DNA of 64,000 nt. Origin: Mytilus galloprovincialis. Taxonomy: Eukaryota > Mollusca > Bivalvia > Mytilida > Mytilidae. The notes below the pieces were generated by a model. It had not been told where the DNA came from and ran no database searches. It saw only the letters and a list, made by a program, of their open reading frames with translations. A program made the translations under genes and the position numbers. The stretch spans positions 55,424,872 through 55,488,871 of the forward strand of contig NC_134844.1 in the NCBI RefSeq assembly GCF_965363235.1. Direction: 5' to 3'. Positions 1-64,000 of this stretch are shown here, piece after piece. The first letter of the stretch is position 1. Every line of letters starts with the position of its first letter.

Positions 1-44
1 ATAACATTCAGATTAAAAGAAAAGATAATCGGATACAGATTTAA

Positions 45-686
45 AAAGAGGCACTAGCTGTCAAACTCATGTACACCATTTTGACTCAAATATTTATATT
101 TGAATTATAACCATATGAAAAATTATTCCAAATTATAAAAAGTCTAACATAAACAATTTACGGGGCATGGGCTCGATAATATGTAGCTTCGTTTTGTGTA
201 CTAGAGTCTTGAAGCCATCTAATTAAGTATTGAGTTGACCTCCAATGATCATATCAGCAATTTAAACATAAATTTAAACATAAATAGAAATAGAGATAGA
301 AAGTGAAAGTGAACGCGTGCAATTGGTTTTTCTAGGTCTGGGTAATTTTACCTGCATAAGAATGATTTTTTTTGTGTGGATCGAATCAGTCAATCAAATG
401 ATTCACCTTTGTTTCACTTTCAATGTTGACATTCTTTTCCTTTAAATAACAGAACACGCACAATTCATAAGCTAAGGGGTTAAATTGAAGTTCACATGAA
501 TATGGATTCAATAAGGTTAAATTATTCATTTGCAAGTGAATAATTCATCGTCAATGTTTCTTAGCTTAATTTGACAAAATTTTACCATACTGGCTGCTAA
601 AAGCAAATTATTATTCCACTATTTCACTTTCATTATGATTGAACAAAAAACTCATACTAGATTTTTTATATATCTCGTAGCTAGTG
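45..686. repeat. Interspersed TIR element (MITE), copy 1
   Basis: About 640 bp closely matching 51631-52286 along its whole length. It opens with GAGGCACTAGCTGTCAAA and closes with CTCGTAGCTAGTGC, so the ends are short imperfect inverted repeats (GCACTAGCT / AGCTAGTGC). It has no coding capacity. It is probably a non-autonomous DNA transposon; the second copy gives better boundaries. Confidence 0.7.
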
Positions 687-703
687 CAAACAAATAAACA
701 ATA

Positions 704-790
704 TGGTGACCTATACAGTTGATAATTTCTGTGTCATTTGGTCTGTTGTAGAGAGTTGTCTCATTGGCAAACAGTTCACATCTTCTTATT
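704..790 (+). repeat. Truncated retroelement tail (family A)
   Basis: This fragment reads from GGTGACCTAT through TTTCTGTGTCATTTGG to GAGAGTTGTCTCATTGGCA. It matches the 3' end of the sequence that follows the reverse-transcriptase ORF at 5711-6286 on the minus strand. Other copies are at 10376-10490, 21722-22375, 31408-31505, 34530-34850 and 47840-48118. The short frame through it is not a gene. Confidence 0.7.
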
Positions 791-829
791 TTTATACGCG
801 CAGAATATATCTATGTTTGCATTTTGGAA

Positions 830-1970
830 ATTTCATTCACATCAGTGTCAATTTTAGGTTGCTGATGAAAGATCATGAAACATTCAATTTGGAACCTCCA
901 GTTTGAATTATACGTGAAATATTCACAAATGCCCACTATATGAAAACACCACTCAGTCCTTCACAGCTGTTGTTAAGTGGATTGATTTTGTTCAATATTT
1001 GTTAAATTGAAGGAAATCCGACCTAACAAACGACAACACAAAATAATTCCTTTGTTTTTGAAAAACAATAAGTTTTTCTCTCGATAAATATTTGTCCTTG
1101 TTCCACGTTTAATACGAACTCGTAACTTAAATCTATCAAAATTGATGTTTTACTTTGATCAATTAGAATTAAAATTTGACGAACAGTTTATAAGAATGGA
1201 AATGTTTTGTCACAACTACAAAGTACATAATTATGTTGAGCATAGAAATACCGGTATAGATACTGTGAATATAGATTGCAGTACTTTTTCCCAGACTTGG
1301 AGTCTTTTGGACTTTAATTGTTGACGATATTATATGATAATTCAATATAAAACGTAAATTACATGTAACACGGATAAAATCTCATTTATTGATAATACGG
1401 TGGGTATAGTTACATGAAATTTTTAGCCACTTATTTGAAACCAATATATACTTGAAATACTTTGTAATACAAGTTAGTACATATCAAATCATTGCTACTA
1501 CATGTACTTATACAGGAAATACTACTAATAACGGAATGTGGCCATATTGTTGAATATTGAACAAGGTCACACCGTTAATCATGTTAAACTATTATTCATA
1601 AAATCCACAGAAGTTAATTGTGTCGCTATTATCAATATCAACATGATAAATTCTTTCTCAAATATTAAACTGAAGTCTTAGAGATAGTCGTAAAATTGTA
1701 AAGTACATGTTACAGTATACAAATGGTCCACCATCATTAATATAAGTCTTGGAATGCATGGGACAGGAATTGTGATGTTTAAGATGGGGGCAAAAATAAG
1801 GACATGCCTCATTTTACTGGAATTCTGTAAACCATTTAGGACTAGACTTATGTCATGTATATTGAAGGAAATACCCAATTCTCATATATATCTTGACAAT
1901 GTATGATTTTTAATTTGATTCGGAGTTAAGTATGACGTCCATTATCACTGAACTAGTATACATATTAGTT
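830..1970. other. No gene seen
   Basis: AT-rich unique-looking sequence with only short chance frames (for example 1142-1324). No splice-framed exon or recognised domain was found. Confidence 0.5.
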
Positions 1971-1971
1971 T

Positions 1972-2200
1972 AGGGGCTAGCTGAAGGATGCCTCCGGGTG
2001 CAGGAGTTCTTGCTGCATTGAAGATCCATTGGTGGCATTTGGTTGTTGTCTTCTCTTTGGTCGGGTTGATGTTTCTTGGATTCATTCCCCATTTCAATTT
2101 TCAGTTTTATACATGCTGTCAAGGGACAGTTCAATGACATAAACCGAATTGAGATGTTGTCTGTGTGTTTTTTTTCTTACCAATGAAATAAATTGAACTT
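1972..2200 (+). repeat. Interspersed repeat with CTCCGGGTGC motif
   Basis: The run from GGGGCTAGCTGAAGGATGCC through CTCCGGGTGCAGGAGTTCTT to TGGTGGCATTTGGTTGTTGT recurs in the same orientation at 48930-49080. A more diverged copy lies at about 31085-31210. It is probably a retroelement tail; no ORF is present. Confidence 0.6.
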
Positions 2201-3130
2201 TGTAAACGACGCATTTCTGTCTAACATATAATAGCTCCTTCCGGCAACTTGTCAAATCGTAACTTAAATTACGTAAAAATAAACATTAATAACTTTTTGT
2301 CGTTATATTTGTTTTACAATTATACTTTTTAAATAGGAACAAGTTTTGGAAGTTTTTAATTCTTTTTTAACAAAAACTTGGAAATAGATTTAAACGGAAT
2401 ATTCAATATGATTTAGGTTTTGAGCATTTCAATCATAATCAATTTACACCAGAAAACTCAAATATGTATATATTATACTCAAATATGAATAAGTTTAAAT
2501 TGAAAACAACGTCGTTCAAACCTAAGATTGCGTTGGATAAAAACCACAATTTTTATACATGTACGTGTGCATGCAAAACAAATCTCTTGGTAGAGGGATC
2601 TAAATACAGAACAAACAACATTTCCCAAAAGACAAAACAGGGAAAAAAGGGAAAATGTAAACAAAACGCATTTGACTAACAGGTCGAACCACGTAAACCC
2701 TGCTGACTGTGATTGGCGATTGCCAAATAAACACAAAAATATGTAATATGTATACTGCACACATATATCTGTTGAAAAACATAGTGTTAGTTCACACGAA
2801 ATAACAACATATATATAATTCAATGCTATTATTTATTGCGGGTATACTCTTCTTTTATTTTTTGTTTTATAACACTTGTGATCAGTATAATTGAATATAA
2901 ACGATAAGAAGAGAGGCGAAAGATGCTATAAAGGGATACGCAAACCCATAAGTTGAAAAATAAACTGCATGCCAATGTACGTCATGGTTAACAACGAAAA
3001 ACGACAAAATAACACATTTGACTCAATTGAACATATTAGTACAGTGACGCAAAGATGACTAGTTAAACCTCAATTTGTCAGTACTTTCATAATAAGTAGA
3101 CCCTTGATGGATACTTAACAACTTCAATGT
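2200..3130. other. No gene seen
   Basis: AT-rich sequence with overlapping short frames on both strands around 2464-2823, none resembling a protein family. No exon 1 for the downstream claudin-like gene could be identified here. Confidence 0.4.
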
Positions 3131-3131
3131 T

Positions 3132-3485
3132 ATGTTGTCCTACCCTTTGTTTTCTGATCAACACTTCAAAGTCCACATTGGACGGATTTTAATCAACCTA
3201 CACGTATCACCGCTATCTATTTTCCAGACATGTGGGGTTATGCATCTTAAAATTTTATCAGTTTACATCATTAAAAGTCTCTTTACCAAATTTCTGAAAC
3301 GATTTGACATTAGAGAACAACTAATTGAAAACTCCATAGATAATGCCATTTTCTGTGACGATTGTCACACTTTATTGACATTATTAAGCACAATCCCAAG
3401 TGTGACTGGGGCTAGTTTTAACGGTTTGATTATATACGTCAGGGCTCAATGCAAGAGATGTAATAAGAAAAATGTCATGCATTAA
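3132..3485 (+). CDS. Unrecognised 117-aa open frame
   Basis: An ATG-started open frame of 117 codons that I cannot assign to a family. It contains two cysteine pairs, FCDDC near residue 75 and CKRC near residue 109, spaced like a possible metal-binding unit. It has no clear signal peptide or transmembrane helix. It lies about 560 bp upstream of claudin-like exon 2 but does not resemble that family's exon 1, which should carry a first membrane helix and a GIPNWW-type motif. It could be a fragment of a repeat-encoded protein or a chance frame. Confidence 0.2.
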   Translation: MLSYPLFSDQHFKVHIGRILINLHVSPLSIFQTCGVMHLKILSVYIIKSLFTKFLKRFDIREQLIENSIDNAIFCDDCHTLLTLLSTIPSVTGASFNGLIIYVRAQCKRCNKKNVMH

Positions 3486-3791
3486 ATTTCATTTTAAACA
3501 CAATGCAACAATGTTTATGTGGAGGGTTTCGTATGTAGCTAGTTGTAAGAAAAACTTGACCATTTTTCTCTATTTCCTATATGTTTGGGCCTAATTACTC
3601 AGGCATTATTGTTTGCCTAATTGGTCCCTTTTCTATAGACCACACCAAACCATTAAACATTTGCCTCTAGATGTTTAATAAACAATTAACTTCAGTAAAA
3701 AGTAACTGTCCAATTTACCTATAAATATAAAAAAAAATCGGTTATTTTCTCCTTTTATAGAACTTGCAGATAGAAAAACTTACAGACTTTG

Positions 3792-3893
3792 CAGGGGCGG
3801 ATCCAGCTTTTTTCAAAGGGGTGGTTCCAACCAAATGTCCCTTTTCAAAGGCATTGATCTTTTGAAAAAAGGTGGTCCCAACCCCTGGACCAA
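3792..3893 (+). repeat. Short hAT-like non-autonomous fragment
   Basis: Starts CAGGGGCGGATCCAG, the type of terminus seen on hAT elements. It continues with a body (CATTGATC, GGTGGTCCCAACCCC) shared with the minus strand of 39760-39906. A related start is at 16784. Confidence 0.5.
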
Positions 3894-4044
3894 CAAAGAC
3901 TATTAATAAAATATATTGATTTTTATATGCTTTACGCTCTAGTTTAATTTTATGAGTGGCTGTATCACTTGGTTTTCATTTCTGTATCCTTATATGTTTA
4001 AAAGACAGCTCTTCATGTTTTAATGCTTCTTTATTCTTTTTTAG

Positions 4045-4847
4045 AATGGCTGTTTCTTACCAGAATATTTGAAGCATTTGGAGTGATCCTTTGCCTAATA
4101 GCATTAATCGTACATATAGTATTTTTACCTACTAGGAAGTATGCAGTACGAGCTGCCTCTATTTATACACTAGGTGCTGCAGGTAAGTCGTTTATATATA
4201 CACGTACTTAGATACACACATGCAAATGGTTTTAGACATCATACATGTCGTGTTGCTTATACAAGTACAAATTTGTTAATAATGATAAGTGACTCTCATT
4301 ATGTAAAAATTGAGAACAAGAGGGCGGATTTATGCATTTTACTTTTTGTTCTATACAATAAAATTGTACTATTATCCACAATGACTTCAAATAATTTACG
4401 GATCTGCCTTCTATACCCCATCCATAGAAGGCATGCCTTTAATGAGGACACCAATTGAAATTTGTGCATATGAACAACATAAAACAGAACTTCGAAATGT
4501 CATAAAAGTACATGTCATGATTCCCTATTTTTAAAGGGGATGGTTTTAACGACCACGAGGGTCTCACAATGTCATGATCCATAAAGGAGTGTCAATTTTA
4601 ACAAATGAAATTTCTCATGTTGGACTACTATTTATTATTTATTTTTATTACAGGTCTTTTTGCTTTAGCAGGAGCCTTCCTGTTTGTTGCTAAGTATAGT
4701 GACCTTGGTTCCCAGTTACCCACTGGTAAAGAAGGATCGCCTGGTCCTGCTTTTGGAATATGTATATTAGCTGGAGTTCTCTCCATTGTAGCGGCAGTTA
4801 TTACAGGGGTCGCCACTGTTAAGAAAGGAGATGATTATTATGATTAA
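4045..4847 (+). CDS. Claudin/PMP22-like four-pass membrane protein, 3' two exons (5' incomplete)
   Basis: Exons 4045-4182 and 4654-4847 join in phase 1, each bounded by AG and GTAAGT or the stop, to give the last 110 residues of a protein parallel to the complete gene at 30836-34079. Exon 2 is 138 nt in both genes and begins with the same split Glu-Trp codons (EWLF-TRIFE-FGVILCL). The visible part holds three hydrophobic helices (after TRIFE, at LFALAGAFLF and at FGICILAGVLS) and a short charged tail ending KKGDDYYD. PMP22/EMP/claudin proteins are tetraspan proteins of junctions or the plasma membrane, and the first helix and WW/C-C loop should lie in exon 1. I found no exon 1 in positions 1-4044, so it is either upstream of the window or too diverged. 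Polyadenylation signals AATAAA occur at 4949 and 4953. The exact subfamily is uncertain. Confidence 0.75.
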
Positions 4848-4984
4848 ACATTTTCTTAAGAAAGGAGATATTATTTTATACAATTGTTAATTTCGTAGTG
4901 TATTTTTTTATAACATTTCTATGATCTATATATAAAATTTAGGACTAAAATAAATAAAGATATGACAAATTCCTTCTACGGCTA

Positions 4985-5700
4985 TACATATAAAAAAAGA
5001 AGATGTGGTATGATTGCCAATGAGACAACTATCCACAAAAGACCAAAATGACACAGACATTAACAACTATAGGTCACCGTACGGCCTTCAACAATGAGCA
5101 AAGCCCATACCGCATAGTCAGCTACAAAAGGCCCCGATAAGACAATGTAAAACAATTCAAACGAGAAAACTAACGGCCTTATTTATGTAAAAAAAAAATG
5201 AACGAAAAACAAATATGTAACACATAAACAAACGACAACCACTGAATATACAGGCTCCTGACTTGGGACAGGCACATACATAAAAAATGTGGCGGGGTTA
5301 AACATGTTAGCGGGATCCCAACCCTCCCCCTAACCTGGGACAGTGGTACAACAGTACAACATAAGAACGAACTATAAAAATCAGTTGAAAAAGGCTTAAC
5401 TCATCAGATGGACAAAAATATAAGTGGACGTGGCCGGGTACTTATACATCCCGACACAAAAAGATACAATGAACAGATCTGAGAGTACTCGCAGTTATCT
5501 GACAGCTAGTTCAAAGCCACTAACAACTAATAAAAAAAATCATGCATCTAAGACTAAACTATCAATCCGTACACATCCAACATCCAATGGATTTAGTGTA
5601 AAGACATCATAAACAGCCAGAGAAAAACATGACCTTGTGCAATGCCAAGCTACAGGTATCAACAGATTGTAGATCCATGAATATGTATATATATAACATA
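4985..5700 (-). repeat. Retroelement 3' untranslated tail, family A (longest copy)
   Basis: On the minus strand this directly follows the reverse-transcriptase ORF at 5711-6286. It contains CTGTCCCAGGTTAGGGGGAG and GCCGTACGGTGACCTATAG and ends at CATACCACATCTTC. Partial copies in both orientations elsewhere in the window match its 3' end, as expected for 5'-truncated retrotransposition. Short frames inside it are not genes. Confidence 0.7.
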
Positions 5701-5710
5701 CTAGTAAAAT

Positions 5711-6286
5711 TTAGTTAGCTTTTAATCTACTGATAACAAAATCAATATTTATTCCAATAAAAACAATATTCAATGATCTTATTACAGTGTTGAATAGGTA
5801 ACCTTTTAGAATAAGTTTTTTTAAAGGAGCGACAAGTTTACATGGATCATTTCTAAATTTCCGGGCACGGTTAACAACATTTCCATAAAAATGAGGATGT
5901 GCTATCCCGTTTGAAATACGTTTTCTACAGGTACATCCAAACTTCAAAACCAAATCTTTATATCTATGGAAAAATTTAGTAAAGGTTTTCAGTAATTTAT
6001 GGTAACGATATCCCTGGTTTAAAAATTTACCAGTAATACATAGGTTGCGTTCGTTAAAATCAAAAACGTCACAACAGACACGGGCATAGCGAACAAGTTG
6101 TGAAATATAAACACCGTAAGATGGTGCCAAAGGAACATCACCATCTAAAAATGGAAAATTAACAATAGGGAACGAAAAATCGTCTCTTTTGTCGTAAATT
6201 TTAGTGTGGAGTTTCCCATTTAAAACAGAAATATCTAAATCCAGGAAAGGACAGTTATTACCGAATAAATTTGAATGTATATGTTA
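5711..6286 (-). pseudogene. Reverse-transcriptase retroelement ORF, C-terminal fragment
   Basis: An open stretch on the minus strand encodes about 190 residues. It contains FLDLDISVLNGKLHTKIYDK, followed by RDDFSFPIVNFPFL, PSYGVYISQLVRYAR and a basic C-terminal region. This is the conserved region after the palm of a retroelement reverse transcriptase repeated in invertebrate genomes; the class (Penelope-like or other non-LTR) is not settled by what I see. The frame closes upstream near 6287, so the catalytic palm is missing. Related but distinct copies lie at 17880-18920 (minus) and 41122-41595 (plus). Confidence 0.75.
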
Positions 6287-6379
6287 CTAACACGGAAGAA
6301 AAGGATTTGAGCTAGAACGTATTTAGGCGGGAAAAAATAGAATTTATATAGAATTAACACTTTAAATCGGAAGAGTTTT

Positions 6380-6557
6380 AGTTAAGGAACAATTTACGCT
6401 AAAACTATTGATAGGTTATGGAGCTCCTTTTCGAGATATGTTTTTGGCAAACAGGCGAGAAAAGGCTGACTCGGACTTTTACCTTATATTTGCATTGGTA
6501 TTATTTGGGCCTCAAATGCAAGTTGAAAGAAAAGGAATCTAGAATCTCCTTAAACTT
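6380..6557 (+). repeat. Interspersed repeat, inverted partner at 60630-60790
   Basis: Shared segments with the reverse complement of 60630-60790 include CTCCTTTTCGAGATAT, GGCTGACTCGGACTTTTACC and TTATATTTGCATTGGTAT. No coding capacity was seen. Confidence 0.65.
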
Positions 6558-6780
6558 AAAAAAGTGACCTTTTATGAGTTATTGAAGTCTTATATGAAAA
6601 GAAAAATGGGTATTATGGAGCAAAACATTTTACCCCATATCGTAAAGGGGGGAGGACACCCAACACGTCATAAAAAAGTGACCTTTTATGAGTTATTGAA
6701 GTCTTATATGAAAAGAAAAATGGGTATTATGGAGCAAAACATTTTACCCCATATCGTAAAGGGGGGAGGACACCCAACAT
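6558..6780 (+). repeat. 114-bp tandem duplication (2 copies)
   Basis: Two nearly identical 114-bp units start at AAAAAAGTGACC (6558 and 6672), each containing GTATTATGGAGCAAAACATT and GGGGGGAGGACACCC. The frame through both (6564-6902) repeats a 38-residue block. That follows from 114 being divisible by three and is not evidence of a gene. Confidence 0.9.
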
Positions 6781-7400
6781 CTGACACGATTCCCAAGCCT
6801 GACCTAAGCACATCCTTAAAACGGGTTTTATTTCTGTCTGAGTTATTTTACATATTTTTCGTTAAGACTCATTTAAGGACAGCTATACATGTAGGTATTT
6901 AATTTCAGTATGATCACACTGAAAAGGAAGTTCGTGTTGCTCAACCTGTGTTCTCTGTAAATATCGGAGCAGCTGACAGCTGATAACAAGAATTTGAATA
7001 AAATATTGAATTGTAGAAGAGACCACACCAACCTTCAAACAACCGACTTTCTCAGAAAAAAATTTACAAATAGACAAACAACGTACAGTTGTGATAGATA
7101 AATTTGGTACTTGCACAAAATGGGGGATTGAACTTGTTTCACGTACGCAAAAGCAACCTAACTAACACTAACACTGAAAACTAACACAATGAAAATCCTG
7201 CTCAATGGAATTAGATTAAAATTTTAATGACAGATTTGCCACTTACGGTAACAAGGAACTAATAGACGACTCATACTTAGAAATCAAGTTGAAAATGCAA
7301 GAATGGTTAACTTCTAGTTGTTTTAGGGGTACATGCATGTACATAAGTTATTCTAGTGTATACTAGTATTTTCTTTTCCGTTTTAGTTTAAATACTGTTT

Positions 7401-9166
7401 CTTCTTTGAGGCGTGCCGACTGTCTCTAATAGTAAAGTGTGTAATCTTTGAGGTGTGCCGACTGTCTCTAACAGTAAAGTGTGTAATCTTTGAGGTGTGC
7501 CGATTGTCTCTAACAGTAAAGTGTGTAATCTTTGAGGTGTGCCGACTGTCTCTAATAGTAAAGTGTGTAATCTTTGAGGTGTGCCGACTGTCTCTAACAG
7601 TAAAGTGTGTAATCTTTGAGGTGTGCCGACTGTCTCTAATAGTAAAGTGTGTAATCTTTGAGGTATGCCGACTGTCTCTAACAGTAAAGTGTGTAATCTT
7701 TGAGGTATGCCGACTGTCTCTAACAGTAAAGTGTGTAATCTTTGAGGTGTGCCGACTGTCTCTAACAGTAAAGTGTGTAATCTTTGAGGTGTGCCGACTG
7801 TCTCTAACAGTAAAGTGTGTAATCTTTGAGGTGTGCCGATTGTCTCTAACAGTAAAGTGTGTAATCTTTGAGGTGTGCCGACTGTCTCTAACAGTAAAGT
7901 GTGTAATCTTTGAGGTGTGCCGACTGTCTCTAACAGTAAAGTGTGTAATCTTTGAGGTGTGCCGACTGTCTCTAACAGTAAAGTGTGTAATCTTTGAGGT
8001 GTGCCGACTGTCTCTAATAGTAAAGTGTGTAATCTTTGAGGTGTGCCGATTGTCTCTAACAGTAAAGTGTGTAATCTTTGAGGTGTGCCGACTGTCTCTA
8101 ACAGTAAAGTGTGTAATCTTTGAGGTGTGCCGACTGTCTCTAACAGTAAAGTGTGTAATCTTTGAGGTGTGCCGACTGTCTCTAACAGTAAAGTGTGTAA
8201 TCTTTGAGGTGTGCCGACTGTCTCTAACAGTAAAGTGTGTAATCTTTGAGGTATGCCGACTGTCTCTAATAGTAAAGTGTGTAATCTTTGAGGTGTGCCG
8301 ACTGTCTCTAACAGTAAAGTGTGTAATCTCTGAGGTGTGCTGATTGTCTCTAACAGTAAAGTGTGTAATCTTTGAGGTGTGCCGACTGTCTCTAATAGTA
8401 AAGTGTGTAATCTTTGAGGTGTGCCGATTGTCTCTAACAGTAAAGTGTGTAATCTTTGAGGTGTGCCGACTGTCTCTAATAGTAAAGTGTGTAATCTTTG
8501 AGGTGTGCCGACTGTCTCTAACAGTAAAGTGTGTAATCTTTGAGGTGTGCCGACTGTCTCTAACAGTAAAGTGTGTAATCTCTGAGGTGTGCCGACTGTC
8601 TCTAACAGTAAAGTGTGTAATCTTTGAGGTATGCCGACTGTCTCTAACAGTAAAGTGTGTAATCGTCTTTGAGGTGTGTCGACTGTCTCTAACAGTAAAG
8701 TGTGTAATCTTTGATGTGTGCCGACTGTCTCTAACAGTAAAGTGTGTAATCTTTGAGGTATGCCGACTGTCTCTAACAGTAAAGTGTGTAATCTTTGAGG
8801 TGTGCCGACTGTCTCTAACAGTAAAGTGTGTAATCTTTGAGGTGTGCCGACTGTCTTTAACAGTAAAGTGTGTAATCTTTGATGTGTGCCGACTGTCTCT
8901 AACAGTAAAGTGTGTAATCTTTGAGGTGTGCCGACTGTCTCTAACAGTAAAGTGTGTAATCTTTGATGTGTGCAGACTGTCTCTAACAGTAAAGTGAGTA
9001 ATCTTTGATGTGTGCCGACTGTCTCTAACAGTAAAGTGTGTAATCTTCTTTGAGGTGTGCCGACTGTCTCTAACAGTAAAGTGTGTAATCTTTGATGTGT
9101 GCCGACTGTCTCTAACAGTAAAGTGTGTAATCTTCTTTGAGGTGTGCCGACTGTCTCTAACAGTAA
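7401..9166 (+). repeat. 42-bp minisatellite, about 42 copies
   Basis: A head-to-tail array of a 42-bp unit (core GTGCCGACTGTCTCTAACAG, then TAAAGTGTGTAATCTTTGAGG). Units are 42 bp, except several in the 3' part with three extra bases (ATCTTCTTTGAGG, ATCGTCTTTGAGG). Because 42 is a multiple of three, the array reads as open frames of a 14-residue repeat (CRLSLTVKCVIFEV). In-frame stops occur at 8341 and 8995, and the apparent starts are GTG or TGTG contexts without a credible ATG. I treat it as a satellite, not a gene. Confidence 0.95.
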
Positions 9167-9419
9167 GATTCCATCATTATTAGTGATTTGTGAAATTGAG
9201 TTCAGTATTTACTCACAAAAACATCACAGGTCAAGTTGATTGACGTCAAATTAAATGCATTTAATATGTAATTAGAAATAGGATTTTTTCCCAGCGTCAA
9301 GAAAACCTATTCAAAATATTCCAATTTGAAATATTTTAAGATAACACTCTGTTTCAAACGGTGTTCTTCTTGCTCAGTCTTTGTATCGTTATGAGGGCTT
9401 TTTATTGTCTTATCGTCAT

Positions 9420-9800
9420 TTTTTGTAGTTTTGTCGGTTTTTGTCTCGCTTGACGGAGTCAAAAAGCGAGACATAGGTATGCTGTTTCCGACATCGGCGA
9501 CGATGACGACGACGGCGTCAACAATGTATTAGTTTGTGATTAGTTCTAGTTTATGGTTAACCACTAGATGTAGGTCAATGATATTTGGTATGCAGTTGTA
9601 TTAGTATTGGCACATCTCATTACCAGGGAAATTGTTTGACCCGCCCCTTCAGTCATGGTCTATTGAATTTGAAACTTTTGCTTAGTTTTCATGTATAACT
9701 CGATGGTATTTGGAATGCGTTGTATAAGCATTGCCCCATCTCATTTCCATGGAGATTGTTTAGCCATGTACCTTCAGTCATAGTTTATTGACTTTCGATA
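9420..9800 (+). repeat. Degenerate repeat with hairpin and two ~115-bp units
   Basis: A hairpin TGTCTCGCTT ... AAGCGAGACA (9441-9473) is followed by GACGACGGCGTCAAC. Two diverged direct units follow, each with CATCTCATT-CCA, GAAATTGTTT or GAGATTGTTT and CTTCAGTCATGG or CTTCAGTCATAG. I see nothing coding. Confidence 0.5.
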
Positions 9801-10039
9801 TTTACAAATCTTACATGTTAAAGTATTGCTATTTTAATTACAAATTTTGATCCTGGTATTTATGATGAGTTTATTAATTATACGACTGTATTTCTATAAC
9901 CATCTAAAACACAAATTTATTTAGTTTAGAAAAACGTGTAATTCAAATCAAATCGGTACCGCTACACTAACTTCGAGGTTGCTCGACATATTATAACACA
10001 GTGCTTCAAAAGATAGCATACAAATAACCGTAGTTAAGT

Positions 10040-10300
10040 TAAGTCATCAGATTGGTTAATGGAATTTGGAAACTTCCTGAAAGTTTTGCAAATTAAGCTA
10101 GGGCAATCTATTCCTGAGATAGAAAAGCCTTAGTATTTAAAAAATTCCAAAGTTTTGTAATATTATAAATATGACCATATTAATGATAATTCATGTTAAC
10201 ACAGAAGTGCTGACTACTGGGCTGGTGATACAAAAGGGAGATAATTCATGTCAACACAGAAGTGCTGACTACTGGGCTGGTGATACAAAAGGGAGGCGAA
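10040..10300 (+). repeat. SINE-like repeat (family C), 3' part with internal 61-bp duplication
   Basis: Matches the reverse complement of 38500-38700 (CTGACTACTGGGCTGGT, AGCTAAGGTAATCTATT-like core). The segment with AACACAGAAGTGCTGACTAC is present twice in tandem (about 10186-10243 and 10244-10300). The open frame at 10171-10428 runs across this repeat and the next and is not a gene. Confidence 0.65.
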
Positions 10301-10375
10301 AGATACCAAAGTTACATTCAACTTCAAGCGCAAAAGTTGAAATTAAACCGGCAATGTCAGACAATAATAAGAAAA

Positions 10376-10490
10376 ACGAGTGGGCTTTGCTCATTGTTGA
10401 ATGCCGTACGGTGACCTGCAGTTGTTAATTTCTGTGTCATTTGGTCTTGTGGAGAGTTGTGTCATTGGCACTCATACCACATCATCTTTT
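10376..10490 (+). repeat. Truncated retroelement tail (family A)
   Basis: Plus-strand copy of the 3' end of the 4985-5700 tail: GGGCTTTGCTCATTGTTGAA, CCGTACGGTGACCTG and GAGAGTTGTGTCATTGGCA. Confidence 0.75.
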
Positions 10491-10621
10491 ATCTATACTC
10501 ACCAACACATCTGTTAGTGATCTTAGGTACATGTATATTTCGAGAGGCTACTGTTTATATCTAATATTTATAAGACCCTTTTTTGATTTTCTCTGAAACG
10601 TGTGATTCATGATGATTTTTA

Positions 10622-10699
10622 TATATGAGTCTAAAAGATTGTGTAACAATACCGATAAATATTTATCGGTATTGTTACACAATCTTTTAGACTCATATA
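10622..10699. repeat. 78-bp perfect palindrome
   Basis: Arms 10622-10660 and 10661-10699 are exact reverse complements (39 bp each) with no spacer. The centre is CGATAAATATTTATCG. Overlapping short frames are chance. Confidence 0.95.
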
Positions 10700-10966
10700 A
10701 TTTTTCCTGTTTGTGTAGTATTGTCAACTTTGATGATCCAATACCTATTAAGTTTACTGGTTGGTAGATTCTTATAGACTTTATATATATATCTAATTGG
10801 TGTATTGACTGAAAAAGGAATTGTTTAACATTCATCAGATTGGTTAATGGATGTTGGAAATCTATAATCAGTGTCTAATTGTGGTAAAATCCTTTATAAG
10901 TTGATACTTTAAACATAAAAAAAAAATATTTCAATATAAAACAGATCAAAAAAAAGAAAGTTAGAA

Positions 10967-13900
10967 ATGTTTTCACCGTTCTTGACTTTAATATGGATTC
11001 TGTTAACAACCATTTCATTTTCTGCTGCGTTTTTTGTTGGGAACGGAACTTTTGTAGTTGAGACCAATAAAAGAATAGTTTCATGGAACACAATACTTAT
11101 AGCTCCAACAAGGGCAGACTGTTTACTTTTATGTACCACCAATGGTGTCTGTTGTTCTGCCAGCTACTACGAGAAAACTATGTTCTGTTATTTGAACAAC
11201 GATTGCCCACCCGAAATGGAAAATGATACCAATTCCAAGACATTTATTAGAAAATCAGGTATCTGTTTAAAATAGTTTTATTCCACTTTTTAGTTAATTG
11301 TTCAATCTGTACATATTACTTCAATTACATGTAGTACGCGTGAAATAATTATTTTTGTTAAATTTGAAAAAAAGAAGAAAACAAACGATAAACGTTTTTG
11401 TTTCGTAATATTATTGTACTTTATTGCATTTCTACTCTAATGCATCCTGGGTATTATTCTCAAAAGTGTTTAAACAAAAACGTTGCGATTGGTTAAAAAT
11501 GTCTTACACAGTAACTCAAACAAATAACGTGACGTTATTTTCATTTCGGGTATGGATAATTGACAAAAGTCCTTTAGATTCTAAAACGGCTGCTTTGCCT
11601 TCTTTATGGTTGCCTTTTATGGTTCTATTACCTTGTATCATGGATCTTTATCAAATCATAGAAAAACAGATCGACCGTTAAGCATGAACTTATGTATTTC
11701 AAATGTTAAATGTTAAGCAAGTTGATTGTTGAAGAAGTGGTTTTATGCCCTAGCAACTGAAAATTTTGGGAAAAAAGGGGGGTTGCTATGGCAAGCCGTT
11801 CTCGTCAAAACTATGTTTAAACCCTTTTTTCGAAAAAAATACACACTGAGATTTAAAAACCTAAAATAACACACTGAGAAATCGAAATTACACACTGAGA
11901 TTAAAAAAAATAAAAAACACACACTGAGAATTTAAAATTACACACTGAGATTTTAAAAAGACACACTGAGATGAAATAAATTGAAAAACACATACTGAGA
12001 ATTGTTAATTACACACTGAGATTTCAAAAATACACACTGAGATTTCAAAAATACACACTGAGATTAATATGCAAATTACTAATGAATATTCATGAGATGA
12101 ATAATTCAACTGATTAATATCTTGATCTCAAGAACTCTTGTCATTATAATGAAATGCGATTCCTTCAACCAACATTCGTAATAAATTTCAAGACTTAACA
12201 TCGCTTATATTCATAAGTTAGTTTGTTGCCTATAATTCAGATCATTACTACCAGTAATTAAACATGGGTCTCCCAACTGTTTCCCTGATTTCGCTAGTTA
12301 ATCTTTTATATTTTTGTTACGTTTATATGCTATAATAGACACTTGAGTAAAAATTTCACTGCATTCTTTTGCAGATTGTTCCAATGTTTTCTTATAATTT
12401 TAATAAAGTTTTTCACCATTTGGTTATATTTTGTAATAAAAATAAGTGGGTATTTTTCTTGTTCTTGTATTTCTAAAGTTTTTTTTATTAATAATTTGGA
12501 ACCAAATCGAAGGACTAACGAGTTCTGTCCCCTTGTTGTTTTCCTTAAGCTTGTAATAGATTCAGATGAAGTATGTTAATTAGATATGTGCGCATAAAAA
12601 GTGCACACAAATCTCAGTGTGTAATTTTAAATTCTCAGTGTGTAATTTCAAATTCTCAGTGTGTGTTTTCAGTTTATTTATTCTCAGTGTGTCTTTTTGA
12701 AATCTCAGTGTGTAATTTTCAATTCTCAGTGTGTAATTTTCAATTCTCAGTGTGCGTTTTTCATTTTTGTAATCTCAGTGCGTCTTTATGAAATCTCAGT
12801 GTGTAATTTTTAATTCTCAGTGTGTAATTTTCAATTCTCAGTGTGTAATTTTCGATTCTCAGTGTGCGTTTTGAAGTTTTTAAATCTCAGTGTGCTTTGT
12901 TGAAATTCTCAGTGTGCTTTGTTGAAATTCTCAGTGTGTAAATTATTCGAAAAATGTTTTAAACATAGTTTTGACGAGAACGGCTTGCCATAGGTTGCAT
13001 ACTGTTTTACCTCTGTCCGTCCGTTCCATTATGGGTATATATAGCTATACCATACAACTGCCACTACAGCATTTGTACAAGTTGAATGCAAGGAAGATTT
13101 CACTTTGCTGTCTGTTTATACATATTTTGAAGGAAGGTGTGCATATGGTCAGGGTTTTAATTTTATCTTAATTAAATTAATATTTTTTTCCTTTATTTAG
13201 AGAGTTGTACTTCGTCCTTTTTAGAGTATATACTTGCTTAGGAGGTTAATAGCGTTTCTGGATAACTCCTCCTACAGTGACTCATATATACCTAATAAGC
13301 TATGTGTTCCATTGCTCAGCTTTGTATATTTTGAAATAACACTTTGAATCTGCGGGGACATTATCAAGAAACACCAACAAAGCTAGATAATACAATTAAT
13401 TATATAATTACTACTACAATTTAATATTAATTAGTATTATAATTTTCACTGTTATTAATATAAGTAAGATAAGTCATACAAATCTAATCCTGAATTTCAT
13501 ACAAATCTAATCTTGAATTTCATCCAAATTCTTTCATAATTTTCGGGACACGTTTTAGAAATTTAAATGTAACGTCACTTTGGGCGTTGCATTGACTATG
13601 GCTAACAGGGCTGTGATTTTGTAATGTATTCGTTTTTATTCTATAGCTAGTCACCACTTCAGTTTAATCATGTATATCTATTATACAGTCATTTTATAAA
13701 ATTTACTGTTTGCAAAACTATGTATTATTCTTGATAATAATGATGACTTGTTTTTGTCCCAGGCGGATCACCCTGGACTCACAACTTTTTGGAAATGTTG
13801 GTTCTCGGCGATCTTCAACTTTGTAGTTGTTATGGCTTTCAAACTTTTTACATCTGATCATAGTTTTGTGTGGACGTAGCGCGCGTCTGACGTATACAAA

Positions 13901-16900
13901 TATTTTTTAACCTGTTACCTTTTGATGGCTATTATTCTTTTGTTTCTCTGTCCTATTTTTTCTCCCATTTATCTGTTTATTTTATTGTAACCCTGTCGTG
14001 TAATGTTGTCATTTTAATGTTATAATTAACACTGCCATTAAAGCGCAGTGGCGTAGCTTGCATGTATGCTCGGATGCTCAAGCATCCACATCATTTTGAC
14101 AAAAAAAAAAATAAAAAAAATATTATATGATTGCATGTGTTCACAGCAGATACACACGAAGGTATCCGAATGTAACAAGGGTGAGGATATGAGAACAGCG
14201 TCCAATCATTTCCGAAGCAGTATGCGTGGTTTTCCCTTTAGGATCGTTTAGTTTATGTAAACAAGATGGATAAATTGCCGAAAAGTGCTTTCGACTTTTT
14301 CGTAAAACTTTACGTCGTAGCGCGCAGTCAGCTGTGGCAAGCGCAGATTGTGATGATACATAGACCTGTAGACTTGTTTGGTTTAAAATTGAGCCAAGCA
14401 AAGCGATGACATAGCAAGATTACTAGTAAACAACTAAACAATCATATCCCGATATCGTTTCCTGTGACATGAAAGACGACGATATAAAAACTCTACTAGT
14501 ATTTACTGTAATGGAGTGTGATAAATTCCCATTTCTATTAACTTAAAGGTTCAAATATTTAATTTTATTTTCAATAGAATAATAGAGTTTCAATGTCCCG
14601 CATTACACATATTATATATATCCAAGATACAAGGGCAATAACTAAAAAAGCACTTTTTTTACATTTATTTTAATATCTCAACATGCTCAAGAGAAATAAA
14701 AGCTTCATCTAGCAAACGGGATAGGATTTCCATTATCATTTTATGTTTCCACGGGGCATAATTGGTAAAAAATATTTAATCAGGACTTATTTTAGTTAGT
14801 GTCAAAGACATTTCTGATATAAGTTTCACACAAAGCTTGCAAGAATTGTACACGCGTTAACAAGACAGGACGGACGTCCGATATTTCCATGACCCCTGTA
14901 TAACGCGTTAAGACAAGTCATCAAACAACCCATGGGTTGGATCAAATTCCGCTTCCTATATTTCGAAGTTCCATAAATAAATAAGTGCCGCTGTAATGGG
15001 TCAGTTTATGAGACTGATGTCAAATATAAGATTCGGTGTGAAACTCTTTCATCAAATATTTCTGAATTAAATGAAGGTAGTTTCGAGAAAACAATAAAAT
15101 CTTTTTCGAAATATATATATTGGTGGGTATTTTGAAATTAAACAAAAATTTAGCCAGTGTCTGATTCTAGGGTAGTACACATGCATACAGGGAAAATCAT
15201 CCGAAAAATATAATTTTCTGCATAAAATGGGCCCAAAAATTTCAGTTTCGCATCCACATCTATTTAACCCTGGCTACGCCACTGAAGCGTGAGGTTTGGC
15301 ATGCCACAAAACCAGGTTCAACCCACCATTTTTTCATAAAATGCCCTGTCCCAAGTCAGGAAAATGGTCATTGTTACATTATAGCTCGTTTCGGTGTGTG
15401 TTACTTTTCGGTGTTGTGTCGTAGTTCTCTTATACAAATGTATTTGATACGTTTCCCTCAGTTTTAGTTTGTAACTCGGATTTGTTTTTCCTCTATCGAT
15501 TTTGGAATTTTGAACAGCGGTATACTACTGTTGCCTTACATTGTCCTACATTGACCTTGTTATAATTGATTTACTTTAGAGTGGAAGTTCTTTGATTATA
15601 GTTTTGATTAAAGTAAGGTATACCACCAATTTAGGACGATTGAGTTAGACATCACATTGAAGAAACAAACTAATACATTTATTAGAAACATTCATGAGGT
15701 AACGGGAAACATGGCAAAGTGACAGCAACCCGAAAAAAAGCAGGTTATTAGTATTGCTACAGTCGTATTGATTCTCAGTCAGCTTTTGGTGGTCATTTAT
15801 AAGGGCATACGATACAGTTACAGGGGAGATAATGACGTTGCTAACGTAAATTATTATTTTCGCGACGTCAAACTATGACTTATCGGAAAAAGATTCAGTT
15901 TTCGACTGATTTTTATCACTCAAACTTATCTAACTTGAAAACGAGTTCATGGGCCCCTCTTTTTTAAAAAATTCCGCTTGGTTTGATTACGTTAGAAGAA
16001 TTATGTGTGCCAATTTTCATGAAAACGTAAATAGTGCATTATTTTTAAATTTGATAAATTACTGTTTTTTTCTACATTCGTGATCATTTGATAAATATGA
16101 GTTATTTTATAATCAAATTGCACATTTTAAGGACATTTATATAAAACAGAATTTACAAATAGTTTAACAAAAATCAGCCTGTGTTTATCTTTTTAAACAA
16201 AAAAGTTATGTATTTCTGTCGAAAAGAAACTTACGTTCACAAAACCGAATTTTGAGCAAATATATAAAATTTGGACCTCATTTTACTCAAAAAGTAGCAC
16301 ATAAAGGTATATTTTTTGTCATAACATATTTGATTTAATCAGGCAAAAAATAGCTAATATGCAAATTTTCAGCAAAATTTAAATACGGGACCAAAACAGT
16401 ATCGTATGCCCTTAAAGTGACTGATTTATACATTTATCATGACATTGGTTTTTCATATTCATCTTGTATTGTGTCCTCGTACATACAGTCGTGTTTATTT
16501 TGATAGAGTTGTATAAGCCACTTAGCTTTTAGGGGAAAAGATTTTTTCAGTCGAAACCTATTCCTCCCAAATTGTACCGAGTGTATTTACTAAGCTTAAT
16601 TTGATTTTTGTTTAAAAGTTAATCTAACTTGACAGAGCACCAGAATATTCTACCATAAAGTAAGTAGGTAACCTGTCGAATATTTATCCACTTATAAGTC
16701 AAATATTGTTATTAAGAAAGTTATACTATCGCAAATGCAGGGCCAATGTTAATAAATCGTTAGTATGTCTGCTGTTCAGACCACAGGGGCGGATCAAACC
16801 ATTTTTAAAAGGGTAAGTGTTCTAATCATATGTCCCCATTCAGAAGCTATAGGTCTTAAAAAAAATCGTAACTATCGAAACCCCACCTCCTAGATTCGCC

Positions 16901-19900
16901 ATTGTTTTAAAGCTATCTGAATCTCTCACTTGTACATTTGTATGACAGTTGCATAAAATTCCATTAAATTGACAATGATGTGTGAACAAATCAAACAGAC
17001 AAAAGAGCTAAAAATGTCAAAAATTATATTCATCGTGTTTGAATTGAATCTTTTAAGAGGGGTCTTTTAAGTGAGTTCTGTTTACTATACACTTAATAGT
17101 TTGCAGTTGACAAATGACCGGAAGCCAAACAAACCACCTAAACATGTAACTGGTATGCATTAAAGTATCCAATTTAATCAAATACATGTCAATTGTTTCA
17201 AAATAATACGACAGTCGATATAATTGATTAAACTTAAATTTTGTTTTCATGAATAGAAAAGTAGAATAAAAAAGACGATAAGTACTGTTACACTGTTTAA
17301 TGACTTTTCCGATAGAACTACTATTACAGTTTGCATATTGAGATTTGTTTTAGATTTGAGTGTTTGTTCGATCGGTCTAACAAGACTGTACATACATGTA
17401 CAGTACTGGTTCACGTTAAACACAAAATACGGATCTTGTCAGGCATCCGGTGAATTTGAAAAGGAACAAACACATTTAGGACAACCATGTTGGAACAAGG
17501 AATTTGAGGTTCTTAAGGGGACAATAAGGCATTATACAAGCGTATCGGAGATATAGGGTTGCTAAGCTTCGACAGTGGAGCGCCACCTATAGTACACAAT
17601 TATATCATATCATATAGCTTAGCTGATACTTTCATCAGAAAATTTGAAAGTCCACCCTACGTATTGGCTATCCAAAAGACACACACAACCCGTTTAAGTA
17701 CCTATTCATCACTGTTTTTTGTTTTCCATAGTTTAAATACCATACTTTTAAAACAAGCAATTTCAAGATAAAAATAGAAAAAAAGGCGGGAAAATCTAAA
17801 TATTGAACGAAAGATAGAAAACATTTGATTTTTGGTGGTCAACATGTCATATACTTGTATTTTGCCAAACCACGTGAAAGAGGGATGCAAGATTCCAGAG
17901 GGGGAGTCAAACTCATAGATAGAAATTAAACTGACAACGCCATGGCTAAAATTGAAAAGACAGACAGACAAATAAATATAGTACATGAACAGAAGACACA
18001 ACATAGAAAACTTAAAACTATGCAACACGAACCCCACCAAAAACTGGGGATGATCGCAGGTGCTCCGGAAGGGTATTAAGCAGATCCTGCTTCACACGTG
18101 GCAACCGTCGTGTTGCTCATGTTGTGACAAATCCGGTAAATTGTCTAACTTGGTAGGTCACATTCGTGGAAAGGGAAGGGTATTGTAGTAACGACATAAG
18201 GAACATATCCGATATCATCTGTGAAACGGTTATTCCATAACGGTCAACCAACTCGTGATGGCGTCCGTAAAATTTACGAAGGGATGATTTCAACTTCACC
18301 ATTTGGAACTCTTTGTTTAATCGCTTCCTTGTGAGTAGCAATCCTCTATGAAGGAAATCATGATAGAAATACAAGCCCGGGAATATCGTATCAATTGGGA
18401 GATATATACTCCGTATCTAGGCGCTGCTGGAATGTTGCTACATAGGAATGGAAAGTTCACAATTGGAAAGCTGACATCATCTCCTTGTCGTAAAGTTTTG
18501 TTTTGAAATTTTGGAATGGGGAATACTTGTGTAAAGTGTAGAAAATTCAAATGTTTTAATACTTTTGCAAGATGAAAGAGTCTTAGATTTAATATACTCT
18601 AAAAGATCTTCTAATGTTTAGTATCCATGCACATCTGATTCACGCCACCTGTAGAAAATGCAGTTTCACAATAACGTTGCAGCCCGGCTTTAATTGCTGA
18701 TAAAATAGATGTTAATAATTTAGAAAGAGGTTTATAGGGGCACTTGGAAGACCCATCAATATACCGTTGTTTGTCAGGACACTTATGTAGTTTAGGTATC
18801 CAATGCAGTGATGGAAGATCCAGTTCTTCATCTTTAGTTGAAATTCCAAAGGAACATAGAACAGACATGTGGTTATCAAGGATTTCCTCTTTGGTAAGTG
18901 ATTGATTGTATACTGGGTTTTATAAGAGGTATGTGAAGAGGGGCGGTACGTATAGGAAGGGATGTCATCCCGAATTCCCACCCACCCCAAACAAAAACAA
19001 TTTTCCCCCAGATTCTGATAAACAAATTCCTGAGTCTTGAAGTGTAAATCCCGACCATTCGTGAAACTAAAGCCTCAATCCCTAAGTCCCACAAAACAAT
19101 TAAAGGCCCAATTTCGACGTTCGACCTAACTGCATAGTTTTTGAATCATCGGCTTACAGTTTCAGATATTATTTTGTCCTTTAGTTATATTTAACGATTT
19201 TTTCATATTTTTTTGTGTTTAAGAATGCGAACATGACGGATATATATATCATACGAAAGCTAATGCATGCTTGAGGTTAATAGAATCACCAGGAATAACA
19301 TGGATGAATGCAAGAACAGTATGCTTGGAAAACGGCGGGGATTTGGCCAGTATAAAAACTGTGGAGAAGATGGATTATATGCTGGATTTTATAAGAGGTA
19401 TGCGATTAGTTACATTTAAGTAAGTTCTTAAAATTGCGTCAAGGCACAAATCCGGAGAACAACCATTTGTGTACGATGGATTTACTTTCCGTATCGACAG
19501 AAGTCTGCGGATATTTCATGCCGATGCACTGTAAATAATTGTAAAGGTACTACAACAAATTCCCTATTTCTTAAATGTCTTTAAGCATCACTACCGTCAG
19601 TAGAATATTTGAGTACTACAAATGGTCCGGAAACATAATGATTACTAAAAAAGACCCGGAATCATTCCACGCTCACTGCAAGGACCGTTTTTTTTAGCAC
19701 ATCTATGTACTTAAATTTGTGCACGTTACTACATGTACAATCCCTACATTTAATCTTTAGATTTACTATTTTTACTTGTAAACATTTCGAGGACTTTTGA
19801 TGCTGGAACATTTTAGTTAGAAATTAATGAATAAGTATAATCTACCTCGACAAAAATGCGAATGTAATCGAAAGCTATGCGCAAATTTAAATGACGTTAG

Positions 19901-20293
19901 CCCGCAATTGTAAAGCACCAACCCAAACAATTACAACACCAACAACAACAAAAATATTCAAGTTGAAAAAAATCCTTTATCTATATATCATTTTTTTCAA
20001 ATGAAATAATATGCATTCATTATCTGTGAAATTAGTATTCATGTATATATGGAACCACAATTATTTCAGAAACCGACCAAGTTTGGATTGGTCTCAGACA
20101 AGGACAATGGATGACAGGAGATATCTTTATGAATGTATATAACATAACTGTAACATTGAATAACATCGACACCACATACACACAAGACAGTGATGCTTCA
20201 TGTGGTTTACTTAAATCGACTAGACTGAGGGACAGAAGTTGTAACTTTCGAAAAAAAAACCACTTTGTTTGCGAGATAGTACTCCAAGCGTAG
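10967..20293 (+). CDS. Secreted PAN/Apple - C-type lectin domain protein (3 exons)
   Basis: Exons 10967-11258, 19224-19397 and 20070-20293 (introns phase 1, GT-AG) join to 690 nt, 229 residues. Residues 1-21 form a signal peptide. Residues about 24-95 are a PAN/Apple module with cysteines 52, 56, 62, 63, 74 and 80. Residues 99-224 form a C-type lectin domain: cysteine pair 99/113, W124-NAR, C131, GGDLASI (135-141), VWIGL (160-164), C200, C213 and FVCE (221-224). Ca2+-site motifs (EPN/QPD and WND) are absent; LRDRSC (208-213) stands where WND-C is expected, so classical Ca2+-dependent sugar binding is doubtful. The 8-kb first intron holds the transposon remnants at 11.8-18.9 kb, and a further symmetric exon there cannot be excluded. 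AATAAA is at 20416. The cysteine layout of exon 1 is the same as in the two PAN-FTP genes downstream, suggesting shared origin. The likely role is extracellular recognition, perhaps in immunity; this is inference. Confidence 0.8.
11788..12992. mobile_element. Fold-back element with opposed ACACACTGAGA motif arrays
   Basis: Perfect 35-bp terminal inverted repeats (11788-11822 and 12958-12992, beginning TATGGCAAGCCGTTCTCG) are flanked by the direct repeat GGTTGC (11782-11787 and 12993-12998), a 6-bp target-site duplication. Inside the left end about 10 copies of ACACACTGAGA are spaced 15-30 bp apart. Inside the right end about 15 copies of the complement TCTCAGTGTGT run to the terminus. The central 0.5 kb has no recognisable transposase; the frames at 12343-12791 are AT-rich or run through the motif array. 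It is non-autonomous and lies in intron 1 of the PAN-lectin gene. Confidence 0.9.
12999..13740. other. Intronic sequence, nothing recognised
   Basis: AT-rich intron sequence of the PAN-lectin gene with a small direct duplication (TCATACAAATCTAATC at about 13476 and 13499). No coding or RNA gene was seen. Confidence 0.4.
13745..15560 (+). repeat. Retroelement tail (family D), split by a later insertion
   Basis: Two parts, 13745-14045 and 15285-15560, form one continuous repeat once the element at 14046-15284 is removed. The repeat ends GAACAGCGGTATACTACTGT. Truncated minus-strand tails of the same family start at about 41030 and 48185 (GGCAACAGTAG). Confidence 0.6.
14046..15284. mobile_element. 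hAT-like non-autonomous DNA transposon
   Basis: A 1239-bp insertion with 12-bp terminal inverted repeats CAGTGGCGTAGC / GCTACGCCACTG. It is flanked by AAGCG at 14041-14045 and 15285-15289. The CAGTGGCG terminus suggests the hAT superfamily, though the readable duplication is 5 bp rather than the classical 8. The small frames inside do not resemble a transposase. Confidence 0.75.
15801..16413. mobile_element. MITE with AAGGGCATACGATAC ends
   Basis: Inverted termini at 15801-15819 and 16395-16413 match at 18 of 19 positions. The element is 613 bp with no ORF. Target-site duplication is not clear. Confidence 0.75.
16414..17880. other. Intronic sequence with small repeat fragments
   Basis: Contains a 121-bp hAT-like fragment (16784-16904, ends CAGGGGCGGAT / ATTCGCCATTG) and a fragment related to 49290-49380 (CTTGTATGACAGT, AATTCCAT, ATTGACAA). 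Frames at 17053-17771 show no family resemblance. Confidence 0.4.
17880..18920 (-). pseudogene. Internally deleted reverse-transcriptase retroelement (family B)
   Basis: On the minus strand the N-terminal part (about 18920-18620) encodes DEELDLPSLHWIPKLHKC, then PLSKLLTSIL and STGGVNQM. After roughly 100 bp of unrelated reading the C-terminal part (18490-18130) gives SFPIVNFPFL, YGVYISQLIRYSR, LRKFYGRHHELVDRYG and SQMISDMF. The palm region between GVNQM and the C-terminal block is missing and several frame changes occur, so it is dead. It is followed by the family B tail (18070-17880, GCCATGGCGTTGTCAG on the minus strand). It sits antisense in intron 1 of the PAN-lectin gene. Confidence 0.75.
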
Positions 20294-20609
20294 AAAAACA
20301 TATTACTAAATGGACACATACTAAAGTTGCAAAAAAAAAATAATCCCCGCCTTCCCACACCCAATTATTAAAAAAAAAATACCTACAGCTCATTTGGTAT
20401 ATTGTAGGCAAAATCAATAAAAATGATGTAGATTTTTTCAAATGCACAAACATTTAAAAACCGATAAAGCGATGCATATTACTTCAAAAGCACGAACATT
20501 TATTTTCAGTGTCAATAAAATTTGCATTATGACAAAATAAAAAAGAAAACTTCACTTTCGCGCTATTGCTTTCGAATGAAGAAGATCTGCATGCATCGGA
20601 TACTATCAG

Positions 20610-20770
20610 AGATACCAGCCAGGATTGAAATTTTATATTTACGCCAGACGCACGTTTCGTCTACAAATTATTCAAAGATTCATCTGTGACTCTCGAATAA
20701 AAAAAAAGGCAAAAAAAAAAAAGGATGAAGTTGAAACGCAATGAGGACCGAAAATTCTAGAAGTTTTTTT
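20610..20770 (+). repeat. SINE-like repeat (family C)
   Basis: Contains ACGCCAGACGCACGTTTCGT, a diverged ACTCATCAGTGACGCTC block and GAAGTTGAAACGCAATGAGG. It matches 63790-64000 in the same orientation. Confidence 0.7.
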
Positions 20771-20779
20771 TTAAATACA

Positions 20780-21285
20780 AATAAGGGATCAAAGGGATAC
20801 TAAATAAATATTGACTATTCTGAACGATCAGGAAAAAATCAATCTAAGTACAGTAATGCAAATTAGGGTAACACTAGTTGTACAATCCCTCACGTAAGCG
20901 GTTTAGTATTATACCATCATAAAATATATGGAAAGCATGGTATATATGTATCCACTCTTTTAAAAGTAACGAAAACGTTTACATCCAAAATAAATTAAGT
21001 CTGTGAAAAAACATAAAATAAACATAAAAAAATGCAAATGAATGTTTCTTTTGTCCAAGGGAATAATTATACCAACATTAAAAATTAATTGACGTTACAT
21101 AGCAGCTCAGTTTTCAGTGCAGCTAACCGAGCCTTCATACAATGTAACTATTGAAATGGAGAATGTTTACATTGTCTTCTGAATCATTTATTTGTTTGTT
21201 GACTGTTTCTGTTTTGTCATCGTAGATATTTCATCACGGCAGCGGTCAGTACAGATGTCATATGTTACGAATTTTTCGCGTTATA
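20780..21285. other. No gene seen
   Basis: Intergenic AT-rich sequence 3' of the PAN-lectin gene, with no exon or repeat recognised. Confidence 0.4.
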
Positions 21286-21287
21286 TT

Positions 21288-21451
21288 TAATAATTGAATG
21301 CTTCTTTTTGTAAATTCATTGGGGTGTAAAAGCGTTGACCGAAGTACATTTTGTATATTGCGCGGAAGCGCTTAATTTCGTGTTAAAACTGTGCACACTG
21401 TTAACGCTTTTACAACCCTATGGATTTACAAAAAGAAGCATTCAATTCTTA
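21288..21451. mobile_element. Short MITE, ~48-bp inverted arms
   Basis: ATTGAATGCTTCTTTTTGTA at the left end is matched by TACAAAAAGAAGCATTCAAT at the right. The match continues through GTGTAAAAGCGTT / AACGCTTTTACA, around a loop of about 65 bp. Confidence 0.8.
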
Positions 21452-21521
21452 TAATTACGTCTTTTTAACTAGGAGCATGAAAACACTATTTCTATCAAGT
21501 TTTTCTATAATTTACCTGTGC

Positions 21522-21569
21522 ACTTTATTGTGGGACCTCGTGTCAACTTTATTGTGGGACCTCGTGTCA
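21522..21569 (+). repeat. 24-bp tandem duplication
   Basis: Two copies of a 24-bp unit beginning ACTTTATTGTGGGACCTCG. Confidence 0.85.
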
Positions 21570-21721
21570 TCATGAATGTTATATTTTATTGTGTAATGAA
21601 TGTCAATTTCAGAAGGAGGCGAGATTGCTGTATGTAAATCAAAATAACATATCATCATAATACATTTACATGATATATGCAATGTAATTATTTGCATATA
21701 AAACATAAAAGTTAGGGGATT

Positions 21722-22375
21722 TGATATGATTACCAATGAGACAACTATCCACCAAAGTTCAAATGAAGTGGATGTAAGCAATTATGGGTACCCGTTTGGA
21801 TTCAACAACGAGAAAAACCCATACTATATGGTCAGCTCTTTGGTGCGACTGTCATACAAGTGAGAGGTTCGTCTTGCTATAGAACCAGGTGTAATCCGTC
21901 ATTATCTATATAAGAACATGCTTTTACCAACTTGAAAGTCAGGAATATGACAGTTGTTATCCATTCGTTTGATGAGGTTAAGCTTTTGATTTTCCATTTG
22001 ATTATGGACTTTCCGTTTTGAATTTTCCTTGGATTTTTGAGATTGTTTGATTTTTTCTATTAAAGACCCCGACATGAAAAATATGAAACAATTAAATTGA
22101 GAAAGGTTTGGGAGCGCTCAATTCTCCCCTTATCTGGGACAGTGGTACGTGTAACAATACAACATAAGAACCAAACTATCAATCTAATGAAAAACGCAGA
22201 TGGATACAAATAGAAATACATCTAACAAAAACACACAGTGGACGTTAACGGGTACTTATACATCTGAAAAACAAGAAGACACTAATTACCGACCTTTGAG
22301 TACTCTTAGTTTTTGACAGCTAGTTAAAAGCCAATAAAACTTAATGAAAAAAATCATGTATCTAAGACCATGCTT
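21722..22375 (-). repeat. Truncated retroelement tail (family A), long copy
   Basis: Follows the same order of blocks as 4985-5700: ACCAATGAGACAACTATCCA, then CTGGGACAGTGGTAC, GGGTACTTATACATC and GACAGCTAGTT. A diverged middle segment separates the blocks. Confidence 0.7.
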
Positions 22376-23237
22376 GTTTAATAAATCTACTAAAGTTAGC
22401 TGAACAACTAGCGAACTGATCCCAAATTGATAATGGTGTTTTTTTATGTATTAGTCTTAGTGTTGCGGTTTAAGGATTTAATACTTTATATTAGGTTGAG
22501 AAACGAACGAGAAAACACGGCATATTTATGTTTCTATTACAATTTGTCGTGGCTGCTGTGTTTTCAAACAACCCGCACCTGCAAACGGACACCGCTCATA
22601 TACCGTAATGTTATTATTAATGACTGCATGTACAATGTAACACATGCATCTGAGTGTTCAAATAAAATCTTTAATTTCATGATGGAAATATTATCATATG
22701 AGGACTAAGTGAATATTTCTTGACTGGAAGATAGGTCCGCTGCTGTATGCCCTGAGGTAATCGGTGCCCTCAGGTAATCGTGGTAATAGTGCCCATATGC
22801 ATAGTAATAACATGATCTAAAACATTTTAAAAATAGAATAAACTAAAAAATACATTATTCTACTTTCTATTTAGACTGACAATACACAGGACTGGTTTAA
22901 CAAAGGTTACCTCAGGTAATATGTTATGTTATGGAAACTGGTTCAATAAAGTCCACACGAAACTTATGTATGACGAAAGGTTTAATAAAAGTGACTTTGA
23001 TATCAAACATATTTTATTTATGAAGATGAACAACAGGCACATTAGTGGGAGATATTATGGACATAATTGTGCAAATCGTGATACATGTACAAGCATGAAA
23101 TTTGGTATATTGGTGGACTAAATGATAATTAAAAAAAATCAGCTGAAAAAAATCATTTTTTTCAAGATGGCCCCCGCTCATTTTGCAAATGGCGTCATGT
23201 ATAATTGGTTACATTTCGTAAATCGTTTGAAAGTTGC
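22376..23237. other. No gene recognised
   Basis: Frames at 22427-22708 (93 codons) and 22921-23121 (66 codons) show no known domain. CTCAGGTAAT occurs at about 22767 and 22912, and CCTGAGGTAATC at about 22750. Confidence 0.3.
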
Positions 23238-24896
23238 ACCCAAACAGAAAAATAAATGAACAAATTGCTTTCAAATCGTATTCAAATCTCTTTCAAATCG
23301 TGATTCTGCGATTTGTTAGTACCATTTGCTTGCGATTCATTAAACAAATCATAAACAAATCAGAATTTTCCAAATTCCCTAAAACTGATTTCTTTGCGAT
23401 TTCTTTCTGTTGTATGATTTGTAAGCAATTTGTTTCTGTTTTAGTGTGATTTCTTTATGATTTGTTTACTTAGAATATCGTATGAAATGATTTGAAAGAG
23501 ATTTGTTAACTTTGTAAGCTAGAATGGTGAGATTTCGTTATGATTTGTTAACTTAGAATATCATATGTAATGATTTGAAAATGATTTGTTAACTTAGAAT
23601 ATCATATGAAATGATTTGAAAATGATTTGTTAACTTTGTTAGCTATCATGGTGTGATTCATTGATGATTTGCTACAATGAATAAAATGTTAATGCATTCC
23701 AATTTTCTTTGTTTATCTATCTCTCTAACTTCCGGTTGAGGTCAAATTCAAATTTCAAATACTGTTCTATATTAACTGAACAAAGAAGGTTGCAAGATAA
23801 GGAGTTTTATTAAGTCTATGAAAGATGACGGTGGTAAGGAATCTCTATATTGATAATTTCACATATTCAACTAATACTATTCAAACATTAACCTTTAAAA
23901 TTTAGAAACTGTGCATTTCAGTATCTCATTATAATCATGATAATTTTGTACTGTAAGGATCAATTTTCAAAATAAAAATGTGTAAAAGATGTGTAAACAT
24001 ATCGAAACATTCATTTAAAGACTCAGGCTTCTAGAGCCAGCAGACATAATACACTGGCAAGTTTAATGTTTTAATTGTGTATGATGTTTACTGACCAGGT
24101 CCCGGGCAAAATGGGCAAAGCTATATTACAATGTAGCAGATTTGGACCAAGACTAAGAGCCATCACCTATTCGACATCATTCTACTAAGTACACGCGGTT
24201 GCCCATGTTTTTTCAAATTTCGTTATAGTCAAATTCGGGAGAGAAGTAAGAGAAACTTACACAGAGTGAACAATTCATCACCACCGCAATCAAAGATAGT
24301 ATTCCTTTTTACAATTAGAGGAGTAGCTATTTAAGGTAAAATGAGAACAATTGCGCTTCAAAGTTTAGTGGTTTCAGGGGCAGAACATATGTTTGATCTG
24401 GATGTTGATAATTTAATCTGTGAATTGTTGATTGATGCCAATTTATTTACGATTTGCTTATGATTTGCTTAAGGTAGGAATATATGATTTACTTCTGATT
24501 TGTTAAAGATTTGATAACAATTTGTTAATAATTTCTTAATAATTTGAAAACAATTTGTTTATGATTTGCTTGAGGTAGGAATATGATTTACTTCTGATTT
24601 GTTAAAGATTTGATAACAATTTCTTTACAATTTCTTTACGATTTGAAAACAATTTGTTTGTGATTTGCTTGAAGAAGGAAAGCAATTACCTCTGATTTGT
24701 TAATGATTTCAAAACAATTTCTTCACAATTTGTTTATGATTTGCTTATGAATTGTAAGCAATTTGTTAGTGGTTTGTTATTGTGATTTGTTAGCTCATTT
24801 GCATGTGAAATTTTATCACTTTCAAATCACAAAGAAATCATACGATTTGTTTATCATTTGTTACCATGATTTGTTCCTCAATTTTTTTTGTTTGGG
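23238..24896. mobile_element. Candidate inverted-terminal element dense in GATTTGTT motifs
   Basis: The left end ACCCAAACAGAAAAATAAAT and the right end (reverse complement CCCAAACAAAAAAAATTGAG) are imperfect inverted repeats. Both terminal zones (23240-23660 and 24430-24890) are packed with GATTTGTT, GATTTGCT and GATTTGAAA words. The centre is unique sequence. A G-run of about 18 (24894-24911) abuts the right end. No clear target-site duplication or transposase was found. Confidence 0.5.
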
Positions 24897-25329
24897 GGGG
24901 GGGGGGGGGGGTTAAAGTTATAATCCAATGTAAAATTTGATAAAACTTAAATTACTGTTCCTAAAGTACGAAAAAAAACCATACCTACATGACTTCCGGT
25001 CCCAAAATGGCGGCAAAACGTCGAAAATGTAAATTTTATCATTTCTATCAACTTAACAAGAGATATCAATGATTTTGTTAAGTTCAAATGCATATATAGT
25101 TTGTTAAAAAAGATAGGTTGCTTATCTTATAATTATCTGACAGTTACATGTACCAATACACAAACCTGTACACGGAAGGCCAGAACGGTAGCATTTAAAG
25201 TTACCAAGTTGAACACAGCTGAATTTCTTGCATCCACATTTAAAAAAATCATGACACGAGGATCAACGGCCATCAACGAAGTCCATTTTGGGATACAATT
25301 GTCATTGTTTTTTTTTCTTTAAATCAACT

Positions 25330-27700
25330 TGTGTTCATGACTTGGTACATGAACCTGTCGAATGCATAAATCTGGACGAGCCTAAACATGTCCACCTTGA
25401 TATGGTTCTCTTTCGATGTGCTCCAGAAGATTAAAATCGTTTGTAAGGAAGCAGCGGCCTTATGCTGCTATTCCGCCTACCTCAGGTAATGATAATGATT
25501 TTGTGGTAGGCAGAATAGCATCATAACTTAAGGCCGCTACTTCCTTGCAAACGATTTAAATCGTGTCTCCTTAACAGCAAACGGTGATGTTTCCGTACAT
25601 GATGCAAACAAATATCTCTATGATGTCCATGTCTGTTTCTTCATACAAAATCTGGCAAAAACGTCCGTTACATCTGAAAATACATCCGTCTGCCAAGCTG
25701 ACCTCTTCAATTTCCGATTAAATGCGTGTCACACTCACTAAATGCATGGAAGAAAGGAAAAGCTGCGACACGACGACCAAACGCATTTTAAATGACATAT
25801 GTACAGGAAGCCAACGAAAGTCTTTATTCCTTCAAAAACCTATCCACAATTTGTCCACACCTAATCTTGCGAGTACTGCAATTCCTAAAACTACTACATC
25901 TATATCATAGCTACTTAAAATTACTTTTTACAACTAAATTTCAGCATTATGCTTATCATGGACAATCATTTGTGTATCTGCCTTTTCATGGTAACAAGGG
26001 AATAGCTGGGAAGTATCCGTATTGAAATTGCAAAGAATATTTTCACCTTAAGTAGCATAAGCATGTGCATTAGTTTCTAAAGAAGCAATTCTGTCGGCAA
26101 GAAACTTGAATAATTCCGTTTTGTTGTCATCTTCGCAGAGGAAACTACCAGAACCAACAACTTTCCGTCTAGCACCATTACTTTGCCTTTTGTTTTCGTC
26201 CCAGCCTTTATATAATAATTAATTTAGTAATCATCAAATCTATTTTTACTCTTGGATACTGATCGAAGGACGATTTTATGTAAGGCAGTATGATATCATT
26301 TGCATAATCATCAAATATGTTTACCCCAAGTGGTGGAAATAAATTAACCATTGCTGCCCCACCGACGATAAATGCGTCATAATTCGGATCAGTTGATGGC
26401 AAATCGCAGAATGTTTCAAGGATGTCCATTGGCTGCTATCTAATACCACATCCGGACACAAAAACGGAGGAGCAGTTTAGTTTCATGGCTAAAGAAGAAA
26501 TGAAAAGTCTAGAAACGACATTGCAATCAGTGTTCGGGTTCTCTAGCTTTGTTTTTTGACATAGAAGTTTCCATTTTCATTTAACGGCTTTTATATGGAA
26601 ACATTCTTTTTCATCTGGTTAAAAAAAGCAGATTCTCCTTCGTTTCCCAATTGCTTCAAAAGATTGTACTGTTTGGACCCAATATCTTGAAGTTTATAAA
26701 CATATCTTACCTACTTCTGAATCAACAATTTCCTTAAAAGAGTAAATTTTGTACAAATCTGACGACTCTTCTAGAAATGGATTTCCAAACTCGTTCAACA
26801 CTTTAGAAAGCCTTTAAAAATTTTTCTAAGAAATCCTTTTGTGTTTTCGTAGAGTCTTCATGGCGTCGATCATCTGTTGTAGAATGACTCAAACCACTAA
26901 ATCTTTCAAATTCATCTACCAGTCTACTGACTTCTAGTCCAGTTACCACCCATCGTCTCGACGGGATCTTCAAATATACGTATGGTACCAACATCACCGT
27001 TCACTTCTCATTATTCTGTGCCTGATCAATTTTAATATAAGAAATATACTTAATGGTCTTACGAACAGTAAAAATTACCATTTACAAATTTCATTGCCAC
27101 CTGTGGGTGATGTTCTTGGAGGGAAGCCATATCTTGGAGATGGATTGGTAACCATCGAGCATAATTTACACGATCAAGACCAAGATTGGTATCATGCTTG
27201 ATATGGACTGTTTGTAAAGAACGATATCTGATTCACGAAAAGAGCGTATTACCGGGCATATGAAGTTCTTTATTCATAATTGAACGCCAGAAATTAAACT
27301 GTGGTCGATATAACTCTCTTTCCTTACACCCGTTGATCATAACTTGAACGTCACAGAGTCATGAACTATATTTTCTGTGTTTACGCTTCCATAACGGCTG
27401 GCATTATGAATTCAAGCAAACCACATGCAGTTATCTGATGCGCGTGTTTATTCCTAATTACATTTAAACATACATTAAAAGCATCTACCATTCTAGCTGT
27501 TGCAATATCGGCTGCAGTGAGGGCACATGTCCATCCGCTATCAAGCAATATATCACTCAGAATTTTAAAACAAGTCATTTTAATATACAATCCACCAAAC
27601 ATGACGATAAACTTATGTTCTCCGTACAAATCTGGCCATTCCAAATGAGATTGCTTAGCCAATACCAAAGGGTTTATCCGCAGCTATAATTGATGTTTCC
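25330..27700 (-). pseudogene. Decayed multi-copy repeat protein of unknown function
   Basis: Blocks on the minus strand, in order, resemble a large repeat-encoded family that I recall from cnidarian and mollusc genomes. They are KQSHLEWPDLYGEHKFIVMF and DILLDSGWTCALTAADIATA (27668-27381), LGLDRVNYARWLPIH (about 27180-27100), RRWVVTGLEVSRLVDEFERF (26997-26803), and FIVGGAAMVNLFPPLGVNIF with FDDYANDIILPYI (26429-26208). KVVGSGSFLCEDDNKTELF is at about 26170-26050 and IFVCIMYGN at about 25630. Stops and frame changes separate the blocks, so it is not functional. The family has no function I can name; copy number in such genomes suggests linkage to a mobile element. Confidence 0.6.
25430..25567. 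repeat. Inverted repeat inside the decayed protein
   Basis: GATTAAAATCGTTTGTAAGG through GCAGCGGCCTTA and TTCCGCCTACC is mirrored by GGTAGGCAGAATAGC, TAAGGCCGCTACTTCC and AAACGATTTAAATC. The arms are about 58 bp and imperfect. It looks like an inverted duplication of part of the coding remnant. Confidence 0.8.
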
Positions 27701-30300
27701 CCGATATTTGGAAAGTAAACCACCTTTTTCACCTTAATCATCGAATGCTTGATCATTGCAACTGAAATGGCGTGTTTTCAAACAGTGGCATAAAAGAAGT
27801 AACACTTTATACTCGAACAGAAGAGCCTAGATGCTTAGAAGAATGAATGACGACCAAGATATGTTTAAGAAATTCAAATCCTCATCTGTTAGGTGAACTA
27901 CGATTTCCATCATTGTGCCCTTGTAGTGCGTGTAATTCGTTCTTCATTTATAAATAGTTTGCGCATGCGCGAAATTGTTAAACACATGTGTATCATAACC
28001 TTAAAAAATGTCATCAAACAAATTCATAACATCATTAGAAATTGGAAAGCGCTAAGCATGTAAGAAATAATTTCAAATGTTTGTGTGTGAATTTTGTAAC
28101 ATTTTCATGCATACGCAAACATGTCAAATATTTAGTTCTAGTATATACGTTACATGTGAAGAAGTATCCACTAAACCTGATAATATTTTTTACTCAAAGA
28201 AGGTCAAAGAAAACGTTTTCCAGAAGAATAAGTATTTCAATCTGGAAAAAACAGCCATTTTAGAAAAGGTGGTGGCAATCTTGAAAAAATGAAATTTTCT
28301 TATGGCCAGCAGTTTTTTTTTTTTATTAAAAAGTATATAATAATGATGCTTTGTGCTAATTTTCGTGCTTGTATCAGCAATTGCAGAATTGCCTTGATTT
28401 TGATTGCTAATATCTTCCACTACATCATATAAAAGCGCTCTCTCCATATTACATGTACAAGATATAATTCAATTATCAACAACTGTATTTCAAATAATGT
28501 AATACTTATGAGCACACACGAGCAAATATGATGTGTTTACAGTGTTACTTACTAAATGTAAAGTATATTCAAATATACTTCAGATTATCTGATTTCACTT
28601 TCTTTCAACCAGTCTTCATACACTACAGATTACCCGAGGTACTCTTAATAAAACCAGTCGTCATACACAACAGACAATTTAAGGACAATAAAAGTAACAA
28701 GTCAATCGACGATTTGCGTTACTTTAGGTGGTACCAAACACCTTGACTAATATTAATTTGGCTCTTTTAATTTTCATAAAATTTCGACAAAATGTTATTT
28801 TTACCCTTTGACAAAAATATAAGAATTTCACAAAAATTGAACCAACCTTATCAGAAATATTTTATTGGTTATATTGCAGTTTGACAAAAACTAATTTTGA
28901 TCATTGAGAAGCTTAATATATCATCAACAACACAACGTGATTAAAACATTTAGCCGACTTTTAGAGTTATTTCCCTGAAGTGTTAGGTACCACCTTATTT
29001 CAACGTAGACCTACGACTTGTTGATCGTTTTTGTTGCTATTGGTTTTACTTGTCAATTATGGCATAATCGATAATTTATAAAATACATAATTGTTTAACA
29101 ATTGACTTTTATAGATTATTTGATCTGTATTTGGCAAATTAAAACGTTTCGGATTTCCCCCCTTCATTCTTCAACAAGGAATCAATCTAGGAAAACTTAT
29201 CATAGATACCAGGATCAGATTGTTTTAAACCAAACGCACAGTTTGTCTTCAAAAGACTCATCAATGATGCTCGAATATAAAAAAAATAAAAGGCCAAATA
29301 AAGTTCGAATAGAGCTGAATAGCATATAGAGGACCCACTATACCAAAAAAGGTTAAAACTATAGTGTATACTTATTGAACTGGGGTAGTAAAAATAACGT
29401 ATAGTTGATTTTGGTTTGCTGATCCTTTATTTCTATTCAAAAACATTGTATATTTAATTCATATTAAAGCTAAAAAAAAAAAATCAAAAAATCTTTTAAT
29501 CATAATTTCTTCTTTCGAATTACGTCATATATATGACACTAAGTGCCTCTTACTAAGTATATACGATTATGAATTTCTAGTGCTATTAAAGTAACCAGAT
29601 GTTAATTTTGTTCTACTAATATAAGTACCTACATCCAGTGTATATTTAAAGCTTTATTTCCTCGTATATATACATATATGTTAATTTATGATGGTGCAAA
29701 TGGGATTTTCATGCTTTAATCTAAATTCAAATCTTTCTATCTGTCGGTACTCAGGCGTGGCTCACCGGGTAAGATTTGGGGAAGGTGTTGTAGAGGTGAT
29801 CATGATCAGAACAATTTGATTAAAAAAAAAAATGGCTTTAATTTTACCTGTAAATTTGGCGGTGGGGAAGTGGAGACATGTCCGAATCTGCATATGGTAA
29901 TAAGACATTTTAAAATTAAGATGAATACAATTCGATGAAAGGTATTTACCAATTAGACAGCAACCAAACGACAAAACAAAACTCAAATATACATCAATAC
30001 ATGCACGGCAACATGTACAGGTATCAATATATATACATAGTCAAGCGTATGATCTTAACGTAATGATTATTATTTTTCTTCGCCATTTTAAACCATCTGA
30101 ATAATAGAAAATAATTCTAATATGATTTGTATATTAGGGAATACGTTGATATGATTGGTCGAGAGGACTTTCGGTAGTTGATCTTGACGGTTGGTTATTT
30201 TTCGATAGACGACGAGGCCTATTCAATGGACATAAATATACAATTTACGTGTGATAGAGGTAACTAGTGTGGAAAAATATATTCCCTGTCTCCAATTTTA
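27700..30300. other. No gene seen; one SINE-like fragment
   Basis: AT-rich intergenic DNA. A diverged family C fragment lies at 29190-29340 (GATACCAGGATCAGATTG, AAAAGACTCATCAATGATGC, GGCCAAATAAAGTTCG). Frames at 28042-28746 are short and unrelated to known proteins. Confidence 0.45.
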
Positions 30301-30310
30301 AAGAATCATA

Positions 30311-30519
30311 AGGATTAAACGCCTTTTTAAAGGAATTTATTGGTGTATAAACTCGACCAATTCACTCACAAACAAATAAAACTTTAAGTCCCTTTTTATA
30401 GGAATTTATTGGTGCATAAACTGGAACAAGTCACTCGCAAACATCATAAAAGTCCTGTTTGTGAGTGAATTGGTCGAGTTTATACACCAATGAATTCCTT
30501 TAAAAAGGCGTTTAATCCT
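30311..30519. mobile_element. MITE, 64-bp inverted arms
   Basis: Arms 30311-30374 and 30456-30519 (AGGATTAAACGCCTTTTTAA at the left) are nearly perfect complements. The spacer holds a third, diverged direct copy of the arm core (TATAGGAATTTATTGGTGCA). Confidence 0.9.
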
Positions 30520-30835
30520 ATAATAACATAAAAATTGAAAATGACAATTGATTTTGCTGTGATGTCCAAATTTATTGTACAGATAAGAATTAAAATACTG
30601 ACATCACATTATAAAAAGCACATATTACCGTTTTCTAATCAAATCACCTAATATATGCAATTTATACCGTTTATAGCCTCAGTTGATTCCCGGTTTAAAA
30701 AACAAAATCTGAAATTTAATTTGAATTGAGGAAGTACTTTCTCTTCCAAATTGGCATATATTATAATAGTATTTTGTGAAGGATACATAAATCAGCATTC
30801 TTTATTAAGAAATATCATACAAAAGTTAAAATAGC

Positions 30836-33800
30836 ATGGCACCAAAACCAAAGATCAGACACGTAGATTTAGCAGCTTTTTGTTTGACCATTATGGCTAC
30901 AATAGTACAATTAGTGGGATTTGGTATTCCGAATTGGTGGACATTCGAATATTTTGACGGAAGGACATTGATAATTGGAATACTAAAGTCAGACGGGTGC
31001 GACCAGTTCACAAGATGTGACAAAACTTTTGTTGACGTTGATAATGGTACAGGTATGATGATTTTCCAGGGATATTTTTGAGATAATTCATTTTAAGTTT
31101 GTTTTTACCGGGAGCAGGATTTTCTAGGTGCGTTGAAGACCTATTTATGACCTTGGGCCGTTTCTGGTCGGGTTTTTGTCTCTTTGACACATTCCACGTT
31201 TTCATTAACATTTTATATAACAAAGTTTGATCCGGCACTTTTGTCGACAATTGATGAACCGATGTTTGTCACTCAGCTCACTAGCGACTAGGCTGGTCCT
31301 CTCCCTTGCAACATACGGTTATCACAGAGCCAAACAGATAAAGGACAGAGAACCAGTCTAATTAGCGACATGTTGTCGTGGTCTTAGAAGTTTAGATACA
31401 AAAAAATAGAAGGTGTGGCAATGAGACAATTCACTTTCCACAGGACAACAAAAAGACATAGAAATCAACAACTATGGTTTGGCCTTCAATAATGAGCAAA
31501 AACTAAATGTATGAATTATCAATTAACCGATTGTGTACTATTCCCTTTCGATTGAGTATTGATTCACATGGTTGGTGATGCCTGCATAACATGAGAAACA
31601 TTATCTGAAAATAATTTTTTCCACTCCTCTAATTGGCCAAGTGGTCTAAGTAGTTAATGTACAGCTATCACACACGGATCAGCCTTGATCTCGTGGCAGG
31701 TGAGTTCAAATCCTATAATCTCAATTTTTCCAGCATACAAAATCTTGTTGCCACGATATCAATAAGAGTGTTGAAAGTGACTTCAATGTTGGTCTTTATT
31801 TTCCAAAATAATTATTTTCTTCAATCTCATACTCTCTAACTGTCACTATTTGCAAGGGTTTTACCCCATGGATGATCCCAATTAGAATGTTTGAAAGAGC
31901 AATTTTGTCCAAACTACCAATGTACTGTGGTTATGTGATTGTAAAAGATCGAAGAAGAAAATAAATATCATCAAAATTAATTTAATGGCCCCTGTAAAGG
32001 TTTTGTAGAACTTTGACAGCCATCTTGCACTTAAAACCCCCTTGGGCATTTTGAAATGTTGGCAGGTATGCAATCTAGTTGTCGAATAGTTTTTTTAGAA
32101 TGAATAGTCAAATTCAATTGTAAATTTAATGTGAAAAGTATATTGATTGAATATTATTGCACGAGGAAATAAATATAAACTGCACGCTTGAAGTATATCC
32201 TGAGGGTTTGACCTTGACCTTTACTATTTTGATTTTTTATCAGTTTGTTAAAAAATACTAAACTGCAAAAAGGAGGAAGACTTGTACAAGTATATCCCCC
32301 GGATTATATTATGTAAAACATTTAATATACACAACATTTAAATATAAAGCAAATTGTAATTCAAAACTAAAATTGATCCATTACCGGTCTTTACGTTAGC
32401 TTTTGTACTCTTTATGCGTGTACTTGTACTTATTTTCTTTCATTTGTACATCTGTTTCGTGGTATTTGACTCCTTATTTTGTAGAACAGTGCTTTAACAG
32501 CACATCATAAAAACAAACTGTAAAGACCAGTGTGCAATGGCTTGACCAATCAGATCGAAACGAAGCACATAAACAACTTTCATTACGACAAAATATATAA
32601 AATATCGACCTAACAAAAAAATAATATTTATCAATTACCCAGCAACTCGAATAGAAAGAGATGTTCTGATAAAGTCCCCGAACACTATGTTCCCCTGTGA
32701 TATAATAGACACACACCTCCATCTTTTAGCTACACCATTGACGAAGCCTCAAATCAACCGTAAAACTAAAACGGTCGAAGAGAAAGTACACGAAAACTCT
32801 TCAATTAATAATCTCTACTCATTCGTAACAGGTACAGCATTGTTTTGTATACATAACGAAAGTTAACCCTTTTTAATTTGACAAGAAGTACATAAAAAAC
32901 AGTGCATGACATGAAATTGTCATTTGTCATTTGTCTTTCAGAATGGTTGTTCATGACAAGGATCTTTGAACTGTTTGGAGTGATACTTTGTTTGTTATCT
33001 ACCATTGTCCACATAGCATTTTTTCCAACCAGAAATTTCACCATTCGGTCTGTAGCCATATATGCACTTGCTGCTGCTAGTAAGTGTTTCTTAATAATTA
33101 AAGTATTAAGTCTAACATATTACTAAATATTGAAGTTAATTTTGAAAATGTGTAGGCTGACATCTCAATTTATATAAAGGTTTATCATTACATATGTATC
33201 ATAACTGAATCGAAATAAGTCTTCAATAAAAAAAATAACATGCATGGTTCAGTTTATATTTTCGCACCGAAGTTTCAGCCCCAATAAGCGTCTTAAACAC
33301 AAACAAACACACACACACAACCAACAAACATTGAAAGAACTATAAACGCGTATACAATAACAGTTTTTAACATAAATATTTTACAGTATTACAACTTACA
33401 ATGCATGTATGATTTGGTGTACCACGTGACGAATTATGCAAATAACCTTGATCACAGATACCAGGATTCACGTTGTATATTCTTATTATTTTCATCATTC
33501 AAAAATCACGTGATAAAAAATGTTCCCTCCTTAAATCAATATAAAAAGATAGGCAAAAGATACCTATGATACATTCAAGCCAATAAGTAAAATAATAACT
33601 GACAACGCCATGGCAAAAAAGAAAAAGAAAGAAAAGAAACGGAGCATAAGACAGACAATAGTAATAAAAAGCTAAAGACTGAGTCACACGAACACCATCA
33701 GAAACCGGTGTGATATCGGGTGCCTTGGGAGGATAAGCAAATCCTGTTGTACATGTAGCAGGCATCTTGTTGCTCATATTAGTACAAACCCTGTGATAAG

Positions 33801-34079
33801 TCTAACTTTGTTGGTCACATTCATGGAAAATGTAATTATTAGTAATGTGTTGTTTTTTTCAATATACCAGGTATTTTCATATTAGCTGGTTCTATCATTT
33901 TTGCTGTGATGCATACCAAACTTGTAACTACTGTAAATGAAAATAAAGGTCAACAAACAACAGGTCCTGGATTTGGACTTTGCATGTTTTCGGGACTTCT
34001 GGCTATGGCAGCGGCTATTGTCACAGGAGCAGTCACCGTACGAAAAGGCGAAGACTATTATATTATTAATGCTGTTTAA
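30836..34079 (+). CDS. Claudin/PMP22-like four-pass membrane protein (3 exons)
   Basis: Exons 30836-31052, 32942-33079 and 33871-34079 join in phase 1 throughout (564 nt, 187 residues). Hydrophobic helices lie at about 11-31, 82-100, 109-131 and 153-174. The first extracellular loop has NWW at 33-35, GIL at 48-50, and cysteines 55 and 61, the layout expected of the W-GLW-C-C signature of claudin/PMP22/EMP proteins. The short C-terminus begins TVRKGEDYY, close to the TVKKGDDYY of the gene at 4045-4847. The ATG at 30836 gives a short N-terminal tail before helix 1. Such proteins act in epithelial junctions or membrane organisation; the subfamily cannot be fixed from sequence alone. Intron 1 contains retroelement fragments and intron 2 a family B retroelement tail. 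Confidence 0.85.
31408..31505 (-). repeat. Truncated retroelement tail (family A)
   Basis: GAAGGTGTGGCAATGAGACA, then TTTGGCCTTCAATAATGAGC; a diverged minus-strand copy in intron 1 of the claudin-like gene. Confidence 0.6.
31633..31713 (+). repeat. tRNA-like head, probable SINE
   Basis: A box-like TTGGCCAAGTGG (31633-31644) and B box-like GAGTTCAAATCC (31702-31713) are spaced as in class II (Leu/Ser-like) tRNAs but somewhat longer. No convincing cloverleaf or acceptor pairing was found, so a tRNA-derived SINE or decayed tRNA is likelier than a working gene. It lies in intron 1 of the claudin-like gene. Confidence 0.4.
33540..33830 (-). repeat. Retroelement tail (family B)
   Basis: Minus-strand copy containing the complement of AACTGACAACGCCATGGC and CATCTTGTTGCTCAT. 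Lies in intron 2 of the claudin-like gene. Other copies are at 17880-18070, 41600-41870, 47495-47710 and 50655-50810. Confidence 0.7.
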
Positions 34080-34529
34080 AGCTGATTTAGCACACAGATA
34101 AAATATCTATATTTGAAACACTTGATTTGTTGTAGTTTGTAAAACATATATTTCCTCTAGGTTCTGATCCATAGATTCTTCGTATAAATCTTTATGCCGG
34201 TGGTAGTAATATTTCAGATGATAAAAGGGAAAATGCATTATTGTTTCAAACTCCATTTATAGGTCAGCGAGCAAGTGTTGTATGCAAAATTTTATAACAT
34301 CTGTGACAAAGCCTATTTACTGCATATTGAACTTAAAGGTTGCCATTTTATGCAAGAAATGATTTAAAATGATCTGTTACCAGACTTTAGTGTTTGCTTG
34401 AAAACACTAAAGACAATTATTTCTATATTCTAAGAGAAATAACCCAATTATCATAACGCACAATATTAAAAACTCATAAAATGATTATTTAAAAACGATA
34501 CATAACATATCGTATGTCGTTCTTCAGTA
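34080..34529. other. 3' flank, no further gene
   Basis: AT-rich sequence after the claudin-like stop codon. No canonical AATAAA close to the stop was noticed. Confidence 0.35.
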
Positions 34530-34850
34530 TAAAATATAAGGATGTAATTGCCAATGAGAGAACTCACAACCAGAGATCAAAATGACATAGCAGTTATTAA
34601 CTATAGGTTACTGTTCGGCCTTAAACAATGAGCACAACCCATACGGCATAGTCAACTTTAAAAGGCCACGATATGACAAATGTAAAAAAATTCAAACGAG
34701 GCAACCAATAGCCTTATTAATGTAAAAAACAATGAAAAAATACAAAATTAATATGATATACAGCAACACACGACAACCATTGAATTATACAGACTCCTGT
34801 CTTTCCTGCTGGCTGGTACGTCCGTATATAAAACGTTCGTATATAAAACA
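34530..34850 (-). repeat. Truncated retroelement tail (family A)
   Basis: Runs through TTGCCAATGAGAGAACT, CAACCCATACGGCATAGTCA, CAAACGAGGCAACCAAT and ACACGACAACCATTGAATTA, as in 5000-5260. A run of about 26 A follows at 34901-34926. Confidence 0.75.
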
Positions 34851-35451
34851 AGGCAATCAAGAGAACATTTATACAAAAGCGTATAACTAGCACCAATAAC
34901 AAAAAAAAAAAAAAAAAAAAAAAAAAACGCCATCAAGATGGGACAACACACAATCTGCACTACATATGTGTCAATAAAACGTGACACAGTTTACTTTACT
35001 TTTAATCTTTTCGATTCTAAAAGGAGTAAGCCCAGTAAGACCGCTTCTTGGATTCAATATATAGCGTTTTTACAAAGTTGTTAAATTGGTGTTAACTTTT
35101 ACTTATTTATTGGAAAGTAACATGTTTTTCTTACAAAATTATGGGCTGTTTTAAATAAAGCAATGAACTTGCATCAGGTACTACCATCGTCATTGCATGC
35201 AAAAATACTGATATCTTCACAATTTAAACATTGTAAATTAATTTTGTGCTAATTTTAAGACGTTTTATGTTAACCGTACCTGCTTTGCGAATAAATTAAA
35301 CATATAATTGAACAAATAAATATATAGTTCAGAAATATCTATCATGTCCTTAGATAACTGTAATATGAAATAAATTATTTTATTTTATTTGAAGTGACGA
35401 TATTATCAATTTTATATAGATGGATAAAATAATTATCCTACATCTCAATTT

Positions 35452-36274
35452 TACGGAAGCCTTTAAGGGCCATGCTAATTTACTTTTTACAATTTGATAT
35501 AACAAATTAAAAAAATCCAAATCAAAAATATACGTTGAAACAAATTTATTTAAGACAAATGCAATGATGAATTGACGAATGTTTAATAAATCTTTTCATG
35601 TTCCTATTGAAATTAATAAAGCAACATGCCAGTTAAGCATTTTTTTTATCCTTGCATGTTTATATGTTCCTAAAAACACCAGCATCTCAATAGAACTCTT
35701 CATTTCGTTTTGACTTGAAAATATGCAATATATATATTGATCAAATAGACCCCTTTTCTCTTTTATATTTGTTATTTCTAAGGCACCAGGTCCCATATGT
35801 GAAATTGAGAAACTAATCCAGAAAACTGTCTGAAATAAAGGGGAAAGGGAAGAGGGTTGGTTATAGAAACATTAAACCTGTAAATTGAGTTTTGAAAATG
35901 CATTACGGATATTTGTCACTGGACGTCAGATGAACAATCAATAAATACACGAAATGCGCCAGTTCGGGTTATACAACTTGTAATTAATCATTATTGATAA
36001 TTTGTTATATCAAATAAATAATGTGTTATATCAAATTTATAATTTGTTTAAATTATCAAATTAATTTTTGTCATATCAAATTGATGATCTGTTATATCAA
36101 ATAAATAATTAAGTATATCAGAATTGAAAATCTGTCATATCAAATTGATTATTTGTTATATCAAATTTGTAATTTGTTATATCAAATTGATAATCTGTTA
36201 CATCAAATTAATAATTTATTATATCAAATTTAATTGTAAAGAGTTAATGAACATGGCCCTTAAAAGCTTCCGTA
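35452..36274. mobile_element. Fold-back element with TTTGATATAACAAAT repeats
   Basis: Inverted ends about 50 bp long start TACGGAAGCCTTTAAGGGCC (left) and finish GGCCCTTAAAAGCTTCCGTA (right). They are flanked by the 6-bp direct repeat CAATTT (35446-35451 and 36275-36280). The right half carries about ten copies of words such as TTGTTATATCAAAT. The 35596-35796 frame is not a gene. Confidence 0.85.
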
Positions 36275-36280
36275 CAATTT

Positions 36281-36879
36281 CACCGGTCTTGTAATTTCAA
36301 ACAGAAAAAATAATAGCGTTAAATCAAAATTAAAAAGCTCTTAGACAGTTAGATATGAAAGTAAAAGTTTTACACTATTAACACATCATTGGTTTTTTTT
36401 TCTGTAACGTAATATAGCAATTATGTCATGTATGTTCAGCGATCAAATTAACAATAACCACATAAGGTAGGTTATGTTAAAGTGGTCGAACGGAATTAAG
36501 GGCGGGCAATTTTACTCACGTAAAAATTTTGGTATAAAGGATAGGAACAGATGGACCTCTCAAAGAGTCGTTTCAATATGTCTTAACGTTCAGAGATTTT
36601 AATAATATATCGACGAAAACTAGAGGCTTTGCAAGTGGAACATATCTTTGGTTATATGTAATAAAGATATTCTACATAAGTAAAACAATTGCAAATCATA
36701 TTGCGTATATTTTCAAAAGAAGGTCTTCATTTTTCAAACTTGTCTTTAAAACTTCCCTTTAAAGTAGGAACTTTCATCTTTATCAAAGAAATTATGAGAG
36801 GGAACGCAACCCTGGTAACGCAACCCTTCGGATATTAGCCTTGTAAACAAAAACAAAAAAAAAACAAACTAAGAAGTAT
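36281..36879. other. No gene seen
   Basis: AT-rich intergenic sequence with no domain or splice-framed exon. Confidence 0.4.
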
Positions 36880-37160
36880 TCAGTGATAGGATTTTATCTA
36901 CTTTATCAGCATCTTATGTTTGGGGGAAATGCCGTTTTCTTTTCATTGTTCTTACAGCTCATGAATGAAGTTTGAATAATAATACAATGGCGACAGTGTC
37001 CCTTATCAAAATATCAACTATCTGGAAAATGTCAGTTTGAAGAATATTTTTGAATAACCTTTTGGTATTTTTTTTTTCTCCTTAAATTTATATGTGTTCA
37101 TGATGCGACCATTTTGGTAATGCAACAAATTTGACTTATTTTTGATATATGTCTTTAAAT
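36880..37160 (+). repeat. 5' edge of segmental duplication, copy 1
   Basis: Matches 51590-52690 (TATTCAGTG-TAGGA-TTTATCTA, GCCGTTTT, GCGACCATTTTGGTAATGCA, TTGACTTATTTTTGA) but lacks the element at 51631-52286 and the family C copy at 52450-52555. It thus provides empty sites for both. Confidence 0.7.
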
Positions 37161-37294
37161 TTAACAGACAACACTCATACCACATCCTCTTATATCTATA
37201 GTCTATGATACAAAATGTAGTGACGTTAAATATTGTTATACTATATAATTCTATGACACGAAGAAAGAAATGCAGATCGATGATAATGTACTCT

Positions 37295-37500
37295 AATTAG
37301 TTATCAAAGGTACCAGGATTATAATTTAGTACGCCAGGCGCGCGTTTCATATACATAAGACTCATAAGTGACGCTCAAATCGAAATAGTTATAATGCCAA
37401 ACAAGTACAAAGTTGAAGAGCAATGAGGATCCAAAATTCCAAAAAGTTTTGCCAAATACGGCTAAGGTAATCTATGTCTGAGAGATCTATGGATATTGTA
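37295..37500 (+). repeat. SINE-like repeat (family C)
   Basis: GGTACCAGGATTATAATTTA, CGCCAGGCGCGCGTTTC, AAGACTCATAAGTGACGCTC and GGCTAAGGTAATCTATG; same family as 63790-64000. Confidence 0.8.
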
Positions 37501-37585
37501 ATCATCAACATCGGATTCATATCGTATTCGATATTACAGTAGAAATTATACTCTCACGTCGAAGTATTGTTCGGATCGATGATAT

Positions 37586-38308
37586 TTAAGGTAGCACAAT
37601 ACAAAGATTTTTCATCCCCAATCAGACACCTTTAAACTGATGTAATTCCACTCATCTTTCTTTAAATTTTATAAATGAGGTACCAAAAGAAAGAAGAAGG
37701 ATTAATCTTTCAAATTGTGATAATTTCATTATGACATAATTATTACATAATTAATTGTTATGTAATAAGTTGCCATATTGTGATGTCCATACTTGAATGA
37801 ATTTAGCTTCTTTGTTATTCATAGCATCCCAAAATATTTTATAGATTCTTGCACAACACAGTTTGACCTTCAAAACTGTGTCTCAGATTTTTCCTATTGC
37901 ATTTCATTCTCTCATAAATCTTCAATGAAGTTTGCAACATCAATTCATAAGAGACCACTAAATTCAATTGGGTGTAAAATTTGTTCTATTGATGTTTTTG
38001 GAAATCTGAGACACAGTTTTGGAGGTGAAGCTGTGTTGTACAAGAATCTATAAAATATTTTGGGATGCTATGAAGAACAAAGACGCTAAATTCATTCAAG
38101 TGTGGACATCACAATATAGCAACTAATTACATAATAATTAATTATGTAATAATTATGTCATAATGACATTATCACAATTTGAAAGATAAATCTTTCTTCT
38201 TTCTTTTGGTACCTCATATATAAAATATAAAGAAGGATGAAATGAATTACATCAGTTTAAAGTTGACTGATTGGGAGTGAAAAAAATCTTTGTATTGTGC
38301 TACCTTAA
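37586..38308. mobile_element. 723-bp inverted-repeat element (TTAAGGTAGCAC ends)
   Basis: Arms of about 330 bp are close complements, from TTAAGGTAGCACAATACAAA at the left to GTATTGTGCTACCTTAA at the right. The central spacer is about 60 bp. The frame at 37793-38053 simply reads across the fold-back centre. It is non-autonomous. Confidence 0.9.
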
Positions 38309-38394
38309 TGTTAATTATTTTGAAATTTCAGGTAGAATTAAGTATACCCACAGCAATGTAACGTTGTTTAAAAGGAGAAATATCAAGCATTCTT

Positions 38395-38835
38395 TATAAC
38401 TATTTTGACCTGAGCGTCACTGATGAGTCTTATGTAGACGAAAAGCGCGTCTGGCGTACTAAATTATATGCCTGGTACCTTTGATAACAATTTACATCAT
38501 TGGGTCGATTCCACTGCTGGTGGATGTTTCGTCCCCGATGGTATAACCAGCCCAGTAGTCAGCTCTTCTGTGTTAACATGAATATCAATTATATTGTCAT
38601 TTTTATAAATTTCCTGTTTTCAAAAGTATGAATTTTCCAAATCCCAGCAATAGATTACCTTAGCCGTATTTGGCACACTTTTTTTTGGAATTATGGGTCC
38701 TCAATGCTCTTCAAATTTGAACTTTTTTGCTGGCTTTATAACTTTTTTGATCTGAGCGTCACTGATGAGTATTATGTAGAAGAAACGCGCGTCTGGCGTA
38801 CTAGAGTATATGCCTGGTACCTTTGATAACAGTTT
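38395..38835 (-). repeat. Two SINE-like repeats (family C) in tandem
   Basis: CTGAGCGTCACTGATGAGTC with GCGCGTCTGGCGTACTA occurs at about 38410-38480 and again at about 38752-38810. The upstream copy extends to CAGCCCAGTAGTCAGCTC and AACACAGAAG-complement sequences. Confidence 0.75.
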
Positions 38836-39124
38836 TGCTTGTTGGTACGTTCATCGGAACATTTATGGAGGAAGGGCATGTGCTTAACAACATTTTTGTT
38901 TTTGAAAGAAATATATAGATGCTCGATTACACTTGTTTTTTTAAATTATGATTTAAGTCAACTTTCTCATCAGAGCGTGTTTGTCTTTTTTACTAATATG
39001 TATATATTTTGTCATAGTGTCATAAAAATAATTTTTCATAACTCAAACACTAATAGGTTTTACCCCCTGTCATTGATTGCCTTTATACAAACGTGACAAA
39101 TGTTCTTTGGATCTTGTATTAGAT

Positions 39125-39300
39125 AAAATACAAAGGTAACAAAGAAACAGGCCGGTAACAACCGTTGCCGGATAGTTTTTCTGCACGAGCAGTCAGGTCA
39201 AGGTCCGAGGCGATAGCCGAGGACCTTGACCTGACTACAAGTGCAGAAAACTATTCGGCTGGTTGTTACCGGCCTGTTTCTTTTGTTACTTTTGTTTTTT
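39125..39300. mobile_element. Nested-hairpin MITE
   Basis: GGTAACAAAGAAACAGGCCG / CGGCCTGTTTCTTTTGTTAC ends enclose a second exact palindromic core, GTCAGGTCAAGGTCC ... GGACCTTGACCTGAC. About 175 bp in total, with no ORF. Confidence 0.85.
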
Positions 39301-41120
39301 TATCTGACTTGTACGACGTTTCAAGAAAGTAATAATACATTTTGCAAGACTAAGATTTGAGAAACTTAGATAGCCATAAAGCAGTAAATGTAAGTTATAA
39401 TAGTATAAACACATTTTTTTTTCATTTCCCTACAACCGAGATTTTTTTTCAAGAAAAAAAATCAAGAATCTAACAATTTGATAAAAAAGAACCATTTCAA
39501 GTAAAAGATGAATGTTGTACACATTTAAGAACTTTTAAAATACAACTTCATAAAAAAGTAACATATTAAAAAAATATTTTAGTGGTAAATAGGATAACGT
39601 TTGATTTTTATGGATGAAACGGAATGCGGGGAGGGAGGGGGCGGGTAATTCATTTTAAAATAAACAGGCTGTGATCTTTATTTTTGATGAAAAAAGGAAA
39701 GGCAGGATGTGCCATTCCATCCCCCATTCCCCCTTGAAAAATCGTAGAAATCGCGCGTTTGTTGCAAAGTACATGAATTTAATATTCAGTTGTGGGGGGT
39801 CCCGGGGGTTGGAACAACCCTTTTTTGGACGATCAATGTATTTGAATTGGGACATAAAATTTGACCCCCCTGTTTTGTCCTGGATTTGGACCTGGATCCG
39901 CCACTGATATAAATTCGATAACAATATAAATGTATCAAAAGAATGAATTTCCTATTTTATTAGTGAATGAAATGTTTATGAAAAAATCGATTTTGTCTTA
40001 ATATAATATATATTCAGGCATATACTTTATTTCTTTTTTAAATGCATGCTTGTCTCTAGATCTGCAAGTGTTGATCGGGATTAAACACGTGTTACATTAT
40101 GATCCAATCGCAGCTTACCGCCCAAAATTGATGACATAAGTTGAATGATTTTCCTCTAGATTTGCTGCTTATTTGGACGTGTATTACATGAACACTTTTT
40201 GTTTATAGAATCAATCGTGCATTGGTGAGTTGATGGGGAGTTTATCTTTTGATTAGATTTGATTTTTTTTTTACTTATTTCCTGTCTTATTTTTATTGAA
40301 ATATACACGTCGGTATCATCATTTCATTACTTCCAGCATTGTCCAAAATACTATTCATGTCCATATATCGAAGAAAACATTTATTGACCGAATATTTTGC
40401 TTCATACAGGGGGCGGTATGTTCTTTTTTGAGTATATCAACTATTTACTTTTCAACGCCATCACCCAAATGTTTTTGTTTAAATTAGCACTATTTACGGT
40501 ATTCAGAAAATCAGGAATCATGCAAAACATTTGTCATCTGCTTGACCATAATATTTTTTTTCTCATAAAATTTGGGATCAAAATATCTGTTTGAGGAGAA
40601 ACCACACCCCCCCCCTTTTTGAAGTTAAATGTCTAATCCCTTAGTGTACTGATATGAATAGTATTTTACTGGAAATGTTTGAAAAAAAAAATATTGATGC
40701 TAACGTAAATATTTTGTTCAATGAAAAGACAGGACATAAAAGTCGGTGAACCAAAACGTTCAAATCTAGTTGAAAGTTAAAGTGCCCATGAACTTACTGA
40801 TCATGCACGAGTGATTCTATTCATAAAAAGTGTCCGTGTAACAACTAAAAAGAGTCCGTGTATCATTTAAAAAGAGTCCGTGTAACACCCGTTAATGTAC
40901 TGTTTTTCTATAGCTCTGCGGGGGGCAAAGTCGTACAACTTGGTATAAACAATTTTCCACTAGTACTGCATGACCATTTTTCAATTTCCATGTTGTATGC
41001 ATTTAATACATGAGTGAAAGTATTTAATAGAGGCAACAGTAGTATAGGACGCTGTCCAAGAGTCATAAATCGACTGAGAGAAAAAAATATCCGGGTTACA
41101 AACTAATTTATAACATAAAG
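39301..41120. other. No gene; hAT-like fragment and small tandem repeat
   Basis: 39760-39906 is a minus-strand hAT-like fragment ending CTGGATCCGCCACTG. AAAGAGTCCGTGTA occurs three times at about 40830-40890. A family D tail fragment (GGCAACAGTAGTATA) starts at about 41030. The remainder is AT-rich. Confidence 0.5.
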
Positions 41121-41121
41121 A

Positions 41122-41870
41122 TGATGTTCTTTCACTAAATTATTCAAAATTTGGTGACTATGTCGAACGCATCTATCCCATTGAACTAGAGATAACGGAT
41201 ACAACAGATACAGTTAAGTCGGCCTCATATCTTGACTTACATCTTATAATTGACAATGAAGGTCGATTGAAAACAAAACTTTACGACAAAAGAGATGATG
41301 TCAGCTTTCCAATTGTGCATTTTCCATTTTATTAGTAGCAACATTCCAGCAGCACCTGCATACGGTGTATATATCTCCCTATTGATACGATATTCCCGTG
41401 CTTGCATTTCTTATCATAATTTTCTTGAAAGAGAGAGGGTTGTTGCTCACAAGGAAGCTATTAAGTCAAGAGTTCCAAATGGTGAAGTTGAAACCATCTC
41501 TTCGTAAATTTTACGTTCGCCATCACGAGTTGGTTGATCGTTATGAAATAACCGTTTCACAAATGATATCGGATATGTTCCTTACGTCGTAACTACAATC
41601 CCCTACCCTTTCGTAAATGTGACCTACCGAATTAGACTATTTACCGGATTTGTTATCTCACAAGCAACGCGACGGGTGCGACATGTGGAGCAGGATCTGC
41701 TTACCCTTCCGGAGCACCTGCGATCACTCCTAGTGTTTTTGGTGGGGTTCGAGTTGTTCATTCTTTAGTTTTCTATGTTGTGTCATGTGTACTATTGTTT
41801 GTCTGTTTGTCTTTTTTTATTTTTAGCCATGGTGTTGTCAGCTTATTTTTGATTTATGAGTTTGACGCTA
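41122..41870 (+). pseudogene. Reverse-transcriptase retroelement remnant plus tail (family B)
   Basis: Reading on the plus strand gives SASYLDLHLIIDNEGRLKTK, LYDKRDD and SFPIVHFPF, then a frame change. NIPAAPAYGVYISLLIRYSR follows, a second frame change, then GLLLTRKLLSQEFQMVKLKP, LRKFYVRHHELVDRYEI and a stop near 41590. The catalytic core is absent. The 3' tail (41600-41870) ends at TATGAGTTTGAC, where the 41-bp satellite begins. Confidence 0.75.
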
Positions 41871-42335
41871 TCAAACTGACGCTATGTGTCGTGCAGAAAA
41901 TCAAACTGACATTATGTGTCGTGCGTGTAAGACTTGTAATATCAAACTGACGTTATGTGTCATGCGTGTAAGACTTTAAGATCTAACTGACGCTATGTGT
42001 CGTGCAGAAGATCAAACTGACATATGTGTCGTGCATGTGAGACTTTAAGATCAAACTGACGCTATGTGTCGTGCAGAAAATCAAGCTGACATTATGTGTC
42101 GTGCGTGTGAGACTTTAAGATCAAACTGATTTTATGTGTCGTGCAGAAGATCAAACTGACATTATGTTCGTGCGTGTAAAACTTGTAAGAATAAACTGAC
42201 GCTATGTGTCGAGCGTGTAGGACTTGTAAGAATAAACTGACGCTATGTGTCGAGCGTGAAGGACTTGTAAGATCAAACTGATGCTGACTGTCGTGTATGT
42301 AAGACTTGTAAGATCAAACTCACGTTATGAAAAGA
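41868..42335 (+). repeat. Satellite array, copy 1 (38-44-bp units)
   Basis: About 12 irregular units of ATCAAACTGACGCTATGTGT then CGTGC, some shortened after CGTGCAGAA. The following sequence (GATCGGAAAATA, GGGTCAATC, AAAACAT) is shared with that following the array at 54707-55590. Confidence 0.85.
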
Positions 42336-44545
42336 TCGGAAAATACTGGGTCAATCACAAACCAAAAAACATAAATGAGAAAAAAAATAACAACCTGACC
42401 CACAAAATCACCCGAACAGTGATAAAGCCCTAATACATGTATAAATCCTATGATATTTGTTCCCAGAAAATTCGGGGATTAATCGAAAGGGTTCACCCAA
42501 TTTCTGCTAAACAGCTGCATCCGTTTGGTTGTTATTTGTAACTTTGAAAAAACGTATTGATTACCTTGAGAAGACGCATATTTCGATTTGAAAATCTTCT
42601 AAAAAAGTCTTGGTCCCAGAGGGACTTTCCGTTTTGAATTTTTCTCTGATTTCGAGTCATACCTACACTTCTAGAAAGTGGAAAGGAAACTTGTTGCCTA
42701 TGAAATGAAAATCAGCTAGCGATCTCCTGCCAGAAAGTCTTTATTATCATGATACAGAGTTTTTTCTCATTTATACATATTACACACAGGGATTATACCA
42801 TACCCGTCTGATAAAGTTGACAGTTTGGATATTCTGTTCTATACATTTTGACTTTTTATCTCTCGATTTTTTTGATAATTTTGATTTTCCAAAATGGTGA
42901 TCTCTTCCTTACCCGAAGTAAATGACATGCATTCTTGACTAGCAGCACGTGATGTTTGCATGATAATTATCACATAGGTTCTGTGACTACTACAATGTAC
43001 CACTGGGTTGGTCCCTCAAATATTGCACTATTAGTGCCTCCGAGTATCATCTGGCCAATGGCCAGCACTACTATATGTTTTGACATGGCGAAAATATATT
43101 TTGTGTAAATTATCATTCATTTATTATGTAACACCATTGCGTGTACTTCTGTTGTCCAATTCACCATTTACCTGTTTACACTTTTGAGGTTTTTGACCCG
43201 ATTTATAATGAATTTGGCTTTACCATTAATTTGGTAAATTAAATATGTGAATTTGCAAATAATCATTCACAAATTATTTAATAACTTTTTGACTACGCGT
43301 GTAAGATTAATTTTCAGCATAAAAATGGAAGCATATGTTATTAATATATTACTTAGGGATACCATACGCATATTTTGTTCATAGTGAAAAAGGTAAAACA
43401 AGTTTCACTATAAAACGACAAACCAGGTAATAATAAAATACGAAGAAACAGATCAACCAGTATAACAAAACGGAATCAAACGAGGAACGAGTGATAAGTA
43501 TACTTGAGTTTCTTATGCATATTTGTTGAATTTGGAGTTCCTTCAGACATTTGTCGAAAAATGTATATCATTTAAGCTATCAAACGATACACTTCTGCTC
43601 CAATTATACCCGATAAAGGTATGTCCTACAGCTTTTCTTATATAGAATTTCCTGGAGCATATAACTTGATTTTGATAAATTCAATTTCATTAAAAAAGTG
43701 ACATAATTGCTCATTTGAACGAAGATGAGTCTTGGGCAGGGTTTCCCCTGGGTCAATTATTTTTTTCGTCACCTCTTTCGCCAAAATAATATATTTTTCG
43801 CCACTTTATTATTTTTTTCGCCAAGTAACAAAATTTTTCGTTTAAAATTTAACTTTTTTTCACCCCTCCCCCTCCCTTAAATAAGATGGTTATGCCCCAT
43901 CGTGTCTATGATTATTCTCTCAAACGTTTTTTAGAGTGAACATTTTAATGAATAAACACTAAACATTTACTTTAAAACAACAGATTTTTTTTTAACTTAA
44001 AACTTTTTTAAATGAGGGGCCACTATACTTTTAATAATAAAGAAGATATAAGTCCTGGAATATAACAAAATTAATGGATATGTTTTGATTATGAAATACC
44101 AGTATAGTTCGTAGGGAAAGTTCCTTTAAAAGAAAAATACTGATGTACCCTTTTGTACTAAGAAGTGGTTTGTACAACAAGACAAAAGCTTTTATCACAT
44201 GAAATTGGTCCCTCATTTCATGTGTAGTCATTACATTGAAGGGTTACTCTCATTCGAGGGGTTGTACGACTGTTTTCTTTTCTTGACCATCGTAAATGAA
44301 AAGATTGAGACGTAAAACTATGCCTGAAACACGTGTGTCACTAAAACGACTTTAAAGTAGTCTCCCTACTCAATTACCTATATTAAAGTCAAAGGATATT
44401 TATATATTGACATGAATTCAACAGCTTGGGTAATTTCTTATTTATTTTGTATTGCAAGTTTCTGGTCAGACATAGATTTGATTGATTTTCTATTTTTGTC
44501 CAATACAGTTTGTTTGTTTTCTTAGTACCAAACATGTTTTGTTCA
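42336..44545. other. Segmental duplication body, no gene
   Basis: Matches 55600-56800 in order (for example GGGACTTTCCGTT, CTCTCGATTTTTTTGATAATT-like and GTTTCTGGTCAGA blocks) with insertions. No exon was recognised. The frame at 44031-44231 has no family. Confidence 0.5.
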
Positions 44546-45264
44546 GGTTCCACTAAAGTCAGAATATAAGACACTTCATAAACATATAAACTTTGCCTGT
44601 ATTTTTCAACCTATAATGCGTAAAGTCCTAAACTATGGGAACATATGTTCATTTAAACATACTCTACACATACACACTGTGAAAGTTGTAAATAAACTTG
44701 AAGTTTTTATGTTGTGGCCAAACCGGTTTTGGGGTGAACACTAAATTTTCCAAAAAATCTGGAGGCTTGCGAGATGACTTAATTTGTTTAACATTGGTAT
44801 GAATGAATACTGTAACAAATAATGCAGTACAAGCTAATGTTGATTTTTAAGAAAATGTATTGATTTACGAGTTTCAGTTAAATTCATGTATCTAAGTGAA
44901 CGCATATCAAAGGTACAATACAGAAATTGGACAAAAATGTCATTGAAACATATTAATTGACAAATAAACACTAGCTTGTACTGCATTACATGTAACAGTA
45001 TTCGTCTATACCAATTTTAAACAAATTAAATTATCTCATAGGCCTCCAGATTTTTTGGAAAATTTTGTGTTCACCACCAAAACCGATTTGACCACAACAT
45101 AAAAATTTCAAGTTTATTTGCTATTTTTACAGTGTGTATATGTAGAGTATGTTTAAATGAACATATGTTCCCATAGTTTAGGACTTTATTCAATATAGGT
45201 TGAAAAATACAGGCGAAGTTTAGATATTTCTGTAGTGTCCTATATTTTGACTTTAGTGGAACCT
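44546..45264. mobile_element. 719-bp inverted-repeat element
   Basis: GGTTCCACTAAAGTCAGAAT at the left mirrors ATTTTGACTTTAGTGGAACC at the right. Arms of about 280 bp include GAACATATGTTC and CTTGTACTGCATTA segments. The corresponding place in the duplicate (about 56790-56840) lacks it. Confidence 0.9.
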
Positions 45265-45659
45265 TAATTTGAAATTGGGGTTTTTTGTAATCTTATCATG
45301 TGCTTTGCTTTTCTCGATTTATTTCGTTTTGTTTTACTGGTTACTCTGTTTCTCCGTATTGTTTCATTACGTTGTTTGTCTTTGTCTTATCAATTTTAAA
45401 GGTTTGAATATCAGTAAAATACAATCGTCTTAAATTATTAACCTCTTTAATTTCAATTGAAATATTCGAGGTAAACTTTCCTGTTGAACACTTCATTAGT
45501 ACTAAAACTTATGTTTTATCTGCCGTGGCTATGGACCATGTTGAAATTGAAAACATTGTTTTGATCGCTATCATGCATAATTATTGTTTTTATATAGTAA
45601 TATGCGTTGTATTATATGTAATCATTATTAACATAGTGAGTTGTCTTTCATAACATCAT

Positions 45660-45810
45660 TTCTGATTGGAAAATCAATTTGAGTCGTCAAGACATATACA
45701 CAGAAGACACGTATCAATAAATAGTATGCATTATAGACAAATCACATTAATGCTATATTTTGTTGCATCTAACCGTACAAACTGTACAAAGCATTTTGAC
45801 TTAATATAAA
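45660..45810 (+). promoter_or_regulatory. Candidate promoter of PAN-FTP gene 1
   Basis: Block conserved with 57245-57403: TCTGATTGG, AATTTGAGTCGTCAA, ACAAATCACATTAATGCTAT and ATATTTTGTTGCATCTAACC. It ends with TATAAA at 45805-45810, about 110 bp before the ATG. A true core promoter is an inference from position and conservation. Confidence 0.5.
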
Positions 45811-45918
45811 GTACACATTGACAATTAAACAGGAAGTTTTACAATTATGTATATTCATTTAGCAGTCAACACTTTTCAAATTATACTCAACGAAGACAAT
45901 TAAAGACAAATATCCGAT

Positions 45919-48780
45919 ATGTTTCTACAACGTTGGAAACTTTTATTTTACCTGACTGCACTGCCGGATATAGTTGCTTCCCTAAAATCGAATCAACAAG
46001 CATTCAGTATCGAAATAAATAAAATGATACTTTCACATCATACAAGTTCAGTAGATAGTTCCATCATAGCTTGTGCAGTGTCATGCGTTTCCGATTATAA
46101 CTGTTGTTCTGCAAGTTATAACGAAGACAGCAAGGTCTGTTTGCTGGGAAACCAATGTTCACCGGTGATGGAAGACTCGGCAAGTTTCAAGACGTTGACC
46201 AAACAACCTAGAGGTATTATACGTTATATAACATTAATTTACTATTTTTCTTTGCTTTCTTTACTGCAATAATCTAGTTTTTTTTTAGTATTTATAGAAA
46301 GTAGAATTATAATGTTGATTGAGATTATCCAGTTATTGGAACAGTGCAATCTTTTTTAGCTTCAAAATTGTTTTCTAAAGGAGTACATTTGTATCAAAAC
46401 TCGTATGTTCCATTGAGATAGAAACATATGCTCATTTTGCTCGATTAAACTTTTGTAGTATGTACTTCCGATTGATTGTGAACTTGTTGTTGTTGTTATT
46501 GGTTTTGGTGGGCGGCTTACTTATATAGTAATTGCGCCTTAAATTCATATAACATAAATATTATGTATATATACTTTCAGTCCTTAACTTATTTTTAGTA
46601 TAACGTTTTGGCGAGTAATTATATGAAACTTTGACGAGCATGGTTGACTGAGTTACTAAGAAATATATATATGTTGAGAGACAAAAAAAACACATAACAG
46701 AAAATACATGTAATAGGAAAACGAAAAGAAAAAAAAGCAAATAATAGTCCCTAATGAAATGTACATTGTGAACTTAACTTTTCAATATTGTCATCACATA
46801 ACGATTGTTATCAATTGTTTGATGGACAACTACAAATGGGACCCTACACAAAAACAATAATTTAAACACAAGCGTAAGATAACTGCGCTTAAATTCATTA
46901 AAAAAGGTTATTGTAATCATTTATTTTTACACAACCTATTATTTATTTTCATTTGTTACAATAAACATTATTTCTAGATGTTGCCTATGGAAAGTCAGCC
47001 AAACAAAGTTCAGTGTTACACAATCGCCCTATAAACATTGCATCAAGGGCGGTTGACGGAGATTTAAATACATGGATGCACACTAAATGGGAGAATATGC
47101 CATTTTTGATTGTTGACTTGGGCAAAATATATAAAATCAAACGAATTGAAATCTTCAACAGAAAGTCAGTTATAAAAGAAGTTGGTGAGTGAAGTAAACA
47201 TAGAGTTTATTCTTCGCTGATACGTATTTTGAGAGTTTATCATTGTCACAATTATTGTAACATTAATAATCATTTGTTAAATGCCAAATTAGTGCTTATC
47301 ATTCGTGAAAATCAGAACAAACCAAATAACCATGATAACCGTGTTAAAGAAGAAAGGAAATCCGAACATGGGATGATAAGAATACAGTGACATAAGTGAA
47401 ACACAAATTAGTATTTGGTCCAGAAAATAAAGACGTATACCAACAACAGAATTACTAACATTTAAAACTCTTTCATTATTCATTGCATAATAAAAGAGGG
47501 ACGAAAGATACCAGAGGGACAGTCAAACTCATAAATTGAGAATAATCTGATAACGCCATGGCTAAATACGAAAAAGACAAACAGACAAACAATAGTACAC
47601 ATGACACAACATAGAAAACTAAAGAATAAGTAACACGAACCCAACTAAAAATAGGGGTGATCTTAACTGTTCCGGAAGGGTAAACATATCCTGCTCCACA
47701 TGTGGCACATAATAAATGTATATGTTATAATTCGAATATAGCAATGAATGTAACAAATAAGGAGATGAAGTACGAATGCTATAGAGATAACTTTTCCCAA
47801 GAGATAAACAAACGAAAATGCAAATGTTTGCACCTGTCCTAAGTCAGGAATCTGATGTACAGTAGTTGTCGTTTGTTTATGTAATATATACGTGTTTCTC
47901 GTTTCTCGTTTTGTTTATATAGATTAGACCGTTGGTTTTCCCGTTTGAATGGTTTTACACTAGTAATTTTGGGGCCCTTTATAGCTTGTTGTTCGGTGTG
48001 AGCCAAGGCTCCGTGTTAAAGGCCGTACTTTAACCTATAATGGTTTACTTTTTAAATTGTTATTTGTATGGAGAGTTGTCTCATTGGCACTCACACCACA
48101 TCTTCCTATATCTATAGAGTATGCAAACCCCTCATTGCAATTCAATGTTCGTTTAATTTTGAATTAACACACCAAACGTCATATAAATAAAGGCAACAGT
48201 AGATTACCGTTGTTCAATGAGATAAAAAGGCGACAGATGTCAAAGGAACATTTGACTTCATTAATAAATAACAAACGTTAAATACTATGGCGAAAAAACT
48301 ATCAAAGACAAACAACAATATACAATAGACAGAAAAAAAGAATGATTTTCAGCATCTGTACATGACTGATAAACACATTTATTTTAAATGAACCGTTTTA
48401 GTAGACACTTGGTCTAGTAAGTAGAACAATAAATATTGTTGTGGGCGTTATGTGGGATAGTGACGATTTACACATTGATGAGACATAACCCGTATTATTT
48501 AATTTCCCCAGAAAATATAAAACAAGTATTTCTAGATAAAAATGAATTCACCGCTTCTACATGTTATTTTTTTTATATAGTAGAACGTCTACATGACTTG
48601 GACATAATTGTTGGACCGAAAGAGAATGAACTGCTACTATGCACTCATTACGTAGGACCGTCTCTAAACGGAGAGCATCTTGTGTTCGAATGCAAACAGG
48701 AAAATACACGTTATGTCAAGTTGATGATTAATGGTACTGAATTTTTGCACGTTGCTGAAGTTAAAGTGTATGCATGGTAG
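45919..48780 (+). CDS. Secreted PAN/Apple - fucolectin-like (F5/8C, FTP) protein 1 (3 exons)
   Basis: Exons 45919-46213, 46978-47184 and 48581-48780 join in phase 1 to 702 nt, 233 residues. Residues 1-21 are hydrophobic and probably a signal peptide. PAN cysteines are 52, 56, 62, 63, 74 and 80, exactly as in the PAN-C-type lectin gene. Residues 99-233 fit the eel-fucolectin/tachylectin-type F5/8C fold: VAYGKSAKQSS, ASRAVDGD (120-127), MHT (132-134), IVDLG (143-147), IEIFNR (155-160), VG (178-179), cysteines 188 and 205, RYVKL (211-215) and AEVKVYAW. The fucose motif of this family usually has R-x-D after the histidine; here NRKS lacks the Asp, so sugar specificity is unproven. The exon 3 acceptor could be three bases later (TAG|TAG ambiguity). 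AATAAA is at 48891. Confidence 0.85.
47495..47710 (-). repeat. Retroelement tail (family B)
   Basis: AGAGGGACGAAAGATACCAG, then AACGCCATGGC, ATGACACAACATAGAAAAC and CTGCTCCACATGTGGC; minus-strand tail in intron 2 of PAN-FTP gene 1. Confidence 0.8.
47840..48118 (+). repeat. Truncated retroelement tail (family A)
   Basis: TCCTAAGTCAGGAATC, GTTGTCGTTTGTTTATG, AAAGGCCGTACTTTAACC and GAGAGTTGTCTCATTGGCAC; plus-strand copy in intron 2. Confidence 0.75.
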
Positions 48781-48890
48781 ATAAGTTTATGAATATACAA
48801 AACTTGCATAATGTATTTTTACTAGCTAACATTACAATGTGTATTAAACAAACGATTTAGCCGATTATGCATATTAATATGTAGAGTTAT

Positions 48891-48896
48891 AATAAA
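48891..48896 (+). terminator. Polyadenylation signal, PAN-FTP gene 1
   Basis: AATAAA 111 bp after the stop. The flank AAGTATAACACACCTAGTAC is identical at the duplicate gene (62085). Confidence 0.7.
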
Positions 48897-48929
48897 GTAT
48901 AACACACCTAGTACACTGTTATGTTTAAG

Positions 48930-49080
48930 AGCCAGCTGCATTCTGCCTCCGGGTGCGGGAATTTCTCAATAAGTTGAAGACCAATCAGTGGCATTTTGCT
49001 GTTTTTTGCACTTTGGTCTGGTTGTTGTCCTTTCACACTTTCCTCATTGCCATTATCTATTTTAGTACTGTAGTATAAAA
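48930..49080 (+). repeat. Interspersed repeat with CTCCGGGTGC motif
   Basis: Copy of 1972-2200 (GCCTCCGGGTGCGGGAATT, AGTGGCATTTTGCTGTT). Confidence 0.6.
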
Positions 49081-49660
49081 AAAACACAACACTAAAGGCT
49101 TAGCAACACGACACGCTTAAAAAAGGGGGTACTATAAAAAATAAATCACAAAAACTGAAAAAAATTCAGTACAGAAAAGCCTTTATCAACACATCAAACG
49201 AATGGTTAACAACTATCATATTCCTGACTTGGTACAGACATTTTCTTATGTAGGAAATGGTGGATTGAACCTGGTTTTATAGCTAGCTAAGTCTTTCACT
49301 TGTATGACAGTCGCATCAAATTCCATTATATTGACAACGATGCGTGAACGAAATAAACAGACTTAATAGGTAAAAATGACAATAATACAGCAGTCAACAG
49401 TGTGTTATAACCCTAATCATTAAAAAACATACAAACATGTAAGAAAGAAGCACATAATGGCATACAGGACAAGCATATTAGTAAGAGTTAAAGACAATAA
49501 TACACAAATTACCAAAGTTCAATAACAAAATGACGCGATGTTTAAGTACAGAGCAAAGTCATATATATAACGAAGAAACATAAAAAGGCATATATATATG
49601 TGTCCTATGTGTGAATATGTATATAAAATGTACTCATATAATGAACTTTATGACTTTCGA
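49081..49660. other. No gene; retroelement-tail fragment
   Basis: Contains CCTGACTTGGTACAGACATT and ACTTGTATGACAGTCGCATC, shared in part with 16910-17010 and 53040-53110. No exon was seen. Confidence 0.4.
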
Positions 49661-49661
49661 A

Positions 49662-50446
49662 CAGCAGTACACTGTGAAAGTAATTTTATTCGTGGGGAAC
49701 CAATTTTCGTGGTTTTCTTGGATGACTTTATCCACGAATTCAAGTGTCCAACGAAATATAACAATTGTTGTCCTAATCAAGACATGGAATTGAAAGAAAC
49801 TCATATAGGTTTGACTACCGATATGATCTAGAGAATACATTGAATATCGGCAATATGAGACTACTATAATGAAGTCTCAGGGCAAATGCACTATGAACTA
49901 CAATCGAGGCAAGATTATACCCATTTCATCTTTAAAAACCTAAACTGTACAATTTTTGATCTTTTAATTCTCATGAAAAATATTTTTGATCGGTGAAAGT
50001 CAGATTTCCGGTGATGATCTGCTATGATAAAGTATTTATTTTATATCCTCACAATTCTCGTACGGGGAAAAAAGAATTTCATGCTGGGCTTGCTTTTGTT
50101 AAGAAATAATTTTATACATTTAAAGCATTTGTTTATGTTCCTGTTTTCGGTAAGTGTCATGTTTATGGTCTAATTAACACCTGGTGATCTTTCGTCTGTT
50201 GATCACTCGATATCGGGTTAATTAGTGTCATCACAACGCTTTACACGAGTGCAACAATTTAAATGTTTACTTTGCAATTTCCTTCAATCTAGACAATTTG
50301 TCATCTTTGTTTCTAATGGCTTCAATTCTTCGCTCTATATTTTATTTTGAAAACTAAAAACCACGAATTAAAAGCCCACGAACATGTAACTTTTGCTTAA
50401 ACCCATTTGATACCCACTAATTGAAAGTATTTTCACAGTACTACTG
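49662..50446. mobile_element. Candidate MITE
   Basis: CAGCAGTACACTGTGAAAGT (left) is an imperfect complement of ACTTTC/TATTTTCACAGTACTACTG (right) over about 35 bp. The body has repeated CGTGG/CCACGAATT words. The 49598-49831 frame lies inside it and is not a gene. Confidence 0.5.
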
Positions 50447-50654
50447 TTGCCTTTATTTAAAATAAAAAAATGTTTAAAAAAACAATCACCATTAACAATT
50501 TGACAAATTCAAAGGCACTTATTAGAATTTCAAGTATTTTGTTTTTTCCCTTGTACATGTACAAGAATAAAGTTACACAAGTGTATTTGTTTGCGGGGAT
50601 GAAAACAAGTGCACAGCAAAACTCAGTTGAGTTTTAATTATCCGGAACATACGT

Positions 50655-50810
50655 GTAAAAGAGGGACGAAAGATACCAGAGGGCCAGTCAAACTCATAAA
50701 TCGAAAATAAACTGACAACGTCATGGCTAAAAATGAAAAGACAAAAAGACAAAAAATAGTACACATGACACAACATAGAAAACTAAAGAATAAACATCAC
50801 GAACCCCAAG
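50655..50810 (-). repeat. Retroelement tail (family B)
   Basis: AGAGGGACGAAAGATACCAG through AACGTCATGGC to CATCACGAACCCC; minus-strand copy. Confidence 0.75.
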
Positions 50811-50989
50811 ATGCATTTTAATTTTCTATTGTCAAGGTTATCCCATGCCTTTAAAAACTTCCATATTCAGAGCTTTTTCTGCACTCAGAGTAAACTATTG
50901 TAGTGTCAAAACGGCTAAAGGTCTAATTGAACCTAATCATAGTACAGTAATTCTTCTTGAACAATTATTCTAGCTGTATAATTTACTTG

Positions 50990-51030
50990 GGGGGGGGGGG
51001 GGTGTGGGGTGGGGGGGGGGGGGGTGGGGG
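50990..51030 (+). repeat. Poly-G tract
   Basis: About 40 bases almost entirely G, with single T interruptions. Such runs can form G-quadruplexes and are also prone to assembly error. Confidence 0.9.
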
Positions 51031-51630
51031 TTATATTGTATCTAGTACTAATATTTGTCAAATGAAAAATAAACAACATAAAATCAATACATAAATCTTT
51101 GTTATTTGTTTTTGTTTAAAAAAACACCAATTTAAGACATAAATAGATATTCGTTCATTATTACTGAAAGAAAGATATATTTGGTTAATGAATAATAACA
51201 TAAATGGCCATAACTCCTCTTAGTGACTAGATGGTTTGCTGATCTTTTGATATGACACGGAAAACAAGTTGAAAATATTATAAAAATAATAAAGTCATGT
51301 TTAGTTGTTGACATTATTCAGGTGATGAACACACAACAGAAAAAGCTTACACTGTCGACGCACCAGGTCTCGTTCTTAGATAACAATTTTTAAAGTTCTT
51401 GTTTGTCATCTTATTTTGTCTCGTCATAGTTGATTTATAAGATTTGGGTATCGACAACTTGCGGATTTCGTAATTTAGCGTTTTAAAATGAGCATTTCAG
51501 TTGTTAGATGAATATATTATGTGGCTGTTAATGATGCTTAAGTCGTTGAAAAGATTCCTTAACCTTAGAAACAAAACACTTACAACTATTCAGTGCTAGG
51601 ACTTTATCTATTTGTCAGCATGTTATGTTT

Positions 51631-52286
51631 AAAGGGGCACTAGCTGTCAAATTCATGTTCACCGATTTTAATCAAATTCTCATATTTGATTTATAACAAT
51701 GTAAAAAAATTATCCAAACTATTAAAAGTCTAAAATAAACAATTAACAGGCCACGGGCATGAAAAAAACGTAGCTATGTTTTGTGTGTTATTTAGTCAAG
51801 ACGCCATCATTTATTTATCGAGTTGACGTCTAAAGTCATCGGATGACCATATAAGCGATGTAAACATAAATAAAGATATTAATAAAATTAAGCAAACTCG
51901 TGCTGTTGGATTATTCTAGGTCTATTTAATTTTATATTTTGGATGAAAAATGAATGTTTATCATCGTTTTTAGCTTACCTTTGTTTCACTTTTTATGTTG
52001 ACATTCATTTCCTTTAAATAACTTTAAACATACAATTCACGTGTTTTTCGTCTAAACCTAAGGGGTTAAATTGAAGGTCACATGAATACGGATGCAATGA
52101 GGTCGAATTATTCACTTGTAAGTGAATAATTCATAATCAATGTTTTTTTAGCATATTTCGACAAAATTGAACCATACTGGCTGCTAAAAGCGAATTATTA
52201 TTTCACTATTTGAATTTTATTAATGATTGAGCAAAACATATAATATATTTATTTTTTTATAAATCTCGTAGTTAGTGGCCCTTTAA
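51631..52286. mobile_element. Interspersed TIR element (MITE), copy 2
   Basis: AAAGGGGCACTAGCT at the left is complementary to AGTTAGTGGCCCTTT at the right (13 of 15). TTTAA-type flanks are present on both sides. The related block 36880-37160 lacks the insertion between TATGTTT and the G-rich segment before GCCGTTTT. Copy 1 is at 45-686. Confidence 0.8.
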
Positions 52287-52449
52287 GGATAACGCCGTTT
52301 TTTTTTATTATTCTTGAAGCTCTAGTATGAAGTAAGAATTATTATAAAAAAACATTGTCTTTATTCAAAATTTTAAATATTGGGAAACTGTCTGTTTGAG
52401 AAATAAGTTTGAATATCCTTTAAGAATTTTTTTGCTCCTCAACTTTGTA

Positions 52450-52555
52450 ATTGTTTTTGGTTTCGAACTTTTTTGATTTGAGCGTCACTGATGAGTCTTA
52501 TATCGATGAAATGCACGTTTGGCGTATAAGATTATAAGCCTGGTACCTTTGATCA
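52450..52555 (-). repeat. SINE-like repeat (family C), short copy
   Basis: TTTTTTGATTTGAGCGTCAC, TGATGAGTCTTA, GGCGTATAAGATTATAAGCC and GGTACCTTTGATCAC. Confidence 0.7.
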
Positions 52556-52869
52556 CTATTTAGCCTGTCTTTCTTCACCTCAAATTCATATTTGTTCTTG
52601 AGGCGGCCATTTTGTTAATGCAACAAAAATTGACTTATATTTGAAATATGTCTTGTAATTTAACATGCTGGTCTCTTTTGCAAAATGTAGCGATGTTCAA
52701 TATTTGTTAACTTTCCTACAGGAGCATTTTTGTCTCTTTATTATTTTGTCTATTTTCTTGGCTAAATGGTATAAAATTATATTTTTTTGCAACTAATACA
52801 CTAAGGGTTTTTACACTCAGACATTGATTGTCTAATTCGAAATTTGACACATCTTCTTTTGAACTTGTG

Positions 52870-54706
52870 GGTTTTAATGATTTTCAATCACGTTCACGAT
52901 TCTGCAACTTCTAAGTTATATGCAATTGACATATAAGTAAAAAGTTTGAAAATCACAAAAACTCCTAGGAAAATTCAAAACGAAAAGTCCCTAAAAAAAT
53001 GGCAAAATCAAATGATAAAGCACATCACAAAGATTATATTCCTGACTTGGTACAGGCACGATGCGTGAAAAAAACCAGACACAATAGGTAACAGTGTCAA
53101 AATATGGGTTCAGCAGTTATCCCTGTGTCACAATCTTAAAACAAACAGACATATTTAAAAAAAGAAGCACAAAAAGCATCTATCACATTTAACAACCACA
53201 TTCATTGCTTACTAATATATGTATTTTATATCAACCCATAAACCATTGAAATATTTGACTGCTTTCACACCAACTCTTTGTGTATGTAGACTCGCGTGTT
53301 TCAGTCAGAAAATGAAAACGTCACACAGGAAGAAATATAAAATAATTTTGTCGTTCAAAGCATTTTCTAAATTATAATTTCACACGGGGAATGATGGTAT
53401 ACAGGGTTGAAAAATCTAATAATTTTGTAAGAACTAATTTCAGAAAAAGACCGAGATTTTAAATTATCCAGTAGTTCTTTAAAATTTTTTAGAATCCAAA
53501 TATAGTTAATATCACTAAGCGAGTAAAATTGTGTCGTTCAAAGTATTTTCAAAATTATAATAGAACAATAACATTATGGCGGGATCTTTAAAAGTACAGA
53601 GCCACGTCATAAGTACCAAAGAAACACAAAAAGTCACACGTACAAAACACACCAGCAAAAATGAAAGATAATACAAACACATTGACGGGATTTATAAGTA
53701 CCGAGCCACGTCAAATTGATATCACAGAAAACAAACCAAACAGTAAAAGTAATGTTAACAATAGAACAAAGACAAATAAAAGAACAATATAACAGGTTAT
53801 TAAGATGATAAGTAACGTCAGAACGCAGAATCTATAGATAAAGACCATCATGTATTATTTGTGAAGTTGATACGGAATATTTATCAACAAGGTCTTGGTA
53901 CCTCCCGATGAACTTAAGTAATTCAAAGATAGTGTACTAATACCAAATGACTGTTCGTGACTTCAATTCAAATATTTGTACTTTTAATGGACAGATTTTT
54001 TGTTATTTTTATCTACATTATTATATAATTTCCACTTCATGAGTTATAAGATTTTTTTTTATCCATATATCATTCACATTTTAACAAAATGAATCACCCA
54101 GAGACACTCAAATGCCTAATCGCAAATGAAGGTTCATGATTTTCAATTAAAGGATAACTTATCTGTACTTTTAAGCAAAGATAACATATTTTATCTCATA
54201 ATACTCATATTTAATGAATAATAACTTTACCCTGATGTACAAAATGTACTAATATTTAATGACAGTTCATGATTTCCATAAACGTTGAGACATAGTTGCA
54301 CTCTTATTTAACACCCACAAAATATGAAAAAAAGAAGACTTACCTTAACTCACTATGCTTGCTTAGAGACGACTTAATTTCCACCACATACCAGATGACA
54401 AAGAAGTTAGGAACTATAGTTCACCTTGGAGCCCTAAACACTCTCAAGCAATGCGAACAACATAACTGTTAATGATTACTAGTATATTGAATGTAAACAC
54501 CATCCTGCGCAATATAAAATCCTGTAACTTGGTTTGTTGTTGTAAACAGTCAAATAAATAAAATGTTGTTAAAACATGATGTTGAACTACTTCAAAGGCA
54601 AACGAACGAATACAGCATGAAAGTTTAAATGATACAAATACAGACTGATATAATATGAATCGTCTAACTCCTTATTCATATAATAACTCTTTAGTATCGT
54701 CAATGC
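52870..54706. other. No gene seen
   Basis: Non-coding part of the second duplication unit, with a fragment shared with 49220-49380 (CCTGACTTGGTACAGGCAC). A GGGATCTTTAAAAGTACAGAGCC-like segment occurs at about 53580, with a related one at about 53690 (CGGGATTTATAAGTACCGAG). No exons. Confidence 0.4.
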
Positions 54707-55590
54707 AAGACTAGTAAGATAGAACTGACGTTATGTGTCGTGCATGTAAAACTTGTAAGATAGAACTGACGTTATGTGTCGTGCGTGTAAGACTTGTAAG
54801 ATCAAACTAACGCTATATGTCGTGCGTGTAAGACTTTGCAGATCAAACTGATGTTTTGTGTCGTGCGTGTAAGACTTGTACGATTAAACTGACGTTATGT
54901 GTCGTGCGTGTAAGACTTGTAAGATCAAACTAACGTTATGTGTCGTGCATGTAAAACTTGTAAGATAGAACTGACGTTATGTGTCGTGCGTGTAAGACTT
55001 TTAAGATCAAACTAACGCTATATGTCGTGCGTGTAAGACTTTGCAGATCAAACTGATGTTATGTGTCGTGCGTGTAAGACTTGTACGATTAAACTGACGT
55101 TATGTGCCGTGCGTGTAAGACTTGTAAGATCAAACTAACGTTATGTGTCGTGCATGTAAAACTTGTAAGATCAAACTAACGCTATATGTCGTGCGTGTAA
55201 GACTTTGCAGATCAAACTGATGTTTTGTGTCGTGCGTGTAAGACTTGTACGATTAAACTGACGTTATGTGTCGTGCGTGTAAGACTTGTAAGATCAAACT
55301 AACGTTATGTGTCGTGCGTGTAAGACTTGTAAGATAGAACTGACGTTATGTGTCGTGCGTGTAAGACTTCTAAGATCAAACTAACGCTATATGTCGTGCG
55401 TGTAAGACTTTTCAGATCAAACTGACGTTATGTGTCGTGCGTGTAAGACTTGTACGATTAAACTGACGTTATGTGTCGTGCGTGTAAGACTTGTAAGATC
55501 AAACTAACGTTATGTGTCGTGCATGTAAAACTTTTAAGATCAAACTGACGTGATGTATCGTGCGTGTAAGACTTGCAAGATCATCCTGAC
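54707..55590 (+). repeat. 41-bp satellite with five-unit higher-order repeat
   Basis: About 21 units of 41 bp (core AACTGACGTTATGTGTCGTG). Variants recur in the fixed order A (ATAGAACTGAC), B (ATCAAACTAACGCTATATG), C (ATCAAACTGATGTT), D (ATTAAACTGAC), E (ATCAAACTAACGTTATG), giving a 205-bp higher-order unit seen four times; the third lacks A. Confidence 0.95.
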
Positions 55591-57244
55591 TTTATGGAAA
55601 AATCGGAAAATAAGGGTCAATCTCGAACCAAAAACATTACTGAATCACAAAATAACAACCTAGCCAAAAAGATGGGAAAAAACCCACAACAGTCTATAAG
55701 GCCCTAATACATGTAAAACAATGTATAAATCTAAACTTTCCCCAGATTCATCGTCAGGTTCCTAAAATCAATTTATGCGCCACAACTGCATCCGTCAAGA
55801 CGCATTCTTGATTTTTTAAAATGTACGAAAATAATATCGGTTCTATAGGGACTTTCCGTTCGAATTCGAGTTCGAGTCATACATACATTGCCAGAAGTGT
55901 AAAAAAAACATTTTGTTTACGGAATGAACATTCAGTTTACGCACTACTGCCATACAGTTTGCATTATCATCACATATAGTCGTTTTTACATTTACACCTA
56001 GGGGTTCGTCAGTCAAAATTGAAATTAGATGGTTTGGGTATTCTGTTCTGACATTGTTTTCTTTTTATCTCTCGATTTGATGGCAATTTTTACTTTCCAA
56101 ATTGTGTTATCTTACTTTCCCGATGAAAATGACATGTATTCTTGACTAGAAGAACGTAAGAACTTACCAAAACGATTTATTGATACCATTTGGTTTTGAA
56201 CTATCAGTGCCTGCGAGTACCATACGGCTTATAACCATTAGTACTTTGTATTGACATGACGTAAATATATTTTGTGTAAACTATCAATCACAAATTATGT
56301 AAGACAATTGCGTGTACTTCTGTAGACCAATTTCAAATTTACCTCGCACGGTCGGACATACTTTTGATGTATTCGACCCGATTTGTAATACATTTGGCTT
56401 TTCAAAAGAAGCCAGTGCTTTGTATTAGTTTGCTCTATTTACATTTTCTGTAAATATAAAAAATTAGGGAGAAGTAGTATGATGCATCAAGTGCATATAA
56501 TTATTATGATTTTGATAAATAAAATTTTCAAATTATCATTCACACATTACCTGATAGCTATTAAAAGTAACTCCTAAAGTATTGCTGATAAGGTATTTCC
56601 GAGGGCATATCTTGATTTTGATGAATTAAATTGAATTAATAATTGACAATAAGCTCATCTGAATGATGTGTTTATAATGACATGATTTCCACAGCTTGTT
56701 CAATTTATTATTTAATTTGTTAAGTACGTTTCTGGTCAGATTATAGACTTTATTGAATTTCATTTTCTTCAAATAGATTTTTTTTTACCACAATGGGTTT
56801 GTTAATTGGGAATGGCTGATTATAATTAAACGATATTCTGTATTCTTCTCGTGCAATTTTCTTTTCTCGTTTTATTTTGTTTTGTTTTACTAGTAGATTT
56901 GTTTGTCAGTTTTAGTTTTCAACGTGGTTTGTCTCTTTCTAACAAGTACTTGAACATCGGTAAACTACAATCGTCTCAATTTATAAACCTCTTTGAAACA
57001 TTCGAAGTTTAATTACCTGACGAATACTGCAATTGTACTTGAATTTATGTTTCAACTGCCGAGGACCATGTCAAAATAAGAAAAAAATACTTTTATCCTT
57101 ATGTTTATTTTAGTGTGGTATTTCAGGTAATTTGTTTAACAAAATGGATTGGCTTTTGATCTTAATCATGTATGGTTATATTCTAATCCAGTAATATGTG
57201 TTGCCTTTTATGACTATTAACTTTAAAAATTGGTCTCTCATAAC
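55591..57244. other. Segmental duplication body, no gene
   Basis: Parallel to 42336-45660 without the 719-bp element. I see no exons. Confidence 0.5.
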
Positions 57245-57403
57245 AGCATTTCTGATTGGTAAATGAATTTGAGTCGTCAAAACGTAAATCAAGCAGCTAC
57301 ATATTAACAAATAGTATGTATTATAGACAAATCACATTAATGCTATATTTTGTTGCATCTAACCTTACAAACTGTATAGAGCATTCGGACTGCGGAATAT
57401 AAA
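57245..57403 (+). promoter_or_regulatory. Candidate promoter of PAN-FTP gene 2
   Basis: Conserved block as at 45660-45810. TATAAA is at 57398-57403, 113 bp before the ATG, followed by GTACA in both copies. Confidence 0.5.
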
Positions 57404-57515
57404 GTACATGTTTAGATAGTGAGTCAAACAAGGTTTTTTAAATCATATATCCATTTAGTAATCAGGCATTTGATAATATACCTAAGGAAGACCATTGAAG
57501 ATAAAAAAATCCGAT

Positions 57516-59929
57516 ATGTTTCTACAATGTTGGAAAACCTTATGTTACATGACTGCACTGTTTTATAATGTTCGTTCCATGAAATCGAATCAGCAATCAT
57601 TTATTATTGATGTAAATAAAATAATACGTTCACATCAAACACGTCTAGTGGATTGTTCGATCATAGCTTGTGCAGTTCTGTGCACGTCCGACTACAACTG
57701 TTGTGCTGCAAGTTATAACGAGGACAGTAAGATCTGTTTGTTGGGAAATCAATGCTCACCGGTGATGAAGGAATTGGCGAGTTTCAAGACGTTGACTAAA
57801 CAACCTAGAGGTATGATATGTAATATGACATTAATTTATTATTTTTCTTTGTATTTCATCTTCTACAATAATATAGTGTTCCTTTACGATTTACAGACAA
57901 GAAGAATTATAATGTTGATTGAGATTATCCAGTTATTGGAACAGTGCAATTTTGTAGCTTTAAAATTATATTCTTAAGGAGTACATTTGTATTAAAACTC
58001 GTATGTTTCATTGAAATAGGAACGCACAAAAATGTTGCGTTATTAAACTTTTACTTCGTGTTTATCCGGTTTATTGTGAAACCAACATTTCAACATTATT
58101 ATCACATAATCGTTATACATCAATACCAGATCATAAGAGGAGATGGCCAAAATATTTACATTAGTAGTTTAACTACATATTCTCCTCATCTTTGTCCAAA
58201 CTAGAGCATATCGAGAGTGATAGCAGTTATATCTTTTTTTGTCTTTTAATTATAAAATTTTAAAGCTTTATATTATCTTTTTTTATTGACCCACTCAAAT
58301 GAGATCTTACAAAAAAACTTATTTAATCACAACCTATTCTTTATGATTTTAACGTTAATATAGATATTTTCATTTATTACCTTTAACATTATTTCTAGAT
58401 GTTGCTTATGGAAAGTCAGCCAAACAAAGTTCAGTTTTCGACAATCTCACTGTAAACATTGCATCAAGGGCTGTTGATGGAGATTTTAATACATTGATGC
58501 ACACTGAACGAGAGTATATGCCATTTTGGGTTGTTGACTTGGGCAAAAAATATAAAATCAAACAGATTGAAATCTTCAACAGAAAGACAATTCTAAAAGT
58601 GGTTGGTGAGTGAAGTAAACGTATAGTTTAATCTTTGCTGATGCGTGTATTTAGAGTTTATCATTGTCATTATTAGAGCATTTGCATTATTCACGCATCT
58701 CGATACGTGCACGGGTCGACGTACACGTATCGGGCAGATTTGTATACATTAAAGATTTATACCTCAATTAAAACTGAATTAAAATTAAATCCATTATAAA
58801 ATATTTTTATTGGGACCAACTTCGTCCCAGCTTCGTTACGGATACGCTAGTAAATACGTGAATTATGCAAATGCTATATTAGAAGTGGGACTTTTAAAGA
58901 CGTATCGTATCTGTATCTGATACGTTGACGTATTTGAACGTATCTTTTGGTTATTGTTAAAATACATATAGCAATCGAGAAGAGTTGGAAACATAGTGAA
59001 AGGACGATAACATTTTGTGGTCTCGTTCATTTTTAATAAACGAATTGGTGTTTAAATAACTTTAATAGATGTATTAGATGGATTTACATAATTGCTTCTT
59101 GTATACCAAAATCCTGATTTTTATATCTATTATTGCCCTAAAAGTTATGTTTCTACGATACATATTCACACTACCTATAACACAATTATGATTGATTGAT
59201 TGTTAGTTGCTTAACCATGTTAACGTCCAGTAGTAACACAATTAGTAAAACAGAAGCTAACATTTACACACATTTAACAATCACGTGTTTTTCGTGTCAA
59301 ACCATATACTTAACACCCGATATTAAATCAGTAGAATAACCTAGGCTTGAAGTTGAATTATAAAACAAATAAAGTTAACGTTAAGAATATTTATACGCGT
59401 ACTTTAAATTTGCTGATAAATGGGGACTGAATCATTCATCATCAGCAGAGTTAGATTGATGATTGATACCAATAATAATACATTTAGCAGGCAATACTTT
59501 TTTCAAATATTGAAAATGAAAGAGATCAAAAATTGTCACCACCCTTTCCCTTTTTGTTCCCTGTATTTTCCCTGTTCTCGCGCAATTTTTATCACAGTTT
59601 TTGACTCAATCATCAACATTTTCAGCGTTTTAATTTCAATTTATGTCTGAAAAGTGATGATTAAAGGTTTCAATATCGAGTGTTTAGTTATAAATGAGTA
59701 AACATAAATTAATTGAAAACTATTTTGTAATAAAAAGAGTGTGCTAATGACCGAAAGACATCTAACATAACAAAAAAAACAACATATAAACATGTACTAT
59801 CTAAACACATAAATAATCAATTTTAAGCAATAACCCACAGATACGTTCATATACGTCAGCGTATCAGATACGGATACGATACGTCTTTAAATGTCCACTT
59901 CTATTATTACTAATATTATTATAATAATT

Positions 59930-59986
<57 letters not shown>

Positions 59987-61972
59987 ATTGGGATTACTAT
60001 AATTGTGTGTGGACAAGCATATAAAGACTTATACAAACCAAAAAAATGAAATATAAAAATAACTTTAAAAATTAAATTACTGATTGCATAATGCATGTAC
60101 CAACGCCATAATTCGAATATACTTATACATATAAAATTAAGGAGATGGAGTATAAATGCTATTGAGATAACTATCATTTATACAACAACAAACGAGTAAT
60201 TTAACCTCTATAATTCATTAAACATGTACGTTTAATTTTGAATTAACAAAACAAACACCATTATATAAGAGAGAAAACGAAAAGAACAGTTTAACACTAT
60301 ATAACTTCCCAAAATTGAGTGTTATATGTGGTGGTGAAGATTCACAAATATAAATATAAATATAAAGTAAATAGATACAAAATGTAGTCCCCACATGATT
60401 GATTCAGATATACAACCATGGTATCTTTAATGAGTATTTTTCTAGTATGATTGTTGTGCTTATGAATGTACTTAGGTGAGGTTTTTGAATTTGTGTGAGA
60501 TGTTCGGAATCCTTTTTTACCATACGATGCAAGGTAAAATATTTTGCCCAATAACACCCATTTATTTTTCATACAAAACTTAAAAGCTCATAAAAGAAAA
60601 TTTGCCAAAATTTAAGCAGATTCTAGATTTTATTTCTTTTGTTTTGAGACCCAAATGATACCAATGCAAATATAAGGTAAAAGTCCGAGTCAGCCATTTT
60701 CCGCCATATTTTGAAAATGAAATATCTCGAAAAGGAGTCCGATGACCTAACAATATTTTAATCTTTTTTTGTTCCTTAGCTAATGCTCTACCTACTTATA
60801 CTATGAATTTTAAATTCTTGATTTTTTTTATTTCACCTTAGTAGAGGGGGTGGACAGCTAAAAAAGAGAGGTGGGAGAAGAGGTGGTGGGAGGTGGGAAG
60901 CAAGGGGTTGGGAGGTGGGAGAAAGGAGAGAAGAATGTGGGAGAAAAAAAATATTTTCTATGTAAAATTAATCTAGAGCCGATTTAATCGAGAGTGACCA
61001 TAAATGATATAAGATTGGTCTTTGATTTTCTTAAACTTTTATACAGCATTTAAAATCATTTAACATGATCTAACATCATTGTGATTCATTGTGGTTCATC
61101 ATTGAAATCAATAACGGAAATTGTCATTGCATCCGGATTCGATATAATTTCACAATGACATACTGCTTAGCCTTTATTTTAAGATAATAATTGAATTATT
61201 TGTTGTGCTATAATGAATAATTATTCACATATAGAAGTTATTATTTTTAATAACTACCTGAGATTATTTGCGGCGTACCGATCTTGGGCTGGTGTGTTAA
61301 TTACCTTTAAGATAAACACGCGAGGAAAATAAAACGAAAATAATCGTAATAAAAACGAGTTTTTATACAACCACAAAAAAATTTGCGGTCGTATATATTG
61401 CTATCACGTCGTCGTCCAAGTGAATGTATATCTATAAAATAGAACCACAAGATTCCATACTACAAAATAAAGGTTGGGATGATTTTGGGGGTTATGGTCC
61501 TAACCGTTTAGGAATTAGGGGCCAAAAAGGCCCAACAAAAAGGAATAATAACTTGAGTTTAAGTCTATGGATCTCTGTAAAATTATAACACAAGGTTCCA
61601 TGCTAAATGAGGAGGGTTTGGATTGATGTTGAGGGTAATGGCCCTTACCGTTTTTGAGTCCCGTTTTCAAACTGGTCTTAGTATAGCCTTATGTGTTGGT
61701 TACAGATACGCTCACCATTACAATAAGTCTTCACTTACATTATTGTTATTAGAAAATGTTTATTTTGTATAGGAGAACGTCTGCATGACTTGGATATAAC
61801 GGTTGGACCGACAGAAAATGAAATGATACTATGTGCTCATTACGTGGGACCGTCTAAAAGCGGAGAACATCTTGTGTTCGAATGCAAACAGGAAGATACA
61901 CGTTATGTCAAGTTGATAATTAACGGTACTGAAATATTGCACGTTGCTGAAGTCAAAGTGTATGCATGGTAG
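57516..61972 (+). CDS. Secreted PAN/Apple - fucolectin-like (F5/8C, FTP) protein 2 (3 exons)
   Basis: Exons 57516-57810, 58399-58605 and 61773-61972 have exactly the lengths of PAN-FTP gene 1 (295, 207, 200 nt), phase 1 throughout, 233 residues. I chose the ATG at 57516 because the paralogue starts there; an upstream in-frame TTG is not a credible start. The six PAN cysteines are conserved, with an extra Cys in CSIIACAV. The FTP part differs at about 18 of 69 residues in exon 2 and 10 of 65 in exon 3. It has PFWVVDLG where gene 1 has PFLIVDLG, and NTLMHTER for NTWMHTKW. NRKT again lacks the R-x-D Asp. Intron 2 is about 3.2 kb and holds two MITEs and an ATT microsatellite. AATAAA is at 62085. 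Both copies look intact. Confidence 0.85.
58676..58876. mobile_element. Short MITE (AGCATTTGCAT ends)
   Basis: AGCATTTGCATTATTCACG at the left is mirrored by CGTGAATTATGCAAATGCT at the right (one mismatch). The element is about 200 bp and GATACG-rich, in intron 2 of PAN-FTP gene 2. Confidence 0.85.
58881..59902. mobile_element. 1.0-kb MITE (AGAAGTGGGAC ends)
   Basis: About 66-bp inverted termini include AAAGACGTATCGTATC and CTGATACG, then TGAACGTATCT; the right end finishes GATACGTCTTTAAATGTCCA then CTTCT. The body has no transposase; the frame at 59420-59650 is unassigned. It starts four bases after the previous MITE. Confidence 0.85.
59905..59990 (+). repeat. ATT microsatellite
   Basis: Imperfect (ATT)n of about 80 bp. 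The poly-isoleucine frame on the minus strand is an artefact of it. Confidence 0.9.
60630..60790 (-). repeat. Interspersed repeat, inverted partner of 6380-6557
   Basis: See 6380-6557; includes the complements of GGCTGACTCGGACTTTTACC and CTCCTTTTCGAGATAT. Confidence 0.65.
60840..60955 (+). repeat. G-rich purine tract
   Basis: Repeated GGTGGGAG and GGAGGTGGGA words over about 110 bp, in intron 2 of PAN-FTP gene 2. A possible G-quadruplex former. Confidence 0.7.
61380..61720 (+). repeat. Two-unit degenerate intronic repeat
   Basis: Two diverged direct units share AGATTCCATACTA / AGGTTCCATGCTA, AGGTTGGGATGATTTTG / GGGTTTGGATTGATGTTG and GTTATGGTCCTAACCGTTT / GTAATGGCCCTTACCGTTT. It lies just upstream of exon 3. 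Confidence 0.65.
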
Positions 61973-62084
61973 ATAAGTCTAAAAAATGTACAAAAACTTA
62001 CATAATGTATTTTTACTAGCTAACATTAAAAAAATGTGTATTAAACAAATGATTTTGCCGATTATGTATAATATGTACAGTTAT

Positions 62085-62090
62085 AATAAA
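62085..62090 (+). terminator. Polyadenylation signal, PAN-FTP gene 2
   Basis: AATAAA 113 bp after the stop, in the same flank as at 48891. This conserved 3' flank marks the end of the duplication. Confidence 0.7.
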
Positions 62091-62109
62091 GTATAACACA
62101 CCTAGTACA

Positions 62110-63785
62110 CTTTTTGTTTACAAGATCGTCAGCCAAGACGTTCATTCCAAAAAGCTTATAATTATACAAAGCGACTGAAAAGTTTATTACTGGTAAAGAA
62201 AATAACTAAATGTCAAGATACACTTTCAAAGAGACTTATCATTAAACAGTAATGTTCACATTTTTATAATCATTATATCAATATGAATAGTACAAAATAA
62301 TTTAACATTTTCTTAGTGACTAATTAGCAAGTTGTTCAGTGTTTGTATACAGATTGACAAACATCAAAGTTTGTTCAAAATTTTCTTCACTTTTGCATAT
62401 TTCAATTGCAAATTTATAAATATGTCGAGAGCGAAAATAATGTTTCACCTATTGACCGAGTACTCTTTTCCTCATTTTATCCATTGCCATGACCTGTAGT
62501 CCTTTATTTGTAGCTGAAATACAATATAATTCATGAGTGTCTGGGCATCAATAACATAAGTACACGAAATTAAGTAGCTACTCCTATCTAAAATGATAGG
62601 TTTGTGCCCATATTGAAATGGGATTTTTGAAAGTCACTACAAACGAGAAACATTGTTATGTTTGTTTGTTTTTATGTTTATTTATGTATTTGTTAATGCT
62701 GTTTTTTGTGTTTTTTTTTTTGTGTTTTTTTTGGCTTTTTCATTGATGTATAAAGATGTAAAGACGTTAAAAATGCACGACGATATGCCAGTATTTATGA
62801 ACGCATGTTCTTCTCACATAAATTGAATTAACATTGGAACTTTTAATTACTCTACGATTTAAAGTTATATGTATATAAGAAACATAGTACATTAGAAACA
62901 TAGTAAATGATTCTACTTTATACATCGAGTAAAACTCAGCTAAAAAAGTCCTGAATCAAGTTTGTCTTTTTTTAGTGTGTTTACATTACGATCTATCCAT
63001 GTTTTATTATTTTAAAACAATAGATGAAACTATCAATATTGTTGTCAAACTGAATTTTGAACATTTGCTATCTACAGTCTATCATACTGAATATGTTTTG
63101 CTTGGTTTTGAATCTGATAACCAGTTTAGTCAATTTTGGAAGCATTGTGTACCAACATATATCGTTTCAGCTGTATTTAACAAATCATGTTCAATGTAAA
63201 CAACATAACTCTTATGTAGTTTAAAACAATATAAATGACGAATAACTTATTCAGAAAATTTAATGTAAATGTTGAAGTACATGTAAGTACATATTGAAAA
63301 TACTTTAGAAAGGGAATGAAATGAAATAAGAAAAAAAGTGTAACAATTTGTTGACGTCAAATGTAAAAATAAAACAATCCAATGATTTTCATTACGACAA
63401 GGCATTTATTATTTAGATTTGATTTGAAAAGTGATAACAGCTTAGTTAGAATATTACCTCATGTAAAGATATACAAAATATCTTACTAGGTACTAATTGC
63501 TTCATTATTGAATATATATGTCTTCCATAACTCTAAAAATTTGTTCTCAATTACCATGATATGATTACAACGGATAATATTATCGCATTTTCAAATGGGA
63601 ATATGGTTCTAGATGTAAAAAGCGATCAGACACAAATTACAATTGGATAAAACATGATACTTTGATTATTTTCTCTTTACATTATAATGATATGCTATCT
63701 CATAAACAGGAACTGAATTGACCAAAAGCTAAGAAACATCAACTTCATGTATTTGTGGGACATACATGCATGTAGTAAACAATAA
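62110..63785. other. No gene recognised
   Basis: AT-rich sequence. The 74-codon frame at 62975-63199 has no recognised domain, signal peptide or splice context. Confidence 0.4.
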
Positions 63786-63789
63786 GTAA

Positions 63790-64000
63790 CACTTAGGCTT
63801 CAGCTTGTCAATAAACTCATCATAGAAACCAGGAATTAAATTGTATATTTACGCCAGACGCGCGTTTCGTCTACAAAAGACTCATCAGTGACGCTCGAAT
63901 CTAAAAATGTTTAAAAGGCCAAATAAAGTACGAAGTTGAAGAGCATTGAGGACCAAAAATTCCTAAAAGTTTTGCCAAATACAGCTAAGGTAATATAGTC
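63790..64000 (+). repeat. SINE-like repeat (family C), runs off the window
   Basis: AACCAGGAATTAAATTGTAT, ACGCCAGACGCGCGTTTCGT, AGACTCATCAGTGACGCTCG, GAGCATTGAGGACC and TTTTGCCAAATACAGCTAAG. This is the best-preserved copy in the window. Confidence 0.85.

Follow-up and report, generated by a model that had tools for sequence, protein, structure and literature searches.

The question raised by this locus is whether three similar first exons, which lie in front of two different lectin folds, represent one exon reused locally or members of something wider. The window analysed, which is the whole stretch of 64,000 nucleotides from Mytilus galloprovincialis, contains three predicted genes with such exons, termed A, B and C. 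The reading favoured here, with a probability of roughly 0.7, is that A, B and C belong to a large family scattered over the genome, whose members share a homologous leader exon and combine it with different C-terminal domains. Exon homology, phase and domain order are the parts of this reading that are directly supported.

Predicted genes in the window

All nine exons lie on the forward (+) strand. Exon 1 of gene A (10967..11258) encodes a hydrophobic leader and a PAN domain, the mature part of which matches PAN_1, and ends at the phase-1 donor CAG|GTATCT. It is joined by prediction to exon 2 (19224..19397), which encodes the 5' half of a C-type lectin-like domain (CTLD) and is in phase 1 at both ends, and exon 3 (20070..20293) encodes the second half up to the stop codon, so that the domain forms the end of the protein. 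In gene B, exon 1 (45919..46213) likewise encodes a hydrophobic leader and a PAN domain and ends at a phase-1 donor, exon 2 (46978..47184, predicted join) encodes the first half of an F-type lectin domain (F5/8C_2), and exon 3 (48581..48780) encodes its second half and the stop codon. Gene C has the same arrangement, with the leader, PAN domain and phase-1 donor in exon 1 (57516..57810), the first half of the F-type lectin domain in exon 2 (58399..58605, predicted join), and the second half with the stop codon in exon 3 (61773..61972). The exon joins of all three genes are predictions from the genomic sequence rather than from RNA. Six other open reading frames of the window have no match in Pfam.

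The first exons of A, B and C are 292, 295 and 295 nt long, each 3n+1, and therefore end in phase 1, as the earlier note on this DNA had stated, with AG|GTAT donors; the match in size that it also stated is approximate. Intron 2 is in phase 1 in A, B and C alike. Extracellular modules are usually bordered by phase-1 introns, and a shared phase 1 is expected for most of them, which makes it weak evidence when taken alone. The products of A, B and C would be small secreted proteins with one PAN domain and one C-terminal domain and with no anchor downstream, their secretion being predicted from hydrophobic N-termini judged by eye.

F-type lectin domains of genes B and C

Genes B and C are tandem copies with 76% identity. 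The dN/dS ratio between them is 0.40 overall, 0.20 for the mature PAN domain and 0.48 for the F-type lectin domain. The proposal that the exons at 45919 and 57516 precede an F5/8C fucolectin-like domain is borne out by matches to F5_F8_type_C_2 at E-values of 2.4e-11 in B and 4.7e-13 in C, at joins that are predicted. The domains resemble those of known F-type lectins in that the best PDB relatives of the C chain are FBP32 (3.2e-14) and fucolectin-related proteins, and in that His, Arg, Arg and a VDGD cation motif are present. They differ from F-type lectins in that two elements of the classic fucose site, the RXD Asp and the vicinal Cys-Cys pair, have been lost, and in that a PAN domain stands at the N-terminus. 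The fucose motif HX24RXDX4(R/K), in the form printed in the accessible part of PMC5712786, is absent from B and C, which contain no RXDX4R. Instead, 26 residues lie between the His and the Arg, followed by RKS or RKT and later by a further Arg. According to the same part of PMC5712786, eel agglutinin likewise has 26 residues between His52 and Arg79; compared with this agglutinin, B and C have three extra residues in the loop that leads to the second Arg. Because the fucose motif is incomplete, B and C are classified as F-type domain proteins, with fucose binding only putative.

B and C lie at the edge of a cluster of F-type lectin genes (contig C7, 54.87-55.49 Mb). By-eye comparison indicates that most F-type exons of this cluster, among the matches listed, have no PAN match in front. 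For PAN-less F-type genes, a leader was not found in the upstream 9.8 kb of L055 with L058, about 4.5 kb of L056 or about 2.1 kb of L057; the matches to PAN queries upstream of them are all weak, the best with an E-value of 0.005, and contain stop codons.

Homology of the PAN modules

The cysteines at residues 52, 56, 62, 63, 74 and 80 are common to the first exons at 10967, 45919 and 57516, so that the positional identity reported in the earlier note holds at all six positions; the first exon of gene C has additional cysteines at 5, 10 and 47. The PAN exons of A and B are 31% identical over 96 ungapped residues (E 1.8e-10). The local alignment score is 128 for A-B and also 128 for A-C, compared with a mean of 26 and a maximum of 50 in 1000 shuffles. 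When the cysteines are fixed during shuffling, the means are 43 (A-B) and 41 (A-C) and the maxima 79 and 78, against the observed 128. PAN_1 scores 17.2, 18.7 and 18.0 bits in the full chains of A, B and C, which is under the cut-off of 21.4 bits, and 24.6 bits, which is over it, when the mature PAN domain of A is scanned alone. It matches 27 of 28 family members at E<=0.1, and C33, C37, C43 and C55 are invariant across the 28 aligned PAN rows. Profile matches of the PAN domain in PDB are a Kelch domain-containing protein (6ryv, 1.1e-9), factor XI heavy chain (6.6e-6) and micronemal protein 4 (6.8e-5). For gene A, the structure predicted for this exon from 3 sequences is of poor quality (pLDDT 54). 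At the level of sequence, it is confirmed that the first exons of A, B and C are homologous PAN modules.

A probable genome-wide family of PAN-leader exons

At least 49 PAN exons on nine contigs are matched by one 97-residue query at E<=1e-3, with 150 of 176 candidates scored. In most of them the leader and the PAN domain share a single first exon; a clear leader is not present in every PAN exon. Downstream partners were classified for 25 of the 49. A fibrinogen-related domain follows in eight (one weak, one with an internal stop), a C-type lectin domain in four (one weak), an F-type lectin domain in four, one domain without a Pfam match in five and a second such domain in one, and no partner was found downstream of the remaining three (L010, L012 and L024). 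The two domains without a Pfam match give nothing in PDB except one match at an E-value of 0.61, and the short fragments of L027 and L028 are not confirmed by Pfam. L016 has a stop codon inside its fibrinogen exon and no clear leader. Some PAN exon copies may thus be orphans or pseudogenes. Outside the 25, coordinates alone place a fibrinogen exon downstream of L031 and, at a distance of 22 kb, of L036.

Of the 14 loci whose acceptor region is read in frame, 12 have a phase-1 AG as the most pyrimidine-rich one before the first domain exon; L020 and L028 have a phase-1 AG at the corresponding place, but another AG ranks higher. L013 and L018 are read in another frame at the acceptor, and L018 is in phase 1 by a separate reading. 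L015 is an intronless copy with a PAN and a fibrinogen-related domain. It has none of the four introns present in the L030-type gene, and its PAN and fibrinogen exons are fused at the phase-1 sites that the prediction gives. The splice between a PAN exon and its partner is therefore evident from the intronless copy for one member, and is predicted for A, B and C.

We suggest that old exon shuffling through phase-1 introns joined the leader exon, with its secretion leader and PAN/Apple domain, to a CTLD, an F-type lectin domain, a fibrinogen-related domain and the two domains without a Pfam match. The PAN module most likely mediates protein contacts or oligomer assembly, and the C-terminal domain most likely binds a surface ligand, so that the products would be soluble pattern-recognition proteins, presumably with a role in immunity. 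The same proteins might instead serve in gamete recognition, shell matrix or mucus, and oyster bindins, described in the accessible part of PMC5712786, are diversified sperm F-type lectins; such a role is rather unlikely, because the range of recognition folds probably fits broad ligand recognition better.

Age and origin of the combinations

The claim of the earlier note that homologous secretion-plus-PAN exons stand before two distinct lectin folds is upheld, and more than two kinds of partner exist genome-wide. Its suggestion that the cassette was reused within 50 kb does not stand. A recent local event is ruled out by the identity of only about 31% between A and B and by the presence of the exons on nine contigs; only B and C are a local duplication. 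Reuse of the PAN leader is, as judged from these comparisons, old and genome-wide.

A less probable reading is that the lectin lineages acquired their PAN domains independently of one another, that the phase is the metazoan default, and that there is no useful family. The general use of phase 1-1 modules in extracellular proteins agrees with this reading, as does the PAN tree, in which close PAN relatives share partners and the deep forks lack resolution. A combination of PAN and fibrinogen-related domains is also already known in molluscs. We nevertheless regard independent origins as improbable, because so many exons match a single query, because most have one layout, with hand-picked donors 44-52 codons past the first Cys and a best-scoring donor in phase 1 in 44 of 48, and because the alignment score lies far above those of cysteine-keeping shuffles. 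The tree, which the earlier note had proposed as a check, does not place the PAN exons of the two architectures in unrelated clades, at a resolution that is low in its deep forks.

Within the family reading, rejections of a single clade for CTLD and for fibrinogen-related partners were artefacts of the omission of near-identical unlabelled paralogues, and the same omission accounts for the p of 0.059 obtained with only A and L011. With the paralogues included, nothing is rejected in the one-clade tests, which are compatible both with one fusion per partner and with several.

The predicted join of gene A

The exon at 10967 precedes a C-type lectin domain, as had been proposed: the gene A chain matches Lectin_C of Pfam at 2.1e-11, across a join that is predicted. 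The domain has the long-form cysteine pattern with six Cys and a WIGL core. The Ca-dependent sugar motifs EPN/QPD and WND are absent, and it is therefore classified as a C-type lectin-like domain, with sugar binding only putative. The 8 kb intron 1 of A contains repeats and transposon-like open reading frames. L011 has the same order as A, with a PAN exon followed by two CTLD halves, which supports joining the PAN exon of A across 8 kb to the CTLD. It is very unlikely that the CTLD exons at 19224 take another first exon and leave the one at 10967 as an orphan: the long, repeat-bearing intron, a related CTLD on contig C10 with no PAN domain within 4.6 kb upstream, and L010, the closest PAN relative of A, for which no partner was found, would fit such a mis-join, but L011 has the same CTLD subtype after an intron of about 3.4 kb, and the same-strand order and phase agree with the join.

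Comparison with known systems

By analogy, the closest concept to the mussel PAN-leader genes is the gastropod VIgL family (FREP, CREP and GREP), in which, according to the accessible part of PMC5433772, plasma recognition proteins carry one of several lectin folds (fibrinogen-related, C-type or galectin) behind an N-terminal module that they share. The mussel family also has a common N-terminal module before several lectin folds. However, the shared module is PAN in the mussel and immunoglobulin (Ig) in VIgL, and no Ig domain is matched by Pfam in A, B, C or L015. The mussel partners also differ in including an F-type lectin domain and uncharacterised domains, with no galectin among the 25 loci examined.

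The earlier note knew of no described family with such architectures. This has to be corrected, because a PAN/Apple domain with a fibrinogen-related domain is reported, in the accessible part of PMC7588048, for four Crassostrea gigas genes, some Lottia FReDs and Biomphalaria FREP1. The mussel family shares this combination. The mussel PAN exon family differs in that it is also found before a CTLD, an F-type lectin domain and domains without a Pfam match, and the snail FREP1, as described in that part, also carries an Ig domain. PAN with an F-type or C-type lectin domain in bivalves was not found in the searchable literature. Gene A resembles the bivalve CTLDcps, in which a CTLD is accompanied by an additional module and bivalve-specific architectures exist (PMC10140915, accessible part), but the accessible main text of that paper does not list PAN as one of these additional modules.

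We tentatively propose, at somewhat less than even odds, a bivalve counterpart of VIgL, in which about fifty or more dispersed PAN-leader genes would have a secretory exon repeatedly spliced to at least five recognition folds, two of them without a Pfam match, giving a combinatorial soluble repertoire built on PAN, not on Ig.

Bivalves have no adaptive immunity. If the proposal is true, they would have a modular recognition repertoire on the plan of snail VIgL with another scaffold, PAN, the choice of scaffold in invertebrate immune repertoires would become testable, and the two PAN-leader domains without a Pfam match would be candidate recognition folds.

The PAN exons of genes A, B and C and their lectin domains

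The first exons of the predicted genes A, B and C, at 10967, 45919 and 57516, all encode an N-terminal Met followed by a hydrophobic leader. The identical numbering of their PAN cysteines (52, 56, 62, 63, 74 and 80) and their common phase 1, which the earlier note had claimed, are confirmed in all three exons, with AG|GTAT donors. Alignment of the PAN exons contains a single gap, in A, close to its end. A translated search of the window aligns the PAN exons of A and B over 96 ungapped residues at 31% identity (E 1.8e-10), and A and C are 36% identical over 69 residues (E 4e-12). When the whole chains of A and B are compared by blastp, the identity is 25% over a longer gapped stretch that extends past the exon (E 4e-14). 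The local score is 128 for A against B and for A against C. Scores from 1000 shuffles average 26 and reach 50 at most; when the shuffles leave the cysteines fixed, the averages are 43 and 41 and the highest scores 79 and 78. At the level of sequence comparison, the common cysteine numbering indicates homology, because the alignment scores far exceed those of the shuffles, including the cysteine-fixed ones.

The earlier note also had this exon joined to two different lectin folds, and Pfam bears this out for the predicted joins: the PAN exon of A is joined to a C-type lectin-like domain (CTLD), and those of B and C to an F-type lectin domain. The two exons after the PAN exon of A form the CTLD (Lectin_C, 2.1e-11), which contains six cysteines and a WIGL core; the EPN, QPD and WND motifs are absent from it. 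The two exons after each PAN exon of B and C form the F-type lectin domain, and FBP32 is the best PDB relative of C. The His and the first Arg of this domain are separated by 26 residues, as are His52 and Arg79 of eel agglutinin in the review PMC5712786, though that review writes the motif as HX24R. The domain has the VDGD cation motif, lacks the motif Asp and the vicinal cysteines, and has a longer loop. Each of the three chains ends with its lectin domain. B and C share 76% identity, and their dN/dS values, based on rounded counts, are 0.40 over all, 0.20 for the mature PAN (Fisher p 1.5e-5) and 0.48 for the lectin (p 0.035). Estimated in this way, non-synonymous change between B and C is restrained.

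The window also contains various repeats. A tandem array of about 42 copies of a 42-base unit (7403-9166) leaves two frames of the minus strand free of stops for about 600 codons. A long near-perfect palindrome (about 10627-10695) is seen by eye ~270 bases upstream of the first exon of A, and two CACACTGAGA-type unit arrays lie in opposite orientations in intron 1 of A (11835-12065 and 12608-12950). A 41-base satellite unit is common to 41900-42329, upstream of B, and 54707-55596, between B and C. The minus-strand ORFs at 18120-19145 and 5714-6283 are similar, judging from a motif, to fragments of Penelope-type reverse transcriptase; Pfam gives no match for three of the Penelope-like ORFs in these regions.

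PAN exons and their partners across the genome

The assembly (1.385 Gb, 331 contigs, with the window on contig C7) was searched with the PAN exon of C, and the best 150 of 176 candidates were scored. At least 49 matches at E<=1e-3, 3 in the window and 46 elsewhere, are spread over contigs C1, C2, C5, C6, C7, C8, C9, C10 and C14. Most of the 46 further exons start, by eye, with Met and a hydrophobic leader (locus L016 is an exception), and most have the PAN cysteines. When donors within a fixed stretch are ranked by score, a phase-1 site comes first in 44 of 48 exons, L050 being omitted as no donor is seen there; the exceptions are L015, which is intronless, L036, L047 and L054. The binomial p for donor phase is only a guide, as the PAN exons are related.

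Downstream partners were surveyed for 25 of the 49 exons (10 kb at each of 20 loci, 4 kb at L035, four targeted exons of L030, and A, B and C). Eight are followed by a fibrinogen-related domain (FReD): L015, L017, L022, L023 and L035 by Pfam, L030 by DNA match to L015, L016 by tblastn (E 1e-4 and 4e-4; one exon has an internal stop), and, weakly, L028 (E 0.09 by tblastn, nothing by Pfam). Four are followed by a CTLD, A, L011 and L025 by Pfam and L027 weakly, as a fragment without Pfam match that is near-identical to L025; four (B, C, L009 and L026) by an F-type lectin domain. Five are followed by a conserved domain that spans three exons and matches nothing in Pfam or PDB: L013, L014, L020 and L021 on the basis of sequence, and L019 on that of coordinates. 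These five loci lie at C8:36.55-36.76 Mb and 40.56 Mb; the domain has 85 genome matches at E<=0.01, including C5, C13, C7 and elsewhere, and by eye no PAN exon among the matches listed adjoins it outside these loci. L018 has a domain of three Cys-rich repeats without Pfam match, encoded by a single exon (about 3144-3715, minus strand) behind the PAN leader, with the motifs W..LC..W, QCG, YYRD and C.M.W. No partner is found for L010, L012 and L024 in the downstream sequence examined. Among 14 loci read in frame, the AG richest in pyrimidines ahead of the domain has phase 1 in 12; in L020 and L028 a phase-1 AG at the corresponding place is outranked by another AG. For L013 and L018 this survey used a different frame; a separate reading gives phase 1 for L018.

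An intronless member as a natural cDNA

L015 (C2:28184374-28185009) is a single open frame of 347 codons encoding the leader, PAN and fibrinogen domain (Fibrinogen_C, 5e-59, Pfam). The parent-like L030 gene (C8:69923354-69931644) has the same parts split over five exons; the two are 88-91% identical in DNA, and the four introns of L030 are missing in L015. The first junction is exact: CCAG at the PAN exon end is joined to TTTTCAG, as predicted for the phase-1 sites. The remaining three junctions lie inside alignment overlaps of a few bases. The match also takes in all of the upstream sequence compared, 270 bases or more before the PAN start, which points either to a long 5' UTR or to a copying route other than plain retroposition. 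L015 is a retrocopy-like gene with its frame kept intact. As a genomic copy, it shows the splice from PAN to the recognition domain for this member. The PAN-lectin splice in A, B and C is predicted, and the predicted join of A is helped by L011, because it repeats the exon order of A.

History of the combinations

F-type lectin exons are abundant, at least 150 (the best 150 of 207 candidates scored), and C7:54.87-55.49 Mb is densely populated with them. Among the matches listed, those preceded by a PAN exon of the family are, by eye, B, C, L009 and L026 only. Lectin exon 2 of L055 and of L056 has ~63% identity to that of C, and no PAN is seen upstream of these loci within 9.8 kb and about 4.5 kb, respectively. 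PAN therefore appears to be confined to some of the F-type lectin genes.

Near relatives on the PAN tree have common partners, and at least 6 partner changes are required for 5 states, with L035 then unclassified. A single origin per partner is not rejected by one-clade tests including near relatives, either for CTLD (p 0.21), for FReD (p 0.30, or 0.14 with L031) or for F-type lectin (p 0.26). Because relatives share partners and these tests reject nothing, our reading is old shuffling followed by duplication, with one or several fusions per partner.

PAN/Apple and fibrinogen domains together have already been reported in molluscs, and PAN modules make protein-protein or protein-carbohydrate contacts, according to PMC7588048. 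The gastropod VIgL family follows the same logic, but with an immunoglobulin module where PAN stands here (PMC5433772). No bivalve PAN with an F-type or C-type lectin was found among titles and starts of abstracts, most subscription papers lying outside this search, and the available parts of PMC10140915, PMC5549309, PMC7653742 and PMC8382680 contain no PAN/Apple lectin. The products of A, B and C have one PAN and one recognition domain with no anchor seen in the sequence, and are predicted to be secreted. The putative ligand may belong to microbes, to gametes or to the shell matrix; in each case the product is most likely a soluble recognition protein that uses PAN for assembly or partner contact.
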